Virus record (IMG/VR): IMGVR_UViG_3300031687_001114
Span: 1-64,000 of that record
Strand: one strand, 5' to 3'
Source: a virus
DNA: 64,000 nt
Shown here: positions 1 to 64,000 of the stretch, in pieces
Position numbering within the stretch: the stretch's first letter is position 1
How the letters are laid out: every line of letters starts with the position of its first letter
Translations under genes and position numbers: made by a program
Notes under the pieces: generated by a model
Databases searched by the model: none
The model's input: the letters and a program-made list of their open reading frames with translations, nothing else
Told to the model about the DNA's origin: nothing

Positions 1-2
1 TT

Positions 3-80
3 TGTACACACTGTAATGCCGGAGGTGGTGTATTCAAAAAAAATTTAGCACAAGATTTTTCTATGCTACATATAGCCTGA
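3..80 (+). CDS. possible C-terminal end of a plus-strand gene cut by the window edge
   Basis: One plus-strand frame is open from the left edge to a TGA at 78-80. Its 25 visible residues begin CTHCNAGGGVFKKNL. The CxxC followed by N and a GGG run resembles the zinc-ribbon end of some phage HNH-type or DNA-binding proteins, but this is too little sequence for a family call. A competing minus-strand frame is also open from about 157 to the left edge, so even the coding strand is uncertain. The plus frame is favoured because its composition looks protein-like and because the genes immediately downstream are also on the plus strand. Confidence 0.3.
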   Translation, partial: CTHCNAGGGVFKKNLAQDFSMLHIA

Positions 81-215
81 AGTAACCGCGTGTAGCGTGT
101 ACGAAAGGCTGATGCGTACAGCATCTCTATGTATAGCTCTGTATGCCCACTATACATCATATATAAGTATTCGGCTAACACTATGCACTATAGTGGTTAC
201 ATGCATAAAAGTGTA

Positions 216-244
216 TTGACTTCTTACTCAATATACAGTATACT
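216..244 (+). promoter_or_regulatory. sigma70-like promoter (TTGACT-N17-TATACT)
   Basis: TTGACT at 216-221 and TATACT at 239-244 are separated by exactly 17 bases, close to the bacterial housekeeping consensus. A second TATACT lies at 251-256, and the -10 region sits in an imperfect palindrome built on AGTATACT, which could be an operator. It would drive the small gene at 273. This is distinct from the late ATAAATA promoters used elsewhere, so the gene is probably expressed early. Confidence 0.65.
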
Positions 245-272
245 ATAGTATATACTTTGCAGGAGAAACATT

Positions 273-440
273 ATGACTAAACAGGATAGACATGCTAAGA
301 GCGAAAGAGCTAGAACTCATAGGAAACATATTAAAGCTATTGTGAAGAACTCAAGACTACGCTTCTATGCTCACATGAAACATTTGCGAGAGAAGTATAA
401 TAAAATTAAATCGAGACATCATGATAACAAAGTTGATTAA
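273..440 (+). CDS. small basic protein (55 aa), unknown
   Basis: This 55-residue open frame has an ideal ribosome site (AGGAG at 261-265, seven bases before the ATG) and a strong sigma70-like promoter just upstream. The protein is very rich in Lys, Arg and His (for example HAKSERARTHRKH) and has almost no acidic stretch, so it may bind nucleic acid. Small, basic, early-expressed proteins are common among phage host-takeover factors, but no family is recognised. Confidence that it is a real gene comes from the promoter, ribosome site and start arrangement rather than from homology. Confidence 0.6.
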   Translation: MTKQDRHAKSERARTHRKHIKAIVKNSRLRFYAHMKHLREKYNKIKSRHHDNKVD

Positions 441-490
441 TAAATGGAAGAGGAGTTTGTATAAGCATTGGATTGCTCCGTGGGGATTAT

Positions 491-498
491 AATAAATA
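491..498 (+). promoter_or_regulatory. T4-type late promoter box AATAAATA
   Basis: AATAAATA is followed by exactly five bases (gtatt) and the ATG at 504. T4 late boxes span about -13 to -6, which would put the transcription start on the A of the ATG. It is the only plus-strand member of the five box-N5-ATG sites in the window. Confidence 0.5.
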
Positions 499-503
499 GT
501 ATT

Positions 504-617
504 ATGAAAGATATAATTAATAAAATACTATATACCAGATTCCATGTGGGCTATTTTGTATGTGCTTTAATATTTGCTATGGGCTTATGTATTACAGCAC
601 TAGTAGAACTAATTTAG
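504..617 (+). CDS. tiny single-pass membrane protein (37 aa)
   Basis: The 37-residue product has a short charged start (MKDIINKILYTRFH) followed by one continuous hydrophobic segment of about 20 residues (VGYFVCALIFAMGLCITALV) and almost nothing after it. That is the layout of a small inner-membrane protein. No Shine-Dalgarno sequence precedes the ATG. Instead a late promoter box ends five bases upstream, so the message may be leaderless. A holin-like, antiholin-like or superinfection-exclusion role is possible, but nothing in the sequence singles one out. Confidence 0.5.
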   Translation: MKDIINKILYTRFHVGYFVCALIFAMGLCITALVELI

Positions 618-657
618 TTTTGCTAAACTCTGATTTAGATTAAATAGGATCTCACCG

Positions 658-670
658 CGAAGGCGCTTCG
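658..670. terminator. GC-rich hairpin in a convergent intergenic gap
   Basis: CGAAG-GCG-CTTCG forms a 5-bp stem with a 3-base loop and is followed by TTT on the plus strand. The 90-base gap (618-707) separates convergent transcription units and is clearly more GC-rich than its surroundings, so a terminator is expected here. The stem is short and the T-run weak, so this is a candidate only. Confidence 0.3.
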
Positions 671-707
671 TTTCACTCGCACCTACTGAAGGTTCCGCCG
701 CCCTGGG

Positions 708-1382
708 CTATTTGTAACCTATTTGCATGTAGCGACTATATGCTGGAGTTACCATACTGCCCACGTACTTGGTATTGCTTAATGGGTATTTGCTTATCAT
801 ATCCTCTATGCTGTTGCATGTATTAATATGTCCATCAAAGGATTCGCTGTTATTAGTTTGCATTATAATTAATTGATCCGAGTCAACAGTATCAAACCAA
901 TCGCTATTCATATGTTCACAACTGGTATTAATAATCCAATCGGGTTTAACCGTAATTAATTCCCCTCCAGTTTCAAACTCACAGTTACTTAAATCTAAAT
1001 GTGTAGCATCAGCAACAACTCCTTTGTAACGCCAGCCTGCTAGATACTTTTGGTTCAGTCGTTCACTTAAATCTTGTGCAGTGGGATCAGCATCAACTCC
1101 GTATATACGTTCTATAGTTAATGCTCTGTGCAGTGGATCAACTAGACTGCCTATCCAACTGCCTAATATAATCACAGTGGCATTAGCTTGTAATGGAGAT
1201 ACTTTATACAGTTCGCCTAACAGCCAGCTCTTGGATGCTAACTGTCCTTTGCTGAATGCATGTTTAGGATACAAACTGCTGTGTTGTACTATATGCTCGA
1301 ACTGGCTCATGCTTACTTTCAAGAAGCCTGCATCGATATAATCGTTAACCGCTTCCCATGTGTCTAGTTTAATTTCATTCAT
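708..1382 (-). CDS. class I SAM-dependent methyltransferase-like protein
   Basis: The 224-residue protein has a Rossmann-type SAM site: motif I at about 70-80 (VIILGSWIGSL), an acidic residue after the second strand (GVDADP, 95-100), then an ADATHLD segment and a fourth-strand motif (WIINTSCEHM). The substrate is not evident. The chosen ATG overlaps the stop of the upstream 49-residue gene as ATGA, and an AGAGAG ribosome site precedes it. An in-frame ATG at 1415 would lengthen it by 11 residues. It is the last gene of the minus-strand auxiliary block, and the phage-encoded MetK could supply its cofactor. It could instead be a structural relative with no methylation activity. Confidence 0.6.
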   Translation of the reverse strand: MNEIKLDTWEAVNDYIDAGFLKVSMSQFEHIVQHSSLYPKHAFSKGQLASKSWLLGELYKVSPLQANATVIILGSWIGSLVDPLHRALTIERIYGVDADPTAQDLSERLNQKYLAGWRYKGVVADATHLDLSNCEFETGGELITVKPDWIINTSCEHMNSDWFDTVDSDQLIIMQTNNSESFDGHINTCNSIEDMISKYPLSNTKYVGSMVTPAYSRYMQIGYK

Positions 1383-1528
1383 TTTATTCTCTCTAACATT
1401 TCTAATACTGTGCATAGTTCAGCAACTGAGCTGTCTAACACCATGTGAGCAACTTCGTTATCGTTCTTGGCTCTCTCCTCACATAACATATCTATTCTTA
1501 CTCTGAGGTACTTTTCAATTTTATCCAT
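1379..1528 (-). CDS. small helical protein (49 aa), unknown
   Basis: This small gene fills the gap between the DUF1289-like gene and the methyltransferase. A good GAGAGGA ribosome site precedes the ATG at 1528, its start lies within the end of the upstream gene, and its TGA overlaps the next ATG as ATGA, so translation is probably coupled. The product (starting MDKIEKYLRVRIDML) looks alpha-helical with mixed charge and has a leucine-rich C-terminal half. No family is recognised. The tight packing is the main evidence that it is real. Confidence 0.5.
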   Translation of the reverse strand: MDKIEKYLRVRIDMLCEERAKNDNEVAHMVLDSSVAELCTVLEMLERIK

Positions 1529-1704
1529 TCCTCTATCCTCTCTAGTACTGCGTTCTTTTCTTCATCTGTGGCTGTGTACCAGTCACGCATCTCAGTAGCA
1601 GTTCTGTAACAGCCGATGCAGTACTCACTGTTCACATCAAACGTACATATTTTAATGCAAGGTGATGGTACCATACTGCGTGGTCTAGCTTTACCTCTTC
1701 TCAT
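1498..1704 (-). CDS. DUF1289-like small cysteine protein
   Basis: This 68-residue protein carries the pattern SPC-x3-C-x8-C-x2-C (Cys16, 20, 29 and 32, around PCIKIC and YCIGC). An arginine/threonine stretch, a WYTATDEEK segment and a short helix follow. That is the layout of DUF1289 proteins, which are short bacterial proteins of unknown role that probably bind a metal or Fe-S cluster. The ATG overlaps the end of the 1,294-residue repeat protein by 14 bases, so the two are probably translationally coupled. The first ten basic residues come from this overlap, so translation may instead begin at Met11. Confidence 0.65.
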   Translation of the reverse strand: MRRGKARPRSMVPSPCIKICTFDVNSEYCIGCYRTATEMRDWYTATDEEKNAVLERIEEWIKLKSTSE

Positions 1705-4700
1705 ACTGTGCCTCTAGCCATTCGTAATCATTAATTAATTCTAATGCAACTGTGTTCCCCCGGTTGCGTCCTGCATAGTCATTACCTGCGTTTGCTCCTG
1801 CTACAGCTTGATCACTGTAGTCTCCCTCAGTAGCGTTTAGCCATGCCCCTAATCTTTGTTGTGCGTCTGCGTCTGTGCTAGTTGCTAACTTAACGCACTC
1901 TCTGAATGCACTACGCCATGTGCTGTATGCATCAGTATTAAATCTTGTTGTACAAGCAACTTCAGGCATTACTTTAAATCGTTTGCCTAATCCAGTTGTA
2001 AAGTCTATGCCCCAAGTGGTTGCTCCTCTAACTGCGTTAGTGTTAAACAGTTTAACTCCGCCGTAGCCATAAGTATCACCAGTAACAGGGTTAGCACTAT
2101 TCCACACATGAGTAACGTCTTGGTCATATACATCTGGTATATAACTAAAGTCGAAGTCTGTGCTTACATCAGCATCACCGTCCACTACCCAGAACATACT
2201 ACTGCTCACTGAATTACTTGCTTGTTGGTGTGCTGTGAATATTCCGTCTACATCACTAACCAGTATAGACTCGTCTGGTAATGCCTCTAGCAGTTCATGT
2301 GCGTTGTTTTGTGCGTAAGTGATGAGTACTATGTCATATGGCTTATACACACTAGCAGTTGCTTTAACATACTGTAGTGTTCCACGTGGCATTTTGTTTA
2401 ACTGTATGTCATCTGATGTTAAACCTTCTATACCTTTGTGCCATAAACGTATGCCACCATATGAATGTGTTTTGTTTGTGCGTGGATTAACTCGTTGCCA
2501 TGTGTGTACTTTGTTTAATCCATCTAGTTGTGGAGTATAACTGTACTCGAATTCAGGTATTGGTGTTACATCTGGATCAATAGTATAGAAGTAATCACCT
2601 GTAGTAACATTTTTATAGTTGTTTAACTGCTTGAGTAACGGTGTTTCAGTGTTAAGAGCGAAACATTCCCACGTTGTAGGTGTGGTTGCTACCCGGTATA
2701 CTGGCTTTAAGTCTTTAAAACTGTTGTTAATTAACTGTTTAACAGTGAACTTGGTGTTGGTAAAGGTACCAGTGGGTACTAAACGAACGCCACGTTGGGC
2801 ATCTATGCTGTCAATCCACACGTGAACCACATGCTCTTCCCACTTAGTAGGCACATAATCAAACTTCCAATCGCTTACTAAGGTGCTATGAGGATCAACT
2901 ACCCAGTACATGTTGCTGTCTAAGTTCATTTCAAACAATAACAGTTGGTCTATTATGTCTTTATCACTGTTCAAGTAGCATATAGGATACTCTTTTTGCT
3001 CACCTGCTACAGCATTTAATATTAATTGGTCTGGTATACTGCAAGTTAATACTTGTTCATCAGTTAATTGACTAGCATTATACGTTGTGGGCCACAGTCT
3101 AAGACCGCCATGTCCTATAACTAACCCTTCTGCGTCTGTTCTTTTCCATACATGCACTACATTTGTATTGTTTACATGTGGTATAATGCTCTCTGCAATA
3201 ACAGTTTCGGTTAATTCAATGTCTGGATCTACTGTCCACACATAGCCTACGTCACTATGCTTGGCTAATACGTCCTGTATTTCCTTTGATGTCATGTGTT
3301 CTAACTGTTCAACGGGCCATATAGGATCTCTACTTGCTACCTTAGGCAGTTCTTTTAGTTTAACATAACTGTTTTCTTTAATTTGTTCTAGTGTGTAGTG
3401 GGCTACCGGCATTAGTTTAACGCCACTTTGCTTACTGCTACCTGCATGTTGCCACATGTGGACTACATCTTTATCATATTGTGTTGGGTAATAACTATAA
3501 TCGAAGTCTGCATCTACTTGTACATGTGCATCAACTACCCACATCATGCTTACGGTTGTTTGTAGTGCCAGAGCTTCGTAGACGCCGTCTAACGGCTGTA
3601 ACAGTTCTTCCGGCTGTATGTGGTACACTGGATACTTTTTCTGTGTACAAGCCGGCTCTCTAATATACTTTGGTCTACCTTTGCCTTCGTTCTTGTTCCT
3701 TAAACTAACTCCACCGTAATCGTATTGCTTACCTGTTACAGGATTTAGTTTTTGCCATACATGTTGCTTACCATCGTCGAACACATCAGGCTGGAAGTCA
3801 AAGTCAAATCCTACAAGTACATCAACGTCTGGATCAACTACCCAGAACCAAGCATGAGTACTCTTTGCTAATCCTTCTTGATATGAACTGTATGTTTCAA
3901 ACTCATACGTTAATGCTACAGGACTCATGTCGTGTACTTTAACATCACCATTCCAATCCTTTGGCATCCATATAAGTATGCCATTGAATATATGTTTAGT
4001 GTTACGTTCGAATGTTGTTGGGCTCCACGGTATATGACTTATGTCATTAAAGGCTGTGGGCAGTATCCAACAGTCAGCATCTACTCGATCCATTCCTTCA
4101 TCAGTGTATATGATCGGGTAGCTTCTACCTCCGACGGGGTTAGTGGCAATAAACTTGCTGTCCTCACTGCCAGATCTCGGAACAAGTTTAATACCTCCTG
4201 CTCTGTTGTCGCTGATATTTGTAATTGCTTTGGGGTATTTGTGTTCCAGGTCATCCGGAAACTTGAATATGTGTATGTACTTTGTGTCATGCTGTTGTGG
4301 AACATAGTTGAACTCCTCGTTAATTTGATGTTCGTTGTCTACTAACCAGAACATTTTAGTTCTGCTTTTCCTTGCAGGAGTATCATAGTCGCTGATATTA
4401 TCTGCATAGAATATATCATAACGTACAGGACAAATATCTTCTTGATACTTATGCTTGGTTACGTCAAAGTGTTTATTCATTAATCGTACGCCACCACATC
4501 GGGTATCCCATGCGTCTGTAAAGTCTGCCGGGTAACGTTCTTCTAGGTGACTGGGTATTTTAAATACATGTATATAATCTAATTCGTGACTTGCTGGAAC
4601 GTATAACAGTTTACCATTAAACTGAAACTCTCTATCCACAATCCAGAACCATTCTGTTTTACTACGCTCTGCATAGTCGCTGTATGTTTCTGCATTAAAG

Positions 4701-5575
4701 TCTTCGTTGTCTATATAGAACACATCATACGCTTCGTCCTCTACTGGACATGCAGGATGTATTTTAAGTTCCGCGTCTTTCCAATTCATAGGCACTAGTC
4801 TAATGCCACCCATACCCAACGGATACTTTTCTTTTAATTGGTATGGCATTTTAAAACTGTGTACAAAGTCTTTCTCAAAAGGATTAGGAACCCAGTCAAG
4901 TGTTTTAGTATTAATAGTATGTTCTTTATCTATTAACCAAACATATTCGTTTGTGTGTACATCACGCTGACTGTAATCGTCTACGTCGGTAACAAACATA
5001 AACGGTATGTCTAAGTCTGCATTTAAGAAGCCGTGGTATTTAATTTGTGCGTCTTTCCAATCACGTGGATATAATTTAATGCCACCTTCTTCTTTTGGAT
5101 ACTTATGTTCTAGTTGTCCCCTTAAATGAAAACTGTGTATGAAGTCTGGTTCAAAGTTCCCCGGTGCCCAATCGATGTTTTCAGTTATTTTATATTCAGG
5201 ATCAACGCACCAAACATGTGTGCTACTAGAGTTATCAAAGTAGTCCCCCGGTGTCGTGCTTGTTAGTACGTTGAATGTTTTTGTACATGCTACTGCATTG
5301 TGATGGAATGTTTCTGGAAACCCAATTGGCTTTTTAACTTTTAATGTTACTCCGCCATAGTTCAATTGGTTCCACTTCCAAACATGTTCGTAATTTTTTG
5401 TATGCGAGTCTGGCTTAAAGTCAAATATACTATAGTCGGTAACAGTAATGTCTTCTTCGATGAACCAATACATTGATGTATTGCTAGAGATAGCAGACAC
5501 GTTACTGACTTGTTGTGCAAAAGGTAACTGCTCTACTAGAGCTTCGTTCTCTCCTACATAAAAAATATCATACAT
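1691..5575 (-). CDS. giant protein of 12 tandem glycosyltransferase-like modules (1,294 aa)
   Basis: The protein is built from about twelve divergent repeats of roughly 70-130 residues. Each begins with a strand such as YDIFY, runs through an aromatic-VD-x-D/E/H motif (VVDPDV, LIDKEH), then a tyrosine/proline stretch, an H-V/I-W/F motif and a closing GG-I/V-R/K-L. The exact D-x-D needed by metal-dependent GT-A glycosyltransferases survives in modules 7, 9, 11 and 12; the others have DPE, DKE, DRE, DNE, DAH or DPH. Only the last module carries the C-terminal helical part (SAFRECVKLAT, LINDYEWLE), which is shared with the single-module protein at 30616-31611. No signal peptide or membrane segment is seen. 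It could be a processive glycosyltransferase, a sugar-binding scaffold or a decayed array. Glycosyltransferase relationship is inference from motif order. Confidence 0.6.
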   Translation of the reverse strand: MYDIFYVGENEALVEQLPFAQQVSNVSAISSNTSMYWFIEEDITVTDYSIFDFKPDSHTKNYEHVWKWNQLNYGGVTLKVKKPIGFPETFHHNAVACTKTFNVLTSTTPGDYFDNSSSTHVWCVDPEYKITENIDWAPGNFEPDFIHSFHLRGQLEHKYPKEEGGIKLYPRDWKDAQIKYHGFLNADLDIPFMFVTDVDDYSQRDVHTNEYVWLIDKEHTINTKTLDWVPNPFEKDFVHSFKMPYQLKEKYPLGMGGIRLVPMNWKDAELKIHPACPVEDEAYDVFYIDNEDFNAETYSDYAERSKTEWFWIVDREFQFNGKLLYVPASHELDYIHVFKIPSHLEERYPADFTDAWDTRCGGVRLMNKHFDVTKHKYQEDICPVRYDIFYADNISDYDTPARKSRTKMFWLVDNEHQINEEFNYVPQQHDTKYIHIFKFPDDLEHKYPKAITNISDNRAGGIKLVPRSGSEDSKFIATNPVGGRSYPIIYTDEGMDRVDADCWILPTAFNDISHIPWSPTTFERNTKHIFNGILIWMPKDWNGDVKVHDMSPVALTYEFETYSSYQEGLAKSTHAWFWVVDPDVDVLVGFDFDFQPDVFDDGKQHVWQKLNPVTGKQYDYGGVSLRNKNEGKGRPKYIREPACTQKKYPVYHIQPEELLQPLDGVYEALALQTTVSMMWVVDAHVQVDADFDYSYYPTQYDKDVVHMWQHAGSSKQSGVKLMPVAHYTLEQIKENSYVKLKELPKVASRDPIWPVEQLEHMTSKEIQDVLAKHSDVGYVWTVDPDIELTETVIAESIIPHVNNTNVVHVWKRTDAEGLVIGHGGLRLWPTTYNASQLTDEQVLTCSIPDQLILNAVAGEQKEYPICYLNSDKDIIDQLLLFEMNLDSNMYWVVDPHSTLVSDWKFDYVPTKWEEHVVHVWIDSIDAQRGVRLVPTGTFTNTKFTVKQLINNSFKDLKPVYRVATTPTTWECFALNTETPLLKQLNNYKNVTTGDYFYTIDPDVTPIPEFEYSYTPQLDGLNKVHTWQRVNPRTNKTHSYGGIRLWHKGIEGLTSDDIQLNKMPRGTLQYVKATASVYKPYDIVLITYAQNNAHELLEALPDESILVSDVDGIFTAHQQASNSVSSSMFWVVDGDADVSTDFDFSYIPDVYDQDVTHVWNSANPVTGDTYGYGGVKLFNTNAVRGATTWGIDFTTGLGKRFKVMPEVACTTRFNTDAYSTWRSAFRECVKLATSTDADAQQRLGAWLNATEGDYSDQAVAGANAGNDYAGRNRGNTVALELINDYEWLEAQYEKR
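1720..5575 (-). repeat. twelve-fold protein-level tandem repeat
   Basis: The repeat unit is visible in the translation, not in the DNA: an aromatic-VDxD motif, then HVW, then GGVKL, recurs about every 85-120 residues. Modules differ so much in sequence that the duplication must be old. Module 6 is the most reduced and keeps only fragments of the pattern; modules 7 to 12 are the best preserved. Confidence 0.6.
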
Positions 5576-5903
5576 CTATTTTGTGTCCTACTACTGCGTT
5601 TATATATTTATTGATATGGTCTAGTCCGTTGTCTAGGTTTTCTAATTCACGGAACATTAATTGGTTAGCACTAAAGCAACAATCGTCTCGGTGATGTCTT
5701 GCACTAATCTTACACACATGACAGTTCCCTTTTAGTTTCCAGAACATCATTTCCTCTGGAGTTAACAGTGGATCATATAGCCATGGGTTGCGTGATACTT
5801 CGGTAGGCGATAGTTCGCTATAGTCGTGGTCCGCAAGTAGTTCTTTAACGTAACCGTTTATGCCTATTGCTTCTATTCGTTCTTTAACTTTTTCGTTAGT
5901 CAC
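5568..5903 (-). CDS. unknown small cysteine/histidine-rich protein
   Basis: No family is recognised. The visible feature is a compact cysteine/histidine cluster (CHVCKISARHHRDDCC) in the middle, suggesting a metal site, followed by a helical C-terminal half. The GTG start at 5903 leaves only an 8-base overlap with the carbamoyltransferase stop. An ATG at 5948 would add 15 residues but overlap that gene by 53 bases, and neither start has a convincing ribosome site. It lies directly between the carbamoyltransferase and the 12-module protein and overlaps both, so it may work with one of them. Confidence 0.55.
   Translation of the reverse strand: MTNEKVKERIEAIGINGYVKELLADHDYSELSPTEVSRNPWLYDPLLTPEEMMFWKLKGNCHVCKISARHHRDDCCFSANQLMFRELENLDNGLDHINKYINAVVGHKIDV
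5605..5612 (-). promoter_or_regulatory. T4-type late promoter box AATAAATA
   Basis: The box reads AATAAATA on the minus strand and lies about 30 bases upstream of the 12-module gene, inside the preceding coding sequence. It would give a leadered transcript of that gene. As an internal site in AT-rich coding DNA it is less certain than the intergenic boxes. Confidence 0.4.
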
Positions 5904-7440
5904 TTGTATGTACTCTGATGTTGTAATGGTTTGTAAAAGCAGTAGCATCTTCTTTAGTATTAACTATTGGCTGACCTTTAACATTGAGACTCGTATTGAG
6001 AACAATAGGACAACCTGATACTTTGTGCCATTCGGATAGTGCTTCATATAGTTCAGGGTGCTGTTTTCTATTAACAGTCTGAACCCTACTCGTTCCATCC
6101 CCATGTACGACAGCAGGTATTTCATCTGGACGTTTGCATTTTGCTACAAACTGCATGTATGGACTTTCGTTTAAACCGCCCGGCAGTTCAAACCAATCTT
6201 GTACATGTTCTTCTAAAATGATAGGAGCAAACGGTCTAAACTTTTGTCTACGTTTAATTTCATTTACTCTATCCTTAATCTCTTCCCCTCTAGGATCAGC
6301 AAATAAACTTCTGTTCCCTAATGCTCTAGGACCAAACTCTGCTCTGCCATTGGCAACTCCAAAGATTTCCCCATTGTTTAAACTCTCGACAAACTTCCTT
6401 ACGGGCCACTTGCCTTCTATTACAGTTCCTAAGTAAGGAGTTTTCCATTCTACTTTCTTTAATGTATCTGCAAAATGTAAGAATGCCGCGGCACCTAAAC
6501 TACTTCCAGCATCACCTGGGTTAGGCATTATGTGTACGTCATCGAATATATCAAACAGTTTACTATTAGCAACACAGTTTAATGCACAGCCACCCATGAA
6601 CACTAAGTTCTTACTATGAGTGTACTTGTAGGCTAACTCCGCGTATTCCATAATTCTTTCTTCACATACTAACTGAGCACTTGCGGCTAAGTCGTACTTA
6701 ATTTGTTCGTTACCCGGAATGTTTAAATTGTTTATTAAGAAGTCGTCTGGTAAGCCTCTACTCATATCAATGGTGTGTAGACACTCTCCTCTATTCTCTT
6801 TAGTAATCTTTTCATGCTTAAACAATTGCTTACGCATCTGTTTAGCGAATATCGGATTACCGTATGCCGCCATTCCCATTAGCACATATTCATCTTCCAT
6901 AGGCTTCAGTCCTACTCTGGCTGTTACAGCACTATAGAATAAACCTAGACTACTTGGGAAGTTTGTTTCGTGTACCAATTCAAACTTGCCACCTCGTTCT
7001 TCATACCTGTATATGGTTGCAGTCTGCACTTCGCCTATTGCATCGATAGTCATTATAGCACACTCGTCGAAGTCACTAGTAAGTACTCCTGCGGCGGCAT
7101 GACTTTGATGATGTAATGTATGCTGAACTGGAATACCGTCTAGCTGTGGATAAAATCTTTTAAGCCATTGCTCGGCAGTTGGTTCCGTGAACACAGCCTT
7201 AACTGCATCCATTCTCAGTTGTTTTAGTCTACGTTTAGACTTTAACTTACTATCCTCATGCATTACTATAACATCTGGCATGCCAAATGTCAATGCTTCT
7301 GCCATTAATTCTTTGTGTAAGAAAGGATCGTTCTTCTTTCTACTATAACGTTCGCTGTGACCAGCAAACATAATCTTGCCTTCGTCGACTACACAAACAG
7401 ACGCATCATGGAACATACAACTTATACCAAGTATTCTCAT
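5896..7440 (-). CDS. NodU/TobZ/CmcH-family O-carbamoyltransferase
   Basis: This enzyme family transfers a carbamoyl group from carbamoyl phosphate, via carbamoyl-adenylate, to a hydroxyl of a sugar or similar acceptor. The N-terminal Kae1-like half has GISCMFHDAS at 5-14, SERYSRKK at about 29-36 and the metal-binding histidines 110, 111 and 114 (LHHQSHAAAG). GGCALNC, PGDAGSSLGAA and GRAEFGPRALGNRS follow, and the C-terminal YrdC-like half has KRRQKFRPFAP and LNTSLNVKGQP. At 514 residues it is somewhat shorter than many family members but keeps all landmarks. Its ATG overlaps the preceding stop as ATGA. With sugar genes in the same block, a carbamoylated sugar is the simplest guess for its product. 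Confidence 0.9.
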   Translation of the reverse strand: MRILGISCMFHDASVCVVDEGKIMFAGHSERYSRKKNDPFLHKELMAEALTFGMPDVIVMHEDSKLKSKRRLKQLRMDAVKAVFTEPTAEQWLKRFYPQLDGIPVQHTLHHQSHAAAGVLTSDFDECAIMTIDAIGEVQTATIYRYEERGGKFELVHETNFPSSLGLFYSAVTARVGLKPMEDEYVLMGMAAYGNPIFAKQMRKQLFKHEKITKENRGECLHTIDMSRGLPDDFLINNLNIPGNEQIKYDLAASAQLVCEERIMEYAELAYKYTHSKNLVFMGGCALNCVANSKLFDIFDDVHIMPNPGDAGSSLGAAAFLHFADTLKKVEWKTPYLGTVIEGKWPVRKFVESLNNGEIFGVANGRAEFGPRALGNRSLFADPRGEEIKDRVNEIKRRQKFRPFAPIILEEHVQDWFELPGGLNESPYMQFVAKCKRPDEIPAVVHGDGTSRVQTVNRKQHPELYEALSEWHKVSGCPIVLNTSLNVKGQPIVNTKEDATAFTNHYNIRVHTSD

Positions 7441-7658
7441 CTATAAATAAATGGATCTGCTTTACGGATTTGTTCTAACTTATCCTTCAGCATCTCTTCT
7501 TCCTCATCAGTAAGATTTAATTCGGGTACATCGGGTACTTCAATTTCTGTAGGGCCTCTAAGTACTTCAGCTTTCTTACTTATTGGATTACCCTGCAAGT
7601 CACCGTGGTCGATAATCTCTGTTACCTCTTCGGCTAGTTCGTTTCTTTCTTCTGGCAT
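7437..7658 (-). CDS. small acidic protein (73 aa), unknown
   Basis: The product is strongly acidic (for example LNLTDEEEEML) with a short proline-containing centre and a helical C-terminus ending in PFIYR. It joins its neighbours by a 1-base TAATG overlap with the SGNH gene upstream and an ATGA overlap with the carbamoyltransferase downstream, so it is translated as part of the cassette. No family is recognised. It could be an adaptor, an acyl-carrier-like or inhibitory protein, or a substrate of one of the nearby radical SAM enzymes. It lacks the phosphopantetheine DSL motif, which argues against a carrier protein. Confidence 0.6.
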   Translation of the reverse strand: MPEERNELAEEVTEIIDHGDLQGNPISKKAEVLRGPTEIEVPDVPELNLTDEEEEMLKDKLEQIRKADPFIYR

Positions 7659-8374
7659 TATAATTCCTCTATAAACTTTTTAACTTCATTTGCATATAGC
7701 GTGTGTAAATGCTTATCTGCGTGGTACCATTCTGAGAAGTGTGAAGCGTTTTCTTCTGTGTCGTACCTTTCTATAAAACTATCTTCACTCTCAAAGAACA
7801 CATCATGCGGGAACGTATGCATTAAATGTTTTAATCTTAAATGATCAAACGTCTCTGCTTTTATTGACGCACAATTATTTACCTGTATGTGATCAACTTC
7901 GTAAGATTTTAAGAACGAATCTAGCATAGTCATATAAGTTATTTTTTTAAACAGTCCAAAGTTATAGTCTGTGTGATATAACTGCAATGCTTTGAACCAT
8001 GTAGTGAAGTCGCCAGTGTTTTTGTATTGTTCTGCATCAGATCCGTTTGCCCAATGTATATGTTGATCTTCCCATGTAAACTCTACTCGTTCGTTAGTAG
8101 TCCAGCCTACACATACAAGTAACTCCTTTGGATCTCTTCCTTGATATACCCACTGACTAACATAGTCAATAGTGGATCGCATGATGTATTCATTACTGCC
8201 ACCCGGTGCTGAATGATTTGTGTAGTTAAGTTCAAACGCTCTAGCAAGTTGTCCGGGCCATGCATGGACAATATTTTGTTTAGTAGCCGCAGTTGTTCCT
8301 GGGCCACATATCTCACTACCTGCCATATGGCTACAACCGATTGCGTATAAGTGTGTTTTGTCTTTTAAATCCAT
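7658..8374 (-). CDS. SGNH/GDSL-type hydrolase-like protein
   Basis: The 238-residue protein follows the SGNH block order. A nucleophile motif GCSH (Ser15) comes after the first strand, APGGSNEY provides the Gly and Asn of blocks II and III at about 55-63, GWTTNE follows a hydrophobic strand, and a C-terminal ADKHLH provides the Asp-x-His pair at about 220-222. Members cleave or transfer ester groups such as acetyl on sugars or lipids. The classical GDSL is replaced by GCSH, a variant seen in divergent phage and sugar-cluster members. It abuts a radical SAM stop codon with no gap (TAA-ATG), supporting shared translation. Confidence 0.7.
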   Translation of the reverse strand: MDLKDKTHLYAIGCSHMAGSEICGPGTTAATKQNIVHAWPGQLARAFELNYTNHSAPGGSNEYIMRSTIDYVSQWVYQGRDPKELLVCVGWTTNERVEFTWEDQHIHWANGSDAEQYKNTGDFTTWFKALQLYHTDYNFGLFKKITYMTMLDSFLKSYEVDHIQVNNCASIKAETFDHLRLKHLMHTFPHDVFFESEDSFIERYDTEENASHFSEWYHADKHLHTLYANEVKKFIEEL

Positions 8375-9682
8375 TTACCAATCCAGTAATTTGTATAAGT
8401 CTGGCAGACTGTCTGCTAAACTTTGGTTACGTTTATCATCTAATAACAATGTGTAACGTTTGAATATTTCCATTTGCGTTTCAGCATCATCGTTAACTTG
8501 GTCATCGCCCAATGCATTAATAATTCCTAGCACTGTTTGTTTATTCCTTTCATCGTTAGCAAAGTATGTACTAGTATCAAGCCAGTGATGTAATCTACTC
8601 TTTGCTTCGTCTCTAATGTTCTTAGGCAAGTTACGAATGTCTAAGCATTTAGGATAGTTGTTCATTAAGAAACTAATGTCTATTCGTCTACCACTTAGTT
8701 CAGTGATCTCTTCAGCATAGTCTAGTAAGTCTGTTATATTTAATATGTTATATATTTGTACAACAGGACTAAACAACAAGTTACCTACAACTTTAGAATC
8801 AGCATACTCTTTAATATGCTTATCTACTATAGACCATTTGCTTCCACTTCTAATATATTCATTGGTGGTACTGTAGCCATCAACACTTAAACACATCAAC
8901 ACATCTCTAAACTTGACTACTAAGTCTAGGAACCTGGGTTGTATGTTAGTCATGTTAGAGTTGAACACTAAGTCAATGTCCTTAGCAATACCCATCTCTA
9001 CACATTTTTCTAGTATCCAATATACACGTTGTATAATAGTTGGCTCACCACCCGTAAAGTATAATCTATTTACATTAGGTAACCACTCCTCTACTGTTGC
9101 TAAGAAGTCTGGCTCATCGAACCAAGGGATAGTGTAATCGTCGAACTGCTCCCAATGAGTGTTCTCTATTACGAATGCACGTTCTTCTTCTGTGTATATA
9201 GTATCGTCTTTTAATTCTTTATATATAGCACTACTGTTTTGGCTCTGACACATTCTACATTTTAAGTTACATAGTGTGCCAAGTCTAAAGTCTAAGTATT
9301 GCGGTGACTCCTCTACGAAGTAATCGTTGTTAATACTCTTGTCTATTATCTTTTTAATCTCTGGAGCATTTCTATGGAAGCCCATCCAGTCTTTGATATA
9401 GTTTTCTCTGTAACTAGGTATGCCCAAGTCTTCTAATTGGTAGCAAGGCTCACACCCTTCTACTTGGTCGCCTTCTATCATTTGCTTTCTTATCTTACGA
9501 TAGTGTTTCCCATTCCAAACATCTTCAATCTTATCACCACGGTCTAACATAATAGGATGCTTGTCGTCATTGTCTCGTTTCACTTGCCCACTAGCAACAC
9601 AGCAAAAGTTAACTGTGCTTGTTGGCTGTGTCATTACATGTATCCAAGGATACGGACAAAATGTTTTACTATAGTCCGTCAT
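8375..9682 (-). CDS. radical SAM protein with N-terminal SPASM/twitch-like region (1 of 8)
   Basis: The radical SAM cluster motif CxxxCxxC is CNLKCRMC at 138-145, followed by the SAM-contact motif TGGEP. Before the core lies a second cysteine set, CPYPW (Cys9), CC (27-28) and CEPC (77-80), followed by an acidic/arginine segment, resembling a SPASM or twitch auxiliary-cluster domain placed at the N-terminus. Such enzymes generate a 5'-deoxyadenosyl radical for peptide, sugar or cofactor chemistry; the substrate here is unknown. The start chosen (MTDYSK) overlaps the upstream radical SAM gene by 14 bases, and an alternative start 21 codons upstream would deepen that overlap. The protein is 435 residues long. 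Confidence 0.88.
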   Translation of the reverse strand: MTDYSKTFCPYPWIHVMTQPTSTVNFCCVASGQVKRDNDDKHPIMLDRGDKIEDVWNGKHYRKIRKQMIEGDQVEGCEPCYQLEDLGIPSYRENYIKDWMGFHRNAPEIKKIIDKSINNDYFVEESPQYLDFRLGTLCNLKCRMCQSQNSSAIYKELKDDTIYTEEERAFVIENTHWEQFDDYTIPWFDEPDFLATVEEWLPNVNRLYFTGGEPTIIQRVYWILEKCVEMGIAKDIDLVFNSNMTNIQPRFLDLVVKFRDVLMCLSVDGYSTTNEYIRSGSKWSIVDKHIKEYADSKVVGNLLFSPVVQIYNILNITDLLDYAEEITELSGRRIDISFLMNNYPKCLDIRNLPKNIRDEAKSRLHHWLDTSTYFANDERNKQTVLGIINALGDDQVNDDAETQMEIFKRYTLLLDDKRNQSLADSLPDLYKLLDW

Positions 9683-10898
9683 GTTTATTGCCTGCTTTAA
9701 TTTGTTGCATGTCTGACATAAACTGCATTGTGTCACTCTGCTCAAAAAATGGTTTAAGGTGTTCCCATAACTCTGGGAATGTTTCTGCTATACTCTCATC
9801 TCTGTACTTGTCACTGAATGCTGTCTGTCTTACAAACTCGTCCATGTGTCCTAAGTAGTGCTCTTGGTTCATATACGATAACGTTGTTTGTATTCTAGGA
9901 TCATTATGTCCAGCAAACTTCTCTGTTATTGCTCTCTTAACAGACTTAGGTAATGCTTTAGGACTTACATGCTTAGGCTCGTATACCATATTAAAATGTA
10001 TGTTACAGTCTATGTCGTTCTCTAGTTGCCATGTGAGTATCTCATCCATGTACATAACATTAAACAACCCTACTGTATAAAAAATATTTAACTCTAAGAA
10101 GTCGTGTTGATTAAACTTGTGGAAGTTATCTACAACTTCATCAAACTGTTGTGGGTGACGTATGTATTCAAACTGTTTGCCTACACCATCAATACTAAAA
10201 AATATTTGTACTCGTTTAAACTCTTTCCAAAGTTCAATAGCATGTGCCGGATATATAGATCCGTTAGTGTTATAACTAATACTTATATCCTTAGCTCTGC
10301 CTTTATCAACTAACGATTGTAATATTTCAAAATGTCTTTTAATAAGGAAAGGTTCTCCACCAAAGAACTCCAAGCTCTCCACTTCCTCAATCTGAGATTC
10401 TAAGTCGTCCCAGAACGCTTCGTTCATCTCGGGCCACCGTCCTTGCTTCGCCATCATCTGTGCAAACAAGTTAGTCGAGTTGTCTCGTTCTATTTCTTCT
10501 GGTACCCATTGGCTACTTGCAAAACTTGTACATATTCTACACTTGGTGTTACATATATTGCCTAGTTTCAAATCCATGCTCTTTGGTTTTAGATGATCCA
10601 AGTCTTCTATGTGATGTGAAAACTTTATAAGTTCTCTTAAACGTTTACTTTCTATTCCAGCATCTTCTTCGTTCCAACAATTGAAACATGCTTTAGGTTT
10701 CTCTCCTGCTAGGAAGTCTGTCTTTAAGTCTGCTAGCCATTCGCTATCCCATGCTTGTTTTAATGTGCCACCGTCTGCTAAGTCGATACCAGGAACAGTT
10801 TCCTGCATAACACAACAAACAGCAACCGAGCCATCTGTTCGTGCTTCCTGATTAACCCATGGGAGTATACAAAAATGTTCTGGTGTAGCAGTTGACAT
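9669..10898 (-). CDS. radical SAM protein with N-terminal SPASM/twitch-like region (2 of 8)
   Basis: At 409 residues this is the shortest of the eight. The core cluster motif is CNTKCRIC at 116-123 and the SAM-binding strand carries FFGGEPF. The N-terminal auxiliary region has CILPW (Cys10), CC at 28-29 and CFNC at 71-74, then an EEDAGIESKR segment that recurs in several paralogues. An AAGGA ribosome site precedes the ATG. It sits between another radical SAM gene and a 53-residue acidic protein, three bases from the latter, so the small protein is a candidate partner or substrate. Confidence 0.88.
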   Translation of the reverse strand: MSTATPEHFCILPWVNQEARTDGSVAVCCVMQETVPGIDLADGGTLKQAWDSEWLADLKTDFLAGEKPKACFNCWNEEDAGIESKRLRELIKFSHHIEDLDHLKPKSMDLKLGNICNTKCRICTSFASSQWVPEEIERDNSTNLFAQMMAKQGRWPEMNEAFWDDLESQIEEVESLEFFGGEPFLIKRHFEILQSLVDKGRAKDISISYNTNGSIYPAHAIELWKEFKRVQIFFSIDGVGKQFEYIRHPQQFDEVVDNFHKFNQHDFLELNIFYTVGLFNVMYMDEILTWQLENDIDCNIHFNMVYEPKHVSPKALPKSVKRAITEKFAGHNDPRIQTTLSYMNQEHYLGHMDEFVRQTAFSDKYRDESIAETFPELWEHLKPFFEQSDTMQFMSDMQQIKAGNKHDGL

Positions 10899-10901
10899 TA
10901 C

Positions 10902-11063
10902 TTAATCCTTGTTCCCATAGATGATATCTACTAACGAGTCTTCGTCATTGTCATCCGGTGTAAAATTATCGTCGGGTGCAATCTCGGCATCAGCATTTGC
11001 AAATCGTCTGCGTTGTATGGCGTCCCAATTAATATCTAGCGCCTGTTTTTCTTTATCAGTCAT
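10902..11063 (-). CDS. small acidic protein (53 aa) between two radical SAM genes
   Basis: The ATG at 11063 has a good GGAGAG ribosome site and overlaps the upstream radical SAM stop by 8 bases; its own stop is 3 bases before the next radical SAM gene. The product has a short basic helix (NWDAIQRRRFANA) followed by a highly acidic tail with a repeated PDDN (APDDNFTPDDND) and ends DIIYGNKD. It has no cysteines or obvious leader-peptide motif. It is unrecognised; size and position make it a possible radical SAM substrate or partner, but acidic linker-like proteins of other roles look similar. Confidence 0.6.
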   Translation of the reverse strand: MTDKEKQALDINWDAIQRRRFANADAEIAPDDNFTPDDNDEDSLVDIIYGNKD

Positions 11064-12414
11064 CTTCTCTCCATTGTGGATTTCTTTCAGCATCTCTTTC
11101 TACTCTACTCTTTGATAAGTCTACAGCATCATACTGTTCTCTATAAAGTTCAAACTCTGGATGCACATCAAAGAAATCTTCTTTTCTAAACCTGTCCATT
11201 TCTTTTACACTTTCTAAAAACTCTACAGTTAAGTGTGTATCGTCTCCATCTAGGAAACTTCTAAATGCTTTAAATGTATTTGTTGTTCTGCCTAACTTGT
11301 CCCAATCTTTTATTTCTTCTAGTAATACATCAATTTTGTGCTGTGCTTCTTCTCTTAAATGTTTAGGCATCACAGTTGCTCTTTGGAATGCTTGTCCTAG
11401 TAAAATGTTTACAGCGAAACCTTCTATAGTAATAAAGTTTGTGTCAACTAGTTCTCTAAAAAAGTCTGTAATGTTTAATGCATTAAAAATACTTACAGTA
11501 CAACTAACGTGGAAGTCTCGTATCTCAGGTGCTTCGTCATGTAGTCGCTGTCTGTTTGCAACTAAGTCTTTCCATATAGTTCCTTTACGCAGATACTCTC
11601 CACGTTTACCACTAGCATCTATACTAGCACCGATGCCAACAGACTCAAACTTCTTCCAAAGCTCAATAACATCTTGTCCCTTGTATGTGAGCTTACTAAA
11701 GTTTGTGTTATAGTAAATTCTCATAGGGGTATTTTCTTTTGTTCTTCCCATGTCAACTAACTTATTCATTATGTACCAATGCTCATCCATTATCAACGGC
11801 TCGCCACCTGCCCAGTATATTTTCTCTACTGTGTCTAGGTACGGATCGAATGTTTCTAGGAAGTCTGTTGATCCTTTTTTGATTTGGTGTATAGCCTGCG
11901 TTGGCGTTTTATTAAACTGACTGTCCGTTGCATCGTTAAACCATAAGCTACTTAAATCAGGCCCACATGATCTACATCTCATGTTGCAGATATTACTAAA
12001 GCGAATATCCATGTACGTCATGTTTACACCGTCAACACTACCATCTTCATGTGTGTTAAGTACTTCTTGGAACTGGTCCTTACCGTACGGGTTATGCTTT
12101 CCTTCAATAAACTCTTCGTTACTTCTTATTCTTAATGTCTGATGTCCATGTGACTCTTGCTCGTAACATCTATTACAGTTAGAAAGTTTTTTGTGGTTAA
12201 GCATATCCAGTCTAAACTTTTTCAATCCAGGACCATTCCATACGCTTTCTAATGTTGAGCCTTCTTCGTTTAGATCGCCTACCGGAGAATGCAGTTCACT
12301 TAAACAACAAGTAAACACTCTGCCATCGGGCCACGGGTGCATGTGTATCCACGGTATCACACAGAACGCTTCGCTTTCCATTAGTTCTTTTTTTGATAGA
12401 TCTTTAAAACTCAT
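11056..12414 (-). CDS. radical SAM protein with N-terminal SPASM/twitch-like region (3 of 8)
   Basis: The core cluster motif is CNMRCRSC at 143-150, with WAGGEPLI on the SAM-binding strand. The N-terminal auxiliary region has CVIPW (Cys18), a glycine turn, CC at 36-37 and CNRC at 80-83. The start was set at the ATG overlapping the desaturase stop as ATGA, which trims a 16-residue extension read from the desaturase gene. The protein is 452 residues long. It lies directly downstream of the fatty-acid desaturase, so a lipid-linked substrate is conceivable but not shown. Confidence 0.88.
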   Translation of the reverse strand: MSFKDLSKKELMESEAFCVIPWIHMHPWPDGRVFTCCLSELHSPVGDLNEEGSTLESVWNGPGLKKFRLDMLNHKKLSNCNRCYEQESHGHQTLRIRSNEEFIEGKHNPYGKDQFQEVLNTHEDGSVDGVNMTYMDIRFSNICNMRCRSCGPDLSSLWFNDATDSQFNKTPTQAIHQIKKGSTDFLETFDPYLDTVEKIYWAGGEPLIMDEHWYIMNKLVDMGRTKENTPMRIYYNTNFSKLTYKGQDVIELWKKFESVGIGASIDASGKRGEYLRKGTIWKDLVANRQRLHDEAPEIRDFHVSCTVSIFNALNITDFFRELVDTNFITIEGFAVNILLGQAFQRATVMPKHLREEAQHKIDVLLEEIKDWDKLGRTTNTFKAFRSFLDGDDTHLTVEFLESVKEMDRFRKEDFFDVHPEFELYREQYDAVDLSKSRVERDAERNPQWREDD

Positions 12415-13187
12415 TTGCTTATTACCTTTATTATCAATCCGTTTAAATCCCACTCCCACCATTTGTTTCCTTGGTATGCTAGACTAGGATCATTGTGATG
12501 ATTATTATGCCAACCCTCACCGAACGTTATTATATTTACCAGCCAATGGTTAGTACTCTTGTCGTTAGTGTCATACGTTCTGTAACCCATCCATGTAAGC
12601 CCTTTACCATGACCCCATGTATTAAACGCACCGGTGGCCCAAACACATAAACTTACAGGAGCCAAGTACGCATACAGCACTAGCAATGGATCTATTAATG
12701 CTAAAACTACAATGTATACTAGTATGTATCCAAAAAAGTAGTTATGCGAGTGTAATACTGCGTTGTTCTTTAGCCAATCTTTAGCAAGTCGTATGTTATA
12801 TTTTTCATCCTTTAACCCTAATGTCCAGCTCTTCCACAAGCTCATGTGGTGCGGACTATGAGGATCACTGTCGCTATCAGATGCTTTGTGGTGTTCTCTA
12901 TGCTTAACTATGTAACCAAACACACTACTTAAACTTGCTAAGGTGCCTGTTACGTTAAGTACATTTTCCCAAAACTTGTTAGTCTTGAAACTCCTATGTG
13001 CAAAGTATCTGTGTTGCCCAACGAATATTCCTATGCTACTAAACCAAAAGTAAACAATAGCAGTTACCCACAACAGTTCACTAGGACCTATAAGCAGTAC
13101 TGCTAGTAGTCCGGCATGAGCCAGCCATCTAAGACTGTCTCCTTTAGTTTTAGTATACGCTAGTATGTTCACTTTGCTCCACTGCAT
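12411..13187 (-). CDS. membrane fatty-acid (acyl-CoA Delta9-type) desaturase
   Basis: All three histidine boxes of membrane di-iron desaturases are present: HRYFAH (59-64), HREHH (96-100) and HNNHH (227-231), separated by hydrophobic segments at about 25-55, 75-95 and 150-190. These enzymes use O2 and electrons from a ferredoxin or cytochrome to insert a double bond into acyl chains, and act in the inner membrane. At 258 residues it matches compact bacterial forms. The ATG at 13187 overlaps the upstream radical SAM gene by 38 bases; a GTG at 13172 has a better ribosome site (GGAG) and may be the true start. The redox partner is not in the window. Confidence 0.9.
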   Translation of the reverse strand: MQWSKVNILAYTKTKGDSLRWLAHAGLLAVLLIGPSELLWVTAIVYFWFSSIGIFVGQHRYFAHRSFKTNKFWENVLNVTGTLASLSSVFGYIVKHREHHKASDSDSDPHSPHHMSLWKSWTLGLKDEKYNIRLAKDWLKNNAVLHSHNYFFGYILVYIVVLALIDPLLVLYAYLAPVSLCVWATGAFNTWGHGKGLTWMGYRTYDTNDKSTNHWLVNIITFGEGWHNNHHNDPSLAYQGNKWWEWDLNGLIIKVISK

Positions 13188-14394
13188 CTACTAACTTAGT
13201 AAATGTATTTCTCCATTCGCTGTTATCGTTGTTGTCTAGTAAATCGTTAAAGCGACAAAACTGTTCCCACTTTAATTCATTCCACTCATCGTTATTAAAC
13301 ATGCTAAGTAAAGTGCCTAATTTATGATCATTGCCCAACGCTTGTCTAAATTCTGTATGTATCAACTCTCTTGCCTTAACAGGTATAACTGCAGGACTTA
13401 GGTAATCAGGATCATACACGAAGTTCATATCAACTTCTATCCCAATGCTATCGGCCCATTTAAAAAATTCAGGCAATGTAGCATAATTGTAAGCACTCAC
13501 TGTTTGTGTAATTCTTAATGTTAATGTATCTTGTAATGGTAATAATGTATTAATAGTTTTTAATACGGCTTCCCATTTTGTATTAGTTCTTATAAAAGCA
13601 TTCCTATCTTCTAAGTCATCAATACTTAAACATATTCTTGCTTCTTTAAAGTGGGGCCATAGTTCTAATGCAATTGGAGGTAGCATAGTACAGTTAATGT
13701 TATACCACAGTATAATATCTTTTGCTCTGCCACTAGCTACTAATTTCTTTAAGTAAGTCCAATGCTGTTTAATCAATGTAGGCTCTCCACCATTGATATA
13801 AATTACTTCTAAGTTTGGAGCGGAGTTATATAGGTCGTCATAAAAATTATCATCCTCTGCCCATTTAAAATCTTCAGGAAAGTTAAGTCCTAAGTAACCT
13901 TTATTTACGAAGTCAGCTTTCTCCACAATGTCTTTATAGTCTTCAAGCCACTTTGAACTACTTGCCGGATTACATGTACGGCACCGAACGTTACATACAT
14001 TGCCAAGACGAAGCTCGACAAAGCGGAGATCCATATCAATATCGCCACCTTCCCTAGTAACCCCACTCGCCCAATCAAGGGTGTTCTGTGGAAAAACAGA
14101 TTGTTCATGTATTCGTTTGGACTTGATTCCGTTATCTTCTTCATTGTAACACCTCATGCAAGCCTTTGGCTTTTCATCGTTGAGCATCTGTAGGCGAACT
14201 TCTTTATAGTAGTCGCTGTTCATCTGCTCTTCGATATTGTTTTTGTTTAAGTCTAGGAACTCATCGTAATCATCCTTATAATTTCTAGCTCTGTTTTTGC
14301 CATCAGTGTGGTCACTGATGCAACACAATGTGATACCACCGTGAGGATGGGTGGCTAAGTGTTGCCAAGGTAGAGGACAATATGTAGAACTCAA
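13150..14394 (-). CDS. radical SAM protein with N-terminal SPASM/twitch-like region (4 of 8)
   Basis: The core cluster motif is CNVRCRTC at 134-141, followed by INGGEPTLI on the SAM-binding strand. The N-terminal auxiliary region has CPLPW (Cys6), CC at 24-25 and CMRC at 79-82, then EEDNGIKSKR. Translation appears to start at a TTG that overlaps the previous stop as TTGA, with an AGGGAG ribosome site eight bases upstream; no better start is present. The coupling to another radical SAM gene suggests the two act together or in sequence. The protein is 414 residues long. Confidence 0.88.
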   Translation of the reverse strand: MSSTYCPLPWQHLATHPHGGITLCCISDHTDGKNRARNYKDDYDEFLDLNKNNIEEQMNSDYYKEVRLQMLNDEKPKACMRCYNEEDNGIKSKRIHEQSVFPQNTLDWASGVTREGGDIDMDLRFVELRLGNVCNVRCRTCNPASSSKWLEDYKDIVEKADFVNKGYLGLNFPEDFKWAEDDNFYDDLYNSAPNLEVIYINGGEPTLIKQHWTYLKKLVASGRAKDIILWYNINCTMLPPIALELWPHFKEARICLSIDDLEDRNAFIRTNTKWEAVLKTINTLLPLQDTLTLRITQTVSAYNYATLPEFFKWADSIGIEVDMNFVYDPDYLSPAVIPVKARELIHTEFRQALGNDHKLGTLLSMFNNDEWNELKWEQFCRFNDLLDNNDNSEWRNTFTKLVDAVEQSEHTSVY

Positions 14395-15755
14395 TTTATC
14401 AACTCCCTGGTGCTATGCTGTTTGTAACCATTTGTCAACACTTCCTCATATTCTTTCGTGTAATCGAAGTCTTGTTTTATCAACTCGTGTAACTCGGGAA
14501 AGACTTCTGTAAAGTTCTCTTCTCGATAATGGTCTCCTCCTGCTATTTGTGATTTAAATATTTTCCATTTGTTTTCTATACTTCGTTGGTCAAACATTAA
14601 TAGTTTATCCTCGGAAACTTTTGCTCGTAGTTTTTCATCTACGCTGGCACCATTCTCATATAACGGTGAGTTAAAGTATTTTAGTAATGCTACTACTTCA
14701 CTCTCATAGTCACCTGACCATGTGTGCTCTTGTAATTGTTGTGTGATTATTTTCTTAGCAAACGCTGGTAGTACATTACATGTAAGCCACTTAGGATAAT
14801 GTGCAATGTTATTCCATATTTTAAATGTAGGATAGTGTTTGTGGAAGTAATCGTGGAACTCAGGCAAGTACATTATATTTAATGCTGTAACAGTATGTGT
14901 TATTTGCATGTGTACTGGATAGTCGCCTGTGTGTAGTTCGTAAAAATAATCTAAGTTCTGTTTGACCTCGTCCCACTTACCAGGGTGCCTTAAGAATTCA
15001 AATCTGTCTCCGATGCCGTCTATACTAATACTAAACGATAACTCTTTAAAGTTACTTGCCATACGTTGCAAGAACACAGGGTCTGCTATTGTGCCGTTAG
15101 TACTTAACGTCATGCTAATGTTTTGTGAATAGTTCTCATTAATAAGTTTGTCAACAAACTTCTTGAACTCTTTCATATAGAAAGGTTCGCCACCCATAAT
15201 CTCTAATCGTCTTATGCCAGGTAGCCACTCATCCATTGTAGTCCAAAACTTACTGTTCTCCATATCGTTCATGGGAACCTTCGCACTAGTTTCCCAATAC
15301 GGTATGTGTCTCTCTTTAGCTTCTGCTAACCACTTACTACTGTAGTTTGCATTACAACTTCTACATGCTAAGTTACAAGTGTTATCAAATATTAATTGCA
15401 TGTCCATTACTGCTGTAGGTTTAGCAGTCCATTCGAATGTTTCCATCCAGTTAGGGCCATACCAGTTATCGTAGTAGTCATTGTATTGTTGGCGTTTACT
15501 GTATTTGCCATTGTCTTCATCGATCCAGCATGTTTCACAGTTAGCTGGCTTACCGCCATCGAGGATCTCATTTCTTATACGTTGATGGTTATGACTAGTA
15601 AATATATCTTGTACAGCATCATCGCCTAAGGTGTAGCTTGTACCATGGTGGTCCTGTAGTCTATCTTTTGCGATACAACATGTGCGGATACTTCCACCTG
15701 GCTCGTTGCTCAAGTGTGTCCATAGTAATGCACAATATTTTTTATCTTCGCTCAT
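14391..15755 (-). CDS. radical SAM protein with N-terminal SPASM/twitch-like region (5 of 8)
   Basis: The core cluster motif is CNLACRSC at 127-134, with IMGGEPFYM on the SAM-binding strand. The auxiliary cysteines are Cys8 (CALLW, where the usual proline is replaced by leucine), CC at 26-27 and CETC at 73-76. At 454 residues it has a longer C-terminal helical part than its immediate paralogue. Its ATG lies inside the end of the PLP-enzyme gene (14-base overlap) and its stop overlaps the next radical SAM start, tying a PLP enzyme and two radical SAM enzymes into one translational unit. Confidence 0.88.
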   Translation of the reverse strand: MSEDKKYCALLWTHLSNEPGGSIRTCCIAKDRLQDHHGTSYTLGDDAVQDIFTSHNHQRIRNEILDGGKPANCETCWIDEDNGKYSKRQQYNDYYDNWYGPNWMETFEWTAKPTAVMDMQLIFDNTCNLACRSCNANYSSKWLAEAKERHIPYWETSAKVPMNDMENSKFWTTMDEWLPGIRRLEIMGGEPFYMKEFKKFVDKLINENYSQNISMTLSTNGTIADPVFLQRMASNFKELSFSISIDGIGDRFEFLRHPGKWDEVKQNLDYFYELHTGDYPVHMQITHTVTALNIMYLPEFHDYFHKHYPTFKIWNNIAHYPKWLTCNVLPAFAKKIITQQLQEHTWSGDYESEVVALLKYFNSPLYENGASVDEKLRAKVSEDKLLMFDQRSIENKWKIFKSQIAGGDHYREENFTEVFPELHELIKQDFDYTKEYEEVLTNGYKQHSTRELIN

Positions 15756-16629
15756 ACTGGTCCTGTATTAATTTGCTGATACATAGTCTAGTAGTATCAT
15801 TGCCTCTGTTGTAGTCACTATACTTATCGTCATTGCTCGTAGCAAACAATATGCAGTTAGTGGCATCAACACCAAGGTCCTTGCACACTTGTTGCTGTAC
15901 GGCCCTGTACTTTGTTACTATGAAGTCTGCAGAGTATTGCTCTATGCAATGCAGTCCTACTAATGCTCCAAAGTTATTTACAATGCCATGCTGGTTAGCA
16001 AATGTTACAGCATCGTCTACTTCTGTTCTTTGGTATCTTACTCCGCACCTACTACCTATAATAGGAAACGTTTTCCCTAAACTGAATGTTACTTCTTCTA
16101 TACACTTATAATTTAAATCAATTTCCATACCGTAGCACATACCAAAGTATGCACAATCAATTAGTACTGGAACATTTAATGCTGAACATTTCTCTAGTAA
16201 CTTAATGTGCTGTGGGTGTGCTGTACCAAAGTCACTAAACGGTATGCTTATAATAACAGCATCGCCTACAGTAATTTCATTTGCATCATATATCCACTTC
16301 CAATTGTTACCCATAACATTGCTGGCAACCTTATGCATCATGAAGTCACCTTTTAAGAATCTAAAGTTCTTATCATGGTGTCTCATCATAAACATTTGGA
16401 ATGCTTCACTAGTACCATGTGTCATAGTACCATGCTGAAAGTTTTCTAAACCAGTGAGTGTATTTTCTGTACTGGACCAAATCCAGTTTCGCATTTTATC
16501 TACGAACTGTTTCTCTAATCCAGTTACACCGTCAGCAACAAAAAAGTTATTCCATACTTCTGGTTGAGTAACATACTGTTGTAAACTAGCAGTTATCTCT
16601 ATGTCTTGTATAGCGTAAGCACCCTTCAT
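15742..16629 (-). CDS. PLP-dependent aminotransferase-like protein (fold type I)
   Basis: This 295-residue protein shows the fold-type I signature: an Asp in a hydrophobic strand for the cofactor ring nitrogen (VLIDCAYFG, Asp158), then the candidate Schiff-base lysine in SLGKTFPIIGSRCG (Lys186) with a nearby Arg194. A cofactor phosphate-binding stretch may be HGTSEAF at about 71-77. It is shorter than usual aminotransferases (about 370-420 residues), lacking much of the N- and C-terminal small domain, so substrate and activity are uncertain. It overlaps the 2-oxoglutarate oxygenase gene upstream as ATGA and the radical SAM gene downstream by 14 bases. Confidence 0.65.
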   Translation of the reverse strand: MKGAYAIQDIEITASLQQYVTQPEVWNNFFVADGVTGLEKQFVDKMRNWIWSSTENTLTGLENFQHGTMTHGTSEAFQMFMMRHHDKNFRFLKGDFMMHKVASNVMGNNWKWIYDANEITVGDAVIISIPFSDFGTAHPQHIKLLEKCSALNVPVLIDCAYFGMCYGMEIDLNYKCIEEVTFSLGKTFPIIGSRCGVRYQRTEVDDAVTFANQHGIVNNFGALVGLHCIEQYSADFIVTKYRAVQQQVCKDLGVDATNCILFATSNDDKYSDYNRGNDTTRLCISKLIQDQYERR

Positions 16630-17414
16630 TCGTCACCGTCCAATTTGCCATGCCCGTATTCATTTTCTAAATGGTATGGCTGATCAGCATCTTTATCATA
16701 CCAGTATAAACTTTTGTGTGGAGGATCTCTCCAATCATGTTTACTATCTGCTATGTAGTAAAATAATCTAAAGCCTACTCTAAACTTGTCATCGGGACAA
16801 GCAATTGGATTAGGATGTCCATGGAAGCCACGTTTGTGATATTTCCAAATGACAACGTTACCCATCTCTGGTAGATAACTTACTACCTTGCCTTGCTTAT
16901 CGAAATCCCAAAACTGTAAGTCGCCGTTCCATTCTTCTTCCCACTCAGGAGTAAAATATAATATTAAACTTAATGCTCTGTGTGTTTGACATTCTTCATT
17001 CCAGTTAAAGTCGGAATGTATTTTAAGACTATCTCCCTTATAACTTTTCATATACCCTGCACCAACTAAATACGGATCGGGTAGTAGGTGAGGAACGTCA
17101 CATACTTTTCGTAGCCATTCTAAAAACTCTGGACTATGTAAAGCACTAACAAGTTGTCTAGCCACCGGTGCATGTTTTAAATTCTTACACTCTTCCATAT
17201 AGCTATCGGCTCGGGTAAACGTAGTCCAATACTTTTCAGGTATCGTAATACTCTCTTCATACAATGCGTTTGGGAGACCGTCAGGAATAAAATCTTTTAA
17301 ATGCAAAGTAGGATAAGGAGGCGTATAACGATATTGTTCGTTAAGATTACGCATTTCCTTTTCGCTACCCCACTTGTCGTGTATGTAGTTTATTATCTTC
17401 TGGTCCCAGTTCAT
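16626..17414 (-). CDS. 2-oxoglutarate/Fe(II)-dependent oxygenase
   Basis: The 262-residue protein carries the facial triad of the prolyl-4-hydroxylase-like superfamily: HSD at 133-135, a distal histidine in GFHGHPNPI (probably His198), and an arginine eighteen residues later (FRVGF, Arg216) to bind 2-oxoglutarate. Strands such as ALSLILYF and GNVVIWKY fit the double-stranded beta-helix core. The acceptor could be a protein side chain, a sugar or a small metabolite. It starts one base inside the stop of the nucleotide-sugar dehydrogenase (TAATG) and overlaps the PLP enzyme as ATGA. Confidence 0.88.
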   Translation of the reverse strand: MNWDQKIINYIHDKWGSEKEMRNLNEQYRYTPPYPTLHLKDFIPDGLPNALYEESITIPEKYWTTFTRADSYMEECKNLKHAPVARQLVSALHSPEFLEWLRKVCDVPHLLPDPYLVGAGYMKSYKGDSLKIHSDFNWNEECQTHRALSLILYFTPEWEEEWNGDLQFWDFDKQGKVVSYLPEMGNVVIWKYHKRGFHGHPNPIACPDDKFRVGFRLFYYIADSKHDWRDPPHKSLYWYDKDADQPYHLENEYGHGKLDGDE

Positions 17415-18706
17415 TATTTCTTTACCCTAGTGTTACCATAGTGAACAACTTCAACGCCCTCTATGTCTGGAGTTTTTCTCCACGGATCAACAACTATACT
17501 ACCTAGTGCAAAACTAAGTTCAGTGCCATTACCCGTTCTAACACTTAATGCTTCATCGCATGATGAAGGAGAGTGCTGTTCGTACCACCCTGGTACTGTA
17601 TCTAATTGTTCGCCGTATGTAACTTGTGGATTATGTGCTAGTAAATATACTGCTGGATTGTTTAATACATACTCCGGTGGCATGTCACCAGTTTGTTCGT
17701 CATAGTAATACAATGGATGCCCTTGGGCAAGAACATAGTGACCTACCAGCATACTACTAGAACCACTTTCATATGGCACTAATGGTTTGTATGCTTTACC
17801 TACAATAACTATAGGTATGTCATTTGCTAAGTCTAGCAATCTCTTTGCCATGTTCTCTGCCTGCTTTTCTCTCGAAAGCATTACAGCATCAAACAAGTCG
17901 TAGCCTAAGTCTAGTTCTTCTGCCATCCAACGTAGTGCGATATTATCTCTTGGGTGACAAGCACCACCATCGCCCATGCCTGGCTTCATGTACCCAGGTC
18001 CCATAATACGCCTTCCAGAATTTGCCAAAGCATCACACACAACTTCTGCGTTAATGTTGCCTGACGCTTCTGCTACGTCTTGTATCATGTTAACTAAACT
18101 AACTTTTGCTGATATAAATGTATTGTAAAATACTTTAATGCATTCACATTCATCCCATGTACCTATAACATACTTGGGATCGTTCTGCATTATTGTTTTA
18201 TAAAAGTCTACAAGTTCCTTTGCGTCACCTGTTTCATTTCCATCTTCTGTTCCAATCATTACCATTTCTGGATTAACCATATCCCACTTCACAGTACCCA
18301 TAGCAATTAAGTATGGGTTGTATATAAAGCGAGTGTTGGGTAATAGTGGTACAAGTTCTTTTCGAACTGTGCCGGGTAAGACTGTGCTTATAAGAACAAC
18401 CAGTTGTTCCTTTGTTGCGACAGCATTTACTTGAGAAAGAACTTTCTTTACTATTGTGTAATCAAAGTCTTTGTTTGGTAAATGGCTGGTAGGTGCTTTG
18501 CCGTCATACTGTGGATCATGCGGAGTAGGTGCGGCTACAAAGATAATATCTTTGCCAACTACAGCTTCTTCCATCGTGTTAACCATTGCAAAGTTTTCAG
18601 GCTTTACATCGTTAATATCGTATCCAACAGTATAATGAACTTCAGCGACCATTTCGGCGCAGGCTTGCCCTAGCTTGCCTACCCCAATAAATCCGATTGA
18701 GGCCAT
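17414..18706 (-). CDS. UDP-glucose/GDP-mannose-type 6-dehydrogenase
   Basis: Nucleotide-sugar dehydrogenases oxidise the C6 alcohol of a UDP- or GDP-linked hexose to the uronic acid with two NAD+. Visible landmarks are the Rossmann GxGxxG (GVGKLG, 8-13), the STVLPGT segment at 107-113, NTFISAK with the conserved Lys201, and the catalytic cysteine in GDGGACHPRDN (Cys250). The C-terminal UDP-binding domain follows (VGKAYKP). Length (430 residues) is normal. It begins a cassette with a late promoter about 40 bases upstream and an AGGAGATAG ribosome site. Which sugar nucleotide it uses cannot be read from sequence; the phosphomannomutase-like gene at 33120 makes GDP-mannose one option. Confidence 0.85.
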   Translation of the reverse strand: MASIGFIGVGKLGQACAEMVAEVHYTVGYDINDVKPENFAMVNTMEEAVVGKDIIFVAAPTPHDPQYDGKAPTSHLPNKDFDYTIVKKVLSQVNAVATKEQLVVLISTVLPGTVRKELVPLLPNTRFIYNPYLIAMGTVKWDMVNPEMVMIGTEDGNETGDAKELVDFYKTIMQNDPKYVIGTWDECECIKVFYNTFISAKVSLVNMIQDVAEASGNINAEVVCDALANSGRRIMGPGYMKPGMGDGGACHPRDNIALRWMAEELDLGYDLFDAVMLSREKQAENMAKRLLDLANDIPIVIVGKAYKPLVPYESGSSSMLVGHYVLAQGHPLYYYDEQTGDMPPEYVLNNPAVYLLAHNPQVTYGEQLDTVPGWYEQHSPSSCDEALSVRTGNGTELSFALGSIVVDPWRKTPDIEGVEVVHYGNTRVKK

Positions 18707-18747
18707 TATCTATCTCCTAATTTTATTGTGTGTATCGTATACTGTAC

Positions 18748-18755
18748 TATTTATG
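18748..18755 (-). promoter_or_regulatory. T4-type late promoter box CATAAATA
   Basis: CATAAATA on the minus strand lies in the 59-base gap before the sugar-dehydrogenase gene. A start about six bases downstream would give a 36-base leader containing the AGGAGATAG ribosome site. It is a conventional leadered late promoter and would serve the long coupled cassette that follows. Confidence 0.6.
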
Positions 18756-18765
18756 CAAATTTCTA

Positions 18766-20097
18766 TCAGCTATTATAGAATTCTTGCATTTGTTTATACC
18801 GGTCAGTATCTTCGACTACCCATAAATAAGGATCTGTGTTAACTAATTCAAGGAATCGTGCCTTGTTACGTTTTAATTTTGCTTGTACATCTACACTATG
18901 ATATAGCTGATGTGTTTGTTCTATTGGTATTTGGGCTAATGCAGTAATGTTTTCTTTTACCATTCTCATGCGTTCGCCTGGGTGAGCTGTACTATCATAT
19001 GTTTCATCAAAGAACTCAGGGAATGTTTCAAAGCCTAAATCTTTAAATGCTTGGAGACACCCTGCATACCCAACAGATAATAACGGTAACTCGTAGTAAG
19101 CACTTTTTAAACTCTTCTCAGATACCCAGCCTGATAATGGCATAGTCATTGCCTCGAGTTCCCATTGGTCTATTGAAGTTTCAAATATAGTTGTGTTATT
19201 GTTTGGAGGGAATATTGAAAACCCAAACCTGAACTCTTGTGCCCAGTGTGTTTCTGTTGCTATGTAAGTATAGCAATTGTCTACTACATCAGTGTGTATA
19301 ATATCTTGCCACTCACCAATAGTAGTCATATGATGGTCACCGTCTGCTAGAATACATAAGTCTAAATCATTTGGTCTAAGATAACTTAGATGTGTATGTG
19401 GCAGAAGTTCTTTGCGATATTTTATAAATTTTACTATCTCAGTCCTATGTTCTTTCTCATAGTTATTTAAACATACGAATATTTTTTCTCTTCTAACTTC
19501 ACCGCCAGGACTAACATACAGTTTTAGTTTTGCTTCAATGTGCCTGCCTACAATTCTATTAGGATACACAGAGTAGTATTGGACATCTGCCGCCGGGAAT
19601 AGTTTCTTATGTATTTTTACTTCAGTAGTATTACCTAACCAGAAGTGCAATCGGTCACCGTAAATTTTCTTTAATTGTCGCTTGATTACTTTAGTTCGGT
19701 CATGAAGTAATTCCGGCATATCTGCAGAACCCTGGGTTTCGAATACTCTGCTACTATACATATCCCAACCACTTGAAAACAATAAATGTATATTTTTATA
19801 TTCCTCTATTGTTTCAACAACTTTCATTAACAGCGGACCGTCGTCTAAGTACGAGTTTACACTTAATCCTAATTCTAGTATGTGTGTTATACCACCGTCA
19901 CGTTTAGCACTAGCTATAACATCGTAAATATTATCGTAATGCACTACCAAAGGAGCTTGTCCAGGCTGTGTGCTTATAAGGTCAGGCATGCTATTAGACC
20001 TGCATGGTATGCCGAGTGGTCTGTCATTAGCAAACGTATCGAATGCATCTTCAGGAGAGAAGAGACATCGTACTATGCATAGCAATTTATTACTCAT
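18766..20097 (-). CDS. glycosyltransferase-like protein, paralogue of the 20872-22113 product
   Basis: The product (443 residues) shares its central and C-terminal half with the gene at 20872-22113. Common elements are VCLNNYEKEHRTE versus LCLNNLEKKHRTF, SYL plus a charged turn, VSEKSLKSAYY versus VTEKSFKPVYF, and a G-A-G plus DLGF(E/K)-F plus arginine-rich tail. The EK-containing motif near the C-terminus resembles the donor-site motif of GT10 fucosyltransferase-like proteins, which many phages encode, but the likeness is weak, so the activity is unproven. The ATG at 20097 has a strong GGAGGA ribosome site and overlaps the upstream gene by 8 bases. Confidence 0.5.
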   Translation of the reverse strand: MSNKLLCIVRCLFSPEDAFDTFANDRPLGIPCRSNSMPDLISTQPGQAPLVVHYDNIYDVIASAKRDGGITHILELGLSVNSYLDDGPLLMKVVETIEEYKNIHLLFSSGWDMYSSRVFETQGSADMPELLHDRTKVIKRQLKKIYGDRLHFWLGNTTEVKIHKKLFPAADVQYYSVYPNRIVGRHIEAKLKLYVSPGGEVRREKIFVCLNNYEKEHRTEIVKFIKYRKELLPHTHLSYLRPNDLDLCILADGDHHMTTIGEWQDIIHTDVVDNCYTYIATETHWAQEFRFGFSIFPPNNNTTIFETSIDQWELEAMTMPLSGWVSEKSLKSAYYELPLLSVGYAGCLQAFKDLGFETFPEFFDETYDSTAHPGERMRMVKENITALAQIPIEQTHQLYHSVDVQAKLKRNKARFLELVNTDPYLWVVEDTDRYKQMQEFYNS

Positions 20098-20875
20098 AAT
20101 GGTTTCCTCCAAATGAGCTCATAGGATGCGGATAAGCCGCTCGATCCACTTCGCCCACACTAGTAAGTTTCATCTCTATAATCATTTTCCAAACATCTGC
20201 AATATCGGCAAACCTGTTTCTGTACCAAGCATAATCAGAACCAAGTAAATTCATATATGCCAGTGTAACTAGCCGCACTTCATCTGTGAGTGCTTGATTT
20301 ATTCTAAGCATTGAATATACAAACGTATCATTTGCTTCATATGGTATGGGTTTTTCTGTGGGAGTAGAATCGCCGGCAGTCTTATCACTAATGTCTAATA
20401 TATTATGCATCATGACTATTGAATTAGCAACTACCCTTTCATTATTGTCACCTTGCTCTGCAAAACAATTTAAAATTGATATGCACCATCTAGGTGTTAT
20501 GTTATAAATTATATCGTTCCAGTCCGTTGAAATTAGTTGTCGTAGTACATCAATGTCCCATTCCTCTCTCCTGAGGTCGAAATGTAATCCATTACTATTT
20601 CTGGACAAAATAATACATGCTTTAGTACGCACAATTGAGTTAGGGTGATTAATTGCTACATAACTTAATATTTCGATTCGAGTAGAATTCCAGTCTTTAA
20701 ATCTTGGATTGCTATAATAGTTATAAAAGTACTTAGGCAATACTAGTGAATTGCGTGAGGATCCATGCTCGGCGGTTTCATCATATGCGTCTTTGAACTG
20801 CGTGGCGATGCTAGTATGTAAAATTTCATCCCAATTGGTTAAGTCCGGCTTGTTAACATGATTCATGCCGGTCAT
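20090..20875 (-). CDS. unknown helical protein (261 aa)
   Basis: No family is recognised. The sequence is predicted mostly alpha-helical, with tryptophan-containing segments at intervals (for example FKDWNSTRIEILSYVAINHP and TDWNDIIYNITPRW). That spacing recalls HEAT-like helical repeats, although no repeat can be firmly aligned. There is no signal peptide or membrane segment. It is sandwiched between the two paralogous glycosyltransferase-like genes and overlaps both (ATGA upstream, 8 bases downstream), so it may scaffold or regulate them. Confidence 0.55.
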   Translation of the reverse strand: MTGMNHVNKPDLTNWDEILHTSIATQFKDAYDETAEHGSSRNSLVLPKYFYNYYSNPRFKDWNSTRIEILSYVAINHPNSIVRTKACIILSRNSNGLHFDLRREEWDIDVLRQLISTDWNDIIYNITPRWCISILNCFAEQGDNNERVVANSIVMMHNILDISDKTAGDSTPTEKPIPYEANDTFVYSMLRINQALTDEVRLVTLAYMNLLGSDYAWYRNRFADIADVWKMIIEMKLTSVGEVDRAAYPHPMSSFGGNHYE

Positions 20876-22113
20876 AAGCTAAATTCTGGTGTGTTGTTTA
20901 CTACTGTGTTGTATTTAGTTATTAATTCTTGCGTGGGGATAAAACAATGTGTTCCATATACTGCTAAGTTATGGTCTATAATGCTTTGACATTCGGTGCT
21001 ATTGTAATAAGAATGTATGTCTGCTATATCGATATCTGTTAATCGTTTTATTTCTACATACAGTTTCTTTAAACGTAATAACGGATCAGGTTCAGAATCA
21101 AACGAATAGTTTATGAAGTTATCAAACAATTTAAATCCTAAGTCTTGCATTAGTTTATTAGCACCCGCAATCCCTGATATTAAAAACAGTTGTCTAAAGT
21201 AAACTGGTTTAAAACTTTTTTCAGTAACATGTCCTTGCATCGATAGTCTCTCGCCATCTAGTTCTATTACTGATCTAACATCGTAGCCATGCATAGTTTC
21301 ATTCACAATATTAATGTAACTATCATTATAATAATTCTGAGGCAATGAATCTTGCCATATGGCTATGTCGGTTTGTGATAGCGTTATGTCTTGTTGTAAC
21401 TTAATGTCTTTACCTAAGTACGACACATAACTACTGTCTGGAGGCATTCGGTCTACAATAAATGTTCTGTGTTTCTTCTCTAAATTATTTAAACATAAAA
21501 AATGTTTTGTACGTTGATTCGAATGGTGTTCAATTTGTTCTCTATTAAACTGTTTTATTCTATTGAAGTAAACAGCCATGAACTTTGCATCTACATCAGG
21601 GCGTTTAGTTTTAATAGCATCTACAACATATTTGTTACACAGGTAAAAATTAAGTCTCTCATTATCAATGTCTTTTACACTATCCAATATATAATCTACA
21701 GCATTAAATCCTGCATGTTCATAGTGCCCCAGGTCCCATGTGTTTGAAAACATAAAGTTAACTTGTGGGAAAGGCTCGAATGTTTTTATTAGTTTATGTA
21801 ATGTATTAGCATCATCTTTAATAGCATGTATGTATATAGGAAATAGTAATAGTATAACAGGCGTACCATTAATTCTTCTTAACTGTTTTTTAATAGGCAA
21901 GTTTAAATCAATGGTTTCAGTACGATGGCCCACTGGTGTATAAGTAGGATATGTTCCATCTGCTCCTACATTTTGTGTATCATCATCATGGTTTGTGTGC
22001 CAATCTGCGTTAGCAAACTTTGGCCCGGGCGGCTGACTGTCGTTCCAAACATTAGAAAGCTTCGGCCCCATTTCGTAATTACCTAAATTTTTAAATTGTA
22101 GAAATACTATCAT
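20872..22113 (-). CDS. glycosyltransferase-like protein, paralogue of the 18766-20097 product
   Basis: The 413-residue product has the same modular order as the gene two positions downstream. A strand-rich N-terminal half contains VILLLFPIYIHAI; NLEKKHRTFIV, SYLGKDIKL, VNETMHG and GHVTEKSFKPVYF follow; a final part carries SGIAGANKLMQDLGFK and RLKKLY. The TEK-type motif plus the downstream glycine and DLGF elements resemble the sugar-nucleotide half of GT-B glycosyltransferases found in phage genomes. Activity, donor and acceptor are unknown. Two bases separate its ATG from the stop of the upstream radical SAM gene. Confidence 0.5.
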   Translation of the reverse strand: MIVFLQFKNLGNYEMGPKLSNVWNDSQPPGPKFANADWHTNHDDDTQNVGADGTYPTYTPVGHRTETIDLNLPIKKQLRRINGTPVILLLFPIYIHAIKDDANTLHKLIKTFEPFPQVNFMFSNTWDLGHYEHAGFNAVDYILDSVKDIDNERLNFYLCNKYVVDAIKTKRPDVDAKFMAVYFNRIKQFNREQIEHHSNQRTKHFLCLNNLEKKHRTFIVDRMPPDSSYVSYLGKDIKLQQDITLSQTDIAIWQDSLPQNYYNDSYINIVNETMHGYDVRSVIELDGERLSMQGHVTEKSFKPVYFRQLFLISGIAGANKLMQDLGFKLFDNFINYSFDSEPDPLLRLKKLYVEIKRLTDIDIADIHSYYNSTECQSIIDHNLAVYGTHCFIPTQELITKYNTVVNNTPEFSL

Positions 22114-22115
22114 TG

Positions 22116-23534
22116 CTATCTCGAGTTATGTTTCGGATCAGGGCGTGTGTACCAATTGTATAATTCCTCGTCTGCTTTATAAATTTCTTCTATTGTTAAT
22201 GCTTCGCCTTCAGCGCCATCGTTTCTAATAGTAGCAATAGTTTGTTGCCATTGTCTGCCATTAAAGAACTGATCCTCATGTGTATCTGGAAACTGTTCGG
22301 CGAACGTAGGAGTGTTTAGTATTGTTTCTAGTTGAGTTATTACTGTGCTTTGTTTCTCAGTTACAATAGGACGCAAATCATCTAACAAACTGTTTACTAT
22401 TCTATCTAGTATATGTCTGGGCCAACTCATAAATGTAAATACTACGTCAGGATGGAATGCAAACATATTCTTAGTTTCAATTTTAACATTAAGGTCTAGT
22501 GAGTACTGTACGAAGTCACGTAAGCCAAATAGTCCAGGACCTGTTAGTGTTAAGTCCATAAGCATTTTACTATCGCCACCAGGACATGCAACACCTTCTC
22601 TAAAGTTCTTATCCCACTCTTCCCATACTAAACCTGTGCGTATGAACTCGCCTATCTTTCCTATGCCGTCGATACTAGCACACATAGTCCAGTCCTTTGC
22701 TTGTGGCAACCAGTCGTACAAGTAGTGCTTACCAAAACGTACTCTACTTAGGTTACTGTTATAACGTAAGTGTACTTTGCGTAAGTTATCATCTTCGGAT
22801 AGTCTAGCCATGCTCTTCCAATGTATATCATACATAAGTGGCTCACCGCCAACCCAGTATATTTCTTCCACCGTGCCTGACTTAATTGCTTCCCAAAATT
22901 CTTCTTCTACTACTTCCTTTTGAAACTTTTGTATAATCTTTTTATTTTCTGGAACCATGAACGGTTGGCTCTCTGGAGTCCAGTGGTCGTTCTGTCTCTT
23001 CTCTGTTTCCCATGCTGAACTAAGTTGCTCACCGCACATACGACATTTGAAGTTACATAAGTTACTAACCCTGTAATCAAAACTAATAGGATTCATTGTA
23101 GTAAAGCCATCGTCGTCTGTACTATCGAAGCACTCGTCTATTTTATCTTCAAATAAGAAACCAGTAAACCATTGACGGTATGTACTTTGACTTAGTACAC
23201 TATCGTTGCACACATTACATTGTGGTATCTCTTCACCTGCCATTAACTTCTTACGGATGTCCATCATATATGGACTGTTCCAATGTTCTTTTAAACTAAT
23301 AGGCTTATAGTCATCGATGGTCCCGCTCTCTTTAAACTTGCCAGTACTTTCATCATTACTTGCATCGATGTATTGCTTTTGGAATTGGTGTTCTTCTCTA
23401 CTAGCACAACACATACGTCTCTCTGACTGCGGACTAATATAAGTATGTGTCCATGGAGCAGTACAGAAAACTTTGTTCTCTGAGTCTTCGACCATACTGC
23501 CATGAGCCCATTTAGGCTTAATTCTATTACTCAT
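22116..23534 (-). CDS. radical SAM protein with N-terminal SPASM/twitch-like region (6 of 8)
   Basis: The core cluster motif is CNFKCRMC at 160-167, with WVGGEPLMY on the SAM-binding strand. The auxiliary cysteines are CTAPW (Cys24), CC at 42-43 and CNVC at 106-109; the CC-to-CxxC spacing is longer than in paralogues because of an inserted charged loop. The usual acidic partner after CxxC is replaced by NDSVLSQS. Total length is 472 residues. It overlaps the 330-residue unknown protein by 8 bases, which in turn overlaps another radical SAM gene, so the three form a unit. Confidence 0.88.
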   Translation of the reverse strand: MSNRIKPKWAHGSMVEDSENKVFCTAPWTHTYISPQSERRMCCASREEHQFQKQYIDASNDESTGKFKESGTIDDYKPISLKEHWNSPYMMDIRKKLMAGEEIPQCNVCNDSVLSQSTYRQWFTGFLFEDKIDECFDSTDDDGFTTMNPISFDYRVSNLCNFKCRMCGEQLSSAWETEKRQNDHWTPESQPFMVPENKKIIQKFQKEVVEEEFWEAIKSGTVEEIYWVGGEPLMYDIHWKSMARLSEDDNLRKVHLRYNSNLSRVRFGKHYLYDWLPQAKDWTMCASIDGIGKIGEFIRTGLVWEEWDKNFREGVACPGGDSKMLMDLTLTGPGLFGLRDFVQYSLDLNVKIETKNMFAFHPDVVFTFMSWPRHILDRIVNSLLDDLRPIVTEKQSTVITQLETILNTPTFAEQFPDTHEDQFFNGRQWQQTIATIRNDGAEGEALTIEEIYKADEELYNWYTRPDPKHNSR

Positions 23535-24519
23535 CGTCTTCCCATACAGCGATATCGCTAATGTAAGGACATGCTTCTAATTTGGTTATAATACTTTCGA
23601 ACGTTTCATTTTGTAACGCTCCTAGTTTAGCTCTGCCTATGGCATGTTTAGGCTCTGTGTGGTCAATGCCATATTTAGAAACTTCGTTGGCTTCACACCA
23701 TTGATGCAATCTTCTATTTAAATGTGTTTCAACCTCAGCATCAAATACTTGAAACGAGGCTTGATTCAAACCAATACATGCACTACCGGATATTAATGTT
23801 TGAGGTTTAACCTCTTTACGTTTTATTAATTCTAAATCTTTTGATGCATAAGCATGACCTAAATCTTTGCCTACGGTAAAGAAGTCTAAAAACAAATCAC
23901 CTGTATAGTATTGACTTTGGAATTGTGCGTAGTCGTCATCTGTTAATTCTATATATTCTGCTTCTGCATTAGGACTAAAATGTCTTGCTACTATAAAGTA
24001 TTGCTTCTCATCTAATTCTTCTACTGCAAAGAAACGAGATATGTTTGCTTCTATTTCGTGTACCGTTTTATTTAAACGTTCCAATATCTCTACTTCCGGA
24101 TGAGATTCTTCTGTATAAACAAAGCCTGAAACTTCTGTTAACTCTACTAATTGTTTTTCAAAAATAAAATGTACTTCGTTTAATTTGTCGTGCATTTCTT
24201 TTGTAGTATCTGTTATAGATAACTTTAGATCCGGATCGGCTCCTTGCGAATCTATATCAGTATTTAAACTATTAATTAGTAGTTGCATGTTTACACTTTG
24301 ATTAGCGTCATACAAATTCCAATGTAGCCATCTATATTCATCAGCTATTGCTGTTTTTGTAATGTTATAAAACTGATTACCAATATGCGTGTCTGCTAGT
24401 TTCCAAACAAGTTCTTGGTTGCCACCTTTAAAACTACTCTTGCCTATTACATTAGTGCCACCACTATCCATTACACCTACGGGTGTTGGACTTAAACTCA
24501 GTTTGTAGTACTTACTCAC
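23527..24519 (-). CDS. unknown protein between two radical SAM genes (330 aa)
   Basis: No family is recognised. The GTG start overlaps the radical SAM stop upstream as GTGA, and its end overlaps the next radical SAM start by 8 bases. Such strict coupling suggests a partner or substrate. The N-terminal part is glycine- and serine-containing (VMDSGGTNVIGKSSFKGG), followed by acidic helical stretches and a C-terminal motif DHTEPKHAIGRAKLG. There is no signal peptide, membrane segment or cysteine cluster. It could be a docking protein for the radical SAM pair, but this rests only on gene order. Confidence 0.6.
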   Translation of the reverse strand: MSKYYKLSLSPTPVGVMDSGGTNVIGKSSFKGGNQELVWKLADTHIGNQFYNITKTAIADEYRWLHWNLYDANQSVNMQLLINSLNTDIDSQGADPDLKLSITDTTKEMHDKLNEVHFIFEKQLVELTEVSGFVYTEESHPEVEILERLNKTVHEIEANISRFFAVEELDEKQYFIVARHFSPNAEAEYIELTDDDYAQFQSQYYTGDLFLDFFTVGKDLGHAYASKDLELIKRKEVKPQTLISGSACIGLNQASFQVFDAEVETHLNRRLHQWCEANEVSKYGIDHTEPKHAIGRAKLGALQNETFESIITKLEACPYISDIAVWEDDE

Positions 24520-26192
24520 TCGTCTACTGCTCCGCCAAGTCCATCAGTGTCTGTGTCCCAACCAATGCTACTACCAGCACGTTTTTTAATATTAGGATTA
24601 ACTCCTTCTATTTCATTTTCGTATTTGGTATCATCATAGTCATCGTCGCTCTCACCTGTTTGGCGCCCACGTACTTTCATTTCTACAACTTTAACTTCGC
24701 CGTCCTCTGTAACAATACGTTTGGCATACAATGTATTAGTTACACCTACACTATCTGGTGCTTGTATGTCGTGGTCATCGCTAATGTCTAATACATCAAT
24801 GCTGTCGTACCAGTCTACTAGCCTAGGGAATGTTGTTCTAAAATTATGTCCACGTCTCGAATCGTACTGCTCGTAAAACACTTTGAAGTCATGGTCTAAC
24901 AAGTATTGCTCTGCTGTATTCCTGTGTGGAGTTTTAACAACATCTAAATATTCTATTAGTCTGCTTATTTGATCTTGTTCCCATGCTTGGAGTAATTCTA
25001 CGCCATGCATATCTCTCTCGCCTTTATTTCGAGTATCATCTAACCACTCGCTAAGTTCATCATGATACATTTTACGCAAGTCATCTGGCAATGTTAATGG
25101 ACTTTGGAAACTAGGGAAACGTAATATGTTTACACTAATACCCGGAACGTGATGTCCGTATTTTCTCTTCATAGACAATGTCCAATCTAAGAATTGACAA
25201 ATAGTATCTAAGCATAATGCATTGACAGTCATCATCATGTGTACGCCTTCGTATCTTGCCTCTGTGGCAAAACGTTCAAACTGTGCTGTCCATATTTCCC
25301 AATCTAATCCGTCTCTGATATATTCTGCTTGGGCACCAAAGGCTTCACAACTTGTATACACATGGAAGTGGTCAATGTGTTGTGTAGCATCAATAAACTT
25401 GTTTAGTAACCCAGGCTTAGCCATTAAGTTACTGTTAATAGCCAAACGCATCTTCTTAGCATTGGGCTCGTCTGTTTCTTTAAACCAATCGAACAGTTTG
25501 TAGATACTAGGAGTCATTAATGGCTCACCGCCAGTAACACGAATCTCTTCTAGCTCTTTACTTAGCTCGGGCCACCATCTCCAAAATGCATCTACATAAG
25601 GATTGGCTGTACCGGCATCGTACGGTTCGGCATACGGAGCATCATCGATAAAGTGACCTCTTGCATCTGACTTAATACCTTGATACCCACCATTGGTTCT
25701 AATATCTTTAACCCATGTACTACTAAACGCAGGATTGCAATAACTACATGCTAACTGGCATGTTCTATCAAATGCAACCTCACAGGTTTTTAAATTAACA
25801 TCAGCGTTAGGATCTAACGTTGCAATGTGTTGTAAGTCTCTATCTTCATATATAACTGTTTTATATACTCTGTCGGACACAGCTTCATTGCCGTCCGAGT
25901 CTTGCCCCATGTCTTCAATCTTCCAACAGTACTCACACTCTTTGGGCCGTGTGCCTTCCTGCATCATTTGACGCATCTTCTTTTTGTGTCTGCTGTTGTG
26001 AATAGCACTAGGGTTTTCTTTAATGTCTTCTAAATCTATTTGGTGTGCTGGGGGATGATGACAACTAGTTGTTCCACCATGGCCCAACCATATAGTAGCA
26101 TTGTACCATTTGGCGCCGCAAAAGGAATCTGATACTGGATCTATCATCCTTGCTTTAAATTCTCTGTGAGTCTCGTCTACCTTCCTAACCAT
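24516..26192 (-). CDS. large radical SAM protein, subfamily with SC-x-HPP motif (7 of 8)
   Basis: The core cluster motif is CQLACSYC at 145-152 and the SAM-binding strand has VTGGEPLMT. The N-terminal cysteine region differs from the six CC-type paralogues: CGAKW (Cys25), SCHHPP around Cys44, and CEYC at 86-89 followed by WKIEDMG. It closely matches the gene at 28332-29966, so the two form a separate subfamily. At 558 residues it is the largest, with a long acidic C-terminal tail. It overlaps the short-chain dehydrogenase gene by 8 bases and lies just downstream of MetK. Confidence 0.88.
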   Translation of the reverse strand: MVRKVDETHREFKARMIDPVSDSFCGAKWYNATIWLGHGGTTSCHHPPAHQIDLEDIKENPSAIHNSRHKKKMRQMMQEGTRPKECEYCWKIEDMGQDSDGNEAVSDRVYKTVIYEDRDLQHIATLDPNADVNLKTCEVAFDRTCQLACSYCNPAFSSTWVKDIRTNGGYQGIKSDARGHFIDDAPYAEPYDAGTANPYVDAFWRWWPELSKELEEIRVTGGEPLMTPSIYKLFDWFKETDEPNAKKMRLAINSNLMAKPGLLNKFIDATQHIDHFHVYTSCEAFGAQAEYIRDGLDWEIWTAQFERFATEARYEGVHMMMTVNALCLDTICQFLDWTLSMKRKYGHHVPGISVNILRFPSFQSPLTLPDDLRKMYHDELSEWLDDTRNKGERDMHGVELLQAWEQDQISRLIEYLDVVKTPHRNTAEQYLLDHDFKVFYEQYDSRRGHNFRTTFPRLVDWYDSIDVLDISDDHDIQAPDSVGVTNTLYAKRIVTEDGEVKVVEMKVRGRQTGESDDDYDDTKYENEIEGVNPNIKKRAGSSIGWDTDTDGLGGAVDE

Positions 26193-26787
26193 TATAATTT
26201 CCTACGTCGAAGCTCAAGCTTCTTACCTGTACCTGATTATTTAGTCCTATTATCCATTCTAACATCTCCGCTACACTATCAGCAGTCATCATATAATCTT
26301 CTGCAAAATCTTTAAGCCATGCTGTGCTATCAGTGTCAACCATGCCTGGCTTAATGTTCGTTACTCTGCACTTACCTTTCTGGAACTGATTACTTAGTTG
26401 TAAACTTGCCCAGTCGAGTCTTGCTTTGTCACTAACATACGGAGTCCAGTCTTTGTTGTAACCCATCTGTGCAAAGTTATGTATACTGTCGCTACTTGTT
26501 GCACCCATATTAATTATTTGCCTAGGCTTGTTTTCCCATGCTTCATAGAACAGGTATAGTAGTCTGACTTGGCTACCGGGTGCGTATGCGTTGTTAACGA
26601 ATATATCAGCTTTCCATTCTAATGCTTCTTTAACAATACGTTTGCAAGTACTCTCTTTCATAATATTGTAGCCATTGCTTTTACTAAAGCCCATGACTTC
26701 AATACCCTGAGCTTCTAGCCTTTCAACTAGATACTTTCCGATGCCCCTTGTGTGTCCTGTTATTGCAACTCTTTTTGTGTGTGCCAT
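26185..26787 (-). CDS. short-chain dehydrogenase/reductase (SDR)
   Basis: Classical SDR landmarks are visible in 200 residues: the nucleotide-binding TGHTRGIG (10-17), NNAY in place of NNAG (65-68), a serine-containing stretch GATSSDS near 96-101, and the catalytic Y-x-x-x-K as YVSDK (117-121). SDRs are NAD(P)-dependent oxidoreductases; the substrate is unknown. It is shorter than typical (about 250) and lacks much of the C-terminal substrate loop. No ribosome site is obvious; a GGTAAATA box ends five bases before the ATG, so the message may be leaderless. Confidence 0.8.
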   Translation of the reverse strand: MAHTKRVAITGHTRGIGKYLVERLEAQGIEVMGFSKSNGYNIMKESTCKRIVKEALEWKADIFVNNAYAPGSQVRLLYLFYEAWENKPRQIINMGATSSDSIHNFAQMGYNKDWTPYVSDKARLDWASLQLSNQFQKGKCRVTNIKPGMVDTDSTAWLKDFAEDYMMTADSVAEMLEWIIGLNNQVQVRSLSFDVGNYNG

Positions 26788-26792
26788 ACTAC

Positions 26793-26800
26793 TATTTACC
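26793..26800 (-). promoter_or_regulatory. late-promoter-like box GGTAAATA
   Basis: GGTAAATA differs from the ATAAATA consensus by one base but sits exactly five bases from the ATG of the SDR gene, like the other box-N5-ATG sites. It lies in the 22-base gap after MetK. It is the weakest of the five by sequence. Confidence 0.4.
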
Positions 26801-26809
26801 TGCTTTTTT

Positions 26810-27910
26810 CTAGTTATTAAACAAATCTACGCTTTCCCAAGGTAAATCATCTTTACCGAAGTGCCCGTAGTTAGTTGTCCTTGTTAAGTCTAGATTAAAC
26901 AAATCAAAACGTTTAATAATTCCTAGTGGTGTTAAGTCAACATTATCACGGAAGTAGTCTTCAAACTCCTTTCTAACAATGCCATCTGCGTACACATATA
27001 TACTAGTAGGTTCTTTAACACCGATAGCATAACTTAGTTGCACTACACAGTTTTTAGCCTTGCCACTAGCAACAACATTCTTTGCTAAGTAACGTGCCAT
27101 GTAAGCACCGCTTCTGTCTACTTTAGTACAATCCTTGCCACTAAATGCTCCGCCGCCATGTGGGGCATAGCCACCGTATGTGTCTACAATAATCTTACGT
27201 CCTGTAAGTCCTGTGTCTCCATCTGGTCCACCTATAACAAATTTACCTGTAGGGTTAATATGCCATACTGTTTTTAGTACGTCTACTTTATCTTTGATAA
27301 CCGGCAATATAATGCCTAGTACACGTTCTCTTACTTCGTCTATGCTTAGTTCGTCGCTATGTTGAGTACTACATACAACTGTCTTAATGTATGAAGGCTC
27401 TCCTAGTTTTTTGTATGCAAATGTTACTTGACTCTTTGCATCCGGTCCTAACCAATCTGCACCGTTGCGTCTTGCTTCTTCTAGTGCTTGTAGTATTTTA
27501 TGACTGTAATGTATTGTGCTAGGCATAAAGTTATCTGTTTCGTCACATGCGTAACCAAACATAATACCTTGATCTCCTGCTCCAAAGTCGTCAGTGCCTA
27601 AGGCAATGTCTGAACTTTGTCCATGCAGTTCGTTGTATACCACTAATCTTTCCCAATGGAATCCGTCTTGTTCGTAACCAATCTCTTTTACTACGTTGCG
27701 TATTAGTGATTCAACTTCCTCTTTACTAATGAGTTTGTCTGACTTATATTCGCCTGCTACTGTAACCATGTTAGTTGTAACTAATGTTTCAACTGCCGCT
27801 CTATTATTAATGTTACCATCGATAATAAATGTTGCTACTGTATCAGAGATTAAGTCGGCTATTTTATCCGGATGTCCGTTACTCACGCTTTCGCTTGTGA
27901 ATTCGTACAT
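26810..27910 (-). CDS. metK: S-adenosylmethionine synthetase
   Basis: MetK joins ATP and methionine to make S-adenosylmethionine, the cofactor of radical SAM enzymes and methyltransferases. The family signatures are GHPDK (12-16), GAGDQGIMFGYA and the phosphate-binding GGGAFSGKD, with ATP-site residues such as GGPDGDTGLTGRK in between. At 366 residues it is slightly shorter than the host-type enzyme (about 384) but complete. An AGGAGAGGA ribosome site precedes the ATG, and a perfect TATAAATA box lies upstream, so late expression is expected. It sits between two radical SAM genes, fitting a role in supplying SAM. Phage-encoded MetK is uncommon but not unprecedented. Confidence 0.95.
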   Translation of the reverse strand: MYEFTSESVSNGHPDKIADLISDTVATFIIDGNINNRAAVETLVTTNMVTVAGEYKSDKLISKEEVESLIRNVVKEIGYEQDGFHWERLVVYNELHGQSSDIALGTDDFGAGDQGIMFGYACDETDNFMPSTIHYSHKILQALEEARRNGADWLGPDAKSQVTFAYKKLGEPSYIKTVVCSTQHSDELSIDEVRERVLGIILPVIKDKVDVLKTVWHINPTGKFVIGGPDGDTGLTGRKIIVDTYGGYAPHGGGAFSGKDCTKVDRSGAYMARYLAKNVVASGKAKNCVVQLSYAIGVKEPTSIYVYADGIVRKEFEDYFRDNVDLTPLGIIKRFDLFNLDLTRTTNYGHFGKDDLPWESVDLFNN

Positions 27911-27947
27911 AATCCTCTCCTGTTGTTTACTTCATATAGAAGTGTTC

Positions 27948-27955
27948 TATTTATA
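27948..27955 (-). promoter_or_regulatory. T4 late promoter box TATAAATA upstream of metK
   Basis: TATAAATA on the minus strand is a perfect match to the T4 late consensus, about 38 bases upstream of metK with a strong ribosome site between. A TATAAT hexamer overlaps it, so a host-type polymerase might also read it. A weak 6-bp hairpin at 27968-27987 overlaps the previous stop. Confidence 0.7.
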
Positions 27956-27979
27956 TTATAACATGAATTGCTTAATAAA

Positions 27980-28303
27980 TCAAGCAACAAATAATCCTTT
28001 CATGCTTTTACCTTTTGACATATCACCGTTGAATGTCATTTTGCCACCCATAACTAATTTAACTGGGTCAGCGCCTTTAGTAAACATCTCAATCATTGTA
28101 TCTTTGCTAACAAATCCTACAGTGATGTCTGCTTTATCTAAATGCTCGTTACACAGAATACATTTCTTATCGTGTACACTAATAGAAAACTTACCATTAG
28201 TTTCACTAATAACATTAACGTTAATATCAATATCAATGCCTTCTGATTTTTCTTTCTGAAATTTACCTTCTAAGTCTGTTTTAATTGTGCCAAAGTCTAA
28301 CAT
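27980..28303 (-). CDS. SCP2-like sterol/lipid-carrier domain protein
   Basis: The 107-residue protein resembles a single SCP2 domain: an N-terminal helix, central strands (ADITVGFVSK) and the closing helix and strand with GADPVKLVMGGKMTFNGD. SCP2 domains hold lipids or other hydrophobic molecules in a tunnel. The start was chosen at the ATG at 28303 because AAGGAGGAT lies just before it; an 18-residue upstream extension has no such support. Its link to the phage desaturase and hydrolases is suggestive of lipid handling. A CILC motif around residue 54 is unusual for the family. Confidence 0.75.
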   Translation of the reverse strand: MLDFGTIKTDLEGKFQKEKSEGIDIDINVNVISETNGKFSISVHDKKCILCNEHLDKADITVGFVSKDTMIEMFTKGADPVKLVMGGKMTFNGDMSKGKSMKGLFVA

Positions 28304-28331
28304 ATTATCCTCCTTTTGGATATTAAGTTTT

Positions 28332-29966
28332 TCATAGCAATGCTTCTGCCTCTTCACATTGTTGCCAAAATTGATGCATCTCTGGAAATGTTGCTAAGAA
28401 ATTTGTGTCTCTTCTTGCGTCATGTTCGCTAAAGAATTTAAAAAAGTCTGCTCTGTCTCTTCTTAACTTATCACTATCGATGTCTTGTTTCATTATATCT
28501 AAGTTACGTTTTGCTTTAGCAATTTCAAAATCTTTAAAACCTCTGTAGTCTACATAGTCTTCAGTTGCTTTGTTATCTTCCATAAATTGAATTGCTTCCT
28601 GCATGTAGTCACAATACTCGCTAGGTAGTACATGTATACTTTGCCATGCTGGTGCTCTAAGCAATGGAATGTCAAACCATATACGTTGCTCCGGAACTTC
28701 CCAACCCATTGCAAACTGGTTCTCTTTACTCCACTTATCTCTAAGGTCTAATATTCCTTGTAGGAATTCTGTAAAACTTGTAACACTTAAACAGTTAAAC
28801 GTGTTAATAAAATTAATACTAGTAAATCTAGTTTCGTCTAAAAACCTATGACAGTTATTCCACACAGTATCAAATACCATACCATTACGCATATACTCTG
28901 CTTGTTCGCCCCAACCATCTAAACTACAAAACACACTAAAGTTATGATATGCTTTGTCGTTGTATTCGTAAATATATGTGAAACTATTGTTATCCTGTTC
29001 TTCGCATTGTCCAACTTGCATAAACGTTTGCGGTATCTCTTCTCGTTCTATTACTGCTAAGTTGCTGTCGTGATAACGTTTTGCATCAGCGCCAATTATA
29101 GCATGATCCCATGTTTGCCAATCTGTGCCGTCTAGTGGATCTGCTACATATACTTCTGCACCATGTTGTACATTATCTAATCTCTTAACTGAATCTAAAA
29201 ACTTTACAAACAATGCATCGTTGGCAGGACACATGTTTGTTGTTATACTTAATTCTAAATCTTTATTTGGATTTGCTAATACATAATCTAATACTTTAAA
29301 AGTATTCTTATCCATTAATGGCTCACCACCAGTCATACGAAACACACGAAGTGTTTTATACATCTCGGGCCACCACTTCCAAAACGCTGTAACGTATGGA
29401 TTAAGATCCTGTTTTACTTTTAATGGCATTAAGTTTTTTAGTGCAAGACTGTCAATATTATTATGTGGAGCAGTAGTTGGATATTCCCCAAACTCGTCTA
29501 TCTCTTCTTGCCATGCTGTACTTAAATGTGGAGAACAATAACTGCACTTGAAGTTACATGCTTGATTAAAGTTTACTTCTACATAACGTGGATTGATGTT
29601 GCCACTAGCACCAGCATCTAAAATATCTTCTTTACTTTCTTGTGCCCAATACTCGCCACTGCGATATACTCTGTCACTTCTTGCACCCGTATCTTCTATG
29701 TCCCAACAATAACTACAGCCATCTGGTCTCTCGCCTTTAAGCATTTGTCTGCGTTGTTCTTTCTTTTCTTTTGTGTTATGTAGTGCTGTTGGATTATCTT
29801 TTAACTCATCTAACGGAATTGAATGTGTAGGCGGATGATAGCAACTGTGTGTTTGACCATTTGTTAAGTGCATAGATACCTGAGACCATTTAGCATAACA
29901 CATGCTAGGACTAATATTATCTAGTTGCTCTTTAGCCTTATCAGCGGCTTGGTCGTATATGCTCAT
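28332..29966 (-). CDS. large radical SAM protein, subfamily with SC-x-HPP motif (8 of 8)
   Basis: The core cluster motif is CNFKCSYC at 137-144 and the SAM-binding strand has MTGGEPLMD. The N-terminal cysteines are CYAKW (Cys23), SCYHPP (Cys42) and CSYC (84-87), followed by WDIED and SDRVY, all shared with the gene at 24516. A segment between the GGEP motif and the second half (about 265-330) looks inserted relative to the six shorter paralogues. At 544 residues it is the second largest. Its ATG overlaps the upstream SDR-like stop as ATGA. Placement next to the SCP2 and metK genes suggests co-expression. Confidence 0.88.
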   Translation of the reverse strand: MSIYDQAADKAKEQLDNISPSMCYAKWSQVSMHLTNGQTHSCYHPPTHSIPLDELKDNPTALHNTKEKKEQRRQMLKGERPDGCSYCWDIEDTGARSDRVYRSGEYWAQESKEDILDAGASGNINPRYVEVNFNQACNFKCSYCSPHLSTAWQEEIDEFGEYPTTAPHNNIDSLALKNLMPLKVKQDLNPYVTAFWKWWPEMYKTLRVFRMTGGEPLMDKNTFKVLDYVLANPNKDLELSITTNMCPANDALFVKFLDSVKRLDNVQHGAEVYVADPLDGTDWQTWDHAIIGADAKRYHDSNLAVIEREEIPQTFMQVGQCEEQDNNSFTYIYEYNDKAYHNFSVFCSLDGWGEQAEYMRNGMVFDTVWNNCHRFLDETRFTSINFINTFNCLSVTSFTEFLQGILDLRDKWSKENQFAMGWEVPEQRIWFDIPLLRAPAWQSIHVLPSEYCDYMQEAIQFMEDNKATEDYVDYRGFKDFEIAKAKRNLDIMKQDIDSDKLRRDRADFFKFFSEHDARRDTNFLATFPEMHQFWQQCEEAEALL

Positions 29967-30610
29967 ACGGTAATTCCGTGCGTTTTGAAGAACGATTTCA
30001 TGAGATGGCTGATTAATGTTACTTCACCATTCATAGTTTCGTATTCGGAGTCATCCAGATCTCCATTGATAATTCTAGCAGTTGCCTCAGCCCAGAGCTC
30101 TGGTGCCTGGTCCATGCCGCCAGGACATATTCCGTATGCGTTGTTGTTAGGCTCGATTGCAATACATTTCATTAGTTGTTGCTCTGCCGATCTAAGATAC
30201 CTGTATGAAAGGTTCTCGAAGCCATACTCTCTTCTACCCAAAGTAACAGAACTAGTGATAAAAATAAATTGTTTACAATGACTTAAGATATCATATATAG
30301 CTAATTTGCCATACATTGTTTGTTGTAGGTTGTCGTCATTTTCCTTTTTAAAAGTTTCAACATGATCTAAGTAATATGTGTCGGCAACATTCCTACGCTT
30401 ATATTTTGGTGTAGCACCACCAACAACTCTCTGATTAAATACTACCACATCTGGATCAGGGTATTTACTAAACTCTGTTTCCATCTGTGCCGGGTCAGTA
30501 TAGTCGAGAGTATCTCTACCTAATTTAATAACGTTGTGTCCGGAACCCGTTAGATAGCCAGCAATTGACAAAGGATATTGTGTTGTGGATCCTATTAAGT
30601 ATATAACCAT
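29963..30610 (-). CDS. SDR-like NAD(P)-binding protein
   Basis: The N-terminal strand and glycine-containing loop (VIYLIGSTTQYPLSIAGYL) and the later strand FIFITSSVTLG are consistent with an extended-type SDR or epimerase-like Rossmann fold. A tyrosine near YRYLRSAEQQ occupies the catalytic position, but the expected lysine is replaced (YLRSA), so activity is doubtful. ICPGGMDQAPE resembles the proline-glycine after the active site. At 215 residues it is shorter than usual. It lies 5 bases after the glycosyltransferase-like gene at 30616 and overlaps the radical SAM gene downstream. Confidence 0.6.
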   Translation of the reverse strand: MVIYLIGSTTQYPLSIAGYLTGSGHNVIKLGRDTLDYTDPAQMETEFSKYPDPDVVVFNQRVVGGATPKYKRRNVADTYYLDHVETFKKENDDNLQQTMYGKLAIYDILSHCKQFIFITSSVTLGRREYGFENLSYRYLRSAEQQLMKCIAIEPNNNAYGICPGGMDQAPELWAEATARIINGDLDDSEYETMNGEVTLISHLMKSFFKTHGITV

Positions 30611-30615
30611 GTTAG

Positions 30616-31611
30616 TTACAGCAATCCTTTTTCTAAAAGTTCTTGTATTTGTTTTTCTCTAACCATTGCACCCCAACGTTTAGGATTAACAAAAGTCTTC
30701 TTAAAGAATTTACACATGTTAGGATTTGGATCGAACAACATCATATCATTAATTTCTTCGTTTAATGTTACACCGATATCCTTGATTGCTATCTCTAACA
30801 TCTCAGGATTATGTGATACTTTAGTGTAAGGGCAAACGACATTGCCTGGGAAACGTGGTAGCACTTGGTTACTAAAGAAATCACTAAACCAGTCATAGTC
30901 TGATATTAAATTAGTATCCCATTCAGTTAATACAGTCATTTGGCATCCAAGCCTTGCTCCGTATATAGCCCACATGCCGTTGTCTATATCACTTCCAATG
31001 TTACACCATGTTTGTAATCTGTTATAGTTCTGCCACCATATCTTATCTTTAAATTCATCTGGCTTTACACGAACACCTTGGTCGGTACTCATTTTAACGC
31101 CTTCTCTAAAGCCTGCTCTGAAGGCTTGAAACGGACTTGCTGTTTGATGTACTTCACTGAATGTGTCGTTAAGTTGTATGTAATCTAGCTTCCAACAAAA
31201 CTCCATACCCTCACCATCTTGTGCGGACTCATGAGTGTTAATTGTTTTAGTATATTCTGTGGGCCAACATTTAAGTCCACCATTACCGTACACTAAACCG
31301 TTTAGAATGTTTTTAGCATTCCAACTAAAAATACATTTACTGATATCATTACCATCATGATCTGTCTCAGGAACATCTAATACTTGTTCGAAGAAATCAT
31401 CCATAACAATATTGTCACCGTCTACTGTGATAAATCGTTCTGTTTCTGATTGGTTAGCACATGCCTTGTGAGCGGCATCGAATCCTGTAACTCCGTGTAC
31501 TCGTTTAGCCCATGGGACCTTGTTTAACAAGTCTGCCCAATGTTCTTCTGCATTTGGCTCGTCATAGCTGATGTAAAAGATATCTAATTCTGTTACGTCT
31601 ATTTTCGCCAT
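30616..31611 (-). CDS. single-module glycosyltransferase-like protein related to the 12-module protein
   Basis: This 331-residue protein has the same plan as the last module of the 1,294-residue protein: DIFYISY, a helical stretch, RFITVDGDN with D-x-D at 64-66, NPN- and W-containing turns, GNGGLKCW, then a helical C-terminal domain (AFRAGFREGVKMST, RLQTWC, ISDYDWF). It is probably the ancestral form of the repeats. The D-G-D-N and the fold order suit a GT-A glycosyltransferase, but donor and acceptor are not visible. It has a late promoter about 40 bases upstream and an ACAGGATA ribosome site. Confidence 0.6.
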   Translation of the reverse strand: MAKIDVTELDIFYISYDEPNAEEHWADLLNKVPWAKRVHGVTGFDAAHKACANQSETERFITVDGDNIVMDDFFEQVLDVPETDHDGNDISKCIFSWNAKNILNGLVYGNGGLKCWPTEYTKTINTHESAQDGEGMEFCWKLDYIQLNDTFSEVHQTASPFQAFRAGFREGVKMSTDQGVRVKPDEFKDKIWWQNYNRLQTWCNIGSDIDNGMWAIYGARLGCQMTVLTEWDTNLISDYDWFSDFFSNQVLPRFPGNVVCPYTKVSHNPEMLEIAIKDIGVTLNEEINDMMLFDPNPNMCKFFKKTFVNPKRWGAMVREKQIQELLEKGLL

Positions 31612-31636
31612 ATGATGTATCCTGTGTTAGTGTAGT

Positions 31637-32254
31637 TTATACTCTAACGTATTTATCATATATTTTGGAGGTGTATATACTAATGTCGGTAAAATTAGCA
31701 AGTGTATGGGGTAATGTAACTGTTTTATCTTTGTGTAATGCAATACCGTCGACTATAAATTTCTCTATTACAAAATGCGGGTCGCCTTTTTCTGTTGCAT
31801 AAAATTTTAAATTATGCTTTGTTTTATTCTTTTTAATTGTGTTAGCATGTATCTTTACTGTAATCTCTTTTGCAGTCAGGCTTACTTTTACATCAAACGC
31901 ACTACCATTAAAGCCTACGTAGGATTTAACTTCAGTTAAAAAGTTTCCGTTAGTAGTAACTTTGTCACTAGTGTAAGTCTTTAATATAATATGGCAAACA
32001 CCATGTTCATCTCGTTCTATACTGAACTGGGCCATTCCCTTTTTACGTTCATCAATAATTTTACAATCAATAGTTTTAAGTTCTGCAACAGCATTGTCAC
32101 CGATAGATTTTGCTTCAGGCGGCTTAGTACTTTTATATAATATGTCACCATCATCATTGTATACCAAATAAGTAGTATCGTTTTCTGATGCAATTACTTT
32201 TGCTAAACTACCTTTCTCTTGTTTAAGTAGAGCTAATCGTTCACCTGGAGTCAT
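31637..32254 (-). CDS. unknown protein (205 aa)
   Basis: No family is recognised. The N-terminal third is helical and charged (MTPGERLALLKQEKG), and the remainder looks strand-rich with alternating hydrophobic residues and lysines (CHIILKTYTSDKV, ITVKIHANTIKKNK). It may be a soluble beta-structured protein. No signal peptide, cysteines of note or catalytic motif can be picked out. It lies 9 bases after the GT-A glycosyltransferase gene and 25 bases before the single-module glycosyltransferase-like gene, so it could be an accessory to them. Confidence 0.6.
   Translation of the reverse strand: MTPGERLALLKQEKGSLAKVIASENDTTYLVYNDDGDILYKSTKPPEAKSIGDNAVAELKTIDCKIIDERKKGMAQFSIERDEHGVCHIILKTYTSDKVTTNGNFLTEVKSYVGFNGSAFDVKVSLTAKEITVKIHANTIKKNKTKHNLKFYATEKGDPHFVIEKFIVDGIALHKDKTVTLPHTLANFTDISIYTSKIYDKYVRV
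31650..31657 (-). promoter_or_regulatory. T4-type late promoter box GATAAATA
   Basis: GATAAATA on the minus strand lies about 40 bases upstream of the single-module glycosyltransferase-like gene, overlapping the last codons of the preceding gene. It would give a leader of about 33 bases that includes its ribosome site. Confidence 0.5.
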
Positions 32255-32263
32255 AATGTTTTC

Positions 32264-33127
32264 CTATTGGAGATAGTCGCTTTCTAGCTGTGCAACCATA
32301 TCCTTTGTTAGCCATTCCTTTGAAACATAATGAAACGGGTGTGTTATTTGGAAATTGCCTATCTTAAAATCTTTGTAAGACTTATAATATGTAGGCAATG
32401 TTTCAGTCCAATCGGTGTGTACTAAACTTGTTGGAATATTTTGTACTTCGCTTTTCATGTGTATAAACGTAGGTAGTTCTGTCATGTGGTCTGCTGTACA
32501 CTTATCTTTTATTCCTAAGATATGCATAGCAAGGCTGAATGCCACATCTGCACTTAGCCAGTCTGGTTTTCCTTTTGGCATATACTTAAAGTACATACGT
32601 TCCCAATTATGGAATATAATCTCTACCATCTTGAAAAACTCTGTTGCAAGGTCTGACTTTTTAAAATAAAAGAATGCTGTATAAACATTTGGCATATCAT
32701 TTAGTTTTAAGGACTGCCTGTAGTGTGTATCGTATACATGTTCGTCTCTATATGTTTTTACATTAGTACAAGACCATATATCCTTTTGTGCTAAAATATC
32801 CCACCACTGACTTACATCTGTAGGGAACAACATATCCGTGTCTAGTATTACTGTCTCATCATACGGAGTCATGTAATAGTATTTCCACTTGTTATTAATT
32901 TTCCATTCTTTATCTTCAGCATCATCTTCCCAAGGTATATCCACAATGTGATCAAATACTTTTTTGTGTTTTGCTGTAATAAGTTTTTTAGTCCTAGCGT
33001 CAATACACACCGTAAGATTGTTTACAATGCCCTGTGTTAGCTTTAAGTTCATTGCGAGTGCATACGCCTGCTCTAGATAATCTACAGTGCCGTTGTTTTG
33101 TGCTATTACAATGTAACCCTTACTCAT
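32264..33127 (-). CDS. GT-A glycosyltransferase-like (nucleotide-diphospho-sugar transferase)
   Basis: The 287-residue protein begins with a Rossmann-like strand and loop (GYIVIAQNN) and carries the metal-binding D-x-D at 96-98 in PYDETVILDTDMLF, the central signature of GT-A enzymes. Later a strand AFFYFKKSDLA and the aromatic segment near IFHNWERMYFKY are typical of GT8-like enzymes. The donor sugar is unknown. It is a paralogue of the gene at 34410. It overlaps the phosphomannomutase-like gene by 8 bases, linking sugar activation and transfer. Confidence 0.75.
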   Translation of the reverse strand: MSKGYIVIAQNNGTVDYLEQAYALAMNLKLTQGIVNNLTVCIDARTKKLITAKHKKVFDHIVDIPWEDDAEDKEWKINNKWKYYYMTPYDETVILDTDMLFPTDVSQWWDILAQKDIWSCTNVKTYRDEHVYDTHYRQSLKLNDMPNVYTAFFYFKKSDLATEFFKMVEIIFHNWERMYFKYMPKGKPDWLSADVAFSLAMHILGIKDKCTADHMTELPTFIHMKSEVQNIPTSLVHTDWTETLPTYYKSYKDFKIGNFQITHPFHYVSKEWLTKDMVAQLESDYLQ

Positions 33128-33806
33128 TTTCTAATAATCTCTGTGTGTCTTTCCAGTTTGTAACTGCGAACACTTGTTCTGGTTGTAGTTGTACTGCTAG
33201 AGGATAATCATTTCCTGCAGGGTCAACTCTGTCGCCATAAAATTTAATTGAGTCTATGTCGAAGTCTTTTAATATTTGAGACTTATCACATCCCTTTTTA
33301 AATATATCTATACCTGTCTCACCGCCAACTTTTGCACTTAGCTCTGGGAAACGTGTATTAAATCTTTCAGCAATAGCAGTTCTTTCTTGCACTATTAAAT
33401 CGTATTGATAGTAGTGTTCTCTTTGTTGTTTGTTTGCATGTCTACCCACAACACTAAAGTTAACCATGCCGGTTCTCTCTTCTATGTGTAAGCCTGTTTG
33501 TGTTTGCCATTTGCTGTTATCTAATTCGTTTACTAGAAAGAAGCCTGATTCAGCTGGCAACTTCCAATCATTATGACTAAGTTGCTCGTCTTTAGCATAC
33601 ACATCATTACCACTACAGTTATAAACTCTCATACATGCGTTGTAAACTTCATCGCCAATTTGTTCTATTGTCTTTGGTCGGTCACTGCCTGTTACTAAAA
33701 TTACACTATGGGTTTTAGCAAACTCTAAAAACTGTTGTTTAAACTCAGCGTCTATTGTTCCTCTACTAGGAGTTAGTGTGCCATCTACATCAAAGATATA
33801 ATTCAT
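33120..33806 (-). CDS. eukaryotic-type phosphomannomutase-like HAD enzyme
   Basis: The 228-residue protein has the HAD nucleophile motif FDVDGTL (Asp6, Asp8). Beyond that, it shows features of the PMM2/PMM1 type rather than generic HAD phosphatases: VTGSDRPKT, a TGMVNFSVVGR strand like the PMM NGMLNVSPIGR, GGETGIDIFKKGCDKS and the GDRVDPAGNDYPLA metal site. PMM interconverts mannose-6-P and mannose-1-P on the way to GDP-mannose. The ATG at 33806 starts right at the motif; an upstream in-frame start would add 15 residues. A related sugar-phosphate phosphatase activity cannot be excluded. Confidence 0.75.
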   Translation of the reverse strand: MNYIFDVDGTLTPSRGTIDAEFKQQFLEFAKTHSVILVTGSDRPKTIEQIGDEVYNACMRVYNCSGNDVYAKDEQLSHNDWKLPAESGFFLVNELDNSKWQTQTGLHIEERTGMVNFSVVGRHANKQQREHYYQYDLIVQERTAIAERFNTRFPELSAKVGGETGIDIFKKGCDKSQILKDFDIDSIKFYGDRVDPAGNDYPLAVQLQPEQVFAVTNWKDTQRLLENE

Positions 33807-33813
33807 GTGTGTG

Positions 33814-33918
33814 TTACTTCTTTTTTCTTTTATTGAACTGTTTATTAGCATTACGTTGCCAACTCCATTCGAAGAATTTACTAATTGCGTTGCTTATCAT
33901 TCGTTGTAATTCAAACAT
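33814..33918 (-). CDS. tiny basic protein (34 aa)
   Basis: This 34-residue frame begins with an ATG inside the last codons of the upstream gene (overlap as ATGTTTGA) and ends 7 bases before the phosphomannomutase-like ATG, fitting the gap exactly. The product has an aromatic middle (KFFEWSWQRN) and a lysine/arginine-rich tail (NKRKKK), so it may bind membranes or nucleic acid. No family is known. The packing is the only evidence that it is translated. Confidence 0.4.
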   Translation of the reverse strand: MFELQRMISNAISKFFEWSWQRNANKQFNKRKKK

Positions 33919-34138
33919 CTTTCTTCCACGTTGAGGGATCGCCCCAACTAATTAAATCGTTTATAGCAGACTGGCATCCGTGAATGTAATCTCTATCTTC
34001 TTCGCTTAGTACTGACCAAGCGTAGGTAACTTTGTCTATCATCGCTGTTACTTCTTCTGGATGATCCAGGTGATAGTTGCTTTCCATACATGCTTGAATC
34101 TCATCCATTCGCTTGTCTAGTTTTTCTCGTAACTTCAC
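33911..34138 (-). CDS. small acidic/helical protein (75 aa)
   Basis: The likely start is a GTG that overlaps the upstream stop as GTGA; a TTG five codons earlier is the only other option. The product is a charged, largely helical protein with a closing WGDPSTWKKDV. The sequence has no cysteine cluster, signal peptide or transmembrane segment. It is unrecognised. It is tucked between small overlapping genes that lie between the two GT-A glycosyltransferase genes. Confidence 0.5.
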   Translation of the reverse strand: MKLREKLDKRMDEIQACMESNYHLDHPEEVTAMIDKVTYAWSVLSEEDRDYIHGCQSAINDLISWGDPSTWKKDV

Positions 34139-34302
34139 TTTACTGGTTTCCAATCTTCTTTAAATAAACAAAATCTAGTTTGCCCATCCTTTGTTTCGTA
34201 CACAAACTGTGTTGCTAATAGTTGTACAACTTTGCCCGTGTTAGTTCTATTAAACCCAGACTCGTGATGCACTATAACATCTTTAAGATTTGGCTTTTTC
34301 AT
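34135..34302 (-). CDS. small protein (55 aa), unknown
   Basis: The 55-residue frame begins at an ATG inside the end of the preceding small gene and ends with a TGA overlapping the next GTG. Its ATG overlaps the preceding stop by about 20 bases. Segments include MKKPNLKDVIVHH and QLLATQFVYETKDG, suggesting a small beta-alpha protein. No family is recognised. It is a probable real gene because all four small genes here chain by overlaps and preserve the direction of the block. Confidence 0.45.
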   Translation of the reverse strand: MKKPNLKDVIVHHESGFNRTNTGKVVQLLATQFVYETKDGQTRFCLFKEDWKPVK

Positions 34303-34420
34303 CTTGTTCCTCTTCTCGTAAGTCTTCGCCTTCCTTACCTCTAGTGCGATTACCGTCCGAATTTAATTCTGTTAAATCTTGTTGCTTGTTTTTTTGATTG
34401 TGTTCTTCTTCACATGACAT
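34283..34420 (-). CDS. very acidic small protein (45 aa)
   Basis: This 45-residue product is almost wholly charged and glutamine-rich (for example EDLREEEQDEKAK) with few hydrophobic residues, so it is probably disordered. The ATG at 34420 overlaps the stop of the GT-A gene by 11 bases. AAGGAG lies about twelve bases upstream, a rather long spacing, and a late promoter box at 34445 would serve it. Function unknown; a disordered regulator or linker is one possibility. Confidence 0.45.
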   Translation of the reverse strand: MSCEEEHNQKNKQQDLTELNSDGNRTRGKEGEDLREEEQDEKAKS

Positions 34421-35306
34421 GGCTTAGTAACTCCTTACTTACTCTATTTATCGCCCACTTGTTCATAACATGTATATCTACGCCACGCCATCTACATAAC
34501 ATAAAGTCGCCTAGACTTTTTGGCTTCTCTAAGTAGAATATTAATTCATTTTTCTCTGGAGAGGAATGTACATCGTCGGTATCAAATGTTTTATAAAGTG
34601 CAGGCACCGGAAGTTGTGGAACTCCTTTCTCTACAAATCCGGATAGCATGTGTGCGGCTACACTAAAACTGTAATCATTACGATATAAGCCACCGGGCCA
34701 TCTGTACAGTTCTTGGTAGTATTGAGTGTTGTCTCGTACATGTCGTACGGTATTAAAAAACTGTTGTGCATAGTTAGACTTTTTAAAGTAAACTACTGTA
34801 GCCCAATACATAGTGATGCCAACAGGACTCAAACGTTTAAGTGAATCGTCATTACGTTCTGACATAATGTCTTCGTAGTTCCAGTTCATCATTAATTCGT
34901 TGTCGTGTCCCCAACACTGATTTAATACATCACTCATAACTAAGTAGTCTGCATCTATTAGTATTGTTTCATCATATGGACTTAGGTCGTAAGCATCACA
35001 TCTATCTATGTTATAAAACGGAAGTGATGTACTTTTGTGGCTCGTATCTTTGTATGAGCGTCTGTTAATGTTCTTGAATGCTTTGTCTTTAGTTGTTATA
35101 ACAATATTTGATATAGCATTGTGTATGAAATCGTAACCCATTTCATCTAAGTTATAATCATAACTGTATTGGTTTGTAACAACTGTGATATTATCTATAC
35201 CTAAGTTTTCTTTGATATAGTATGCATTTATAGTTGCTAACTTTAGATAATCTATTTCCTCATTGTTATGAGCAAATATTAATATGCCTTTACTTGGAGT
35301 TGTCAT
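34410..35306 (-). CDS. GT-A glycosyltransferase-like, paralogue of the 32264-33127 product
   Basis: The 298-residue protein starts TTPSKGILIFAHNNEE and carries the D-x-D motif (PYDETILIDADYLV) near residue 117, with further similarity to the 32264 product in YFKKSNYAQQFF and DYSFSVAAHML. It is therefore a second GT-A enzyme, probably with a different acceptor. The ATG at 35306 overlaps the end of the preceding 122-residue gene by 17 bases. Four small overlapping genes and the phosphomannomutase-like gene separate it from its paralogue. Confidence 0.75.
   Translation of the reverse strand: MTTPSKGILIFAHNNEEIDYLKLATINAYYIKENLGIDNITVVTNQYSYDYNLDEMGYDFIHNAISNIVITTKDKAFKNINRRSYKDTSHKSTSLPFYNIDRCDAYDLSPYDETILIDADYLVMSDVLNQCWGHDNELMMNWNYEDIMSERNDDSLKRLSPVGITMYWATVVYFKKSNYAQQFFNTVRHVRDNTQYYQELYRWPGGLYRNDYSFSVAAHMLSGFVEKGVPQLPVPALYKTFDTDDVHSSPEKNELIFYLEKPKSLGDFMLCRWRGVDIHVMNKWAINRVSKELLSHVM
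34445..34452 (-). promoter_or_regulatory. T4-type late promoter box GATAAATA
   Basis: GATAAATA on the minus strand lies 25 bases before the ATG of the acidic 45-residue protein, inside the glycosyltransferase coding sequence. A start six bases downstream would give a short leader with AAGGAG. Because it also encodes residues, chance is possible. Confidence 0.4.
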
Positions 35307-35658
35307 CAAGTTCCATATCCACCAGCTTATGAACTTTTCTGCTTTTCTTTATTTTGGAATATTCGTAATGATATTCGTTGGTAGCTTCAAAGTACCTTGA
35401 TAGAATCTCTTCTAAGAAATCATCTAGCCCGACAATTTCAATTGGATTGTTATACACATCTAACAGTACTGCTTTAGTGTGCCCTTGTGTTATTAATGTC
35501 TGTACAAACGATATAAGCATTTGAGAAATCTCAAACGTACCACCGTTAGTACTGTAACTTAATAGTGTTTGCACTTTAGATCGAAGTGCGTTGTGTTGTA
35601 CGTTTAGAGTTAATCTATAGTTCGCGAACTCTAATGCTTTGGTTAATTTAGAAGTCAT
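35290..35658 (-). CDS. conserved-looking unknown protein (122 aa), first gene of the auxiliary block
   Basis: The product begins MTSKLTKALEFANYRLTL, is helical in its N-terminal half, has strand-forming stretches in the middle (TKAVLLDVYNNPIEIVG) and a lysine/arginine-rich end. No family is recognised. It is the first gene after the terminator at 35676 and is preceded by a GATAAATA box exactly five bases before the ATG with no ribosome site, so it is a clear case of a possible leaderless late message. It overlaps the glycosyltransferase gene by 17 bases. Confidence 0.6.
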   Translation of the reverse strand: MTSKLTKALEFANYRLTLNVQHNALRSKVQTLLSYSTNGGTFEISQMLISFVQTLITQGHTKAVLLDVYNNPIEIVGLDDFLEEILSRYFEATNEYHYEYSKIKKSRKVHKLVDMELDDNSK

Positions 35659-35663
35659 AGCTA

Positions 35664-35671
35664 TATTTATC
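35664..35671 (-). promoter_or_regulatory. T4-type late promoter box GATAAATA (box-N5-ATG)
   Basis: GATAAATA on the minus strand, five bases (tagct) before the ATG at 35658, and only five bases after the end of the terminator. The order terminator, promoter, start codon in about 50 bases insulates the auxiliary block from virion transcription. Confidence 0.65.
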
Positions 35672-35675
35672 AGTC

Positions 35676-35707
35676 AAAAAAAAGCCAGTTACTGTGAACT
35701 GGCTTTT
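35676..35707 (-). terminator. strong intrinsic terminator between virion and auxiliary blocks
   Basis: On the minus strand AAAAGCCAGTT pairs with AACTGGCTTTT across a 6-base loop (CACAGT), an 11-bp perfect stem followed by a run of eight T in total. It ends transcription of the 348-residue structural gene. The A-rich left arm would also give a weak terminator in the other direction. Confidence 0.85.
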
Positions 35708-35721
35708 AAATTTATATCTTA

Positions 35722-36768
35722 TTACAAGTTACTTATTGCTGATGTACCAGGTTGTGCTAATGTTATACCATTGTTTGCTCGTTTAGTAGTACAAGTACTT
35801 GAAACTGTACCGTCTACACTATCAACATAACCGACTGAGTCATCACTGTTACCGTCAACACCATCCGCTCCAATACCATCGCCTAATGCGTGATCATCTC
35901 TAAGTGTTGCTTTGAATGTTATAGCTGTTGGGTTAGTAGTGCTGTTAACTTTAGCAACTAATTGGTAGTAGTTACTTGCATATGAACTAGAACCATACTT
36001 GATATACATCTGTACATACGAAGTAGTCAATTCATAAAAGCCTTTACCGGCACTTGTACCTGTTGAACCTGAACTAGTTAAGTTGTTCAAGTTAAAAGTA
36101 AGTGTGCCCATTGCACTTAATAGTGCTGTCCAGTTACTATTCTGTGAACCAATTGTTCCTGCGGCTGAACCTGATGTTCCTCCTGACCTTGAAGAAGAAA
36201 AATTAATTTCTCCACCTGCATTAAAGAACGCTCTACATTGTGCTTCACTGGCAAAGCTCACTGAAAATTCATGTGTTACTTCTGGTGTTGATGAGCTTCC
36301 CCATCCTGATGTTCTACTTGAGGTTGCTAACGATTCTGAAGTTAAACTTCCACTTGGTACACTAAATCTGCTATCAAAACATGATTTAGCATCTGCCATT
36401 AAGTTAGACCAGTCAGTTGATGAAATACCATCACCTGCCGCTGAATCTGAAGTACTTGAAGAATTTAATGTTAAGCCAAGGAATGTACCTACCGCTTGAA
36501 TCTCATCCTGTAAATTTTTATATCCATTGTCTGTGCTACTTGCTCGGATAAGCTCTCCGCCTGCCGCATCCAACGAACCAATTGATTGGTCGTAACCATA
36601 AATTGAACTTGCTGTGTATGTGCCCAATGTATGATCTGCAGGAGTACTTAACTGCCTGTAGACATTGTTTTTCATTCCATCGTAATCAGCGTTACCGATT
36701 ACATCACCAGCGACCACTTGGGTCATTGTGTGTCCACCGGATACTGTTAAAGTGCTTCCACTTGCCAT
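35722..36768 (-). CDS. virion structural protein, probable tail-fibre or adhesin (348 aa)
   Basis: The product is rich in Ser, Thr, Gly, Ala and Asn with almost no Cys, a composition usual for phage fibre or surface proteins. The N-terminal part (SGGHTMTQVVAGDVI) and an NVYRQLSTPADHTLGTY stretch resemble T4-like marine virion proteins I have seen annotated as structural, but no domain is recognised with confidence. Distinct segments are a glycine/serine linker around residues 190-215 and a DGNSDDS turn near the C-terminus. The ATG has a TAGGAG ribosome site and a GATAAATA promoter upstream; the strong terminator follows it. Confidence 0.55.
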   Translation of the reverse strand: MASGSTLTVSGGHTMTQVVAGDVIGNADYDGMKNNVYRQLSTPADHTLGTYTASSIYGYDQSIGSLDAAGGELIRASSTDNGYKNLQDEIQAVGTFLGLTLNSSSTSDSAAGDGISSTDWSNLMADAKSCFDSRFSVPSGSLTSESLATSSRTSGWGSSSTPEVTHEFSVSFASEAQCRAFFNAGGEINFSSSRSGGTSGSAAGTIGSQNSNWTALLSAMGTLTFNLNNLTSSGSTGTSAGKGFYELTTSYVQMYIKYGSSSYASNYYQLVAKVNSTTNPTAITFKATLRDDHALGDGIGADGVDGNSDDSVGYVDSVDGTVSSTCTTKRANNGITLAQPGTSAISNL

Positions 36769-36795
36769 ATTAAACTCCTACTAGTTTCTTACTTA

Positions 36796-36803
36796 TATTT
36801 ATC
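36796..36803 (-). promoter_or_regulatory. T4-type late promoter box GATAAATA
   Basis: GATAAATA on the minus strand lies 27 bases upstream of the 348-residue structural gene, touching the stop of the tail-fibre gene. With a start six bases downstream it yields a short leader containing TAGGAG: a conventional leadered late promoter. Confidence 0.65.
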
Positions 36804-38968
36804 TATCTAACACCGATAACTGCTTCTACTATGCCTTCACCGCCGTCATTTTTATCTTCTAAACTTCTTCCTACAATAGCCCTTGTGTCATACTCATCTT
36901 CCATACTTGCCCATGCAACTCCTGGAACATCACTAGAAACTAAACGTTGTCCTTTCTTAATTTTGCCAATTACTTTAACAGGTACTCTTCCTGCTAATGC
37001 TACTGGTAAACCTTCTGCTTCACTGTTCATTAAGTAAGCAGGGTTTGTTGATATAACACCAAACACATCTGTGTCTGCATGTTCTAAAGTCATTGTAATT
37101 TCAGCATCGCCACCAATTTTAACTACTGTGCCTGCCTCGTAAGTTGCGTCAGCTGAGTATATCTCCGCCATATCCGCGTACTTAGCCGAACTTGCCACAC
37201 CAGTAAATGTTGTTGCAAATACTTCTGCGTATTTGAGACTTGCTGAACCTAAGCTAACTGCATTATCTGTTGCTGGTGTAATATTATGTGTATGCGTGTC
37301 TGCCGCATCGCTTCTTAAGAAACTTGCACTACTAATACTATCTAATGTATCAGCGTCTACGTTTAAAGCATCGATTACAGACTTAGTTACTTGACTGTCT
37401 ACATACCCTTTAACTGATTGTTGAGTTGGAATAAGTGTAGCACTATTGCTAGACATATTATCTTCGTCAACGAATGCTGTTGCAGTAATTGTACCATCAG
37501 ATAATGAACCAAACTTAACAGTAGTTGAACCTGCATCAACACCTGCTGTTGCGAGTAGCTCAGATGTAAATGATTTTGCACCACCTAATGTTTGCGTACC
37601 TGTTGTTCTAATAACTGTGTTGTCTACAGCAACTGAACCAACTACTCCGCCGTTGTATGTAAAGTCTGCAATACCATCGCCGTCTGTTAGTGCATTGCTT
37701 AACGATGTATTCTGTAAGTTACCTGTACTAGCATCAAAAATAACTGTGCCATCTGTTGCTTTTAAGTCAAATCCTTTAACACCGTTAGTAGTAATATTCT
37801 GTGTAGCTGTTACTGATACATTACTTAAATGTGCTGTATCCATCGGGTTAGCTGTAGAACCAATTGTTTCAATTGTGTCTGCTCCAAATCCTATAATACT
37901 TCCCGACATGTGAATGTCGTCTACATATAATGTTTTAACAGGCTTTGATGTTGTACCAACTGAAAGTTTTGATTGACCGCCAGCATCAGTAATAGTATGT
38001 ATAACTTGATCAGCCGCTGATGAACTACCAATTGTAATCGATCCGCCTAAAAATGCATTATTAAATCGTTGTGTTGAAGTACCTAACGAAGCAGTATCTG
38101 TATTAGTTGGAATAAGATTTGTACTACCTGTGTGGTAGAAGCCTGCTGATGGAGTTATGGATCCGGAAATTAGTAATGCATTAGCCGAGGTAGCCGAAGT
38201 GGCTAAGTCCGCTAATGGTACTGATGTATCACTATATGCTCGTCTTAAATTCATACCTGGCTTAATAACTAAGCCAATACCTAAACCGCCCGAGTCATTA
38301 AATTCGCTGGATAAATCTACAGATGCACTGTCGTTATCTCTATAACTCGTTCCTAATGTAGCGTCTGTTACAGTGAACTCTACGTTATCACTAAAGATAG
38401 CCATAACAGTTTCAAGTCCTGACGGAGTACCAAAAGCGGTACCACTGTCATTAACATATACTAAGGCTATAACTGCTCTTTTAATACTGTTGTTGTCTGT
38501 TAAATATAGTGTTCTTAATCTTGTTCCAAAGTTAGGACCGCCTGACTCTGATTGCCATCTACTTGTTACAGTACCTGGGTATGAAACTTCACGCCATGCT
38601 GTACCGTCATATAATTTTTCTTTGTTGTCAACTGTATCGAAGTAAGTTGTGCCGGCGGCTAAGTCTGATGTCGGGGCCGAAGAAGCAATGAGAGGAGTTT
38701 GCCTTCTCCATGCCGTGCCATCATATACACGCATAGTGTTGTCAGATGTATTATACCAATGCTGACCTACTAATGCTGTTTTGCCTCTAGCAACTGGATT
38801 ACTAGTAGAAGCAAAGTTCTCTAGCATCCATAAAGTGTTTTGTACGAAAAATTGACCATAGCCTGATACGTTCCTGCCTACAAGTGCTACACCATACTTA
38901 GTGCTTACCTCACCTGTTGCGACGGTAATAGTACTGCCTTCGTCTGTCGTTTTTACTGAATACGTCAT
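36803..38968 (-). CDS. tail-fibre-type virion protein with conserved C-terminal domain (721 aa)
   Basis: The N-terminal part includes two similar segments with YDGTAWRRQTP and YDGTAWREVSY, a small repeat common in phage fibre proteins. The middle is Ser/Thr/Asp-rich with beta-helix-like runs. The C-terminal 130 residues (KYADMAEIYSADATYEAGTVV, then STNPAYLMN, GRVPVKVIGKIKKGQRLVSSDVPG and VIGVR) match a domain seen at the end of many marine phage fibre proteins, perhaps a chaperone or trimerisation module. It probably recognises the host surface. No enzyme motif is evident. Confidence 0.7.
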   Translation of the reverse strand: MTYSVKTTDEGSTITVATGEVSTKYGVALVGRNVSGYGQFFVQNTLWMLENFASTSNPVARGKTALVGQHWYNTSDNTMRVYDGTAWRRQTPLIASSAPTSDLAAGTTYFDTVDNKEKLYDGTAWREVSYPGTVTSRWQSESGGPNFGTRLRTLYLTDNNSIKRAVIALVYVNDSGTAFGTPSGLETVMAIFSDNVEFTVTDATLGTSYRDNDSASVDLSSEFNDSGGLGIGLVIKPGMNLRRAYSDTSVPLADLATSATSANALLISGSITPSAGFYHTGSTNLIPTNTDTASLGTSTQRFNNAFLGGSITIGSSSAADQVIHTITDAGGQSKLSVGTTSKPVKTLYVDDIHMSGSIIGFGADTIETIGSTANPMDTAHLSNVSVTATQNITTNGVKGFDLKATDGTVIFDASTGNLQNTSLSNALTDGDGIADFTYNGGVVGSVAVDNTVIRTTGTQTLGGAKSFTSELLATAGVDAGSTTVKFGSLSDGTITATAFVDEDNMSSNSATLIPTQQSVKGYVDSQVTKSVIDALNVDADTLDSISSASFLRSDAADTHTHNITPATDNAVSLGSASLKYAEVFATTFTGVASSAKYADMAEIYSADATYEAGTVVKIGGDAEITMTLEHADTDVFGVISTNPAYLMNSEAEGLPVALAGRVPVKVIGKIKKGQRLVSSDVPGVAWASMEDEYDTRAIVGRSLEDKNDGGEGIVEAVIGVR

Positions 38969-38981
38969 TTCTTAAATTCCT

Positions 38982-39602
38982 CTAATTTAATTGAACTCGA
39001 ACCGTATAAACGATTTCAATTTCTCTGTTTTTACTTTTTTGTACTGGGTGAAATATAACATGTGTCAGTAATATACTGTCGTCAATATCATCAGCATAAG
39101 ATAATAATCCTAACTCGTCGAATACATACGATCCATCTTGTGTTGTGCTGGTGTCAAATGCATCAGCATCACTTGGTTCGTTGTACCCCAATGTACAAGT
39201 AATTTTTAAGTCAGTGTAACTCGGTCCTGGGATAACTTCGATTTTATCCGTTGTCGTGTTATTACTAACTACTTTTTGGTAAGTCCTTGAGTACAATGTT
39301 CCACTGCTCTCATAACTTTCGCTAACTCTTGGAGATTTGTAAATTACTTTACCTGCTGTGTCGACACTGGTTGCTCCGTTGCCAAAGCCCATCCATTGAA
39401 CATAGTAATTACCTAATTTATCTGTAATTGCCCTAGCAATCATATTCGCCATGTTGCCATAGTGAATAGCATTACGTTTGTTTACTAGTTCTTCGCCAGT
39501 TTCTTTATCCTTAATAAGGATATGACCTGACATTTTTAGACCCATTGTATCATCCACAGGACTCTCCGCTTGTTCTTGGTTAATTATCTCTTTATCTTCC
39601 AT
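38982..39602 (-). CDS. virion-associated structural protein (206 aa)
   Basis: The product has a short acidic N-terminus, then an ILIKDKETGEELVNKRNAIHYGNMANMIARAI stretch and a beta-rich remainder ending VYTVRVQLN. Similar proteins occur beside baseplate and fibre genes of marine T4-like phages and are annotated structural; this one is assigned by position and gross resemblance. The true start is probably the ATG at 39602; an in-frame GTG at 39617 is inside the promoter box. No ribosome site is seen, and a GATAAATA box ends five bases before the ATG. Confidence 0.55.
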   Translation of the reverse strand: MEDKEIINQEQAESPVDDTMGLKMSGHILIKDKETGEELVNKRNAIHYGNMANMIARAITDKLGNYYVQWMGFGNGATSVDTAGKVIYKSPRVSESYESSGTLYSRTYQKVVSNNTTTDKIEVIPGPSYTDLKITCTLGYNEPSDADAFDTSTTQDGSYVFDELGLLSYADDIDDSILLTHVIFHPVQKSKNREIEIVYTVRVQLN

Positions 39603-39607
39603 GCTGT

Positions 39608-39615
39608 TATTTATC
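39608..39615 (-). promoter_or_regulatory. T4-type late promoter box GATAAATA (box-N5-ATG)
   Basis: GATAAATA on the minus strand, then acagc, then ATG at 39602. The same geometry as at 35664 and 61011. It lies in the 37-base gap between the giant gene and this structural gene. Confidence 0.65.
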
Positions 39616-39639
39616 ACTTTTCTTTAAAAATAGTTTTAA

Positions 39640-42600
39640 TTAAGTACCTTGTATGAATCCTACTATACTATTAACGTCAGTTGAGCCCGATGTATCACTT
39701 AAACTTGTAGTAACATAGGAACTATCACTGTCATCTGCTAACCAGTTCAGGTCTTGTGGATCTCTATAACCAGCCAATTTAATATTTTGTGTTTCTTCAC
39801 CGTTGTATACTTTACTGCTTACTGCAATAATTGGGTTAGCCGTTGTACCTCTAGTACCACGTATAATGCCTAGCAACTTATTACTTATTGAGTCAATGCC
39901 TGTATACTCTATTCTTTCTGAGTTAATCCATATAACACCTTTATTACTAGCGGATGCGTTTGGTAAAACATCAGCATCTGCTACTGTAATGGTAGTATCC
40001 CACTCATTAACTATTGCTGTAACTGTTGTTAATCCTGATGTCGAACTTCTATAAAAGTCTGTTCTTCCAAATAGATCCATAAACACAGTATGTCTAACTG
40101 GTTTAGAACTTGCTGTTCCTATTGCAATATTGCCATGTGAAACGTTACTTGTATAAACATTCATAACTAATGTTTCAAATGGTTGTATAACAATAAGTTC
40201 TTCTGGTCTGTCTGGTCCGTATCCTGACTTAGTAAATGTTACTGCATCAAATCCGTATACTGTTTCGTTGTTAACTCTATAGTTTACAGCGCCTTGACTA
40301 TCGGTATCAAACACACCGTGGAAGTTATTAACTGTTACATCTTTATCCCAAACTTCTTCATCCCATGCAAAGAAGTCAAAGCCTCTTGTATTAGTGTAGA
40401 ATGTAGTTGGGTGTGTGCCTGGAACAATATCCATAAACACATTAGCATCTAATATCTCGCCGTTAAAGTCTCCGCCAACTGCTGTCTTAACTAAACTTAA
40501 TGTATAGTTTAGGTTGCCATCGTTAACCATGTTAGTCATAATAGCTTTATTAGTTGTTATAGTTGTATTTGCTCCTGCGCCAGTGCCGTGTGCTGAATCC
40601 ATAGCATGTACAAATGCTGTTCTAATATGTGTATTGAACTTAAACTCTCTGTCACTTGCTCTCCAATTAACACTAGTGTTGCCCATTGCGGCTTCTGTTG
40701 TGCCTTCAATACTTATAATGTTTTTAGCAATACTTTCTTTTAATGTTTCTTTAGCAGGGTTAAAGCCGTGTACTGATTCAAAGTCAAGTACATCACCTAC
40801 TTGTATTCCACCTAATGTTGGATTGTCTGTGTATGCTTTATTAAACACAATTTTGTTATCTGCAACATTATATGTCCAGTTAGTAACTGCGCCGGCTAGT
40901 AACGTACTAGCACTAACGTTTGGTACTACTACGTCATTATGCCTAACTGTTAAACTAGAAACATCACTTGCATCAGTAATGTAAGGTATGAAGTTAAATG
41001 GTACTTCAGTTAAGTTACTGGATGCTATTACTCGCTGTGTCTTTGTTGTAAGCGAATTTTGATACAAGTCTGAATTAACTCTATCAATTATAATCTTAGT
41101 GTTTATTTTTCTTACTGGAGCATTACTACTTACAAATCCTGCGTATGCTGTATCGCTGTTAAGTATAGTTGCATCAGCTGTAATACTTGCATCTAGTATA
41201 CGAACAGATGTTGCATCCTCATCAAAGTATGGAGGTCTATCAAAGTCACTAGTTGATCCCTTCAATATTTCTACTGGAGCTTTCTTAATATCTCTATAGT
41301 TTCTAATCTTACTACTGTAAGGTTTAACTTCATTGAAGTATTCAACTGCTTTGCTAAAGTTATCAACTTTTAATCCTTTAAATTGGATTAAGTCAGTTTC
41401 TTCTTTTTGTACATTTAAGTATGTAGATTTAAACGCCCAACTCAATTCTATTTGTTCGCCTATTGCAAACTTAACCATACTAAAGAATAACTTGTTCCAG
41501 TAAAGTTTATGTGTGCCTATGAATACTTTAGTGTACAAGTGATGTAGTATTTGTCTAATCTCTTTTCCGATTTCAAGTTGTTGCTTATCAGTGTATACCT
41601 TTTTATTCCACTGTACCGTTTCGTTTTCCATAGCAATCAGTGTAAACTTGTTATCTGTTTTAGTGTATTCGAATAACTTATATTTAGAAGTAGCAGTATC
41701 TTGTACTTGTATAATACTCTTGTCTAGTAAGTTTTTTATTAACTTTAATTGCTTTTCAGTTTTAACTCGTCTAAGTGGTCTATAATCTTCGTTATAATAA
41801 ATTTTAGTATTTTTTACTTTGTTAGTTCGTAGTAACTTAAACCAGTTAGAAGTTATTAAATGAGGAGTTGAAGTTGGTAGCCCAACTCTCCAATCTGTAA
41901 ATACTGTGTCCATTTGTAGTTCTGAGAATATGTCGTTCATTGTTTCGAACATTTGCTTTCTAGCCGCTAAAATATCCTTAAACATTGTTTGTCTAGGTCT
42001 AAACTGTGAACCGTATCTCTCGCCTTCACTAAGTCCTGCAACAGGAACAATTTCGTTTATAGCATTGTATCCTGCTAAACTGTCCATAACCTTAATACTT
42101 AGGTTGTGCGGAATAGTTGCATTAGTATTGCCTTCACCTGCTAAAGTCCAGCTGGTGTGCTTCTGCGATAATCCAGATTCTTTTCTTCTAAAGTTTAAAC
42201 TTACAATAGAGTCTTCAGTTTTAATTAAATCGCCTAACTTATTAATTGTCATTGCTTCCGGAGAAACAAGTGCAAAATAAGGCATTCTGTTTCCTTCAGG
42301 ATTATCTAACAACTGTTCAAGCTCTTGTGTACTTTTGTTTCTATTGTATTTCATCATAGCATCGTTGGATACTTCACTTATGCCTCTAACCCAATAGTAG
42401 TACGAAGTTATTGTTTTGCCTCGTTTGTTTATTGCTTTCTCATCAATGTATGCACCACTGTCTATTGCTGTTCCAGGTCCTGCATATTCTATTGGTGGTA
42501 CAGTATTTCGTGTCCACTCGTAAATTACAATTTCACTTCCTGGGAATTTAGAACCCCAATCATTGTTTCGTTGCATATTATTGTAAGCAAATTGTCCGTA

Positions 42601-45600
42601 TGTTCCTTTACCTTGCTCGTACCAGTTATATCGTACTTTACTAGTATCCCACCAAGTTTGTCCTACTTGCTCTTCGCCAAACTTAGTATACGCTGGATCA
42701 TACACAATAGGATCATTCTCTACTTTGTAAGTAATGTCCTTATCTATGAATCCTGGTATAATACCTTTGAATGGATCGTATAAGTTAATATCAAATTCTT
42801 TTACAGCCGTATCAGCATCGTAAGTAATTACGTCATCTATGAATGCAATGTCTGTTAATGTTTCTTGCTTTCTTATTACTGTACCGCTTTCTAAATATGC
42901 CCAGCCGTTACCACCGTAGTTATCAATCCATACATTGGCATGGTCGGCTAATGTTAATCCTGCTTCAGTGTCATATCTCATGCTCTGTAACAATAATGGT
43001 TTAACGTCTTGCCTTGTGAGGTTCGTGTTAGTAAACACAACAGGGCTAGTGCCGTCTACTCCTCTAAGTTCGTATTCATACAAGTTTGCTATTGTACTAG
43101 CATTACCTAATCCCATTCCTAAAGTAAAGCCTTGCGTCCATGGAAGGTTACCTTGCCAACCGCCGCCACGTCCTAATAATCCTGCTGTACTGTTAGCGCC
43201 TGTTAATGCAGAACCAGTAACGTCTAATTGAGGATCAATGCCAGTGGAGTCGATGTTCTCAAAGTTTGGATAAGTTCCACACACATAGTCACCATCTGTA
43301 ATGCCTAATAACTGTAGTAGTCCTGGGTTAAGTTCATCACTTAGTCTTATACCACTAATGTTTGGTCCGCCCATAAGTAGTTCGCCGAAACTAGCAAGGT
43401 CGCCACCGGTTCCGTCACCGCCGCCACCAGGGCCGCCATTTGCTCCGGTTAATCCTCTGCTACCGTTTCTGCCGTCTCCGTTATTATCTCCATCTGGATT
43501 TAAAGGTCGTCCGTCCGGTCCGTATTGTACTTCGTCTGCTCCGAACCAAGGGTTACCATTTTCGTCTAATGGACTCCATAAAGTAATGTCATCTGCTAAT
43601 TGTCCTAATGGGGAACGCGGAAGAATCATGCCATTTGGCAGTCCTAAATCGTTGAGTGCATTACCGGCTTCGCTACAGCTAGGAATATCTCTTGCTGTTA
43701 AGAATACTCTACCGCCTGAACCTGCACCGGGCTTATTCAATGTGCCCAAAGTATCACTGTCAAGTACACCTGTTGTTTTACGTTTAATATCGTACTGTAT
43801 TGGTACGCCAGCGTCTAAGTCACTTGGGAATATTTTGTATATGCCTCTATCAATAACTTGTATATCTGTTATGCCGCCATAGCCGTCAACGCCTGTAATA
43901 ACAAACTTAGCAGGTCTCTCAACAGCTGGCTGAGGTTTAAGTCTCGCGGACACTTCCGCATCTCTACCTTGTCCTCTAACGGTAATAGTTGGAGGATTAT
44001 CTATGCTATAGCCAGAGCCTTCTAGTTTCAAGCCTACTGAAGCTATTCCGCCATTTGAATCGTAAGTGATTGCGTCATAGTCTACTAATGCTCCACCACC
44101 TGGTTCGCCACGTTGTCCAATCTTAAACGTTATAGGTGTAGCCATTCCATTTGTAAGGTAGCCACTGCCTGGGTTATTAACTGTGAATGCAAGAATGCCA
44201 CTAGTACCTTGACTTACTACAGGTGTACCACCCATAAGTCTCATTATGGCTCCGACTTCGTAACCTGTACCTGCTGTAATACAAATACTGCTTTTAACAA
44301 GAGCTTGTCTGTTTTGTTCTGCTGTTACAGTATTAGTAGTATATGATGTAACATGTGTAGCAACATCCAACGTACTTGACGTGCCGCTGACAGTATGTCT
44401 AGTTGCGCCTGCGCCAGTTGTAGTTGGTGTTAGTGTTGTTTCTTTATTAAAGCATACTTGATTATCTTGCTTAATAGAATAGTCTAACACTTCTTTATAT
44501 ATTCCGCCTGCACAACCATTTCTAATTATCATTGGATCTGATAACTTGTTTCTAATCATTAAGCACTTTTCTTTAGTTGCTGAATCTACAGTAATAAGAA
44601 CGTTAACTGATGTTGTTTGACTTAGTATCTCTTTCTTAATTGCTGTTAAGTTAGTTGAGCCACTTAGCGATATGCTATCACCGTTAATAAAGAACGAGTC
44701 ACCGGCGCCAACCATTTTAGTTTGTCCACATATTTTAACTCTAGCTTTAGGCTTACAAATTGGTACATTAACTGTTCCACTTACTGGAGCAACTGTGCCT
44801 GATGTTGAATTCTTCTGTAAAGCTGTTAATGAAAGATAGCTAGTACTTGCTGTATTGTTCTGTTTCTGATTAAGACCTACACCAGATACTAAACCAGTTC
44901 CGCCAAATATTGCTCCGCTGGTCATATTGCCGTTAACACCGAACTGAGGAACTCCTGATGGTGCTTGGTTAATAGGGTATGTTTTGTATATTGGGAGATT
45001 AATAGATCCCATTCCACCATAGCCGCCTGAGCCTCCTAGGTGTATCATGTTCTGTCCTACGTTTAATCTGCTATTAGAATAGCCACCTATAAAGTTATGC
45101 GCCATGCCTGCTATGGGTGGGTATAAAGGAAAGCCGTGTATCTGTGTTTGGTTTGCCAATGTTACCAAATTAGTATTCTGATTTCCGTTTGGAGGAGGAT
45201 TACCAACTCCAACTGATCCCTTACTTGGGTAGCCGGCTCCGTTAACATCGTCTGCTGGATGTTCCATGTAATATTTAAATGCTGTACTTGTCTTCGAATC
45301 TTTGTCTAGAGTAATAGTAATATATCTGCCTTTACTAGCATCATATGTAAATGATATTTTGCCATTTTCTTTAACAAAGCCGTTACCATGTTCTGTATAA
45401 CCTTGATTTATTAACTGACCAGGGCCAACATTATTTTGTTGCCACGGTGTCATTCCAGCTGATATTTGCCATTTAACACCTGACCATGCATGTATATCTA
45501 CTTTGTCTATAGGACTTAATGTACTTGCAACGCCTGTGCCTGCAATCTTAGATCCAGTCGATCCTGCATGAGTACTTTGGTAAACTGTTAGTCTATCTTT

Positions 45601-48600
45601 AGCACTATACATATCAAACAATATTCTAACTGGATATGTTTGAGAAGTGTCTTCCGCAAACTTGTACTTAAATGTTTCTGTTTGTCCTCTGCCCTGCGTG
45701 TTCATCTCATTTACAAATACAGATGTAACTGGTGGTACCGGAGGTTTTGGTGGTACCGGAGGAGGTGGAGGACACGGATCATCGTGCTGTGTAAGAGATA
45801 TTAACGGTGTCCAGTCAATTACAGTTGTGCCTGTAGTTGCCACACTTGCACCTGGGCCTGTCTGTCCCTTGCTAATTGTTGATGGTGGAACAATTGTTTG
45901 AATCGGTTGTGGCGGTAGTGGGTTGCCAGCTGGATCAGTAAAAGGCCACCCTTTGTTTGGTGGTGGTGTCGGTATCGGATTCGCTATCACCGGAATACTA
46001 ACGCCTGGAGCAGGTGGATTCGATGGCATCTGAGGATAACCAAGTCCTGTATGTACAAGCTGTTGCTGTAAAGTATTATATGCTACACCTCTGCCTACTG
46101 CAGAAGGTATAGGATTTTGTGTTGTTATGTTAGGAATAATATTATTTACTAGAGGTGTTCCACTCACAAATGGAAGCACTGGTAAAGAATGACCTATACT
46201 TGAATTTGGTTTACCGGCACCGCCCATGCCTGCGCCGCCTTGTTGGAAATAAGGTGTGCCGCCCTTCGCCGCTGAACCGCCCCTCATCAGTTTATTTACT
46301 TGGTTCATTATTCCAGTAATTCCTGTTAAGGACATATACATGGAATCACATTGTACTAATGCTCCCGACTTAATAGCCATCTGTCTATTAATCTCATCTG
46401 CATATTCTTGTGAGGTATGCATTGGGAACGCTGTTGCAACTTTGGCTCCATTAACCATAATATCGCCATCATGTTTTGATATTAAGTATGCTTCTGAATC
46501 TGCGCCACCTGTTGTTGGCAATGTATCTGTGCCGTGTACTTTATATTCTTTTTCTGAAACATATCTAATTCCGCCTGTTGCGTACGGATGGTCAAACCCA
46601 AATCCTTCTAAACGTATAACAGTAGAGCTAGGTACAGATTCAACTTTCCATGCCCAGTTATAATAGTTCGGTTCCATGTCAACAATGTTTATAACTTTGT
46701 TTACAATTGTGTCTGTTCCATCTGTGTCTAAAGTATGTGCTTCTTTTAAAGTAACTTCTACCTGGTCTGTCATCATAGTTGCATTGCCAAATGCATTATC
46801 CTGGAATGTAAGACTTGCTGTGCCTGTCGCTGTTGCATTTTGAGATAGTACCACTCCTGTTACTGTAACTTCTGCAACTGTTGTGCCTCCAGTAATGCCT
46901 GCGCCACTTACTAGCATACCGGATGTTACTACTGCATTCGGTGAAGCGATAGTTGCCGTTGTACTGCCACTAGTTGTACCTACTGAAACTACAACACTTG
47001 TAGGCTCTACAAAATCTCCGTACACACTAATTGTAGTTGCTGATTTCCCAACAACTCTGTATACACCTGAATAGTAACCTGCGTTGTTAATTTTAACAAC
47101 TCCTAAGTTTGCAACTGTTGAAGTGTTCATGTCTGTTGTAAATACTAAACCGTTATTAACTGCTAAACTTAATGCACTTGAACTAACATTTGAACTAAAA
47201 GTACTTTCAGTAACTGTGAATGTTGTTATAATAGAATTTGCTGTACTGTAATTATTTGTTCTCTTAGAGAACTGTATAGTCGCACCGTTTGACATTGTAA
47301 CTGCTGTGTCTACTACCATTGTAACTGCATCAGTTATAGCAGTAACTTTAGTGTTAGCTGGTATCCCAGAGCCACTTACAACATGTCCAACTTGAATAGT
47401 GTTATCGCCTGCTGTAATGATTATAGTAGTTGCACTAGATAATGCACCATTAATTGTTGTGGAATAAATTCCTGTATCAGTTGTATCAACTAATGTTGTT
47501 GCCATTGTAGACGGACTTACTGTAACATTACTTGCTTTATAAGTATTACCGTTTAAGGCACCTGTACTTGAATCTGTGAACGTTATATACGAGCCTTCTT
47601 CAAAGTCGTTCATTGAAGTAGTGCCTGTATAAGTTAAGTTAACTGTGTTGCTAGTACCAACGTTGGCATCTAGAGCAAACGTTTCTGAAGTATTAATATA
47701 ATAGTTTACTGCTGAAACATTACCACTTACTGTTGGCTCAATTTTTTCTATTAACAATCTTAACGGCTCTTTATATCCAATGCCTGAAATTGTTACAGAA
47801 TTTTTAACAACTTGATCTTCATTTAAGAAGTATCCAACCGGAGTATTAACTTCCATAATAGTGTTATCAAACATCTTGTCACCATCAGCAAGTTCGATAT
47901 TTGCATAATAACTATCTAGTGCAATGCCTTCACGTTTTAATGCTATAACATTATCGTAATAGTTTGTAATGTTTGCTTCGTCTGTTAAGTAGTTTGAGTT
48001 AGCATAAGCATCTAAACTTATGTCAGTGTACAACATTGTTGTACCTAAATTATCGTTGAATTTAATATAAGCAACATTACTAGTAGCATCAAATCCTGTG
48101 GGTTGAACTAACTTGTATGCATTAAAGTCTGAATGCTCACTAACAGCAAAATGTACTACATCATTTTCTTGAGGTATCTTATTAGCTGGACGAGAATCAA
48201 TATCAAATAATCCTGTAAAATCATTTAAGTTCATTGCTTGGTATGCCACGTTGTACGAGGATATGTAACCTGCGTTTGGTAGTGGGGTATACTTGCTGTC
48301 AGTAATACCTGTGAAGTCAACATTTTTAGTAGTGGGCCACAAGTCTTTAGTTTTCATATCTGTTGGTCTATGAATAAATCTTGTGCTATCATCTACGTCA
48401 ATTAATATAGTCGAGTCCGATAAGTCGTCTGGTGTTATTTCTAATGTTCGTTGTTGTTTTAGTCTTGCCGCTAATGCATCCTCGGCTTTAACTTTAATAT
48501 TTAATGTGCTACCAGGTAAGTCACCTTGATATGCTTCTGCAAAATCTACTGTTGCTCTTTCAATAATTGTGATAGGAGTATTTTCGTTTAACTCTCCACC

Positions 48601-51600
48601 CGGTAGTTTAGTTACATCATAAAATGTAATAGTAGAATTATGAGTACCAGCATTATTATCTATTGCAAAACCGTTTGTTCCGTCTGTCTCTAAAGCATCA
48701 CTTATTAGTGTGCCGTTAATAAGCACTTCTATATGCGGATAGTTACCGTTTATAATTTGTAAGTTGTCTATTGCAATGTTACCTGCTTCCGGAGTTGCTT
48801 GACTAGTTACGTTGCCTGACTCAGGAGCAAAAGTAAATGCTAATGATCCAGATGTTGTTCTTTCAGTAGGAACAATAGTTGATCTGCTACCAGAATCGAA
48901 TTCCCAATTAACAGTATTGTCTTCTTCTACGGCTACTACTGTTGTGCCATTGATATTAACAATAACGTTAGTGTTCGTTGTGGCGTTTGCAGTTTCAAAA
49001 CTGTATCGCTGTCTAGGTTGGAAACGCTTAGAGCCAGTATTAAGAATAATATCTGCTGAGTTATCTAATTTTAATTTGTTTACAAGGTCATCTTTTTGTG
49101 CATCGTTGGCACTACTTACAGTAAAGTCGTTACCTGAAAGTTGTAACTTGTAGTTAGTGGACGCCGCTGTGCCCAGTGTAAGTACTGATGCTGTAACGTT
49201 AGCGTTGGTATTAGCGTTGGTGTTAATTGCTTCTGCAACAAGTGTAACATTACTAGACGAACTGAGGTCAATGAACGATGCCGCATTTGCGGAGAAGTTA
49301 TCTGTTATGCTTATACCAGTTAACACATTAGCACTAAAGGATCCTGAGCTATCTAAGAATGCATTACTAACAGCATACGGCTTACTGAAGTAAGTTGTAA
49401 TATTTGCAGTAAGTAACTGTGCCGCTACAACTGTTACACTAGGATTAATAGTATAACCATATCCTGGTTCAGTAACTGTAACATCTTTAATAGTACCGTC
49501 TGTGTTCAAGTTAACAGTTGCTTCAGCAGTTGTTCCACCTGCGTACATAAATGATCCTGGGATCTCTGCTGGTGGTCCTTCAATTTCTAAAACAGGTACA
49601 CTATAGAATTTAGTAGTTGCACCTAGTAGTTCCACTTCACTAATTACACTAACAATATCTTCCGGATAAACAATTTGTATTAATTGATTTTCGCTTGTAA
49701 TTTCTGAATCTTGTATTTTAATATCTAGTCTCTGGTTGTTTTGAACGTCACCAAAATCTCCAGACTTAAGAGCCCACTCGTCGTATACTGCTATACTACC
49801 AGGAACTAATACTTTATCACTGTTAAGTAATTTTTCAATACTTGCCTTAGTACCCTTGTCTCTAATCATACCATTGTAGAAATCGAATTGGTTATCGTCT
49901 ACAAGTTCAAACTCTCTTAGATATTTTCTTTCGGTGTAACCATACTGTCGTCTACTTGCTTCGTATACTTGTCTTTCAACTGGTACATGACCGATCTCAT
50001 TGTATCTACCCATGTCTTGTGCAAGTGTATCGTAGTTTGGCTTTAAGCCATCTTCAGTAATTAAGAAACCTTCACTCATTAACGAGCCTGTCCAGTTTGC
50101 TGTTCTCTTACCTTTAACTTTTAATCTTTTTTGTCTATGCCCAAACACTGTGTCGTAAATTGTATCTCCAAACACAGTCTTATTATTAATAAGCATAGCA
50201 TGTTCTATACTATTTGTATGGATAATAATTCCAAAAATCTGCGAGTTAGTTGGTGGAGTAACTTCAATAGTACTTCCTTCTCTAACAATTAAACAGTCTG
50301 TTGGTAAAATCTTTTTACCAGTTTCGTCTAATATACTAAACTGTCCTTTAAATGATTCTGCAATCTCGCTTATTCTACCTTCAATGGAAGTGAACTTAAT
50401 TTTTCTTGCCATTGGACTTAGGCTTAATGTATTACCAGTTGCCCACTTACCTAAACTCCAGAATAAAAATTGCTTGCCTGAATATACCCAGTCACTAACA
50501 TCATTTATTTCGTTGTTGAAGTCGTTAAAGTCGTAGCCTTGTGTTTTCTGCTTTCTTCCTAACTCAGTTAAGAACTCAAATACTTCGCCTATAGTTTTAT
50601 AAACTGTGCCGTATTCTACACGTTCTGTTACGCCAGTTCCTTCTAAGTAGTAAGTTGCTTCAGCGGCATTAACCATTGGCAATGAGCTGAGCCTTTGATA
50701 AAATTCTGTATTAGTTACTGCTGTTGCTTTTGCAACTGCACTTTTTGCCTGGTAGTAGTTGTATCCAGACTTAACAATATCGCCTGCGTTGTATGAGAGT
50801 GTAGCCCCGTAATTTGAAAAGTCTGCTGGTTCGCCTCCAACACTTACTTCTGTACGTTGCCCTTCTTTATTAGAAGGCTCAACTTCAAAGAATCTCTTAG
50901 TACTGCTGTATCCTGAAAGTTTGTAATACCCGTCTGCTGTAAGCTCAACTATTACACCAGTGTATTGGTTTGTAGTTGTGTAAGGTCCAACGTGAACACT
51001 TACTTGAATATCTTCATGTGGAAGAATTAAACTTGAACTATTACCTGTTATGCTGTAGCTATCGCTGAATACTGTCATAGTATCTTTGTCAACAAAGCCA
51101 GCAAACTTATGTCCTAGTTTACCGTTAACTGATTTAAACGGAGTAGCAAATTCTGTTTTGGTGTTTATACCATGGAATCGTAAGTACGAATCAATAAATT
51201 GTGTATACCCTGTGTTAGTAAGTAATGTTTTATTGTCAGCGGCAGTATTACCGTGTACAATTGCATCTTTAACTTGGTAACGTTTAAATGTTGTTTTGTC
51301 AAGTAGTTGTAAAGGGTTTGCTGAACTTCTAATAATTTTTTCTGGCTCTGCAAACACACTAGCAAACTTACCTGGCTTTGTGAGGAATAATGCTTCTGCT
51401 ATTGCAAAAGGATATTGCTCTGACATCTTCCAAGCATTCTCTACTGGAGCTCCATCGCCAAATTTCCATTCATTAGCAACCTTTGTAACGTCACTAGTGT
51501 ATGTAGTTGTCTGTGTATTAACTAATGAGTAATTCTCTGTGCCTGCTGTAGCAAATGTGCCTGCACCTAATATGTTGTTTGCAAGGTCAGTTGTAGTAAA

Positions 51601-54600
51601 TCTAAACTTAGGACCTACGGTGTACGGATATGCTGGAGCGCCAGCAGTATCTATTGTGGCAACATACGCCCATACGCCACTTGGAAACTCTGGAGTTACC
51701 ATAAAGCGTCCATTAAATTCGTCTAAGTCACCTGTTGCAGTATCGAACACATAGTCCTCTATGAACTCGCCTGTAGGTATTCCGCCTACTCCTAGTGCAT
51801 AAGTATCTCTTGCGTTTGTTTTTAAACTATAACTAGATACTAAACGTTTAATATCACTAGTATCGTTTAATCTGTCTGTATATCCATATGGCCCGTAAAT
51901 TGGCAAACCATCAAATGCCCAACCAATTATTGGACTATGCGTTGATGTACTCCATGCACTAAGCCCAACTGTTTTTGGACTAGGCTGTACATAACCATAG
52001 CGGTTATTTGCATCTGGGTTTCCACCTGCTGTATCTCTGCCTACTTCGTTTCTGTACATAGCATTGTAATGCCAATTGCTAGTAGTATCAATAGTAACAC
52101 CTGTGTTGCCGTTAAATACTAAACCTCCGTTAACTGCAATACCTGTATGCGTTTTAGCAGTAGTTGTGGCTGTAACAAATTGTGCCGCGGTAGATGTACT
52201 TGCATCTGAGTAATGATTGGCGTCGGTAGCATCTGCTATAACTTTTATTGTATATTTCGATGTCTTGTCTTCTACAAAAGCAGTACTATTACTAATAGGG
52301 AATGTTCCAATAACATGATTTAATAAGTTACTTGTTGTTACATTAATGTGCGTAGTGGTGCCGTCTGTTCTTTCGTTTATATGTAAACCGTCTGTAGTTC
52401 CTACAAACGAAGTTGCACTAGCTGTTGCTGTGCCAAGCTCTGCTTGAGTCCATACTGTGGTTCTAGTTGTGGACGCTGTGCTTGAAATATTTGCTGGTGC
52501 TAATAACTTAGCATCTGCGTCTACTGGTAACATACTCTTTAATCCAATACGTCTGTAAGGATTATTAATTTTGTATGCTGAATTATCTACATTCTTTGTG
52601 GTGCCTTGCCTAATGATACCGTTTTCAATATCACTCCACATTGGTTTGTTGCCACTACCATAATTAGTGTTTGTTGTTGTAATATATTGAGTGTCCCACC
52701 AGCTTGGCTTTTTAACAAGTCCCAACATTTCCCATGGATGCGTATGTGGTCTAGCAGTATCAAAACTATCTTCAAAAATGCCTCTCCAGTACCCAGCGTT
52801 TGCTGTGCCTGAGTTATAGTTCCATGTAAACGGTTTATCAACATCGTAATATTCGTTTTCAACAAAGTCCGCTTCGTTTCTTGCAATAAATTTGTTAAAG
52901 TTTTCTCTTAAAATGTTGTAGTATGCAGTTCTAGAAATACCAGTATTTCTAAATGTTCCTGGTCTAATATCGTGTACATTTAAATCTGGATAATTTAGTT
53001 TGTCTCTATAAACTTGTTGTATGCTGTTGTAAACTCTCTTTTCAAATTCTAATAAAATCTCATCTTGCTTATCGTTGTCTGCAACTGTTCTACTGCCGTC
53101 ATGTCCAACTATAACGTTAATTGCTTCTGCAAATGATGTATCAGACATAATTTTTGGTAACTGTACAGGTGTAATACCCATAGCAGATGTAGTTGGAGGA
53201 CATTGAGCACTTTCTCTATTTTTGTTAAAGAATCTAACTTTAATAGTATTGCCTAATGTTAACGTATATTCTGTTGTAAATGATAGAGTACACACGCCGA
53301 GTTTGCCAGCCATTGTATAATCTTTATCTATTAATAATAATACATCATTGCCTTTAGCATCTTGATCATAAACATGAATAGCATTTTCTATTTTATCTAA
53401 ATTTAAGAAGTTAGATAGTGTGTATTCTTTTTGTACAATATTATTAATAAGAAGTAATTCTTCATCATACCTGTCGCCTAATGCTAACATGTAACTGTAG
53501 TCAAATACTAGTTTACCTGGATTGTATGCTATGACGTTTTGTAGAACGTCTTCCAATATTGCATGGTCAGTCATTACTGTTGTATCGTTAGCATCGATAT
53601 AGCGTTTAATTTCTTTCTTTAATCTGTTTTTATATTTTAGATACTCATCGCCGTTAAACTTCATTGCATCTACAATGTTAAATTTATCGTTGCTTATAAG
53701 GAATCCTGCCATCTGCAAATCGTCGTCTGTTTGCACAATTTTGTTTGCAAGAGTTTTATCGTCATCTAGGCTAGCAAAATTGTTATCACCTAAAGCATTA
53801 CCAACTATGTTTGTTTGCTCTTGGATATAGTCCTTAACATGTTCTAAGTACTGCGGTTCACTAATAGTTAATACATCAGATTTTTCAGTATTAGCATACC
53901 AGCCTAACGGTAATTCATATCGCCCGGTTCGTTTCTTGTCTTGTATTATTCCAGTAGTTGTTGGAGTAGTAATTCTAATAGTATCATTCTTTACTACATT
54001 GAATGTTGTAAACTCTATTGCTTTTAACGTAGTGTTGTATGTCCAGTCTGCTCTACGAATTCCATTTACTTTTACTCTAATTTTAGTAGCATCAGACGGT
54101 ACAGTAGTAAGGTTCCAGAGTGTGCGTTTATTGTCGATGTCAAGTTGCGATACTTCAAAATCGTCTTCCACTTTCTGTTTAAATGAGTCTTTATGTCCAC
54201 GCCATGCTGTGTCGTAAGTAATTACTCCGTCAGTATCTGTCTTCTTATAATAACTATAACCTTTTACAAAGCTAGTAGTTGTGCCGCCGAAAGGTGTGTA
54301 ACTAATTACATCACTAGACATGTTATTATCAAACACAATTTCACTAAAGTTATTAAAGTTTTTATATTCTAATGGGAATCCTAATACACTGTCGTTAGTT
54401 GAACTAGTAAGTGCGTCCTTATAGGAAAATAACTTAGTTCCTTTGAATGATGAACTTGGATACGTTACTTCGTTGCCAACAGATTTTTTACTAGAGTCGT
54501 ATGCCGCAAATAATGGCGCTGAATTAACTTTTGTCTTTCTTTGACCAACAATCCATTTTGTTCCAGACCAGTAGTATTCTTTACCTTGATGTTGCACTCC

Positions 54601-56250
54601 AAACAGAACAGCTACAATGTCGCCTGTTACTGGAGTCCACGGAACAAAGTTTGAGTCACCGTCAACTGCTCCAACTGGATTAGTTGTTGGATGTGGCATC
54701 CTTGTTAATTTTATTCTGTTATTAAAAGTTAATGCTACACCGTCTGCAATAGTTTCTGCTTGACTTAATGTAATAGTAAGTGTGCTAGTATTAATTGTTT
54801 TTACTGTTGTATCGACACCACTAATGCCTGTGCCTTTAACTAAAGCACCAACGTAAACATCTGCCATACTATCTAGTACAACAGTAGTGGAACTAGAAAC
54901 AGCACCGTTAACAGTTTGTGTTTGCGTATCCTCTACAACATAAATGTATTTTGATATGGTTGCATCTTCGTCTGGTAATAGCAGTTTGTTAGCAAGTTTT
55001 AATCCTTGATTATCTAGTAAAGCACTAACGGCTCTGCCTTGCACTTCATTTTTAGTATAGCCTGTGCCACTTAAATCAGCACTGAATGTTGTTCCTTTAC
55101 TTCCAAAGTTATATAATTCTAAATTTCTATCAAATTCTAGGATCGGTCTTTTTGCTCTGTAAGCCTTATCAGGCAATGCAGTAGCCGATTCTGTAAATCT
55201 ATCTTTGTGATGCCAAAAGTTAATCCTACTCCAAGTATTGTTATCTTCAGCGGCCCTTTGCATAATCAAGTAGTCGGGTACTATCTGGGTGTTGCCGCCA
55301 TCCCATGGATCAGCATCAAAGCCTGCAGTACCTGTGTTCATGTATGAAAGAAACTTGCCAGTGCCTGTAACATATCCTTTCCAGTAAGTTTCACCAGTTA
55401 ATGTTATATCATCTAATCCAATAAAGAATTCGTTGTCAATTTTCTTTCCTAGTGCGTCATAGTATTGTCTAGCAGTGCCGTTGTCTTCTAATAATAATGC
55501 GGCGGCTGTAATTGCGCCTGATGGTATGTCAGATGCTATAAGCGTTGATTCCGCCGTTATAACTTCATCGTCCCACGGTGTAAATGCTGGTGTTGAAAAT
55601 ATAGCACTAAAGTTTTGATCCTTAGCATATAACACTATGCTATCGCCTACACCTTCTACGATGTATCTGATTCCTAAGTACGTTGCTGGAATAACATGTG
55701 TGCCTGCAAATTCTATAACAGCGCCGTTTTTAAGTTCTATGCCATTAGGTGAAGTATAAAACTTCTTGCCTATTATATCTTTTAAAACATTAATAGTTGT
55801 TGCACTAGTTCCGTTAACTGTAATCTTGTTTGGGCCGTCTGTGCTCCAGAAATATTCCTGGAAGTTAACTAGCTTGTCGTAATCAATTGGAGGTAAAAAA
55901 CTATAAAAATTTGTGTCAAACAATACATTTTCGTTTTTAGTATCTACGCCATAACTCGATAATTGGTTAACAAAGTCTTCGTAGAATAATACATTTGTTG
56001 CTTCGCCGGTAGATCCATCAATTGTGTTTACTACTGGCTCTAAACTGTATTTTTGTCTGCTTGGATTTGGTTCAACAATGTAGTGGTCTTGGCTGGAGTT
56101 AAATTGATCTGGCTCCTTACGTCCAATGTATGCGGAAATTGTTTCAATGTTACTTTTACTGAATAACTGTTCTACGGTACTTTCAAAAAAGTTCTTTAAT
56201 ACCGTGGTCTGTAATGCACCGGGTAACTTACTTATTTGCTTATCAGCCAT
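39640..56250 (-). CDS. giant virion structural protein with YHYH-type domain (5,536 aa)
   Basis: This single 16.6-kb frame encodes one of the longest proteins expected in a phage. A GWAFDGLPIYGPYGY motif near residue 1,440, preceded by a WHYN element, identifies a YHYH-family domain, which is known in giant virion-associated proteins of T4-like cyanophages. At least three copies of a small beta module (VSGSGIP / VSGAGIT / VKGTGIS, each ending in a strand and LTF or IQF) lie near residues 450-505, 2,930-2,995 and 3,085-3,150. A proline run near 3,490 and a glycine/asparagine-rich linker near 4,220-4,290 separate segments. The N-terminal part follows the baseplate genes and may attach to it. 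It is probably a tail or baseplate appendage; its exact position in the virion is unknown. Confidence 0.8.
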   Translation of the reverse strand: MADKQISKLPGALQTTVLKNFFESTVEQLFSKSNIETISAYIGRKEPDQFNSSQDHYIVEPNPSRQKYSLEPVVNTIDGSTGEATNVLFYEDFVNQLSSYGVDTKNENVLFDTNFYSFLPPIDYDKLVNFQEYFWSTDGPNKITVNGTSATTINVLKDIIGKKFYTSPNGIELKNGAVIEFAGTHVIPATYLGIRYIVEGVGDSIVLYAKDQNFSAIFSTPAFTPWDDEVITAESTLIASDIPSGAITAAALLLEDNGTARQYYDALGKKIDNEFFIGLDDITLTGETYWKGYVTGTGKFLSYMNTGTAGFDADPWDGGNTQIVPDYLIMQRAAEDNNTWSRINFWHHKDRFTESATALPDKAYRAKRPILEFDRNLELYNFGSKGTTFSADLSGTGYTKNEVQGRAVSALLDNQGLKLANKLLLPDEDATISKYIYVVEDTQTQTVNGAVSSSTTVVLDSMADVYVGALVKGTGISGVDTTVKTINTSTLTITLSQAETIADGVALTFNNRIKLTRMPHPTTNPVGAVDGDSNFVPWTPVTGDIVAVLFGVQHQGKEYYWSGTKWIVGQRKTKVNSAPLFAAYDSSKKSVGNEVTYPSSSFKGTKLFSYKDALTSSTNDSVLGFPLEYKNFNNFSEIVFDNNMSSDVISYTPFGGTTTSFVKGYSYYKKTDTDGVITYDTAWRGHKDSFKQKVEDDFEVSQLDIDNKRTLWNLTTVPSDATKIRVKVNGIRRADWTYNTTLKAIEFTTFNVVKNDTIRITTPTTTGIIQDKKRTGRYELPLGWYANTEKSDVLTISEPQYLEHVKDYIQEQTNIVGNALGDNNFASLDDDKTLANKIVQTDDDLQMAGFLISNDKFNIVDAMKFNGDEYLKYKNRLKKEIKRYIDANDTTVMTDHAILEDVLQNVIAYNPGKLVFDYSYMLALGDRYDEELLLINNIVQKEYTLSNFLNLDKIENAIHVYDQDAKGNDVLLLIDKDYTMAGKLGVCTLSFTTEYTLTLGNTIKVRFFNKNRESAQCPPTTSAMGITPVQLPKIMSDTSFAEAINVIVGHDGSRTVADNDKQDEILLEFEKRVYNSIQQVYRDKLNYPDLNVHDIRPGTFRNTGISRTAYYNILRENFNKFIARNEADFVENEYYDVDKPFTWNYNSGTANAGYWRGIFEDSFDTARPHTHPWEMLGLVKKPSWWDTQYITTTNTNYGSGNKPMWSDIENGIIRQGTTKNVDNSAYKINNPYRRIGLKSMLPVDADAKLLAPANISSTASTTRTTVWTQAELGTATASATSFVGTTDGLHINERTDGTTTHINVTTSNLLNHVIGTFPISNSTAFVEDKTSKYTIKVIADATDANHYSDASTSTAAQFVTATTTAKTHTGIAVNGGLVFNGNTGVTIDTTSNWHYNAMYRNEVGRDTAGGNPDANNRYGYVQPSPKTVGLSAWSTSTHSPIIGWAFDGLPIYGPYGYTDRLNDTSDIKRLVSSYSLKTNARDTYALGVGGIPTGEFIEDYVFDTATGDLDEFNGRFMVTPEFPSGVWAYVATIDTAGAPAYPYTVGPKFRFTTTDLANNILGAGTFATAGTENYSLVNTQTTTYTSDVTKVANEWKFGDGAPVENAWKMSEQYPFAIAEALFLTKPGKFASVFAEPEKIIRSSANPLQLLDKTTFKRYQVKDAIVHGNTAADNKTLLTNTGYTQFIDSYLRFHGINTKTEFATPFKSVNGKLGHKFAGFVDKDTMTVFSDSYSITGNSSSLILPHEDIQVSVHVGPYTTTNQYTGVIVELTADGYYKLSGYSSTKRFFEVEPSNKEGQRTEVSVGGEPADFSNYGATLSYNAGDIVKSGYNYYQAKSAVAKATAVTNTEFYQRLSSLPMVNAAEATYYLEGTGVTERVEYGTVYKTIGEVFEFLTELGRKQKTQGYDFNDFNNEINDVSDWVYSGKQFLFWSLGKWATGNTLSLSPMARKIKFTSIEGRISEIAESFKGQFSILDETGKKILPTDCLIVREGSTIEVTPPTNSQIFGIIIHTNSIEHAMLINNKTVFGDTIYDTVFGHRQKRLKVKGKRTANWTGSLMSEGFLITEDGLKPNYDTLAQDMGRYNEIGHVPVERQVYEASRRQYGYTERKYLREFELVDDNQFDFYNGMIRDKGTKASIEKLLNSDKVLVPGSIAVYDEWALKSGDFGDVQNNQRLDIKIQDSEITSENQLIQIVYPEDIVSVISEVELLGATTKFYSVPVLEIEGPPAEIPGSFMYAGGTTAEATVNLNTDGTIKDVTVTEPGYGYTINPSVTVVAAQLLTANITTYFSKPYAVSNAFLDSSGSFSANVLTGISITDNFSANAASFIDLSSSSNVTLVAEAINTNANTNANVTASVLTLGTAASTNYKLQLSGNDFTVSSANDAQKDDLVNKLKLDNSADIILNTGSKRFQPRQRYSFETANATTNTNVIVNINGTTVVAVEEDNTVNWEFDSGSRSTIVPTERTTSGSLAFTFAPESGNVTSQATPEAGNIAIDNLQIINGNYPHIEVLINGTLISDALETDGTNGFAIDNNAGTHNSTITFYDVTKLPGGELNENTPITIIERATVDFAEAYQGDLPGSTLNIKVKAEDALAARLKQQRTLEITPDDLSDSTILIDVDDSTRFIHRPTDMKTKDLWPTTKNVDFTGITDSKYTPLPNAGYISSYNVAYQAMNLNDFTGLFDIDSRPANKIPQENDVVHFAVSEHSDFNAYKLVQPTGFDATSNVAYIKFNDNLGTTMLYTDISLDAYANSNYLTDEANITNYYDNVIALKREGIALDSYYANIELADGDKMFDNTIMEVNTPVGYFLNEDQVVKNSVTISGIGYKEPLRLLIEKIEPTVSGNVSAVNYYINTSETFALDANVGTSNTVNLTYTGTTSMNDFEEGSYITFTDSSTGALNGNTYKASNVTVSPSTMATTLVDTTDTGIYSTTINGALSSATTIIITAGDNTIQVGHVVSGSGIPANTKVTAITDAVTMVVDTAVTMSNGATIQFSKRTNNYSTANSIITTFTVTESTFSSNVSSSALSLAVNNGLVFTTDMNTSTVANLGVVKINNAGYYSGVYRVVGKSATTISVYGDFVEPTSVVVSVGTTSGSTTATIASPNAVVTSGMLVSGAGITGGTTVAEVTVTGVVLSQNATATGTASLTFQDNAFGNATMMTDQVEVTLKEAHTLDTDGTDTIVNKVINIVDMEPNYYNWAWKVESVPSSTVIRLEGFGFDHPYATGGIRYVSEKEYKVHGTDTLPTTGGADSEAYLISKHDGDIMVNGAKVATAFPMHTSQEYADEINRQMAIKSGALVQCDSMYMSLTGITGIMNQVNKLMRGGSAAKGGTPYFQQGGAGMGGAGKPNSSIGHSLPVLPFVSGTPLVNNIIPNITTQNPIPSAVGRGVAYNTLQQQLVHTGLGYPQMPSNPPAPGVSIPVIANPIPTPPPNKGWPFTDPAGNPLPPQPIQTIVPPSTISKGQTGPGASVATTGTTVIDWTPLISLTQHDDPCPPPPPVPPKPPVPPVTSVFVNEMNTQGRGQTETFKYKFAEDTSQTYPVRILFDMYSAKDRLTVYQSTHAGSTGSKIAGTGVASTLSPIDKVDIHAWSGVKWQISAGMTPWQQNNVGPGQLINQGYTEHGNGFVKENGKISFTYDASKGRYITITLDKDSKTSTAFKYYMEHPADDVNGAGYPSKGSVGVGNPPPNGNQNTNLVTLANQTQIHGFPLYPPIAGMAHNFIGGYSNSRLNVGQNMIHLGGSGGYGGMGSINLPIYKTYPINQAPSGVPQFGVNGNMTSGAIFGGTGLVSGVGLNQKQNNTASTSYLSLTALQKNSTSGTVAPVSGTVNVPICKPKARVKICGQTKMVGAGDSFFINGDSISLSGSTNLTAIKKEILSQTTSVNVLITVDSATKEKCLMIRNKLSDPMIIRNGCAGGIYKEVLDYSIKQDNQVCFNKETTLTPTTTGAGATRHTVSGTSSTLDVATHVTSYTTNTVTAEQNRQALVKSSICITAGTGYEVGAIMRLMGGTPVVSQGTSGILAFTVNNPGSGYLTNGMATPITFKIGQRGEPGGGALVDYDAITYDSNGGIASVGLKLEGSGYSIDNPPTITVRGQGRDAEVSARLKPQPAVERPAKFVITGVDGYGGITDIQVIDRGIYKIFPSDLDAGVPIQYDIKRKTTGVLDSDTLGTLNKPGAGSGGRVFLTARDIPSCSEAGNALNDLGLPNGMILPRSPLGQLADDITLWSPLDENGNPWFGADEVQYGPDGRPLNPDGDNNGDGRNGSRGLTGANGGPGGGGDGTGGDLASFGELLMGGPNISGIRLSDELNPGLLQLLGITDGDYVCGTYPNFENIDSTGIDPQLDVTGSALTGANSTAGLLGRGGGWQGNLPWTQGFTLGMGLGNASTIANLYEYELRGVDGTSPVVFTNTNLTRQDVKPLLLQSMRYDTEAGLTLADHANVWIDNYGGNGWAYLESGTVIRKQETLTDIAFIDDVITYDADTAVKEFDINLYDPFKGIIPGFIDKDITYKVENDPIVYDPAYTKFGEEQVGQTWWDTSKVRYNWYEQGKGTYGQFAYNNMQRNNDWGSKFPGSEIVIYEWTRNTVPPIEYAGPGTAIDSGAYIDEKAINKRGKTITSYYYWVRGISEVSNDAMMKYNRNKSTQELEQLLDNPEGNRMPYFALVSPEAMTINKLGDLIKTEDSIVSLNFRRKESGLSQKHTSWTLAGEGNTNATIPHNLSIKVMDSLAGYNAINEIVPVAGLSEGERYGSQFRPRQTMFKDILAARKQMFETMNDIFSELQMDTVFTDWRVGLPTSTPHLITSNWFKLLRTNKVKNTKIYYNEDYRPLRRVKTEKQLKLIKNLLDKSIIQVQDTATSKYKLFEYTKTDNKFTLIAMENETVQWNKKVYTDKQQLEIGKEIRQILHHLYTKVFIGTHKLYWNKLFFSMVKFAIGEQIELSWAFKSTYLNVQKEETDLIQFKGLKVDNFSKAVEYFNEVKPYSSKIRNYRDIKKAPVEILKGSTSDFDRPPYFDEDATSVRILDASITADATILNSDTAYAGFVSSNAPVRKINTKIIIDRVNSDLYQNSLTTKTQRVIASSNLTEVPFNFIPYITDASDVSSLTVRHNDVVVPNVSASTLLAGAVTNWTYNVADNKIVFNKAYTDNPTLGGIQVGDVLDFESVHGFNPAKETLKESIAKNIISIEGTTEAAMGNTSVNWRASDREFKFNTHIRTAFVHAMDSAHGTGAGANTTITTNKAIMTNMVNDGNLNYTLSLVKTAVGGDFNGEILDANVFMDIVPGTHPTTFYTNTRGFDFFAWDEEVWDKDVTVNNFHGVFDTDSQGAVNYRVNNETVYGFDAVTFTKSGYGPDRPEELIVIQPFETLVMNVYTSNVSHGNIAIGTASSKPVRHTVFMDLFGRTDFYRSSTSGLTTVTAIVNEWDTTITVADADVLPNASASNKGVIWINSERIEYTGIDSISNKLLGIIRGTRGTTANPIIAVSSKVYNGEETQNIKLAGYRDPQDLNWLADDSDSSYVTTSLSDTSGSTDVNSIVGFIQGT

Positions 56251-56258
56251 GTTTTTTC

Positions 56259-59200
56259 CTAATATCCGCTGTTGTCTGTTGAGCTACTAGAGTTGCCCAC
56301 AGAATTATTTAGGGTAATTGTATTACCCAATGTAGTGTTTGCTACACTTTGATCCAGTACATAAGTACCATGGTAGTATGTTACACTGTTAGGCATGTAA
56401 AATACTTGCCCAAAGAATGTGTGCGTCATACTTGTTCCGTCACCTGCAAAGTTTGCCGCTTCAGCTGAAGCATATAACGGATAGTAACCATTAATAGCAT
56501 AAGGACCCACAGAGCTGTCAACACCATTGTATGTTGTTAATAGTCCGCTACTAGTCTTGTTAGGCTTAATGTTACCATGTGTTAATTTGTCTACAACATC
56601 AATTTCGTCAATGCCGGCTGTACTTAAAAATAGTTCGTCTGCATCTGCTTTAACTTGGAATAAGTCTCCAAAAACACCACTTGCTTTTGTAGGCACAATA
56701 ACAATACTGCCTATAGCATTTCCAACTTGCTGATGTATATAACTGCTTAGTTCTGTGAAGTAAAAAGTATCGCCGAAGTCCCAATTATCTACATTGAAAT
56801 ATTGGTTAATTGCGCCAATAACTTTTGTTTTAATTTCGTTATCACTTAAACTTGTTCCAGGCAATCGAACAACTTTGAATTTTGCTTGTAGCTCATCAGT
56901 TGCATCATCGCCAAATATTAATTTAAATCTTCCACTCTTGAATACTAATTGGTCACTAGCAGATTTAAAGTCTTGTAAAATAGCAAATTCGTTTTCTAAT
57001 TCTGAACTAGTAGGTGCTGTTGGGAAATCTGTTCCTGGCACTTTAATATAAGATTGCATGTCTTCCCAGTACGAAGAAGTAAGTACAAAGAATTCATGTA
57101 CGTTACTAACACTAGGATCGATTCGCATACTATTGTCTGCAACGTGAGTCCATTTAAATACTACACCGTTTTGTCTGAGTGACTTAGAATTCTGTGTAAA
57201 ACTTCTGCCTTTTTTAGCAAAGTGACTTGAACTTTCGTAGTTGCTAACACTTGCTAAGTTTGTGCTACTCTTAGTTAAAATAAATACCTTCCCAGTGTCT
57301 TTAGAATAAATCTTTTTATTATGCATGCCACCAGTAGTTTCATTTTTACCTTGCTGGTTATTAAATAAATCAACAACAGTTTTGTTTCTAACTAAGTAGA
57401 ATTCGTAATCAGCAGTATTATACGGCACACCAGCGGCGCCTGTCACAGTTGATCTATCTCCAGCAAACGTTAGTGTTGTTTCTTTTCTTAAATCTAATAT
57501 GCCTGTTTTAACTGGTCTAGTATAAGTGTAGCCATCAAAGTCTTCATAGTTTTCAAATAATATAATGTCGTCTGCGCCAACAAAATGTTCAAACTGGATT
57601 GGATTATCTGGACTATCTGATGATGCTGTATTAACAGGAGTAACTTTAACCTTCTTAGGATCAGTATATCCGTCTGGGTAACTAAAGTTTCCTATAGCAC
57701 TATATACTATCGGAGCATCAAGTCTAGAGTTGTCGTTAACATACTTAACTGCAATAGTATCACTTCTGTTATTTCTAGCAGAGTTGTCTATGGCATAGTG
57801 ATGTCTTGCTTCAAAGTCAACTACAAGTGTTCCTGTCTGTGCCGCATAGTTACTAGTAGCTAATTGGAAAGAAGCGCCAGCTACTGTACATGAACCGCCT
57901 GCCGCCAGTGTTAAGTTCTGATTATTATATCTGTATGCAATGCCGCCTGTAGCATTTAAAATTGGTCCACCGAATGTGGTACCATCAAACGCTATAGTTA
58001 TTTTTGGCAACTTATAAATTACGCCAGTGTCTGCAACTACTACTACTTTGTCAGTAACAGTTGTTGATGCCGATGTGCCTAATTCAATTGATGTTGGTTG
58101 TACAAAAGCCCCTATGGCTCCATTTTGATAAATTCCTAAGTTAGATATAACTGAAACTGCTATATCGTAATGCTTAACATTTCTGGAAATCAACGGTATA
58201 TTAGAAAAGTAAGATCCTGTAGTACCTAAATACCACTTGTCTCCAATTATTACACCGTCTTCGTCAACCCATGTAAATGATTCTGTGAAACTAGGCTTAA
58301 TGTTTAATGTTGGTAATTCAATTGAATCGTATTTTGCTAAACCTGTTGCGTTATCCTGTAACCTGTTTTCATTGACATTATAAAATCTAACATCGTCTAA
58401 ACTTTCGAACACAAATTGTGTTCCTCTAATTTCAATATCATATCTGTATGATAATGTATCTACATTAACATATTTAAATTTTAATATCCAACTTGCATCT
58501 AATCCTGTTCCTGATGAATCTCCGGTATACGAAGCACTAAAGTCTTTAGCAGTACTTAAATTATTATTCTCTATAATATAGAATCTATTTTCGCTAGGCA
58601 TAAATCTTACGCCAAATGTTCTTCTAGAAGCCATTGCCGATTTTAATTGCTGTTCTTCTAATGCAAATAATGTTTTTCTTAAAATAACAATTACTTCATC
58701 ACATTTCCAACCATTTGTAATTTTCTTATTAAGTTTAACTGGGCCATTTGATGTACTACTAGCCGAGTTTCTAACACCGTTGTTATCCATACTAACAATC
58801 TTAGCCCATTCATATTTTGTTTTATCAGTGGGATCATAGAATTTTAACATATAGCCAGGCTGTATAATTTTAAACAGCGTATTAGCTACATTAACGTCAG
58901 TAGGTGTTCCACCAGCTGTATATGTCTCAGACATATACCCAAACACACCTGTAGCAATTCTTGGCAATGTATTCCATGTTATGCCGAATAATGAAATATC
59001 AAACATATCAGTATAAGCAGGAACTTCTTTAACTTTAGTTCTAAATGTGCTGTAAATAAAATCATTAAGTTTTAAGTTCTTAATAATAGTTGGAAACTTT
59101 GTGTTAATAAAATCTTGTGTAGTATTCGTAGTTGTTACTTTAAATGCATCACTAGAGTTACTAGGCTCTTCATACAATGCGCCATCTTCTGCGATACTAG

Positions 59201-60632
59201 TTGTGGTCTGGAAAGTACTAGTAGGATCTGTAATATCAATATATCTACTGTGTCCAGCATGTGTTTTGTTAGTAACTTTTAATTTTTTAATGTTTGTGCT
59301 TTTAGCTAAAGGAAGTACTTGGTAGTCTTGAGCTGTAACCATTCTGTCTTGAGCATAATATGCCTGTGGTGCTCTTTCCTTAATGCCAGCAAGTGTTTCT
59401 GCAGGTAAACTGTTTGATACCTTGCTTTCTAGTTTTGATGTAATTGTTAACTGATGCGATTTACCATCTCCTGTAAAGTATGGTATAGTTGTTACAACAG
59501 TTCTAACATCATCTGGCTGTAGTGCAAATCTTTCGTTGTCACTAACTCTGTACTGAGCTTTAAATGATCCCATAGGTACGTTTGCAAAGTTACCGTCTGC
59601 AAACTGTAGTCTAATACCACCTTGTCCTACATTTTGTACAGCATATAATAACGGAGTATTTTTAGCCTTAGTGTTATACATTAAAGTCTGTCCAACAGTG
59701 TTTGGAACTTTAACCCACTTAGTTAATACTTTATCATTACTATCTACTTCTGACAAATATACATCTGTTTCATTAATATTATCAACAGCAATTGCTTGTT
59801 GTCTGTTTTCAATTGGTGTAGTAAAATCGAAATTTGATGATCGCAATGTGCCTTGCTTAAACATCATAAAGAATCCAGTATTTTTACTTAATGATCCTAG
59901 TCCGTCATTTCTATGAAGTATTGAAAAGTTGTTTGTGCTGTCTGGATGCTTTTCTGCAAACACACCGGCATCTTCAAAATCAACATTCACAAATTCAAAT
60001 GCTCTGTCAACTCCGTTAACATTTACATCAAAGCCGTATGTTTGCGATGCAGTGATTGGAGTGTTAATATCGTATCTGTCTGTTATGATTCCACCGACAG
60101 TTCCTGTTTTTACAGGCTTACTAAATCTGTTAACATTACCAAATGCACTATTCATTATAGTTAAAAATTGTTCGTAACTGTCTGGATTGTTTGCATCGTT
60201 CCAGCTAATAGTTTTATCGTTTATACTTGCACCCGAACTATCTGTTAACGCCTCTGAAGTTGACACGCTTACAATTTTCATTAATCCACTTGCAGGCATA
60301 TTTCGTTTTGGATTGTATCCAAGTTGTCTAGCAAGTTTAAATACCGAGTCTCTTCGCTCAGCAGTTTCTAAAAAGTTTTCTCTTGTATTAACATCCATTC
60401 TGAATGCAATACTTTGCCCGAGGTAGGCAAGCAATTCTATGATTGCTATGAATTCTGAACTTTCAATATAATCATTGAAGTTTTCTGGAAAATTAGATTT
60501 GATATATTCGACCATTGCATTTCTAATAGTGTCAAAGTCGTATGCTTGAAAGTCTACTTGACTATATGCCTGATAGGCTACTGACCAATCTTCTGCCGCG
60601 AATAAATTATTTTGTCTGCTATTAACTGCCAT
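56259..60632 (-). CDS. 6: baseplate wedge protein, gp6-like (1,457 aa)
   Basis: The N-terminal region contains the recognisable gp6 pattern: YDFDTIRNAMVEYIK, FNDYIESSEFIAIIELLAYLGQ and RENFLETAERRDSVFKLARQ. The C-terminal part (KSGRFKLIFGDD, GTSLSDNEIKTKVIGAINQY, WDFGDTFYFTELSSYIHQ) matches the closing domain of this family of baseplate wedge proteins. T4 gp6 is 660 residues, so this one is more than twice as long. The extra length is a Ser/Thr/Asn-rich middle of unknown fold, which may be an inserted decoration or an expanded wedge arm. It sits directly after gp25, as in T4-like phages. Confidence 0.85.
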   Translation of the reverse strand: MAVNSRQNNLFAAEDWSVAYQAYSQVDFQAYDFDTIRNAMVEYIKSNFPENFNDYIESSEFIAIIELLAYLGQSIAFRMDVNTRENFLETAERRDSVFKLARQLGYNPKRNMPASGLMKIVSVSTSEALTDSSGASINDKTISWNDANNPDSYEQFLTIMNSAFGNVNRFSKPVKTGTVGGIITDRYDINTPITASQTYGFDVNVNGVDRAFEFVNVDFEDAGVFAEKHPDSTNNFSILHRNDGLGSLSKNTGFFMMFKQGTLRSSNFDFTTPIENRQQAIAVDNINETDVYLSEVDSNDKVLTKWVKVPNTVGQTLMYNTKAKNTPLLYAVQNVGQGGIRLQFADGNFANVPMGSFKAQYRVSDNERFALQPDDVRTVVTTIPYFTGDGKSHQLTITSKLESKVSNSLPAETLAGIKERAPQAYYAQDRMVTAQDYQVLPLAKSTNIKKLKVTNKTHAGHSRYIDITDPTSTFQTTTSIAEDGALYEEPSNSSDAFKVTTTNTTQDFINTKFPTIIKNLKLNDFIYSTFRTKVKEVPAYTDMFDISLFGITWNTLPRIATGVFGYMSETYTAGGTPTDVNVANTLFKIIQPGYMLKFYDPTDKTKYEWAKIVSMDNNGVRNSASSTSNGPVKLNKKITNGWKCDEVIVILRKTLFALEEQQLKSAMASRRTFGVRFMPSENRFYIIENNNLSTAKDFSASYTGDSSGTGLDASWILKFKYVNVDTLSYRYDIEIRGTQFVFESLDDVRFYNVNENRLQDNATGLAKYDSIELPTLNIKPSFTESFTWVDEDGVIIGDKWYLGTTGSYFSNIPLISRNVKHYDIAVSVISNLGIYQNGAIGAFVQPTSIELGTSASTTVTDKVVVVADTGVIYKLPKITIAFDGTTFGGPILNATGGIAYRYNNQNLTLAAGGSCTVAGASFQLATSNYAAQTGTLVVDFEARHHYAIDNSARNNRSDTIAVKYVNDNSRLDAPIVYSAIGNFSYPDGYTDPKKVKVTPVNTASSDSPDNPIQFEHFVGADDIILFENYEDFDGYTYTRPVKTGILDLRKETTLTFAGDRSTVTGAAGVPYNTADYEFYLVRNKTVVDLFNNQQGKNETTGGMHNKKIYSKDTGKVFILTKSSTNLASVSNYESSSHFAKKGRSFTQNSKSLRQNGVVFKWTHVADNSMRIDPSVSNVHEFFVLTSSYWEDMQSYIKVPGTDFPTAPTSSELENEFAILQDFKSASDQLVFKSGRFKLIFGDDATDELQAKFKVVRLPGTSLSDNEIKTKVIGAINQYFNVDNWDFGDTFYFTELSSYIHQQVGNAIGSIVIVPTKASGVFGDLFQVKADADELFLSTAGIDEIDVVDKLTHGNIKPNKTSSGLLTTYNGVDSSVGPYAINGYYPLYASAEAANFAGDGTSMTHTFFGQVFYMPNSVTYYHGTYVLDQSVANTTLGNTITLNNSVGNSSSSTDNSGY

Positions 60633-60633
60633 G

Positions 60634-61005
60634 TTATATCTCTACGTTTTCCCTAGCATACTCTACAAATAGTGTGTCTTCCGATAAAAACGGTTTAAAC
60701 TTTAAGTGTAATGTTATGCGAATTGTGTGGTCTAATACATCAGTGAACATATCGGTCATTTCTACCCTGCTGTCCTTCGATACAATACGCTCTATATCTT
60801 CTTTGATTTCTGCAACAACGTATTGGTCTAGAGGGTTCATTATAATATCCCAAATTCTAGTACCATATGTAGGTCTCATTACTCGCTCACCTCTTTTGGT
60901 ATAAAGTTCGTTAAGTAAGTCAGCTTTTATAAGTTCACCATCAATTAGCGTATAAGGTGCCCTTACCTTGCCTGTTGTGCTGAATCCTCTGTATATATTT
61001 GCCAT
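60634..61005 (-). CDS. 25: baseplate wedge protein, gp25-like
   Basis: At 123 residues this matches the size of GPW/gp25 baseplate proteins, which are related to lysozyme in fold and form part of the sheath-initiating wedge. The sequence shows the characteristic order: an N-terminal strand, a LINELYT-type segment (DLLNELYTKRGE), RPTYGTRIWDIIMNPLDQYV, and the helical EIKEDIERIV plus RVEMTDMF with terminal strands. It is the first gene of the leftward virion block. A GATAAATA box ends exactly five bases before the ATG, and no ribosome site is present. Confidence 0.9.
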   Translation of the reverse strand: MANIYRGFSTTGKVRAPYTLIDGELIKADLLNELYTKRGERVMRPTYGTRIWDIIMNPLDQYVVAEIKEDIERIVSKDSRVEMTDMFTDVLDHTIRITLHLKFKPFLSEDTLFVEYARENVEI

Positions 61006-61010
61006 ACAAC

Positions 61011-61018
61011 TATTTATC
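61011..61018 (-). promoter_or_regulatory. T4-type late promoter box GATAAATA (box-N5-ATG)
   Basis: GATAAATA on the minus strand, then gttgt, then the ATG of gp25. It is the clearest of the five sites because it drives the first gene of the large virion block and lies in a true divergent intergenic region. Confidence 0.7.
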
Positions 61019-61070
61019 CTAAAGGATTAAAACTAGTTATAATAAACACCATAATAAGCCTAAAAAAATG

Positions 61071-61099
61071 TTGACTTTTCAATAGAATGGATACATAAT
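61071..61099 (+). promoter_or_regulatory. sigma70-like promoter (TTGACT-N17-CATAAT)
   Basis: TTGACT at 61071-61076 and CATAAT at 61094-61099 are separated by 17 bases. The -35 hexamer is identical to that of the promoter at 216. It points right, to the three-gene operon, and is back to back with the late promoter of gp25 in the 143-base divergent gap. Confidence 0.6.
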
Positions 61100-61148
61100 A
61101 ACATAGTAGGAATTATCTTGCTAATTTTATAAATTTATAGGAATAACA

Positions 61149-61424
61149 ATGAGAAATATCATTGAACGATTCGACAGCATTTGCAAAAAAGCAGACGCAG
61201 TTAACAAGCAGTTAAAATTAACTGATCAGTCTTCTGGGTACGGACCTCGTTTCCAAAAGATGATGTCGAAAAAACAGAATCGTCTACATTCCGTAGGCAT
61301 TTACGATTACCACACTAAGGGCTATGTATTGTTCGAAATGGTTAATCTTGTAGGTCAGAAGGGCAAAGTACCACAGGAATTCTATGACATGGAATCTATG
61401 CTCAAGAATGCCGTTACCGCCTAA
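61149..61424 (+). CDS. unknown small protein (91 aa), first gene of plus-strand operon
   Basis: The 91-residue protein begins MRNIIERFDSICKKADAVNK, which is basic and helical, and includes GPRFQKMMSKKQNRLHSVGI and YDYHTKGYVLFEM. There are no cysteine pairs or known catalytic motif. A TAGGA ribosome site lies a few bases before the ATG and a sigma70-like promoter further upstream, so it is probably early-expressed, unlike its virion neighbours. The last 17 bases overlap the hydrolase gene. Confidence 0.65.
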   Translation: MRNIIERFDSICKKADAVNKQLKLTDQSSGYGPRFQKMMSKKQNRLHSVGIYDYHTKGYVLFEMVNLVGQKGKVPQEFYDMESMLKNAVTA

Positions 61425-62034
61425 CAAAAATATTGTTTTTATACATGGTAGTGGCGCCTCCACGTTAAGTTTTAACTTTTTACAAATATTCTTGCCAGAA
61501 CATAACGTACTTTATATAGAGTACGACACGCAAGAGCTACCGGAAACATTAGTAACTCGTATCAAAATGGAAATACTCGATGAGTTTGGGCATGAACCAT
61601 TCTCCGTAATAGCACATAGTTACGGGTGTTTGCTAGGATTAAAAGCGGTACAGGCATTTGCTAACTGTGAAGTATTTTTAGCCATGAGTGCTCCGTGGGG
61701 CGGTAGTAGAACAGCAAAATGGTTATCGTATGCATTCAGACACAGCAAACTTTTTACAGCACTAAATCCAAAGAGTACGTTTATCACTGCATTACAAACT
61801 GTAAACAATGATTTTAAGATAATTAACATAGTAACAACAGGAACTAGAGGAGCCGGAAATGCTCTTGCTGGTATGGGTGAATCTAACGATGGCACTCTAA
61901 CTGTTAAAACACAGAAATCTGTTCCTAGTAATTTTAATAATTTGAAACAGATTGAAATGGGTACTAGTCACAACGAAGTGCTAGTTAATTTTGAAACGGT
62001 TGAAATTATAAAAAGGGAGATGTTTGGTGAATAA
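61408..62034 (+). CDS. alpha/beta-hydrolase (lipase/esterase-like)
   Basis: The 208-residue product has HGSG as oxyanion-hole motif at 13-16 (FIHGSGAS), the nucleophile elbow AHSYG with Ser71, a candidate acid in ESNDGT (Asp161) and the base His188 (GTSHNE). These give the Ser-Asp-His triad. Such enzymes cleave esters of lipids or small molecules; some phage members act as thioesterases or host-envelope lipases. The start at 61408 gives a 17-base overlap with the upstream gene; an earlier ATG would add eight residues. No signal peptide is visible, so it is probably cytoplasmic. Confidence 0.85.
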   Translation: MPLPPNKNIVFIHGSGASTLSFNFLQIFLPEHNVLYIEYDTQELPETLVTRIKMEILDEFGHEPFSVIAHSYGCLLGLKAVQAFANCEVFLAMSAPWGGSRTAKWLSYAFRHSKLFTALNPKSTFITALQTVNNDFKIINIVTTGTRGAGNALAGMGESNDGTLTVKTQKSVPSNFNNLKQIEMGTSHNEVLVNFETVEIIKREMFGE

Positions 62035-62239
62035 TAACCATAGCTTAAACGATACCTTAGAAGAAGAACTTCGTCTTATGCTTGTTGACAAGAACAACGA
62101 ATGTAATCAACTAAGAGCCGAAATTAAAACTTTAAGAAGATCAGTTGCTGAAGAACAAGAAGGCAAATATAGAGCCTATATCAAGTTTGCTGATTTACAA
62201 CAACAAATACATACAAATAAGAATAACGAAACAGCTTAA
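62027..62239 (+). CDS. small coiled-coil protein (70 aa)
   Basis: This product starts at a GTG with an AGGGAG ribosome site and overlaps the hydrolase stop by 8 bases. It is almost entirely a charged amphipathic helix (for example EEELRLMLVDKNNECNQLRA), predicted coiled coil. It is the last gene of the plus-strand operon, and its stop codon TAA shares the palindrome TTAA with the stop of the opposite-strand gp5-like gene. Function unknown; it may be a partner or oligomerisation factor for the hydrolase. Confidence 0.6.
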   Translation: MNNNHSLNDTLEEELRLMLVDKNNECNQLRAEIKTLRRSVAEEQEGKYRAYIKFADLQQQIHTNKNNETA

Positions 62240-63780
62240 CTAGTTGGATTGTCTTTGTCTGCATGGCCTATATAAGGCTCTCGAGTCAGTAATGGCTCTA
62301 TAATACTAGTAACAGTATCTTTATTACCATCTCTCTCACCGTCAGTGGTCAACGGATTATCTTCGCTAGTTGCTTGAAAGTCATATTCCCACCCTGGTGT
62401 TTCTATTGGCTGGTCTTCATGTGCTATTGTCGGTATAGCCAAAGCGGCTTTACTGTTTTCTGCCTGTGTTGCACTACCACCATCATTGAGATGCACTGTA
62501 CTGCCCACTACGTTTACTTTATTACCTGCTTGTATATTTGTCTCACCGCCTGCCTTAATATGCTGAGTTTCTGACGCTGTACTAAACATGTTAGACTTAG
62601 CATTTAAATGCATGTCAGTGCCAGCGGTTGCAAGTAGTGATTGTCTGGCAGTTAAATGCATACTGCCTAACTCGTCTACTTCTAACACAAAGTCTTTCAT
62701 AACTTTCATAGTAGCTTCTGCGCCAGCGTTAATGTTGAGTACGCCACGTTGATTGCCGTCCTCGTCTTGTTGTCCATGTGCTTCGCCATAAACACCTGCA
62801 TTAATATTTACAGATGTGTTGCCTTCTAGATTTAAATTTTTGTCTGCACGAATATTGATGTTACCTTTAGCTCTATACGAAATATCTTTTTCACTATATA
62901 TTTGTATGTCGCCGTCTCCACTCATCTCTACCCACGCAGTACCTTTTGCATTTATTATATAAATTAGTCCGTTAGTGTCGTCCATTAATACTTGGTTGCC
63001 ACCTGCTGTTCTAATTCTTATATTTTTACTGTCGCCGTTGATGTCGCCATCGTCCATCACAAAACTGTGTCCACCTGTTCTGTGTGTGCCGTCTTTTTTA
63101 CCTGTAGTTAAATTTACATCTTCTGCACCAGGAGTAGATATACCAAATACTGCACTAGGTGATTCTCTTCTTGCACTAGATGACGATAAGCCTCTGAGCT
63201 TGTCATTTATTAAGCCTTGGTCAAGAATAGGTTTTGTTATATATGGGTTAACTGGTCGTGTAGCATTAACACCGTGATTTATTTGGTCTGTTTGTCTATT
63301 AACTTCTGCAACTGGCAATTTTTGGTCTGTGCCAAAAGTTCTGCCTGCGGCATTACCAGGTACCATGTTAGCCATTTGATCTGGTAGTAAACATCCTAGT
63401 ACAAATGGTAATTTAGATTTGCCGTCAGCAAAACATACTAATACCCAGTTACCTACATCAGGCGGTACCATCCACATGCCATATGTTTTTTGTGTTTCGA
63501 CATACGATGCTAAATTGTCTCCAATTCTGTTAGCCGGGGTACTTCCACCAAACGGAGTACTCCAGAATGCATTAACCCAATTACTCGGATTATCTCTATC
63601 TTTGCCTAACGATGGAATATACACTGTTAGTCTGCCACTGTTAGTATCGTCTTTAGGTCTAACAATAACTTCGCCTAAATATACACCGAAATCTAAATCA
63701 GCATTTTTAGTCATTTCCGCAGTGGGATTATTTCTACTAACTTTAAACTTATCTGCTCTATAATTTCCGCGTAAACTCAT
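62236..63780 (-). CDS. 5: baseplate central hub and spike protein, gp5-like without lysozyme domain (514 aa)
   Basis: Residues 30-130 look like the gp5 OB-fold hub (GRLTVYIPSLGKD, YGMWMVPPDVGNWVLVCFADG, FVLGCLLPDQ). Residues from about 250 to 420 are a triple-stranded beta-helix spike with alternating short strands (IRIRTAGG, IYIINAKG, INIRADKNLNLEG, TNIQAGNKVNVVG), as in gp5 and VgrG. T4 gp5 has a lysozyme domain between these parts; here the span from about 145 to 240 is a proline/asparagine linker with no lysozyme catalytic motif. The spike pierces the outer membrane. Its ATG overlaps the upstream gene as ATGA. Confidence 0.85.
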   Translation of the reverse strand: MSLRGNYRADKFKVSRNNPTAEMTKNADLDFGVYLGEVIVRPKDDTNSGRLTVYIPSLGKDRDNPSNWVNAFWSTPFGGSTPANRIGDNLASYVETQKTYGMWMVPPDVGNWVLVCFADGKSKLPFVLGCLLPDQMANMVPGNAAGRTFGTDQKLPVAEVNRQTDQINHGVNATRPVNPYITKPILDQGLINDKLRGLSSSSARRESPSAVFGISTPGAEDVNLTTGKKDGTHRTGGHSFVMDDGDINGDSKNIRIRTAGGNQVLMDDTNGLIYIINAKGTAWVEMSGDGDIQIYSEKDISYRAKGNINIRADKNLNLEGNTSVNINAGVYGEAHGQQDEDGNQRGVLNINAGAEATMKVMKDFVLEVDELGSMHLTARQSLLATAGTDMHLNAKSNMFSTASETQHIKAGGETNIQAGNKVNVVGSTVHLNDGGSATQAENSKAALAIPTIAHEDQPIETPGWEYDFQATSEDNPLTTDGERDGNKDTVTSIIEPLLTREPYIGHADKDNPTS

Positions 63781-63980
63781 CCGCCTGTACTCCTGTCCGC
63801 TTTGGACTCATTAAATGTTTCTAGTTGTCGTGCGTTGACGGCGTCTGCTTCTGCATTAGGATCAAATCCATCATCTGCTGGACCGGCTAAGTAGCCATCT
63901 CCGTAATCTATATCTACTATGTCGTACTCAGATAAATTTAGTGCTGTATTCTTTTTAGCATTTACTTCTATTTCAAACAT
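63777..63980 (-). CDS. unknown acidic protein at the right edge, possibly incomplete (67 aa as read)
   Basis: The visible product begins MFEIEVNAKKN and has an acidic, glycine- and aspartate-rich middle (DYGDGYLAGPADDGFDPNAEAD). The reading frame remains open from the ATG to the window edge, so the gene may start beyond it. No family is recognised. It overlaps the gp5-like start as ATGA, so it belongs to the virion block and may be a baseplate accessory protein. Confidence 0.5.
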   Translation of the reverse strand: MFEIEVNAKKNTALNLSEYDIVDIDYGDGYLAGPADDGFDPNAEADAVNARQLETFNESKADRSTGG

Positions 63981-64000
63981 GCCATTACTAAATGTACATG

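Follow-up and report, generated by a model that had tools for sequence, protein, structure and literature searches.

Phages with radical SAM genes have already been described. The T4-like marine genome TARA_ERS488813_N000010, reported in 2017, has 12 such genes, which were tied to Fe-S metabolism (A-type carrier, IscU); the available part of that account gives neither families nor an order for them (PMC5332604). Radical SAM cassettes also occur in the host recognition cluster of pelagimyophages, a variable island between VrlC and gp14 that holds tail fibers, glycosyltransferases, and a UDP-glucose dehydrogenase. In the portion of that study available to us, the glycosyltransferases and dehydrogenase of such islands are already read as modifying the host O-antigen (PMC7029224).

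The window analyzed here, a 64,000-nucleotide stretch of viral DNA, resembles TARA_ERS488813_N000010 in that many radical SAM genes lie in one marine phage genome. PF01521 occurs in 2 of 26 records and is absent from the window's own. Whereas the pelagimyophage cassettes belong to a variable island, the window carries a conserved set and a baseplate nearest to those of jumbo phages; its eight distinct lineages are retained as a group. All eight fall within NF033640, a subfamily named after its domain rather than a reaction, and we found no NF033640 enzyme with a known substrate or reaction.

Gene content of the window

The cluster and its surroundings are listed below; fractions give occurrence among the 15 records, the window included, that contain the whole set.

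1691..5575, minus: 1294-residue F1-family member (BLAST family F1; no Pfam match)
5896..7440, minus: O-carbamoyltransferase (CarbT), core (PF16861, PF02543; phrog_1601)
7658..8374, minus: DUF6071 protein (PF19547, 40 bits; 13/15)
8375..9673, minus: R1, N-twitch radical SAM (NF033640, 344 bits; 15/15)
9669..10898, minus: R2, N-twitch radical SAM (NF033640, 348 bits)
11056..12462, minus: R3, N-twitch radical SAM (NF033640, 353 bits; SPASM PF13186, 36 bits)
12411..13187, minus: fatty-acid-desaturase-like, accessory (PF00487, 53 bits; 10/15)
13150..14394, minus: R4, N-twitch radical SAM (NF033640, 345 bits; 15/15)
14391..15755, minus: R5, N-twitch radical SAM (NF033640, 307 bits; 15/15)
15742..16629, minus: PLP aminotransferase-like, accessory (PF00155, 24.5 bits; 10/15)
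16626..17414, minus: 2OG-Fe(II) oxygenase, accessory (PF13640, 48 bits; 10/15)
17414..18706, minus: UDP-glucose/GDP-mannose dehydrogenase (UGD), core (PF00984, PF03721; 15/15, used as a filter)
18766..20112, minus: F3 protein, glycosyltransferase-like by eye only (no Pfam or PDB sequence match; 10/15)
20872..22113, minus: second F3 protein (BLAST family F3; no Pfam match)
22116..23534, minus: R6, N-twitch radical SAM (NF033640, 294 bits; 15/15)
24516..26192, minus: R7, large N-twitch radical SAM, SC-x-HPP (NF033640, 319 bits; 15/15)
26185..26787, minus: short-chain dehydrogenase, accessory (PF00106, 36.5 bits; 10/15)
26810..27910, minus: metK, S-adenosylmethionine synthetase, accessory (TIGR01034, 435 bits)
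27980..28357, minus: SCP2 sterol-carrier-like, accessory (PF02036, 29 bits; 9/15)
28332..29966, minus: R8, large N-twitch radical SAM, SC-x-HPP (NF033640, 327 bits)
30616..31611, minus: F1, predicted GT-A glycosyltransferase, core (model and DxD; 15/15)
33120..33851, minus: phosphomannomutase-like (PF03332, 81.5 bits)
36803..38968, minus: tail fiber, cluster border (phrog_19602, 84 bits)
39640..56250, minus: 5536-residue virion protein (phrog_10938, virion structural protein, 233 bits)
56259..60632, minus: baseplate wedge (phrog_10646, 1020 bits)

For R1, a start near 9673 is preferable to the TTG at 9745, and the true start of R3 is probably about 12414. In the PDB, UGD matches UDP-glucose 6-dehydrogenases (E = 2e-19), and CarbT matches carbamoyltransferases of the antibiotic type (novobiocin carbamoyltransferase, GdmN, and TobZ). 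The tail fiber and the large virion protein border the cluster on one side; the phrog_10938 match lies in the 1667 C-terminal residues of the latter, while another piece, 1400 residues long, matched nothing. The 15 best of the 90 phage records matching the baseplate wedge are 284 to 490 kb long, which by sequence places the baseplate closest to jumbo phages.

Eight separate lineages of N-twitch radical SAM proteins

All eight radical SAM reading frames were confirmed, and each scores well above the 170-bit cut-off of the N-terminal twitch profile NF033640 (293.9 to 352.6 bits). The same profile gave weak matches (E ≤ 0.001) in all 14 control genomes, none of them above the cut-off. Pfam profiles were less inclusive: the gathering scores of PF04055 and of PF13186 (SPASM) were each passed by four of the eight, and R7 had no Pfam match at E ≤ 0.001. 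The alignment of R1 to R8 shows no variation in GGEP, in the CxxxCxxC cysteines, or in four N-terminal cysteines outside the core, giving seven cluster cysteines in total. Four conserved cysteines outside the core are characteristic of a twitch domain, which holds one auxiliary cluster. By these motifs (CxxxCxxC and a GGE-type site), the eight are assigned to the radical SAM superfamily, with SAM cleavage and cluster binding both predicted. Among 300 phage copies, nearly all have kept these motifs intact.

Pairwise identity among R1 to R8 is only 18 to 34%, and judged by sequence they are old, distinct lineages that separated anciently. In our tree, a single clade (SH-aLRT 100) unites R7 and R8 with other large members from phages and bacteria, and R1 groups with bacterial sisters, mostly from Bdellovibrionota. 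The preliminary description of eight paralogues with CxxxCxxC, GGEP, and extra N-terminal cysteines, divided into a CC and an SC-x-HPP subfamily, is therefore upheld. Its view that phages have such enzymes only one at a time was mistaken, as relatives of the window carry up to 18 of them, the NF033640 family often being multicopy, and the published marine phage has 12. Nor was an exceptional density supported; Bdellovibrionota genomes have denser clusters (13 in 29 kb).

Retention of the set in related phages

The interval between R8 and the carbamoyltransferase is visible in 15 records, and every one of them has all of R1 to R8, in the same order in gene maps read by eye. These 15 include the window and several near-identical records. 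R8, UGD, and CarbT served as filters, and R3 and R8 were used to fetch loci; R1, R2, R4, R5, R6, R7, and F1 played no part in the selection. F1, UGD, and CarbT are likewise present in 15 of 15. The accessory genes between the radical SAM genes come and go, and some relatives, often fragmentary, have just one or two NF033640 members in view. Because eight separate lineages have been kept together, the set looks like a multistep pathway, as had been proposed.

The second half of that proposal, a dedicated SAM supply by metK, did not hold. The gene itself appears intact (TIGR01034, 434.8 bits; cut-off, 309.4), with the usual SAM synthetase motifs. It occurs in 12 of 50 relatives (11 of those above the cut-off) and in 7 of the 15 whole-set records; an APS-kinase-like gene occupies its slot in three of the eight that lack it. 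Given this lack of co-occurrence, the metK half of the idea largely fails, and metK is an accessory gene rather than a core or dedicated partner. A T4 late promoter had also been proposed before metK. The motif TATAAATA is indeed there (27948-27955, minus strand), but exact matches in the window are fewer than in shuffled sequence (2 versus a mean of 9.45). Nor is it conserved: it precedes metK in 5 of 12 metK loci (the window, L016, L026, L027, and L028), a count that includes near-repeats since the first four are identical at the site; the L020 row is uninformative because its start was miscalled.

Structural models of R2 and F1

The AlphaFold2 model of R2 (pLDDT 94.2) has CteB, anSME, BlsE, viperin, and SuiB among its PDB matches. 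Alignment gave Z 12.5 for anSME (rmsd 3.6, 207 residues), 11.9 for BlsE (7vob; rmsd 3.5, 205 residues), and 10.8 for DesII (8hzv; rmsd 4.0, 214 residues). BlsE and DesII, which act on sugar-type substrates as does BtrN, share the core fold of R2 at about 16% identity; the auxiliary-cluster domain of R1 to R8 is N-terminal. The peptide modifiers anSME, CteB, and SuiB also share the core fold; their auxiliary domain is C-terminal, and no precursor peptide was recognized by eye in the gaps of the window. Sugar-acting BlsE is not clearly a better match than these enzymes, and such superfamily-level similarity of a model does not reveal the substrate.

F1 matched no Pfam model above cut-off. Its AlphaFold2 model (pLDDT 88.4) aligns moderately with PDB glycosyltransferases (best Z 9.5, rmsd 3.3, 145 residues), against the Z of 7 to 8 that is often seen for models lacking any clear match. 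Foldseek returned one match at E ≤ 0.001, and the first match was the peptide S-glycosyltransferase SunS. In an alignment of 21 rows, D66 is invariant and D64 at least 90% conserved. On its modeled GT-A fold and DxD motif, F1 is predicted to transfer a sugar. Neither family F2 nor family F3 had a Pfam match. Further sugar genes vary by phage: NeuB, between R7 and R6, is found in 12 of 29 relatives, and a GDP-mannose-dehydratase-like epimerase in relatives holding only one or few radical SAM members.

Counterparts in bacteria and in Vibrio phage K566

Counterparts of the cluster lie among glycan genes both in bacteria and in an independent phage. F1 homologues adjoin N-twitch radical SAM genes in 6 of 31 bacterial loci; other loci have a GT2 protein, an AsnB-type protein, or a StrB-type amidinotransferase, and in several clusters (L120, L125, and L126) no adjoining glycan gene was seen by eye. 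The set in Vibrio phage K566 differs from that of the window and comprises five strong NF033640 matches, two of them above cut-off. Four of the five are interleaved with two GT8 genes, with LpxC close by; a gene annotated as PagP had no Pfam match. Glycosyltransferases are common in such islands regardless of radical SAM genes, and the association is thus partly positional.

A proposed carbohydrate-tailoring pathway and its alternatives

The probable product of the cluster is a surface sugar of an unusual kind or a decoration of the virus particle. The reading we favor, at somewhat less than an even chance, is a radical-enzyme pathway of carbohydrate tailoring in the tail fiber region of a jumbo-type marine myovirus, with the host envelope as the likeliest acceptor. 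The scheme that follows is inferred as to substrate, chemistry, sequence of steps, timing, and purpose. Activated sugars would come from UGD and from accessory genes that differ between phages (NeuB, epimerase, or phosphomannomutase), and F1 and other transferases would assemble them. Each of the eight nonredundant radical SAM enzymes would alter one unactivated C-H or C-O position, by dehydrogenation, epimerization, deoxygenation, or rearrangement, and carbamoyl and other groups would be added afterwards as caps. With host lipopolysaccharide or capsule changed in this way, superinfection would be prevented, or progeny would not be lost to cell debris. A stricter version is possible but doubtful: the eight would act sequentially on a single substrate, a carbohydrate or glycosylated virion, for which F1 would be the cognate transferase, and this enzyme system, common to jumbo phages and Bdellovibrionota, would make a surface structure of undescribed chemistry.

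Tailoring of a host glycan is more likely than tailoring of one on the virion. Modification of the particle itself, in which side chains of the tail fiber or the 5536-residue protein are radically altered and then glycosylated or carbamoylated, seems unlikely, even though the tail fiber family, in the 25 records that have it, shares a strand with the radical SAM genes and lies upstream of them, peptide-modifying SPASM enzymes are among the best structural matches of R2, SunS heads the F1 matches from Foldseek, and a gene judged by eye to be structural lies near the K566 set. UGD, NeuB, and the carbamoyltransferase better fit glycan supply, nine bacterial stretches read by eye had no tail genes noted, and superfamily-level matches do not give a substrate. 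It is rather improbable that the eight share no pathway and are separate, interchangeable surface-variation genes gathered in a hypervariable island. The variable accessory genes, the relatives with one or two members, and the different K566 set would suit that model; retention of eight lineages in one order would not be expected under free exchange.

Comparable clusters with several radical SAM enzymes are known from peptide pathways, and peptide-maturase models do match here, weakly and far under their cut-offs. Even so, maturation of a ribosomally made peptide, or synthesis of a secreted small molecule, is very unlikely: the cluster genes overlap or nearly overlap, and the five remaining gaps of more than 60 bases, read by eye, held no evident precursor, DUF1289 being the sole recognized protein. 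Small reading frames of 73 to 126 residues also occur in the region. Least probable is DNA hypermodification or antiviral-type nucleotide synthesis. DNA can be a target of phage glycosyl- and carbamoyltransferases, and viperin is among the R2 matches, but the cluster lies in the tail region, some of the bacterial members have sugar genes around them, and the viperin model NF038283 matches six of the eight at 23 to 37 bits, against a cut-off of 180.

The fixed order of the eight members, the co-retained F1, UGD, and CarbT, and the bacterial counterparts offer concrete partners for finding the NF033640 reaction, and Vibrio phage K566, a named phage with its own NF033640 set, is a possible genetic system. 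If the glycan reading is true, phages remodel surfaces by radical chemistry, which would be a surprise for marine phage-host biology.

Eight radical SAM genes of one family

The window belongs to an IMG/VR virus record of 74,129 bases. NF033640, the NCBIfam model for radical SAM proteins with an N-terminal twitch domain (cut-off, 170 bits), matched eight minus-strand open reading frames within 8375-29966 at 294-353 bits, here numbered R1 to R8 by increasing coordinate. In 14 control genomes, the model gave weak matches in every one and none above the cut-off. Seven cysteines are invariant across the alignment of the eight proteins, four of them N-terminal and three belonging to the CxxxCxxC motif, as is GGEP. 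Together, these scores and residues confirm the eight radical SAM genes reported in the preliminary description. With Pfam, which is less sensitive than NF033640, four of the eight passed PF04055 and four passed SPASM. In R7 and R8, the large SC-x-HPP pair, the second cysteine of the CC motif scored 0/87 because the lone cysteine of these two proteins falls in the alignment column before it (82/87, with 5 gaps). Frames were called greedily with ATG, GTG, or TTG starts, and start positions may be misplaced.

Features of the window, all on the minus strand
1498-1674: DUF1289 protein of 58 residues with several cysteines (PF06945, 65 bits)
1691-5575: F1-family protein of 1294 residues
8375-29966: R1 to R8
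26810-27910: metK, S-adenosylmethionine synthetase gene
30616-31611: F1, predicted GT-A glycosyltransferase

The model predicted for R2 has a mean pLDDT of 94.2 and a radical SAM core like those of anSME, CteB, BlsE, and viperin. The VIA-align comparison covered mainly residues 25-346, and the matches of this predicted structure are at the superfamily level and do not reveal the substrate. Profile searches rejected a viperin identity for R1 to R8. Between R3 and R2, at 10899-11055 (minus strand), about 50 codons rich in acidic residues form an open frame that lacks a clear start; it may extend R3 or have no meaning.

A recurring set in related viruses

Searching viral contigs once with R8 and once with R3 retrieved 71 loci on 59 contigs. 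A common gene order recurs, with accessory genes interspersed: tail fibre, F13, F15, F2, F2, F17, F1, two large members (R7 and R8 being indistinguishable there), R6, UGD (a UDP-glucose/GDP-mannose dehydrogenase gene), R5, R4, R3, R2, R1, and CarbT (an O-carbamoyltransferase gene), where the F numbers are BLAST protein families. All 15 records that have R8, UGD, and CarbT (14 contigs and the window) contain F1 and the full set of eight radical SAM genes; R8 and R3 were fetch queries and R8, UGD, and CarbT the filter, so that the selection did not require R1, R2, R4 to R7, or F1. Since L016, L027, and the window are near-identical, as are L022 and L024, the independent records number fewer than 15. 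The accessory genes vary among these records: metK occurs in 7, an APS-kinase-like gene in 3, NeuB in 5, and a desaturase, a 2OG oxygenase, and an aminotransferase in 10 each. Among 50 of the 59 contigs, many of them fragments, NF033640 matches range from 1 to 19 per contig, the maximum being 19 matches at 18 candidate places.

Judged by its motifs, metK encodes an intact synthetase. It is present in 12 of the same 50 relatives, 11 of these above the cut-off, and in three loci (L021, L025, and L032) an APS-kinase-like gene fills its slot; the L025 copy is PF01583 by Pfam, with a weaker cytidylyltransferase-like match. One cofactor-type gene is here swapped for a different one. Given the 12 relatives and the replacement elsewhere, SAM supply is mainly an option of one clade, and with 7 of 15 whole sets having the gene, the earlier proposal that metK is their dedicated partner does not hold. 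Nor can the T4 late promoter claimed upstream of it be taken as evidence of regulation: TATAAATA occurs there in 5 of the 12 metK loci, four of which are identical at this place. Phage-borne metK is common, with 134 matching records in the phage collection. An A-type Fe-S carrier was also rejected as part of the set, being present in 2 of 26 records (25 contigs and the window's own).

The window's baseplate wedge protein matches 90 phage records, the best 15 of which are PA5oct-type, SCTP-2, Atu_ph07, and Phosso phages of 284-490 kb. The corresponding family, phrog_10646, is found in 24 of the 50 relatives and reaches at least 560 bits in 19 of these (a count of rows). In the 339,794-base relative, parts of the cluster lie at both ends, as expected of a circular or permuted genome. 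Based on the baseplate matches and the large relatives, we interpret the window as a piece of a myovirus of the jumbo type. The cluster is present in two very large contigs, the 339,794-base one (L024) and L047 (607,744 bases); L047 keeps the order and most members of the set and has an A-type Fe-S carrier gene.

Bacterial counterparts and age of the paralogues

A scan of a genome collection with two short patterns, on which the relatives recovered depend, found 31 bacterial relatives, of which 18 are titled as Bdellovibrionota and the others are Bacteroidota, Elusimicrobia, and more. NF033640 members were counted in 21 of the 31 loci, from 20 genomes. One genome has 13 over-cut-off members in 29 kb, a row count that a second analysis matched, and another has seven in about 10 kb; in one phylum, 30 of 114 genomes hold such a member. 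Density is thus a habit of the NF033640 family, not of this phage. Close to the bacterial members are F1 homologues (6 of 31 loci), F11, and two other radical SAM families (F38 and F39), and some clusters include a StrB-type amidinotransferase, an AsnB-type protein, or a GT2 protein.

Bacterial features
L119, 11167-12243: StrB-type amidinotransferase (PDB 1bwd, E 1e-29)
L089, 13684-15186: protein of 500 residues; CxxxCxxC in the N-terminal part, GT2 domain starting at about residue 223

The amidinotransferase gene lies within the largest radical SAM cluster observed in bacteria. The L089 protein, encoded beside N-twitch radical SAM genes, is possibly a radical SAM-GT2 fusion.

Pairwise identities among R1 to R8 are 18-34% (28 pairs). 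In a quick 94-row tree, built without bootstraps and taking in 54 of 71 bacterial sequences, R1, R2, R4, R5, and R6 each form one group of 3-6 rows with SH-aLRT of 97-100; the R1, R4, and R6 groups have three rows each, and those of R1 and R6 each include one identical pair. R1 joins bacterial rows (SH-aLRT, 97), as does the R7/R8 type (SH-aLRT, 100), while R6 falls together with R3, itself not a single group, and nine bacterial rows (SH-aLRT, 99). Where named, the bacterial rows are mostly Bdellovibrionota. The low identities and the separate lineages rule out recent duplication of one gene; the paralogues separated long ago, and several lineages are common to phages and bacteria.

Multiplicity itself is not new. 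The preliminary description held that radical SAM enzymes occur singly in phages, which is contradicted by a passage of PMC5332604 on a T4-like marine genome with 12 such genes. In an excerpt of PMC7029224, a host recognition cluster holds radical SAM cassettes, and its glycosyltransferases are read as modifying the host O-antigen. Those parts of the two papers do not mention the recurring set of eight lineages, its link to F1, counterparts in Bdellovibrionota, or the Vibrio phage described below. Among the matches listed in the literature searched, we found no functional study of the NF033640 family.

A possible target of the proposed pathway

The neighbouring genes favour a pathway acting on carbohydrate, a reading to be taken with caution because islands of this type contain glycosyltransferases in any case. 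UGD matches UDP-glucose and GDP-mannose dehydrogenases, CarbT matches the novobiocin, GdmN, and TobZ carbamoyltransferases, and NeuB occurs in 12 of 29 relatives. For F1, no Pfam family scores above the cut-off; its predicted model is GT-A-like (pLDDT, 88.4) with moderate structure-match scores, D66 is invariant, and D64 is nearly so. A genome search with an F1 alignment that included 7 bacterial rows picked from beside radical SAM genes gave nine matches in 5 of 20 genomes, six of them rows of the alignment itself; for the remaining three, the closest listed NF033640 member above the cut-off is 2.1, 11.8, and 121 kb away. The phage-record collection gave zero matches to F1. By eye, the 1294-residue F1-family protein appears to contain many repeats of one module, and relatives also have F1-family proteins of 900-1600 residues. 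Of 107 non-redundant sequences, 90 went into the fold prediction. The DUF1289 frame, below the size of the frame list, occupies the gap downstream of the 1294-residue protein.

Three of the eight proteins were also compared with the phage-record collection. R3 (E ≤ 1e-5) and R7 (E ≤ 0.01) matched only Vibrio phages K566 and K567, and R8 had no match at E ≤ 1e-5. In phage K566, an independent case whose record leaves the host field blank, NF033640 gives six matches at E ≤ 0.001. One scores 18 bits; the remaining five score 133-202 bits, lie within about 17 kb, and include two above the cut-off. Four are interleaved with two GT8 genes, and LpxC (140 bits) is nearby. Yet the adjoining gene annotated as PagP has no Pfam match at E ≤ 0.01, which counts against a glycan target, as do the peptide modifiers among the nearest structures of R2, the failure of a Pfam search to place F2 and F3 in any class, and several bacterial clusters that, by eye over the first 70 residues of each frame, have no adjacent glycan genes. 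A likely structural gene, also recognized by eye, lies near the radical SAM genes of K566 and would fit modification of the virion instead, which we rank next and give perhaps one chance in a few. Our best reading, at somewhat short of even chances, is that the genes form a cluster for tailoring a glycan in several steps, with the host surface as its target.
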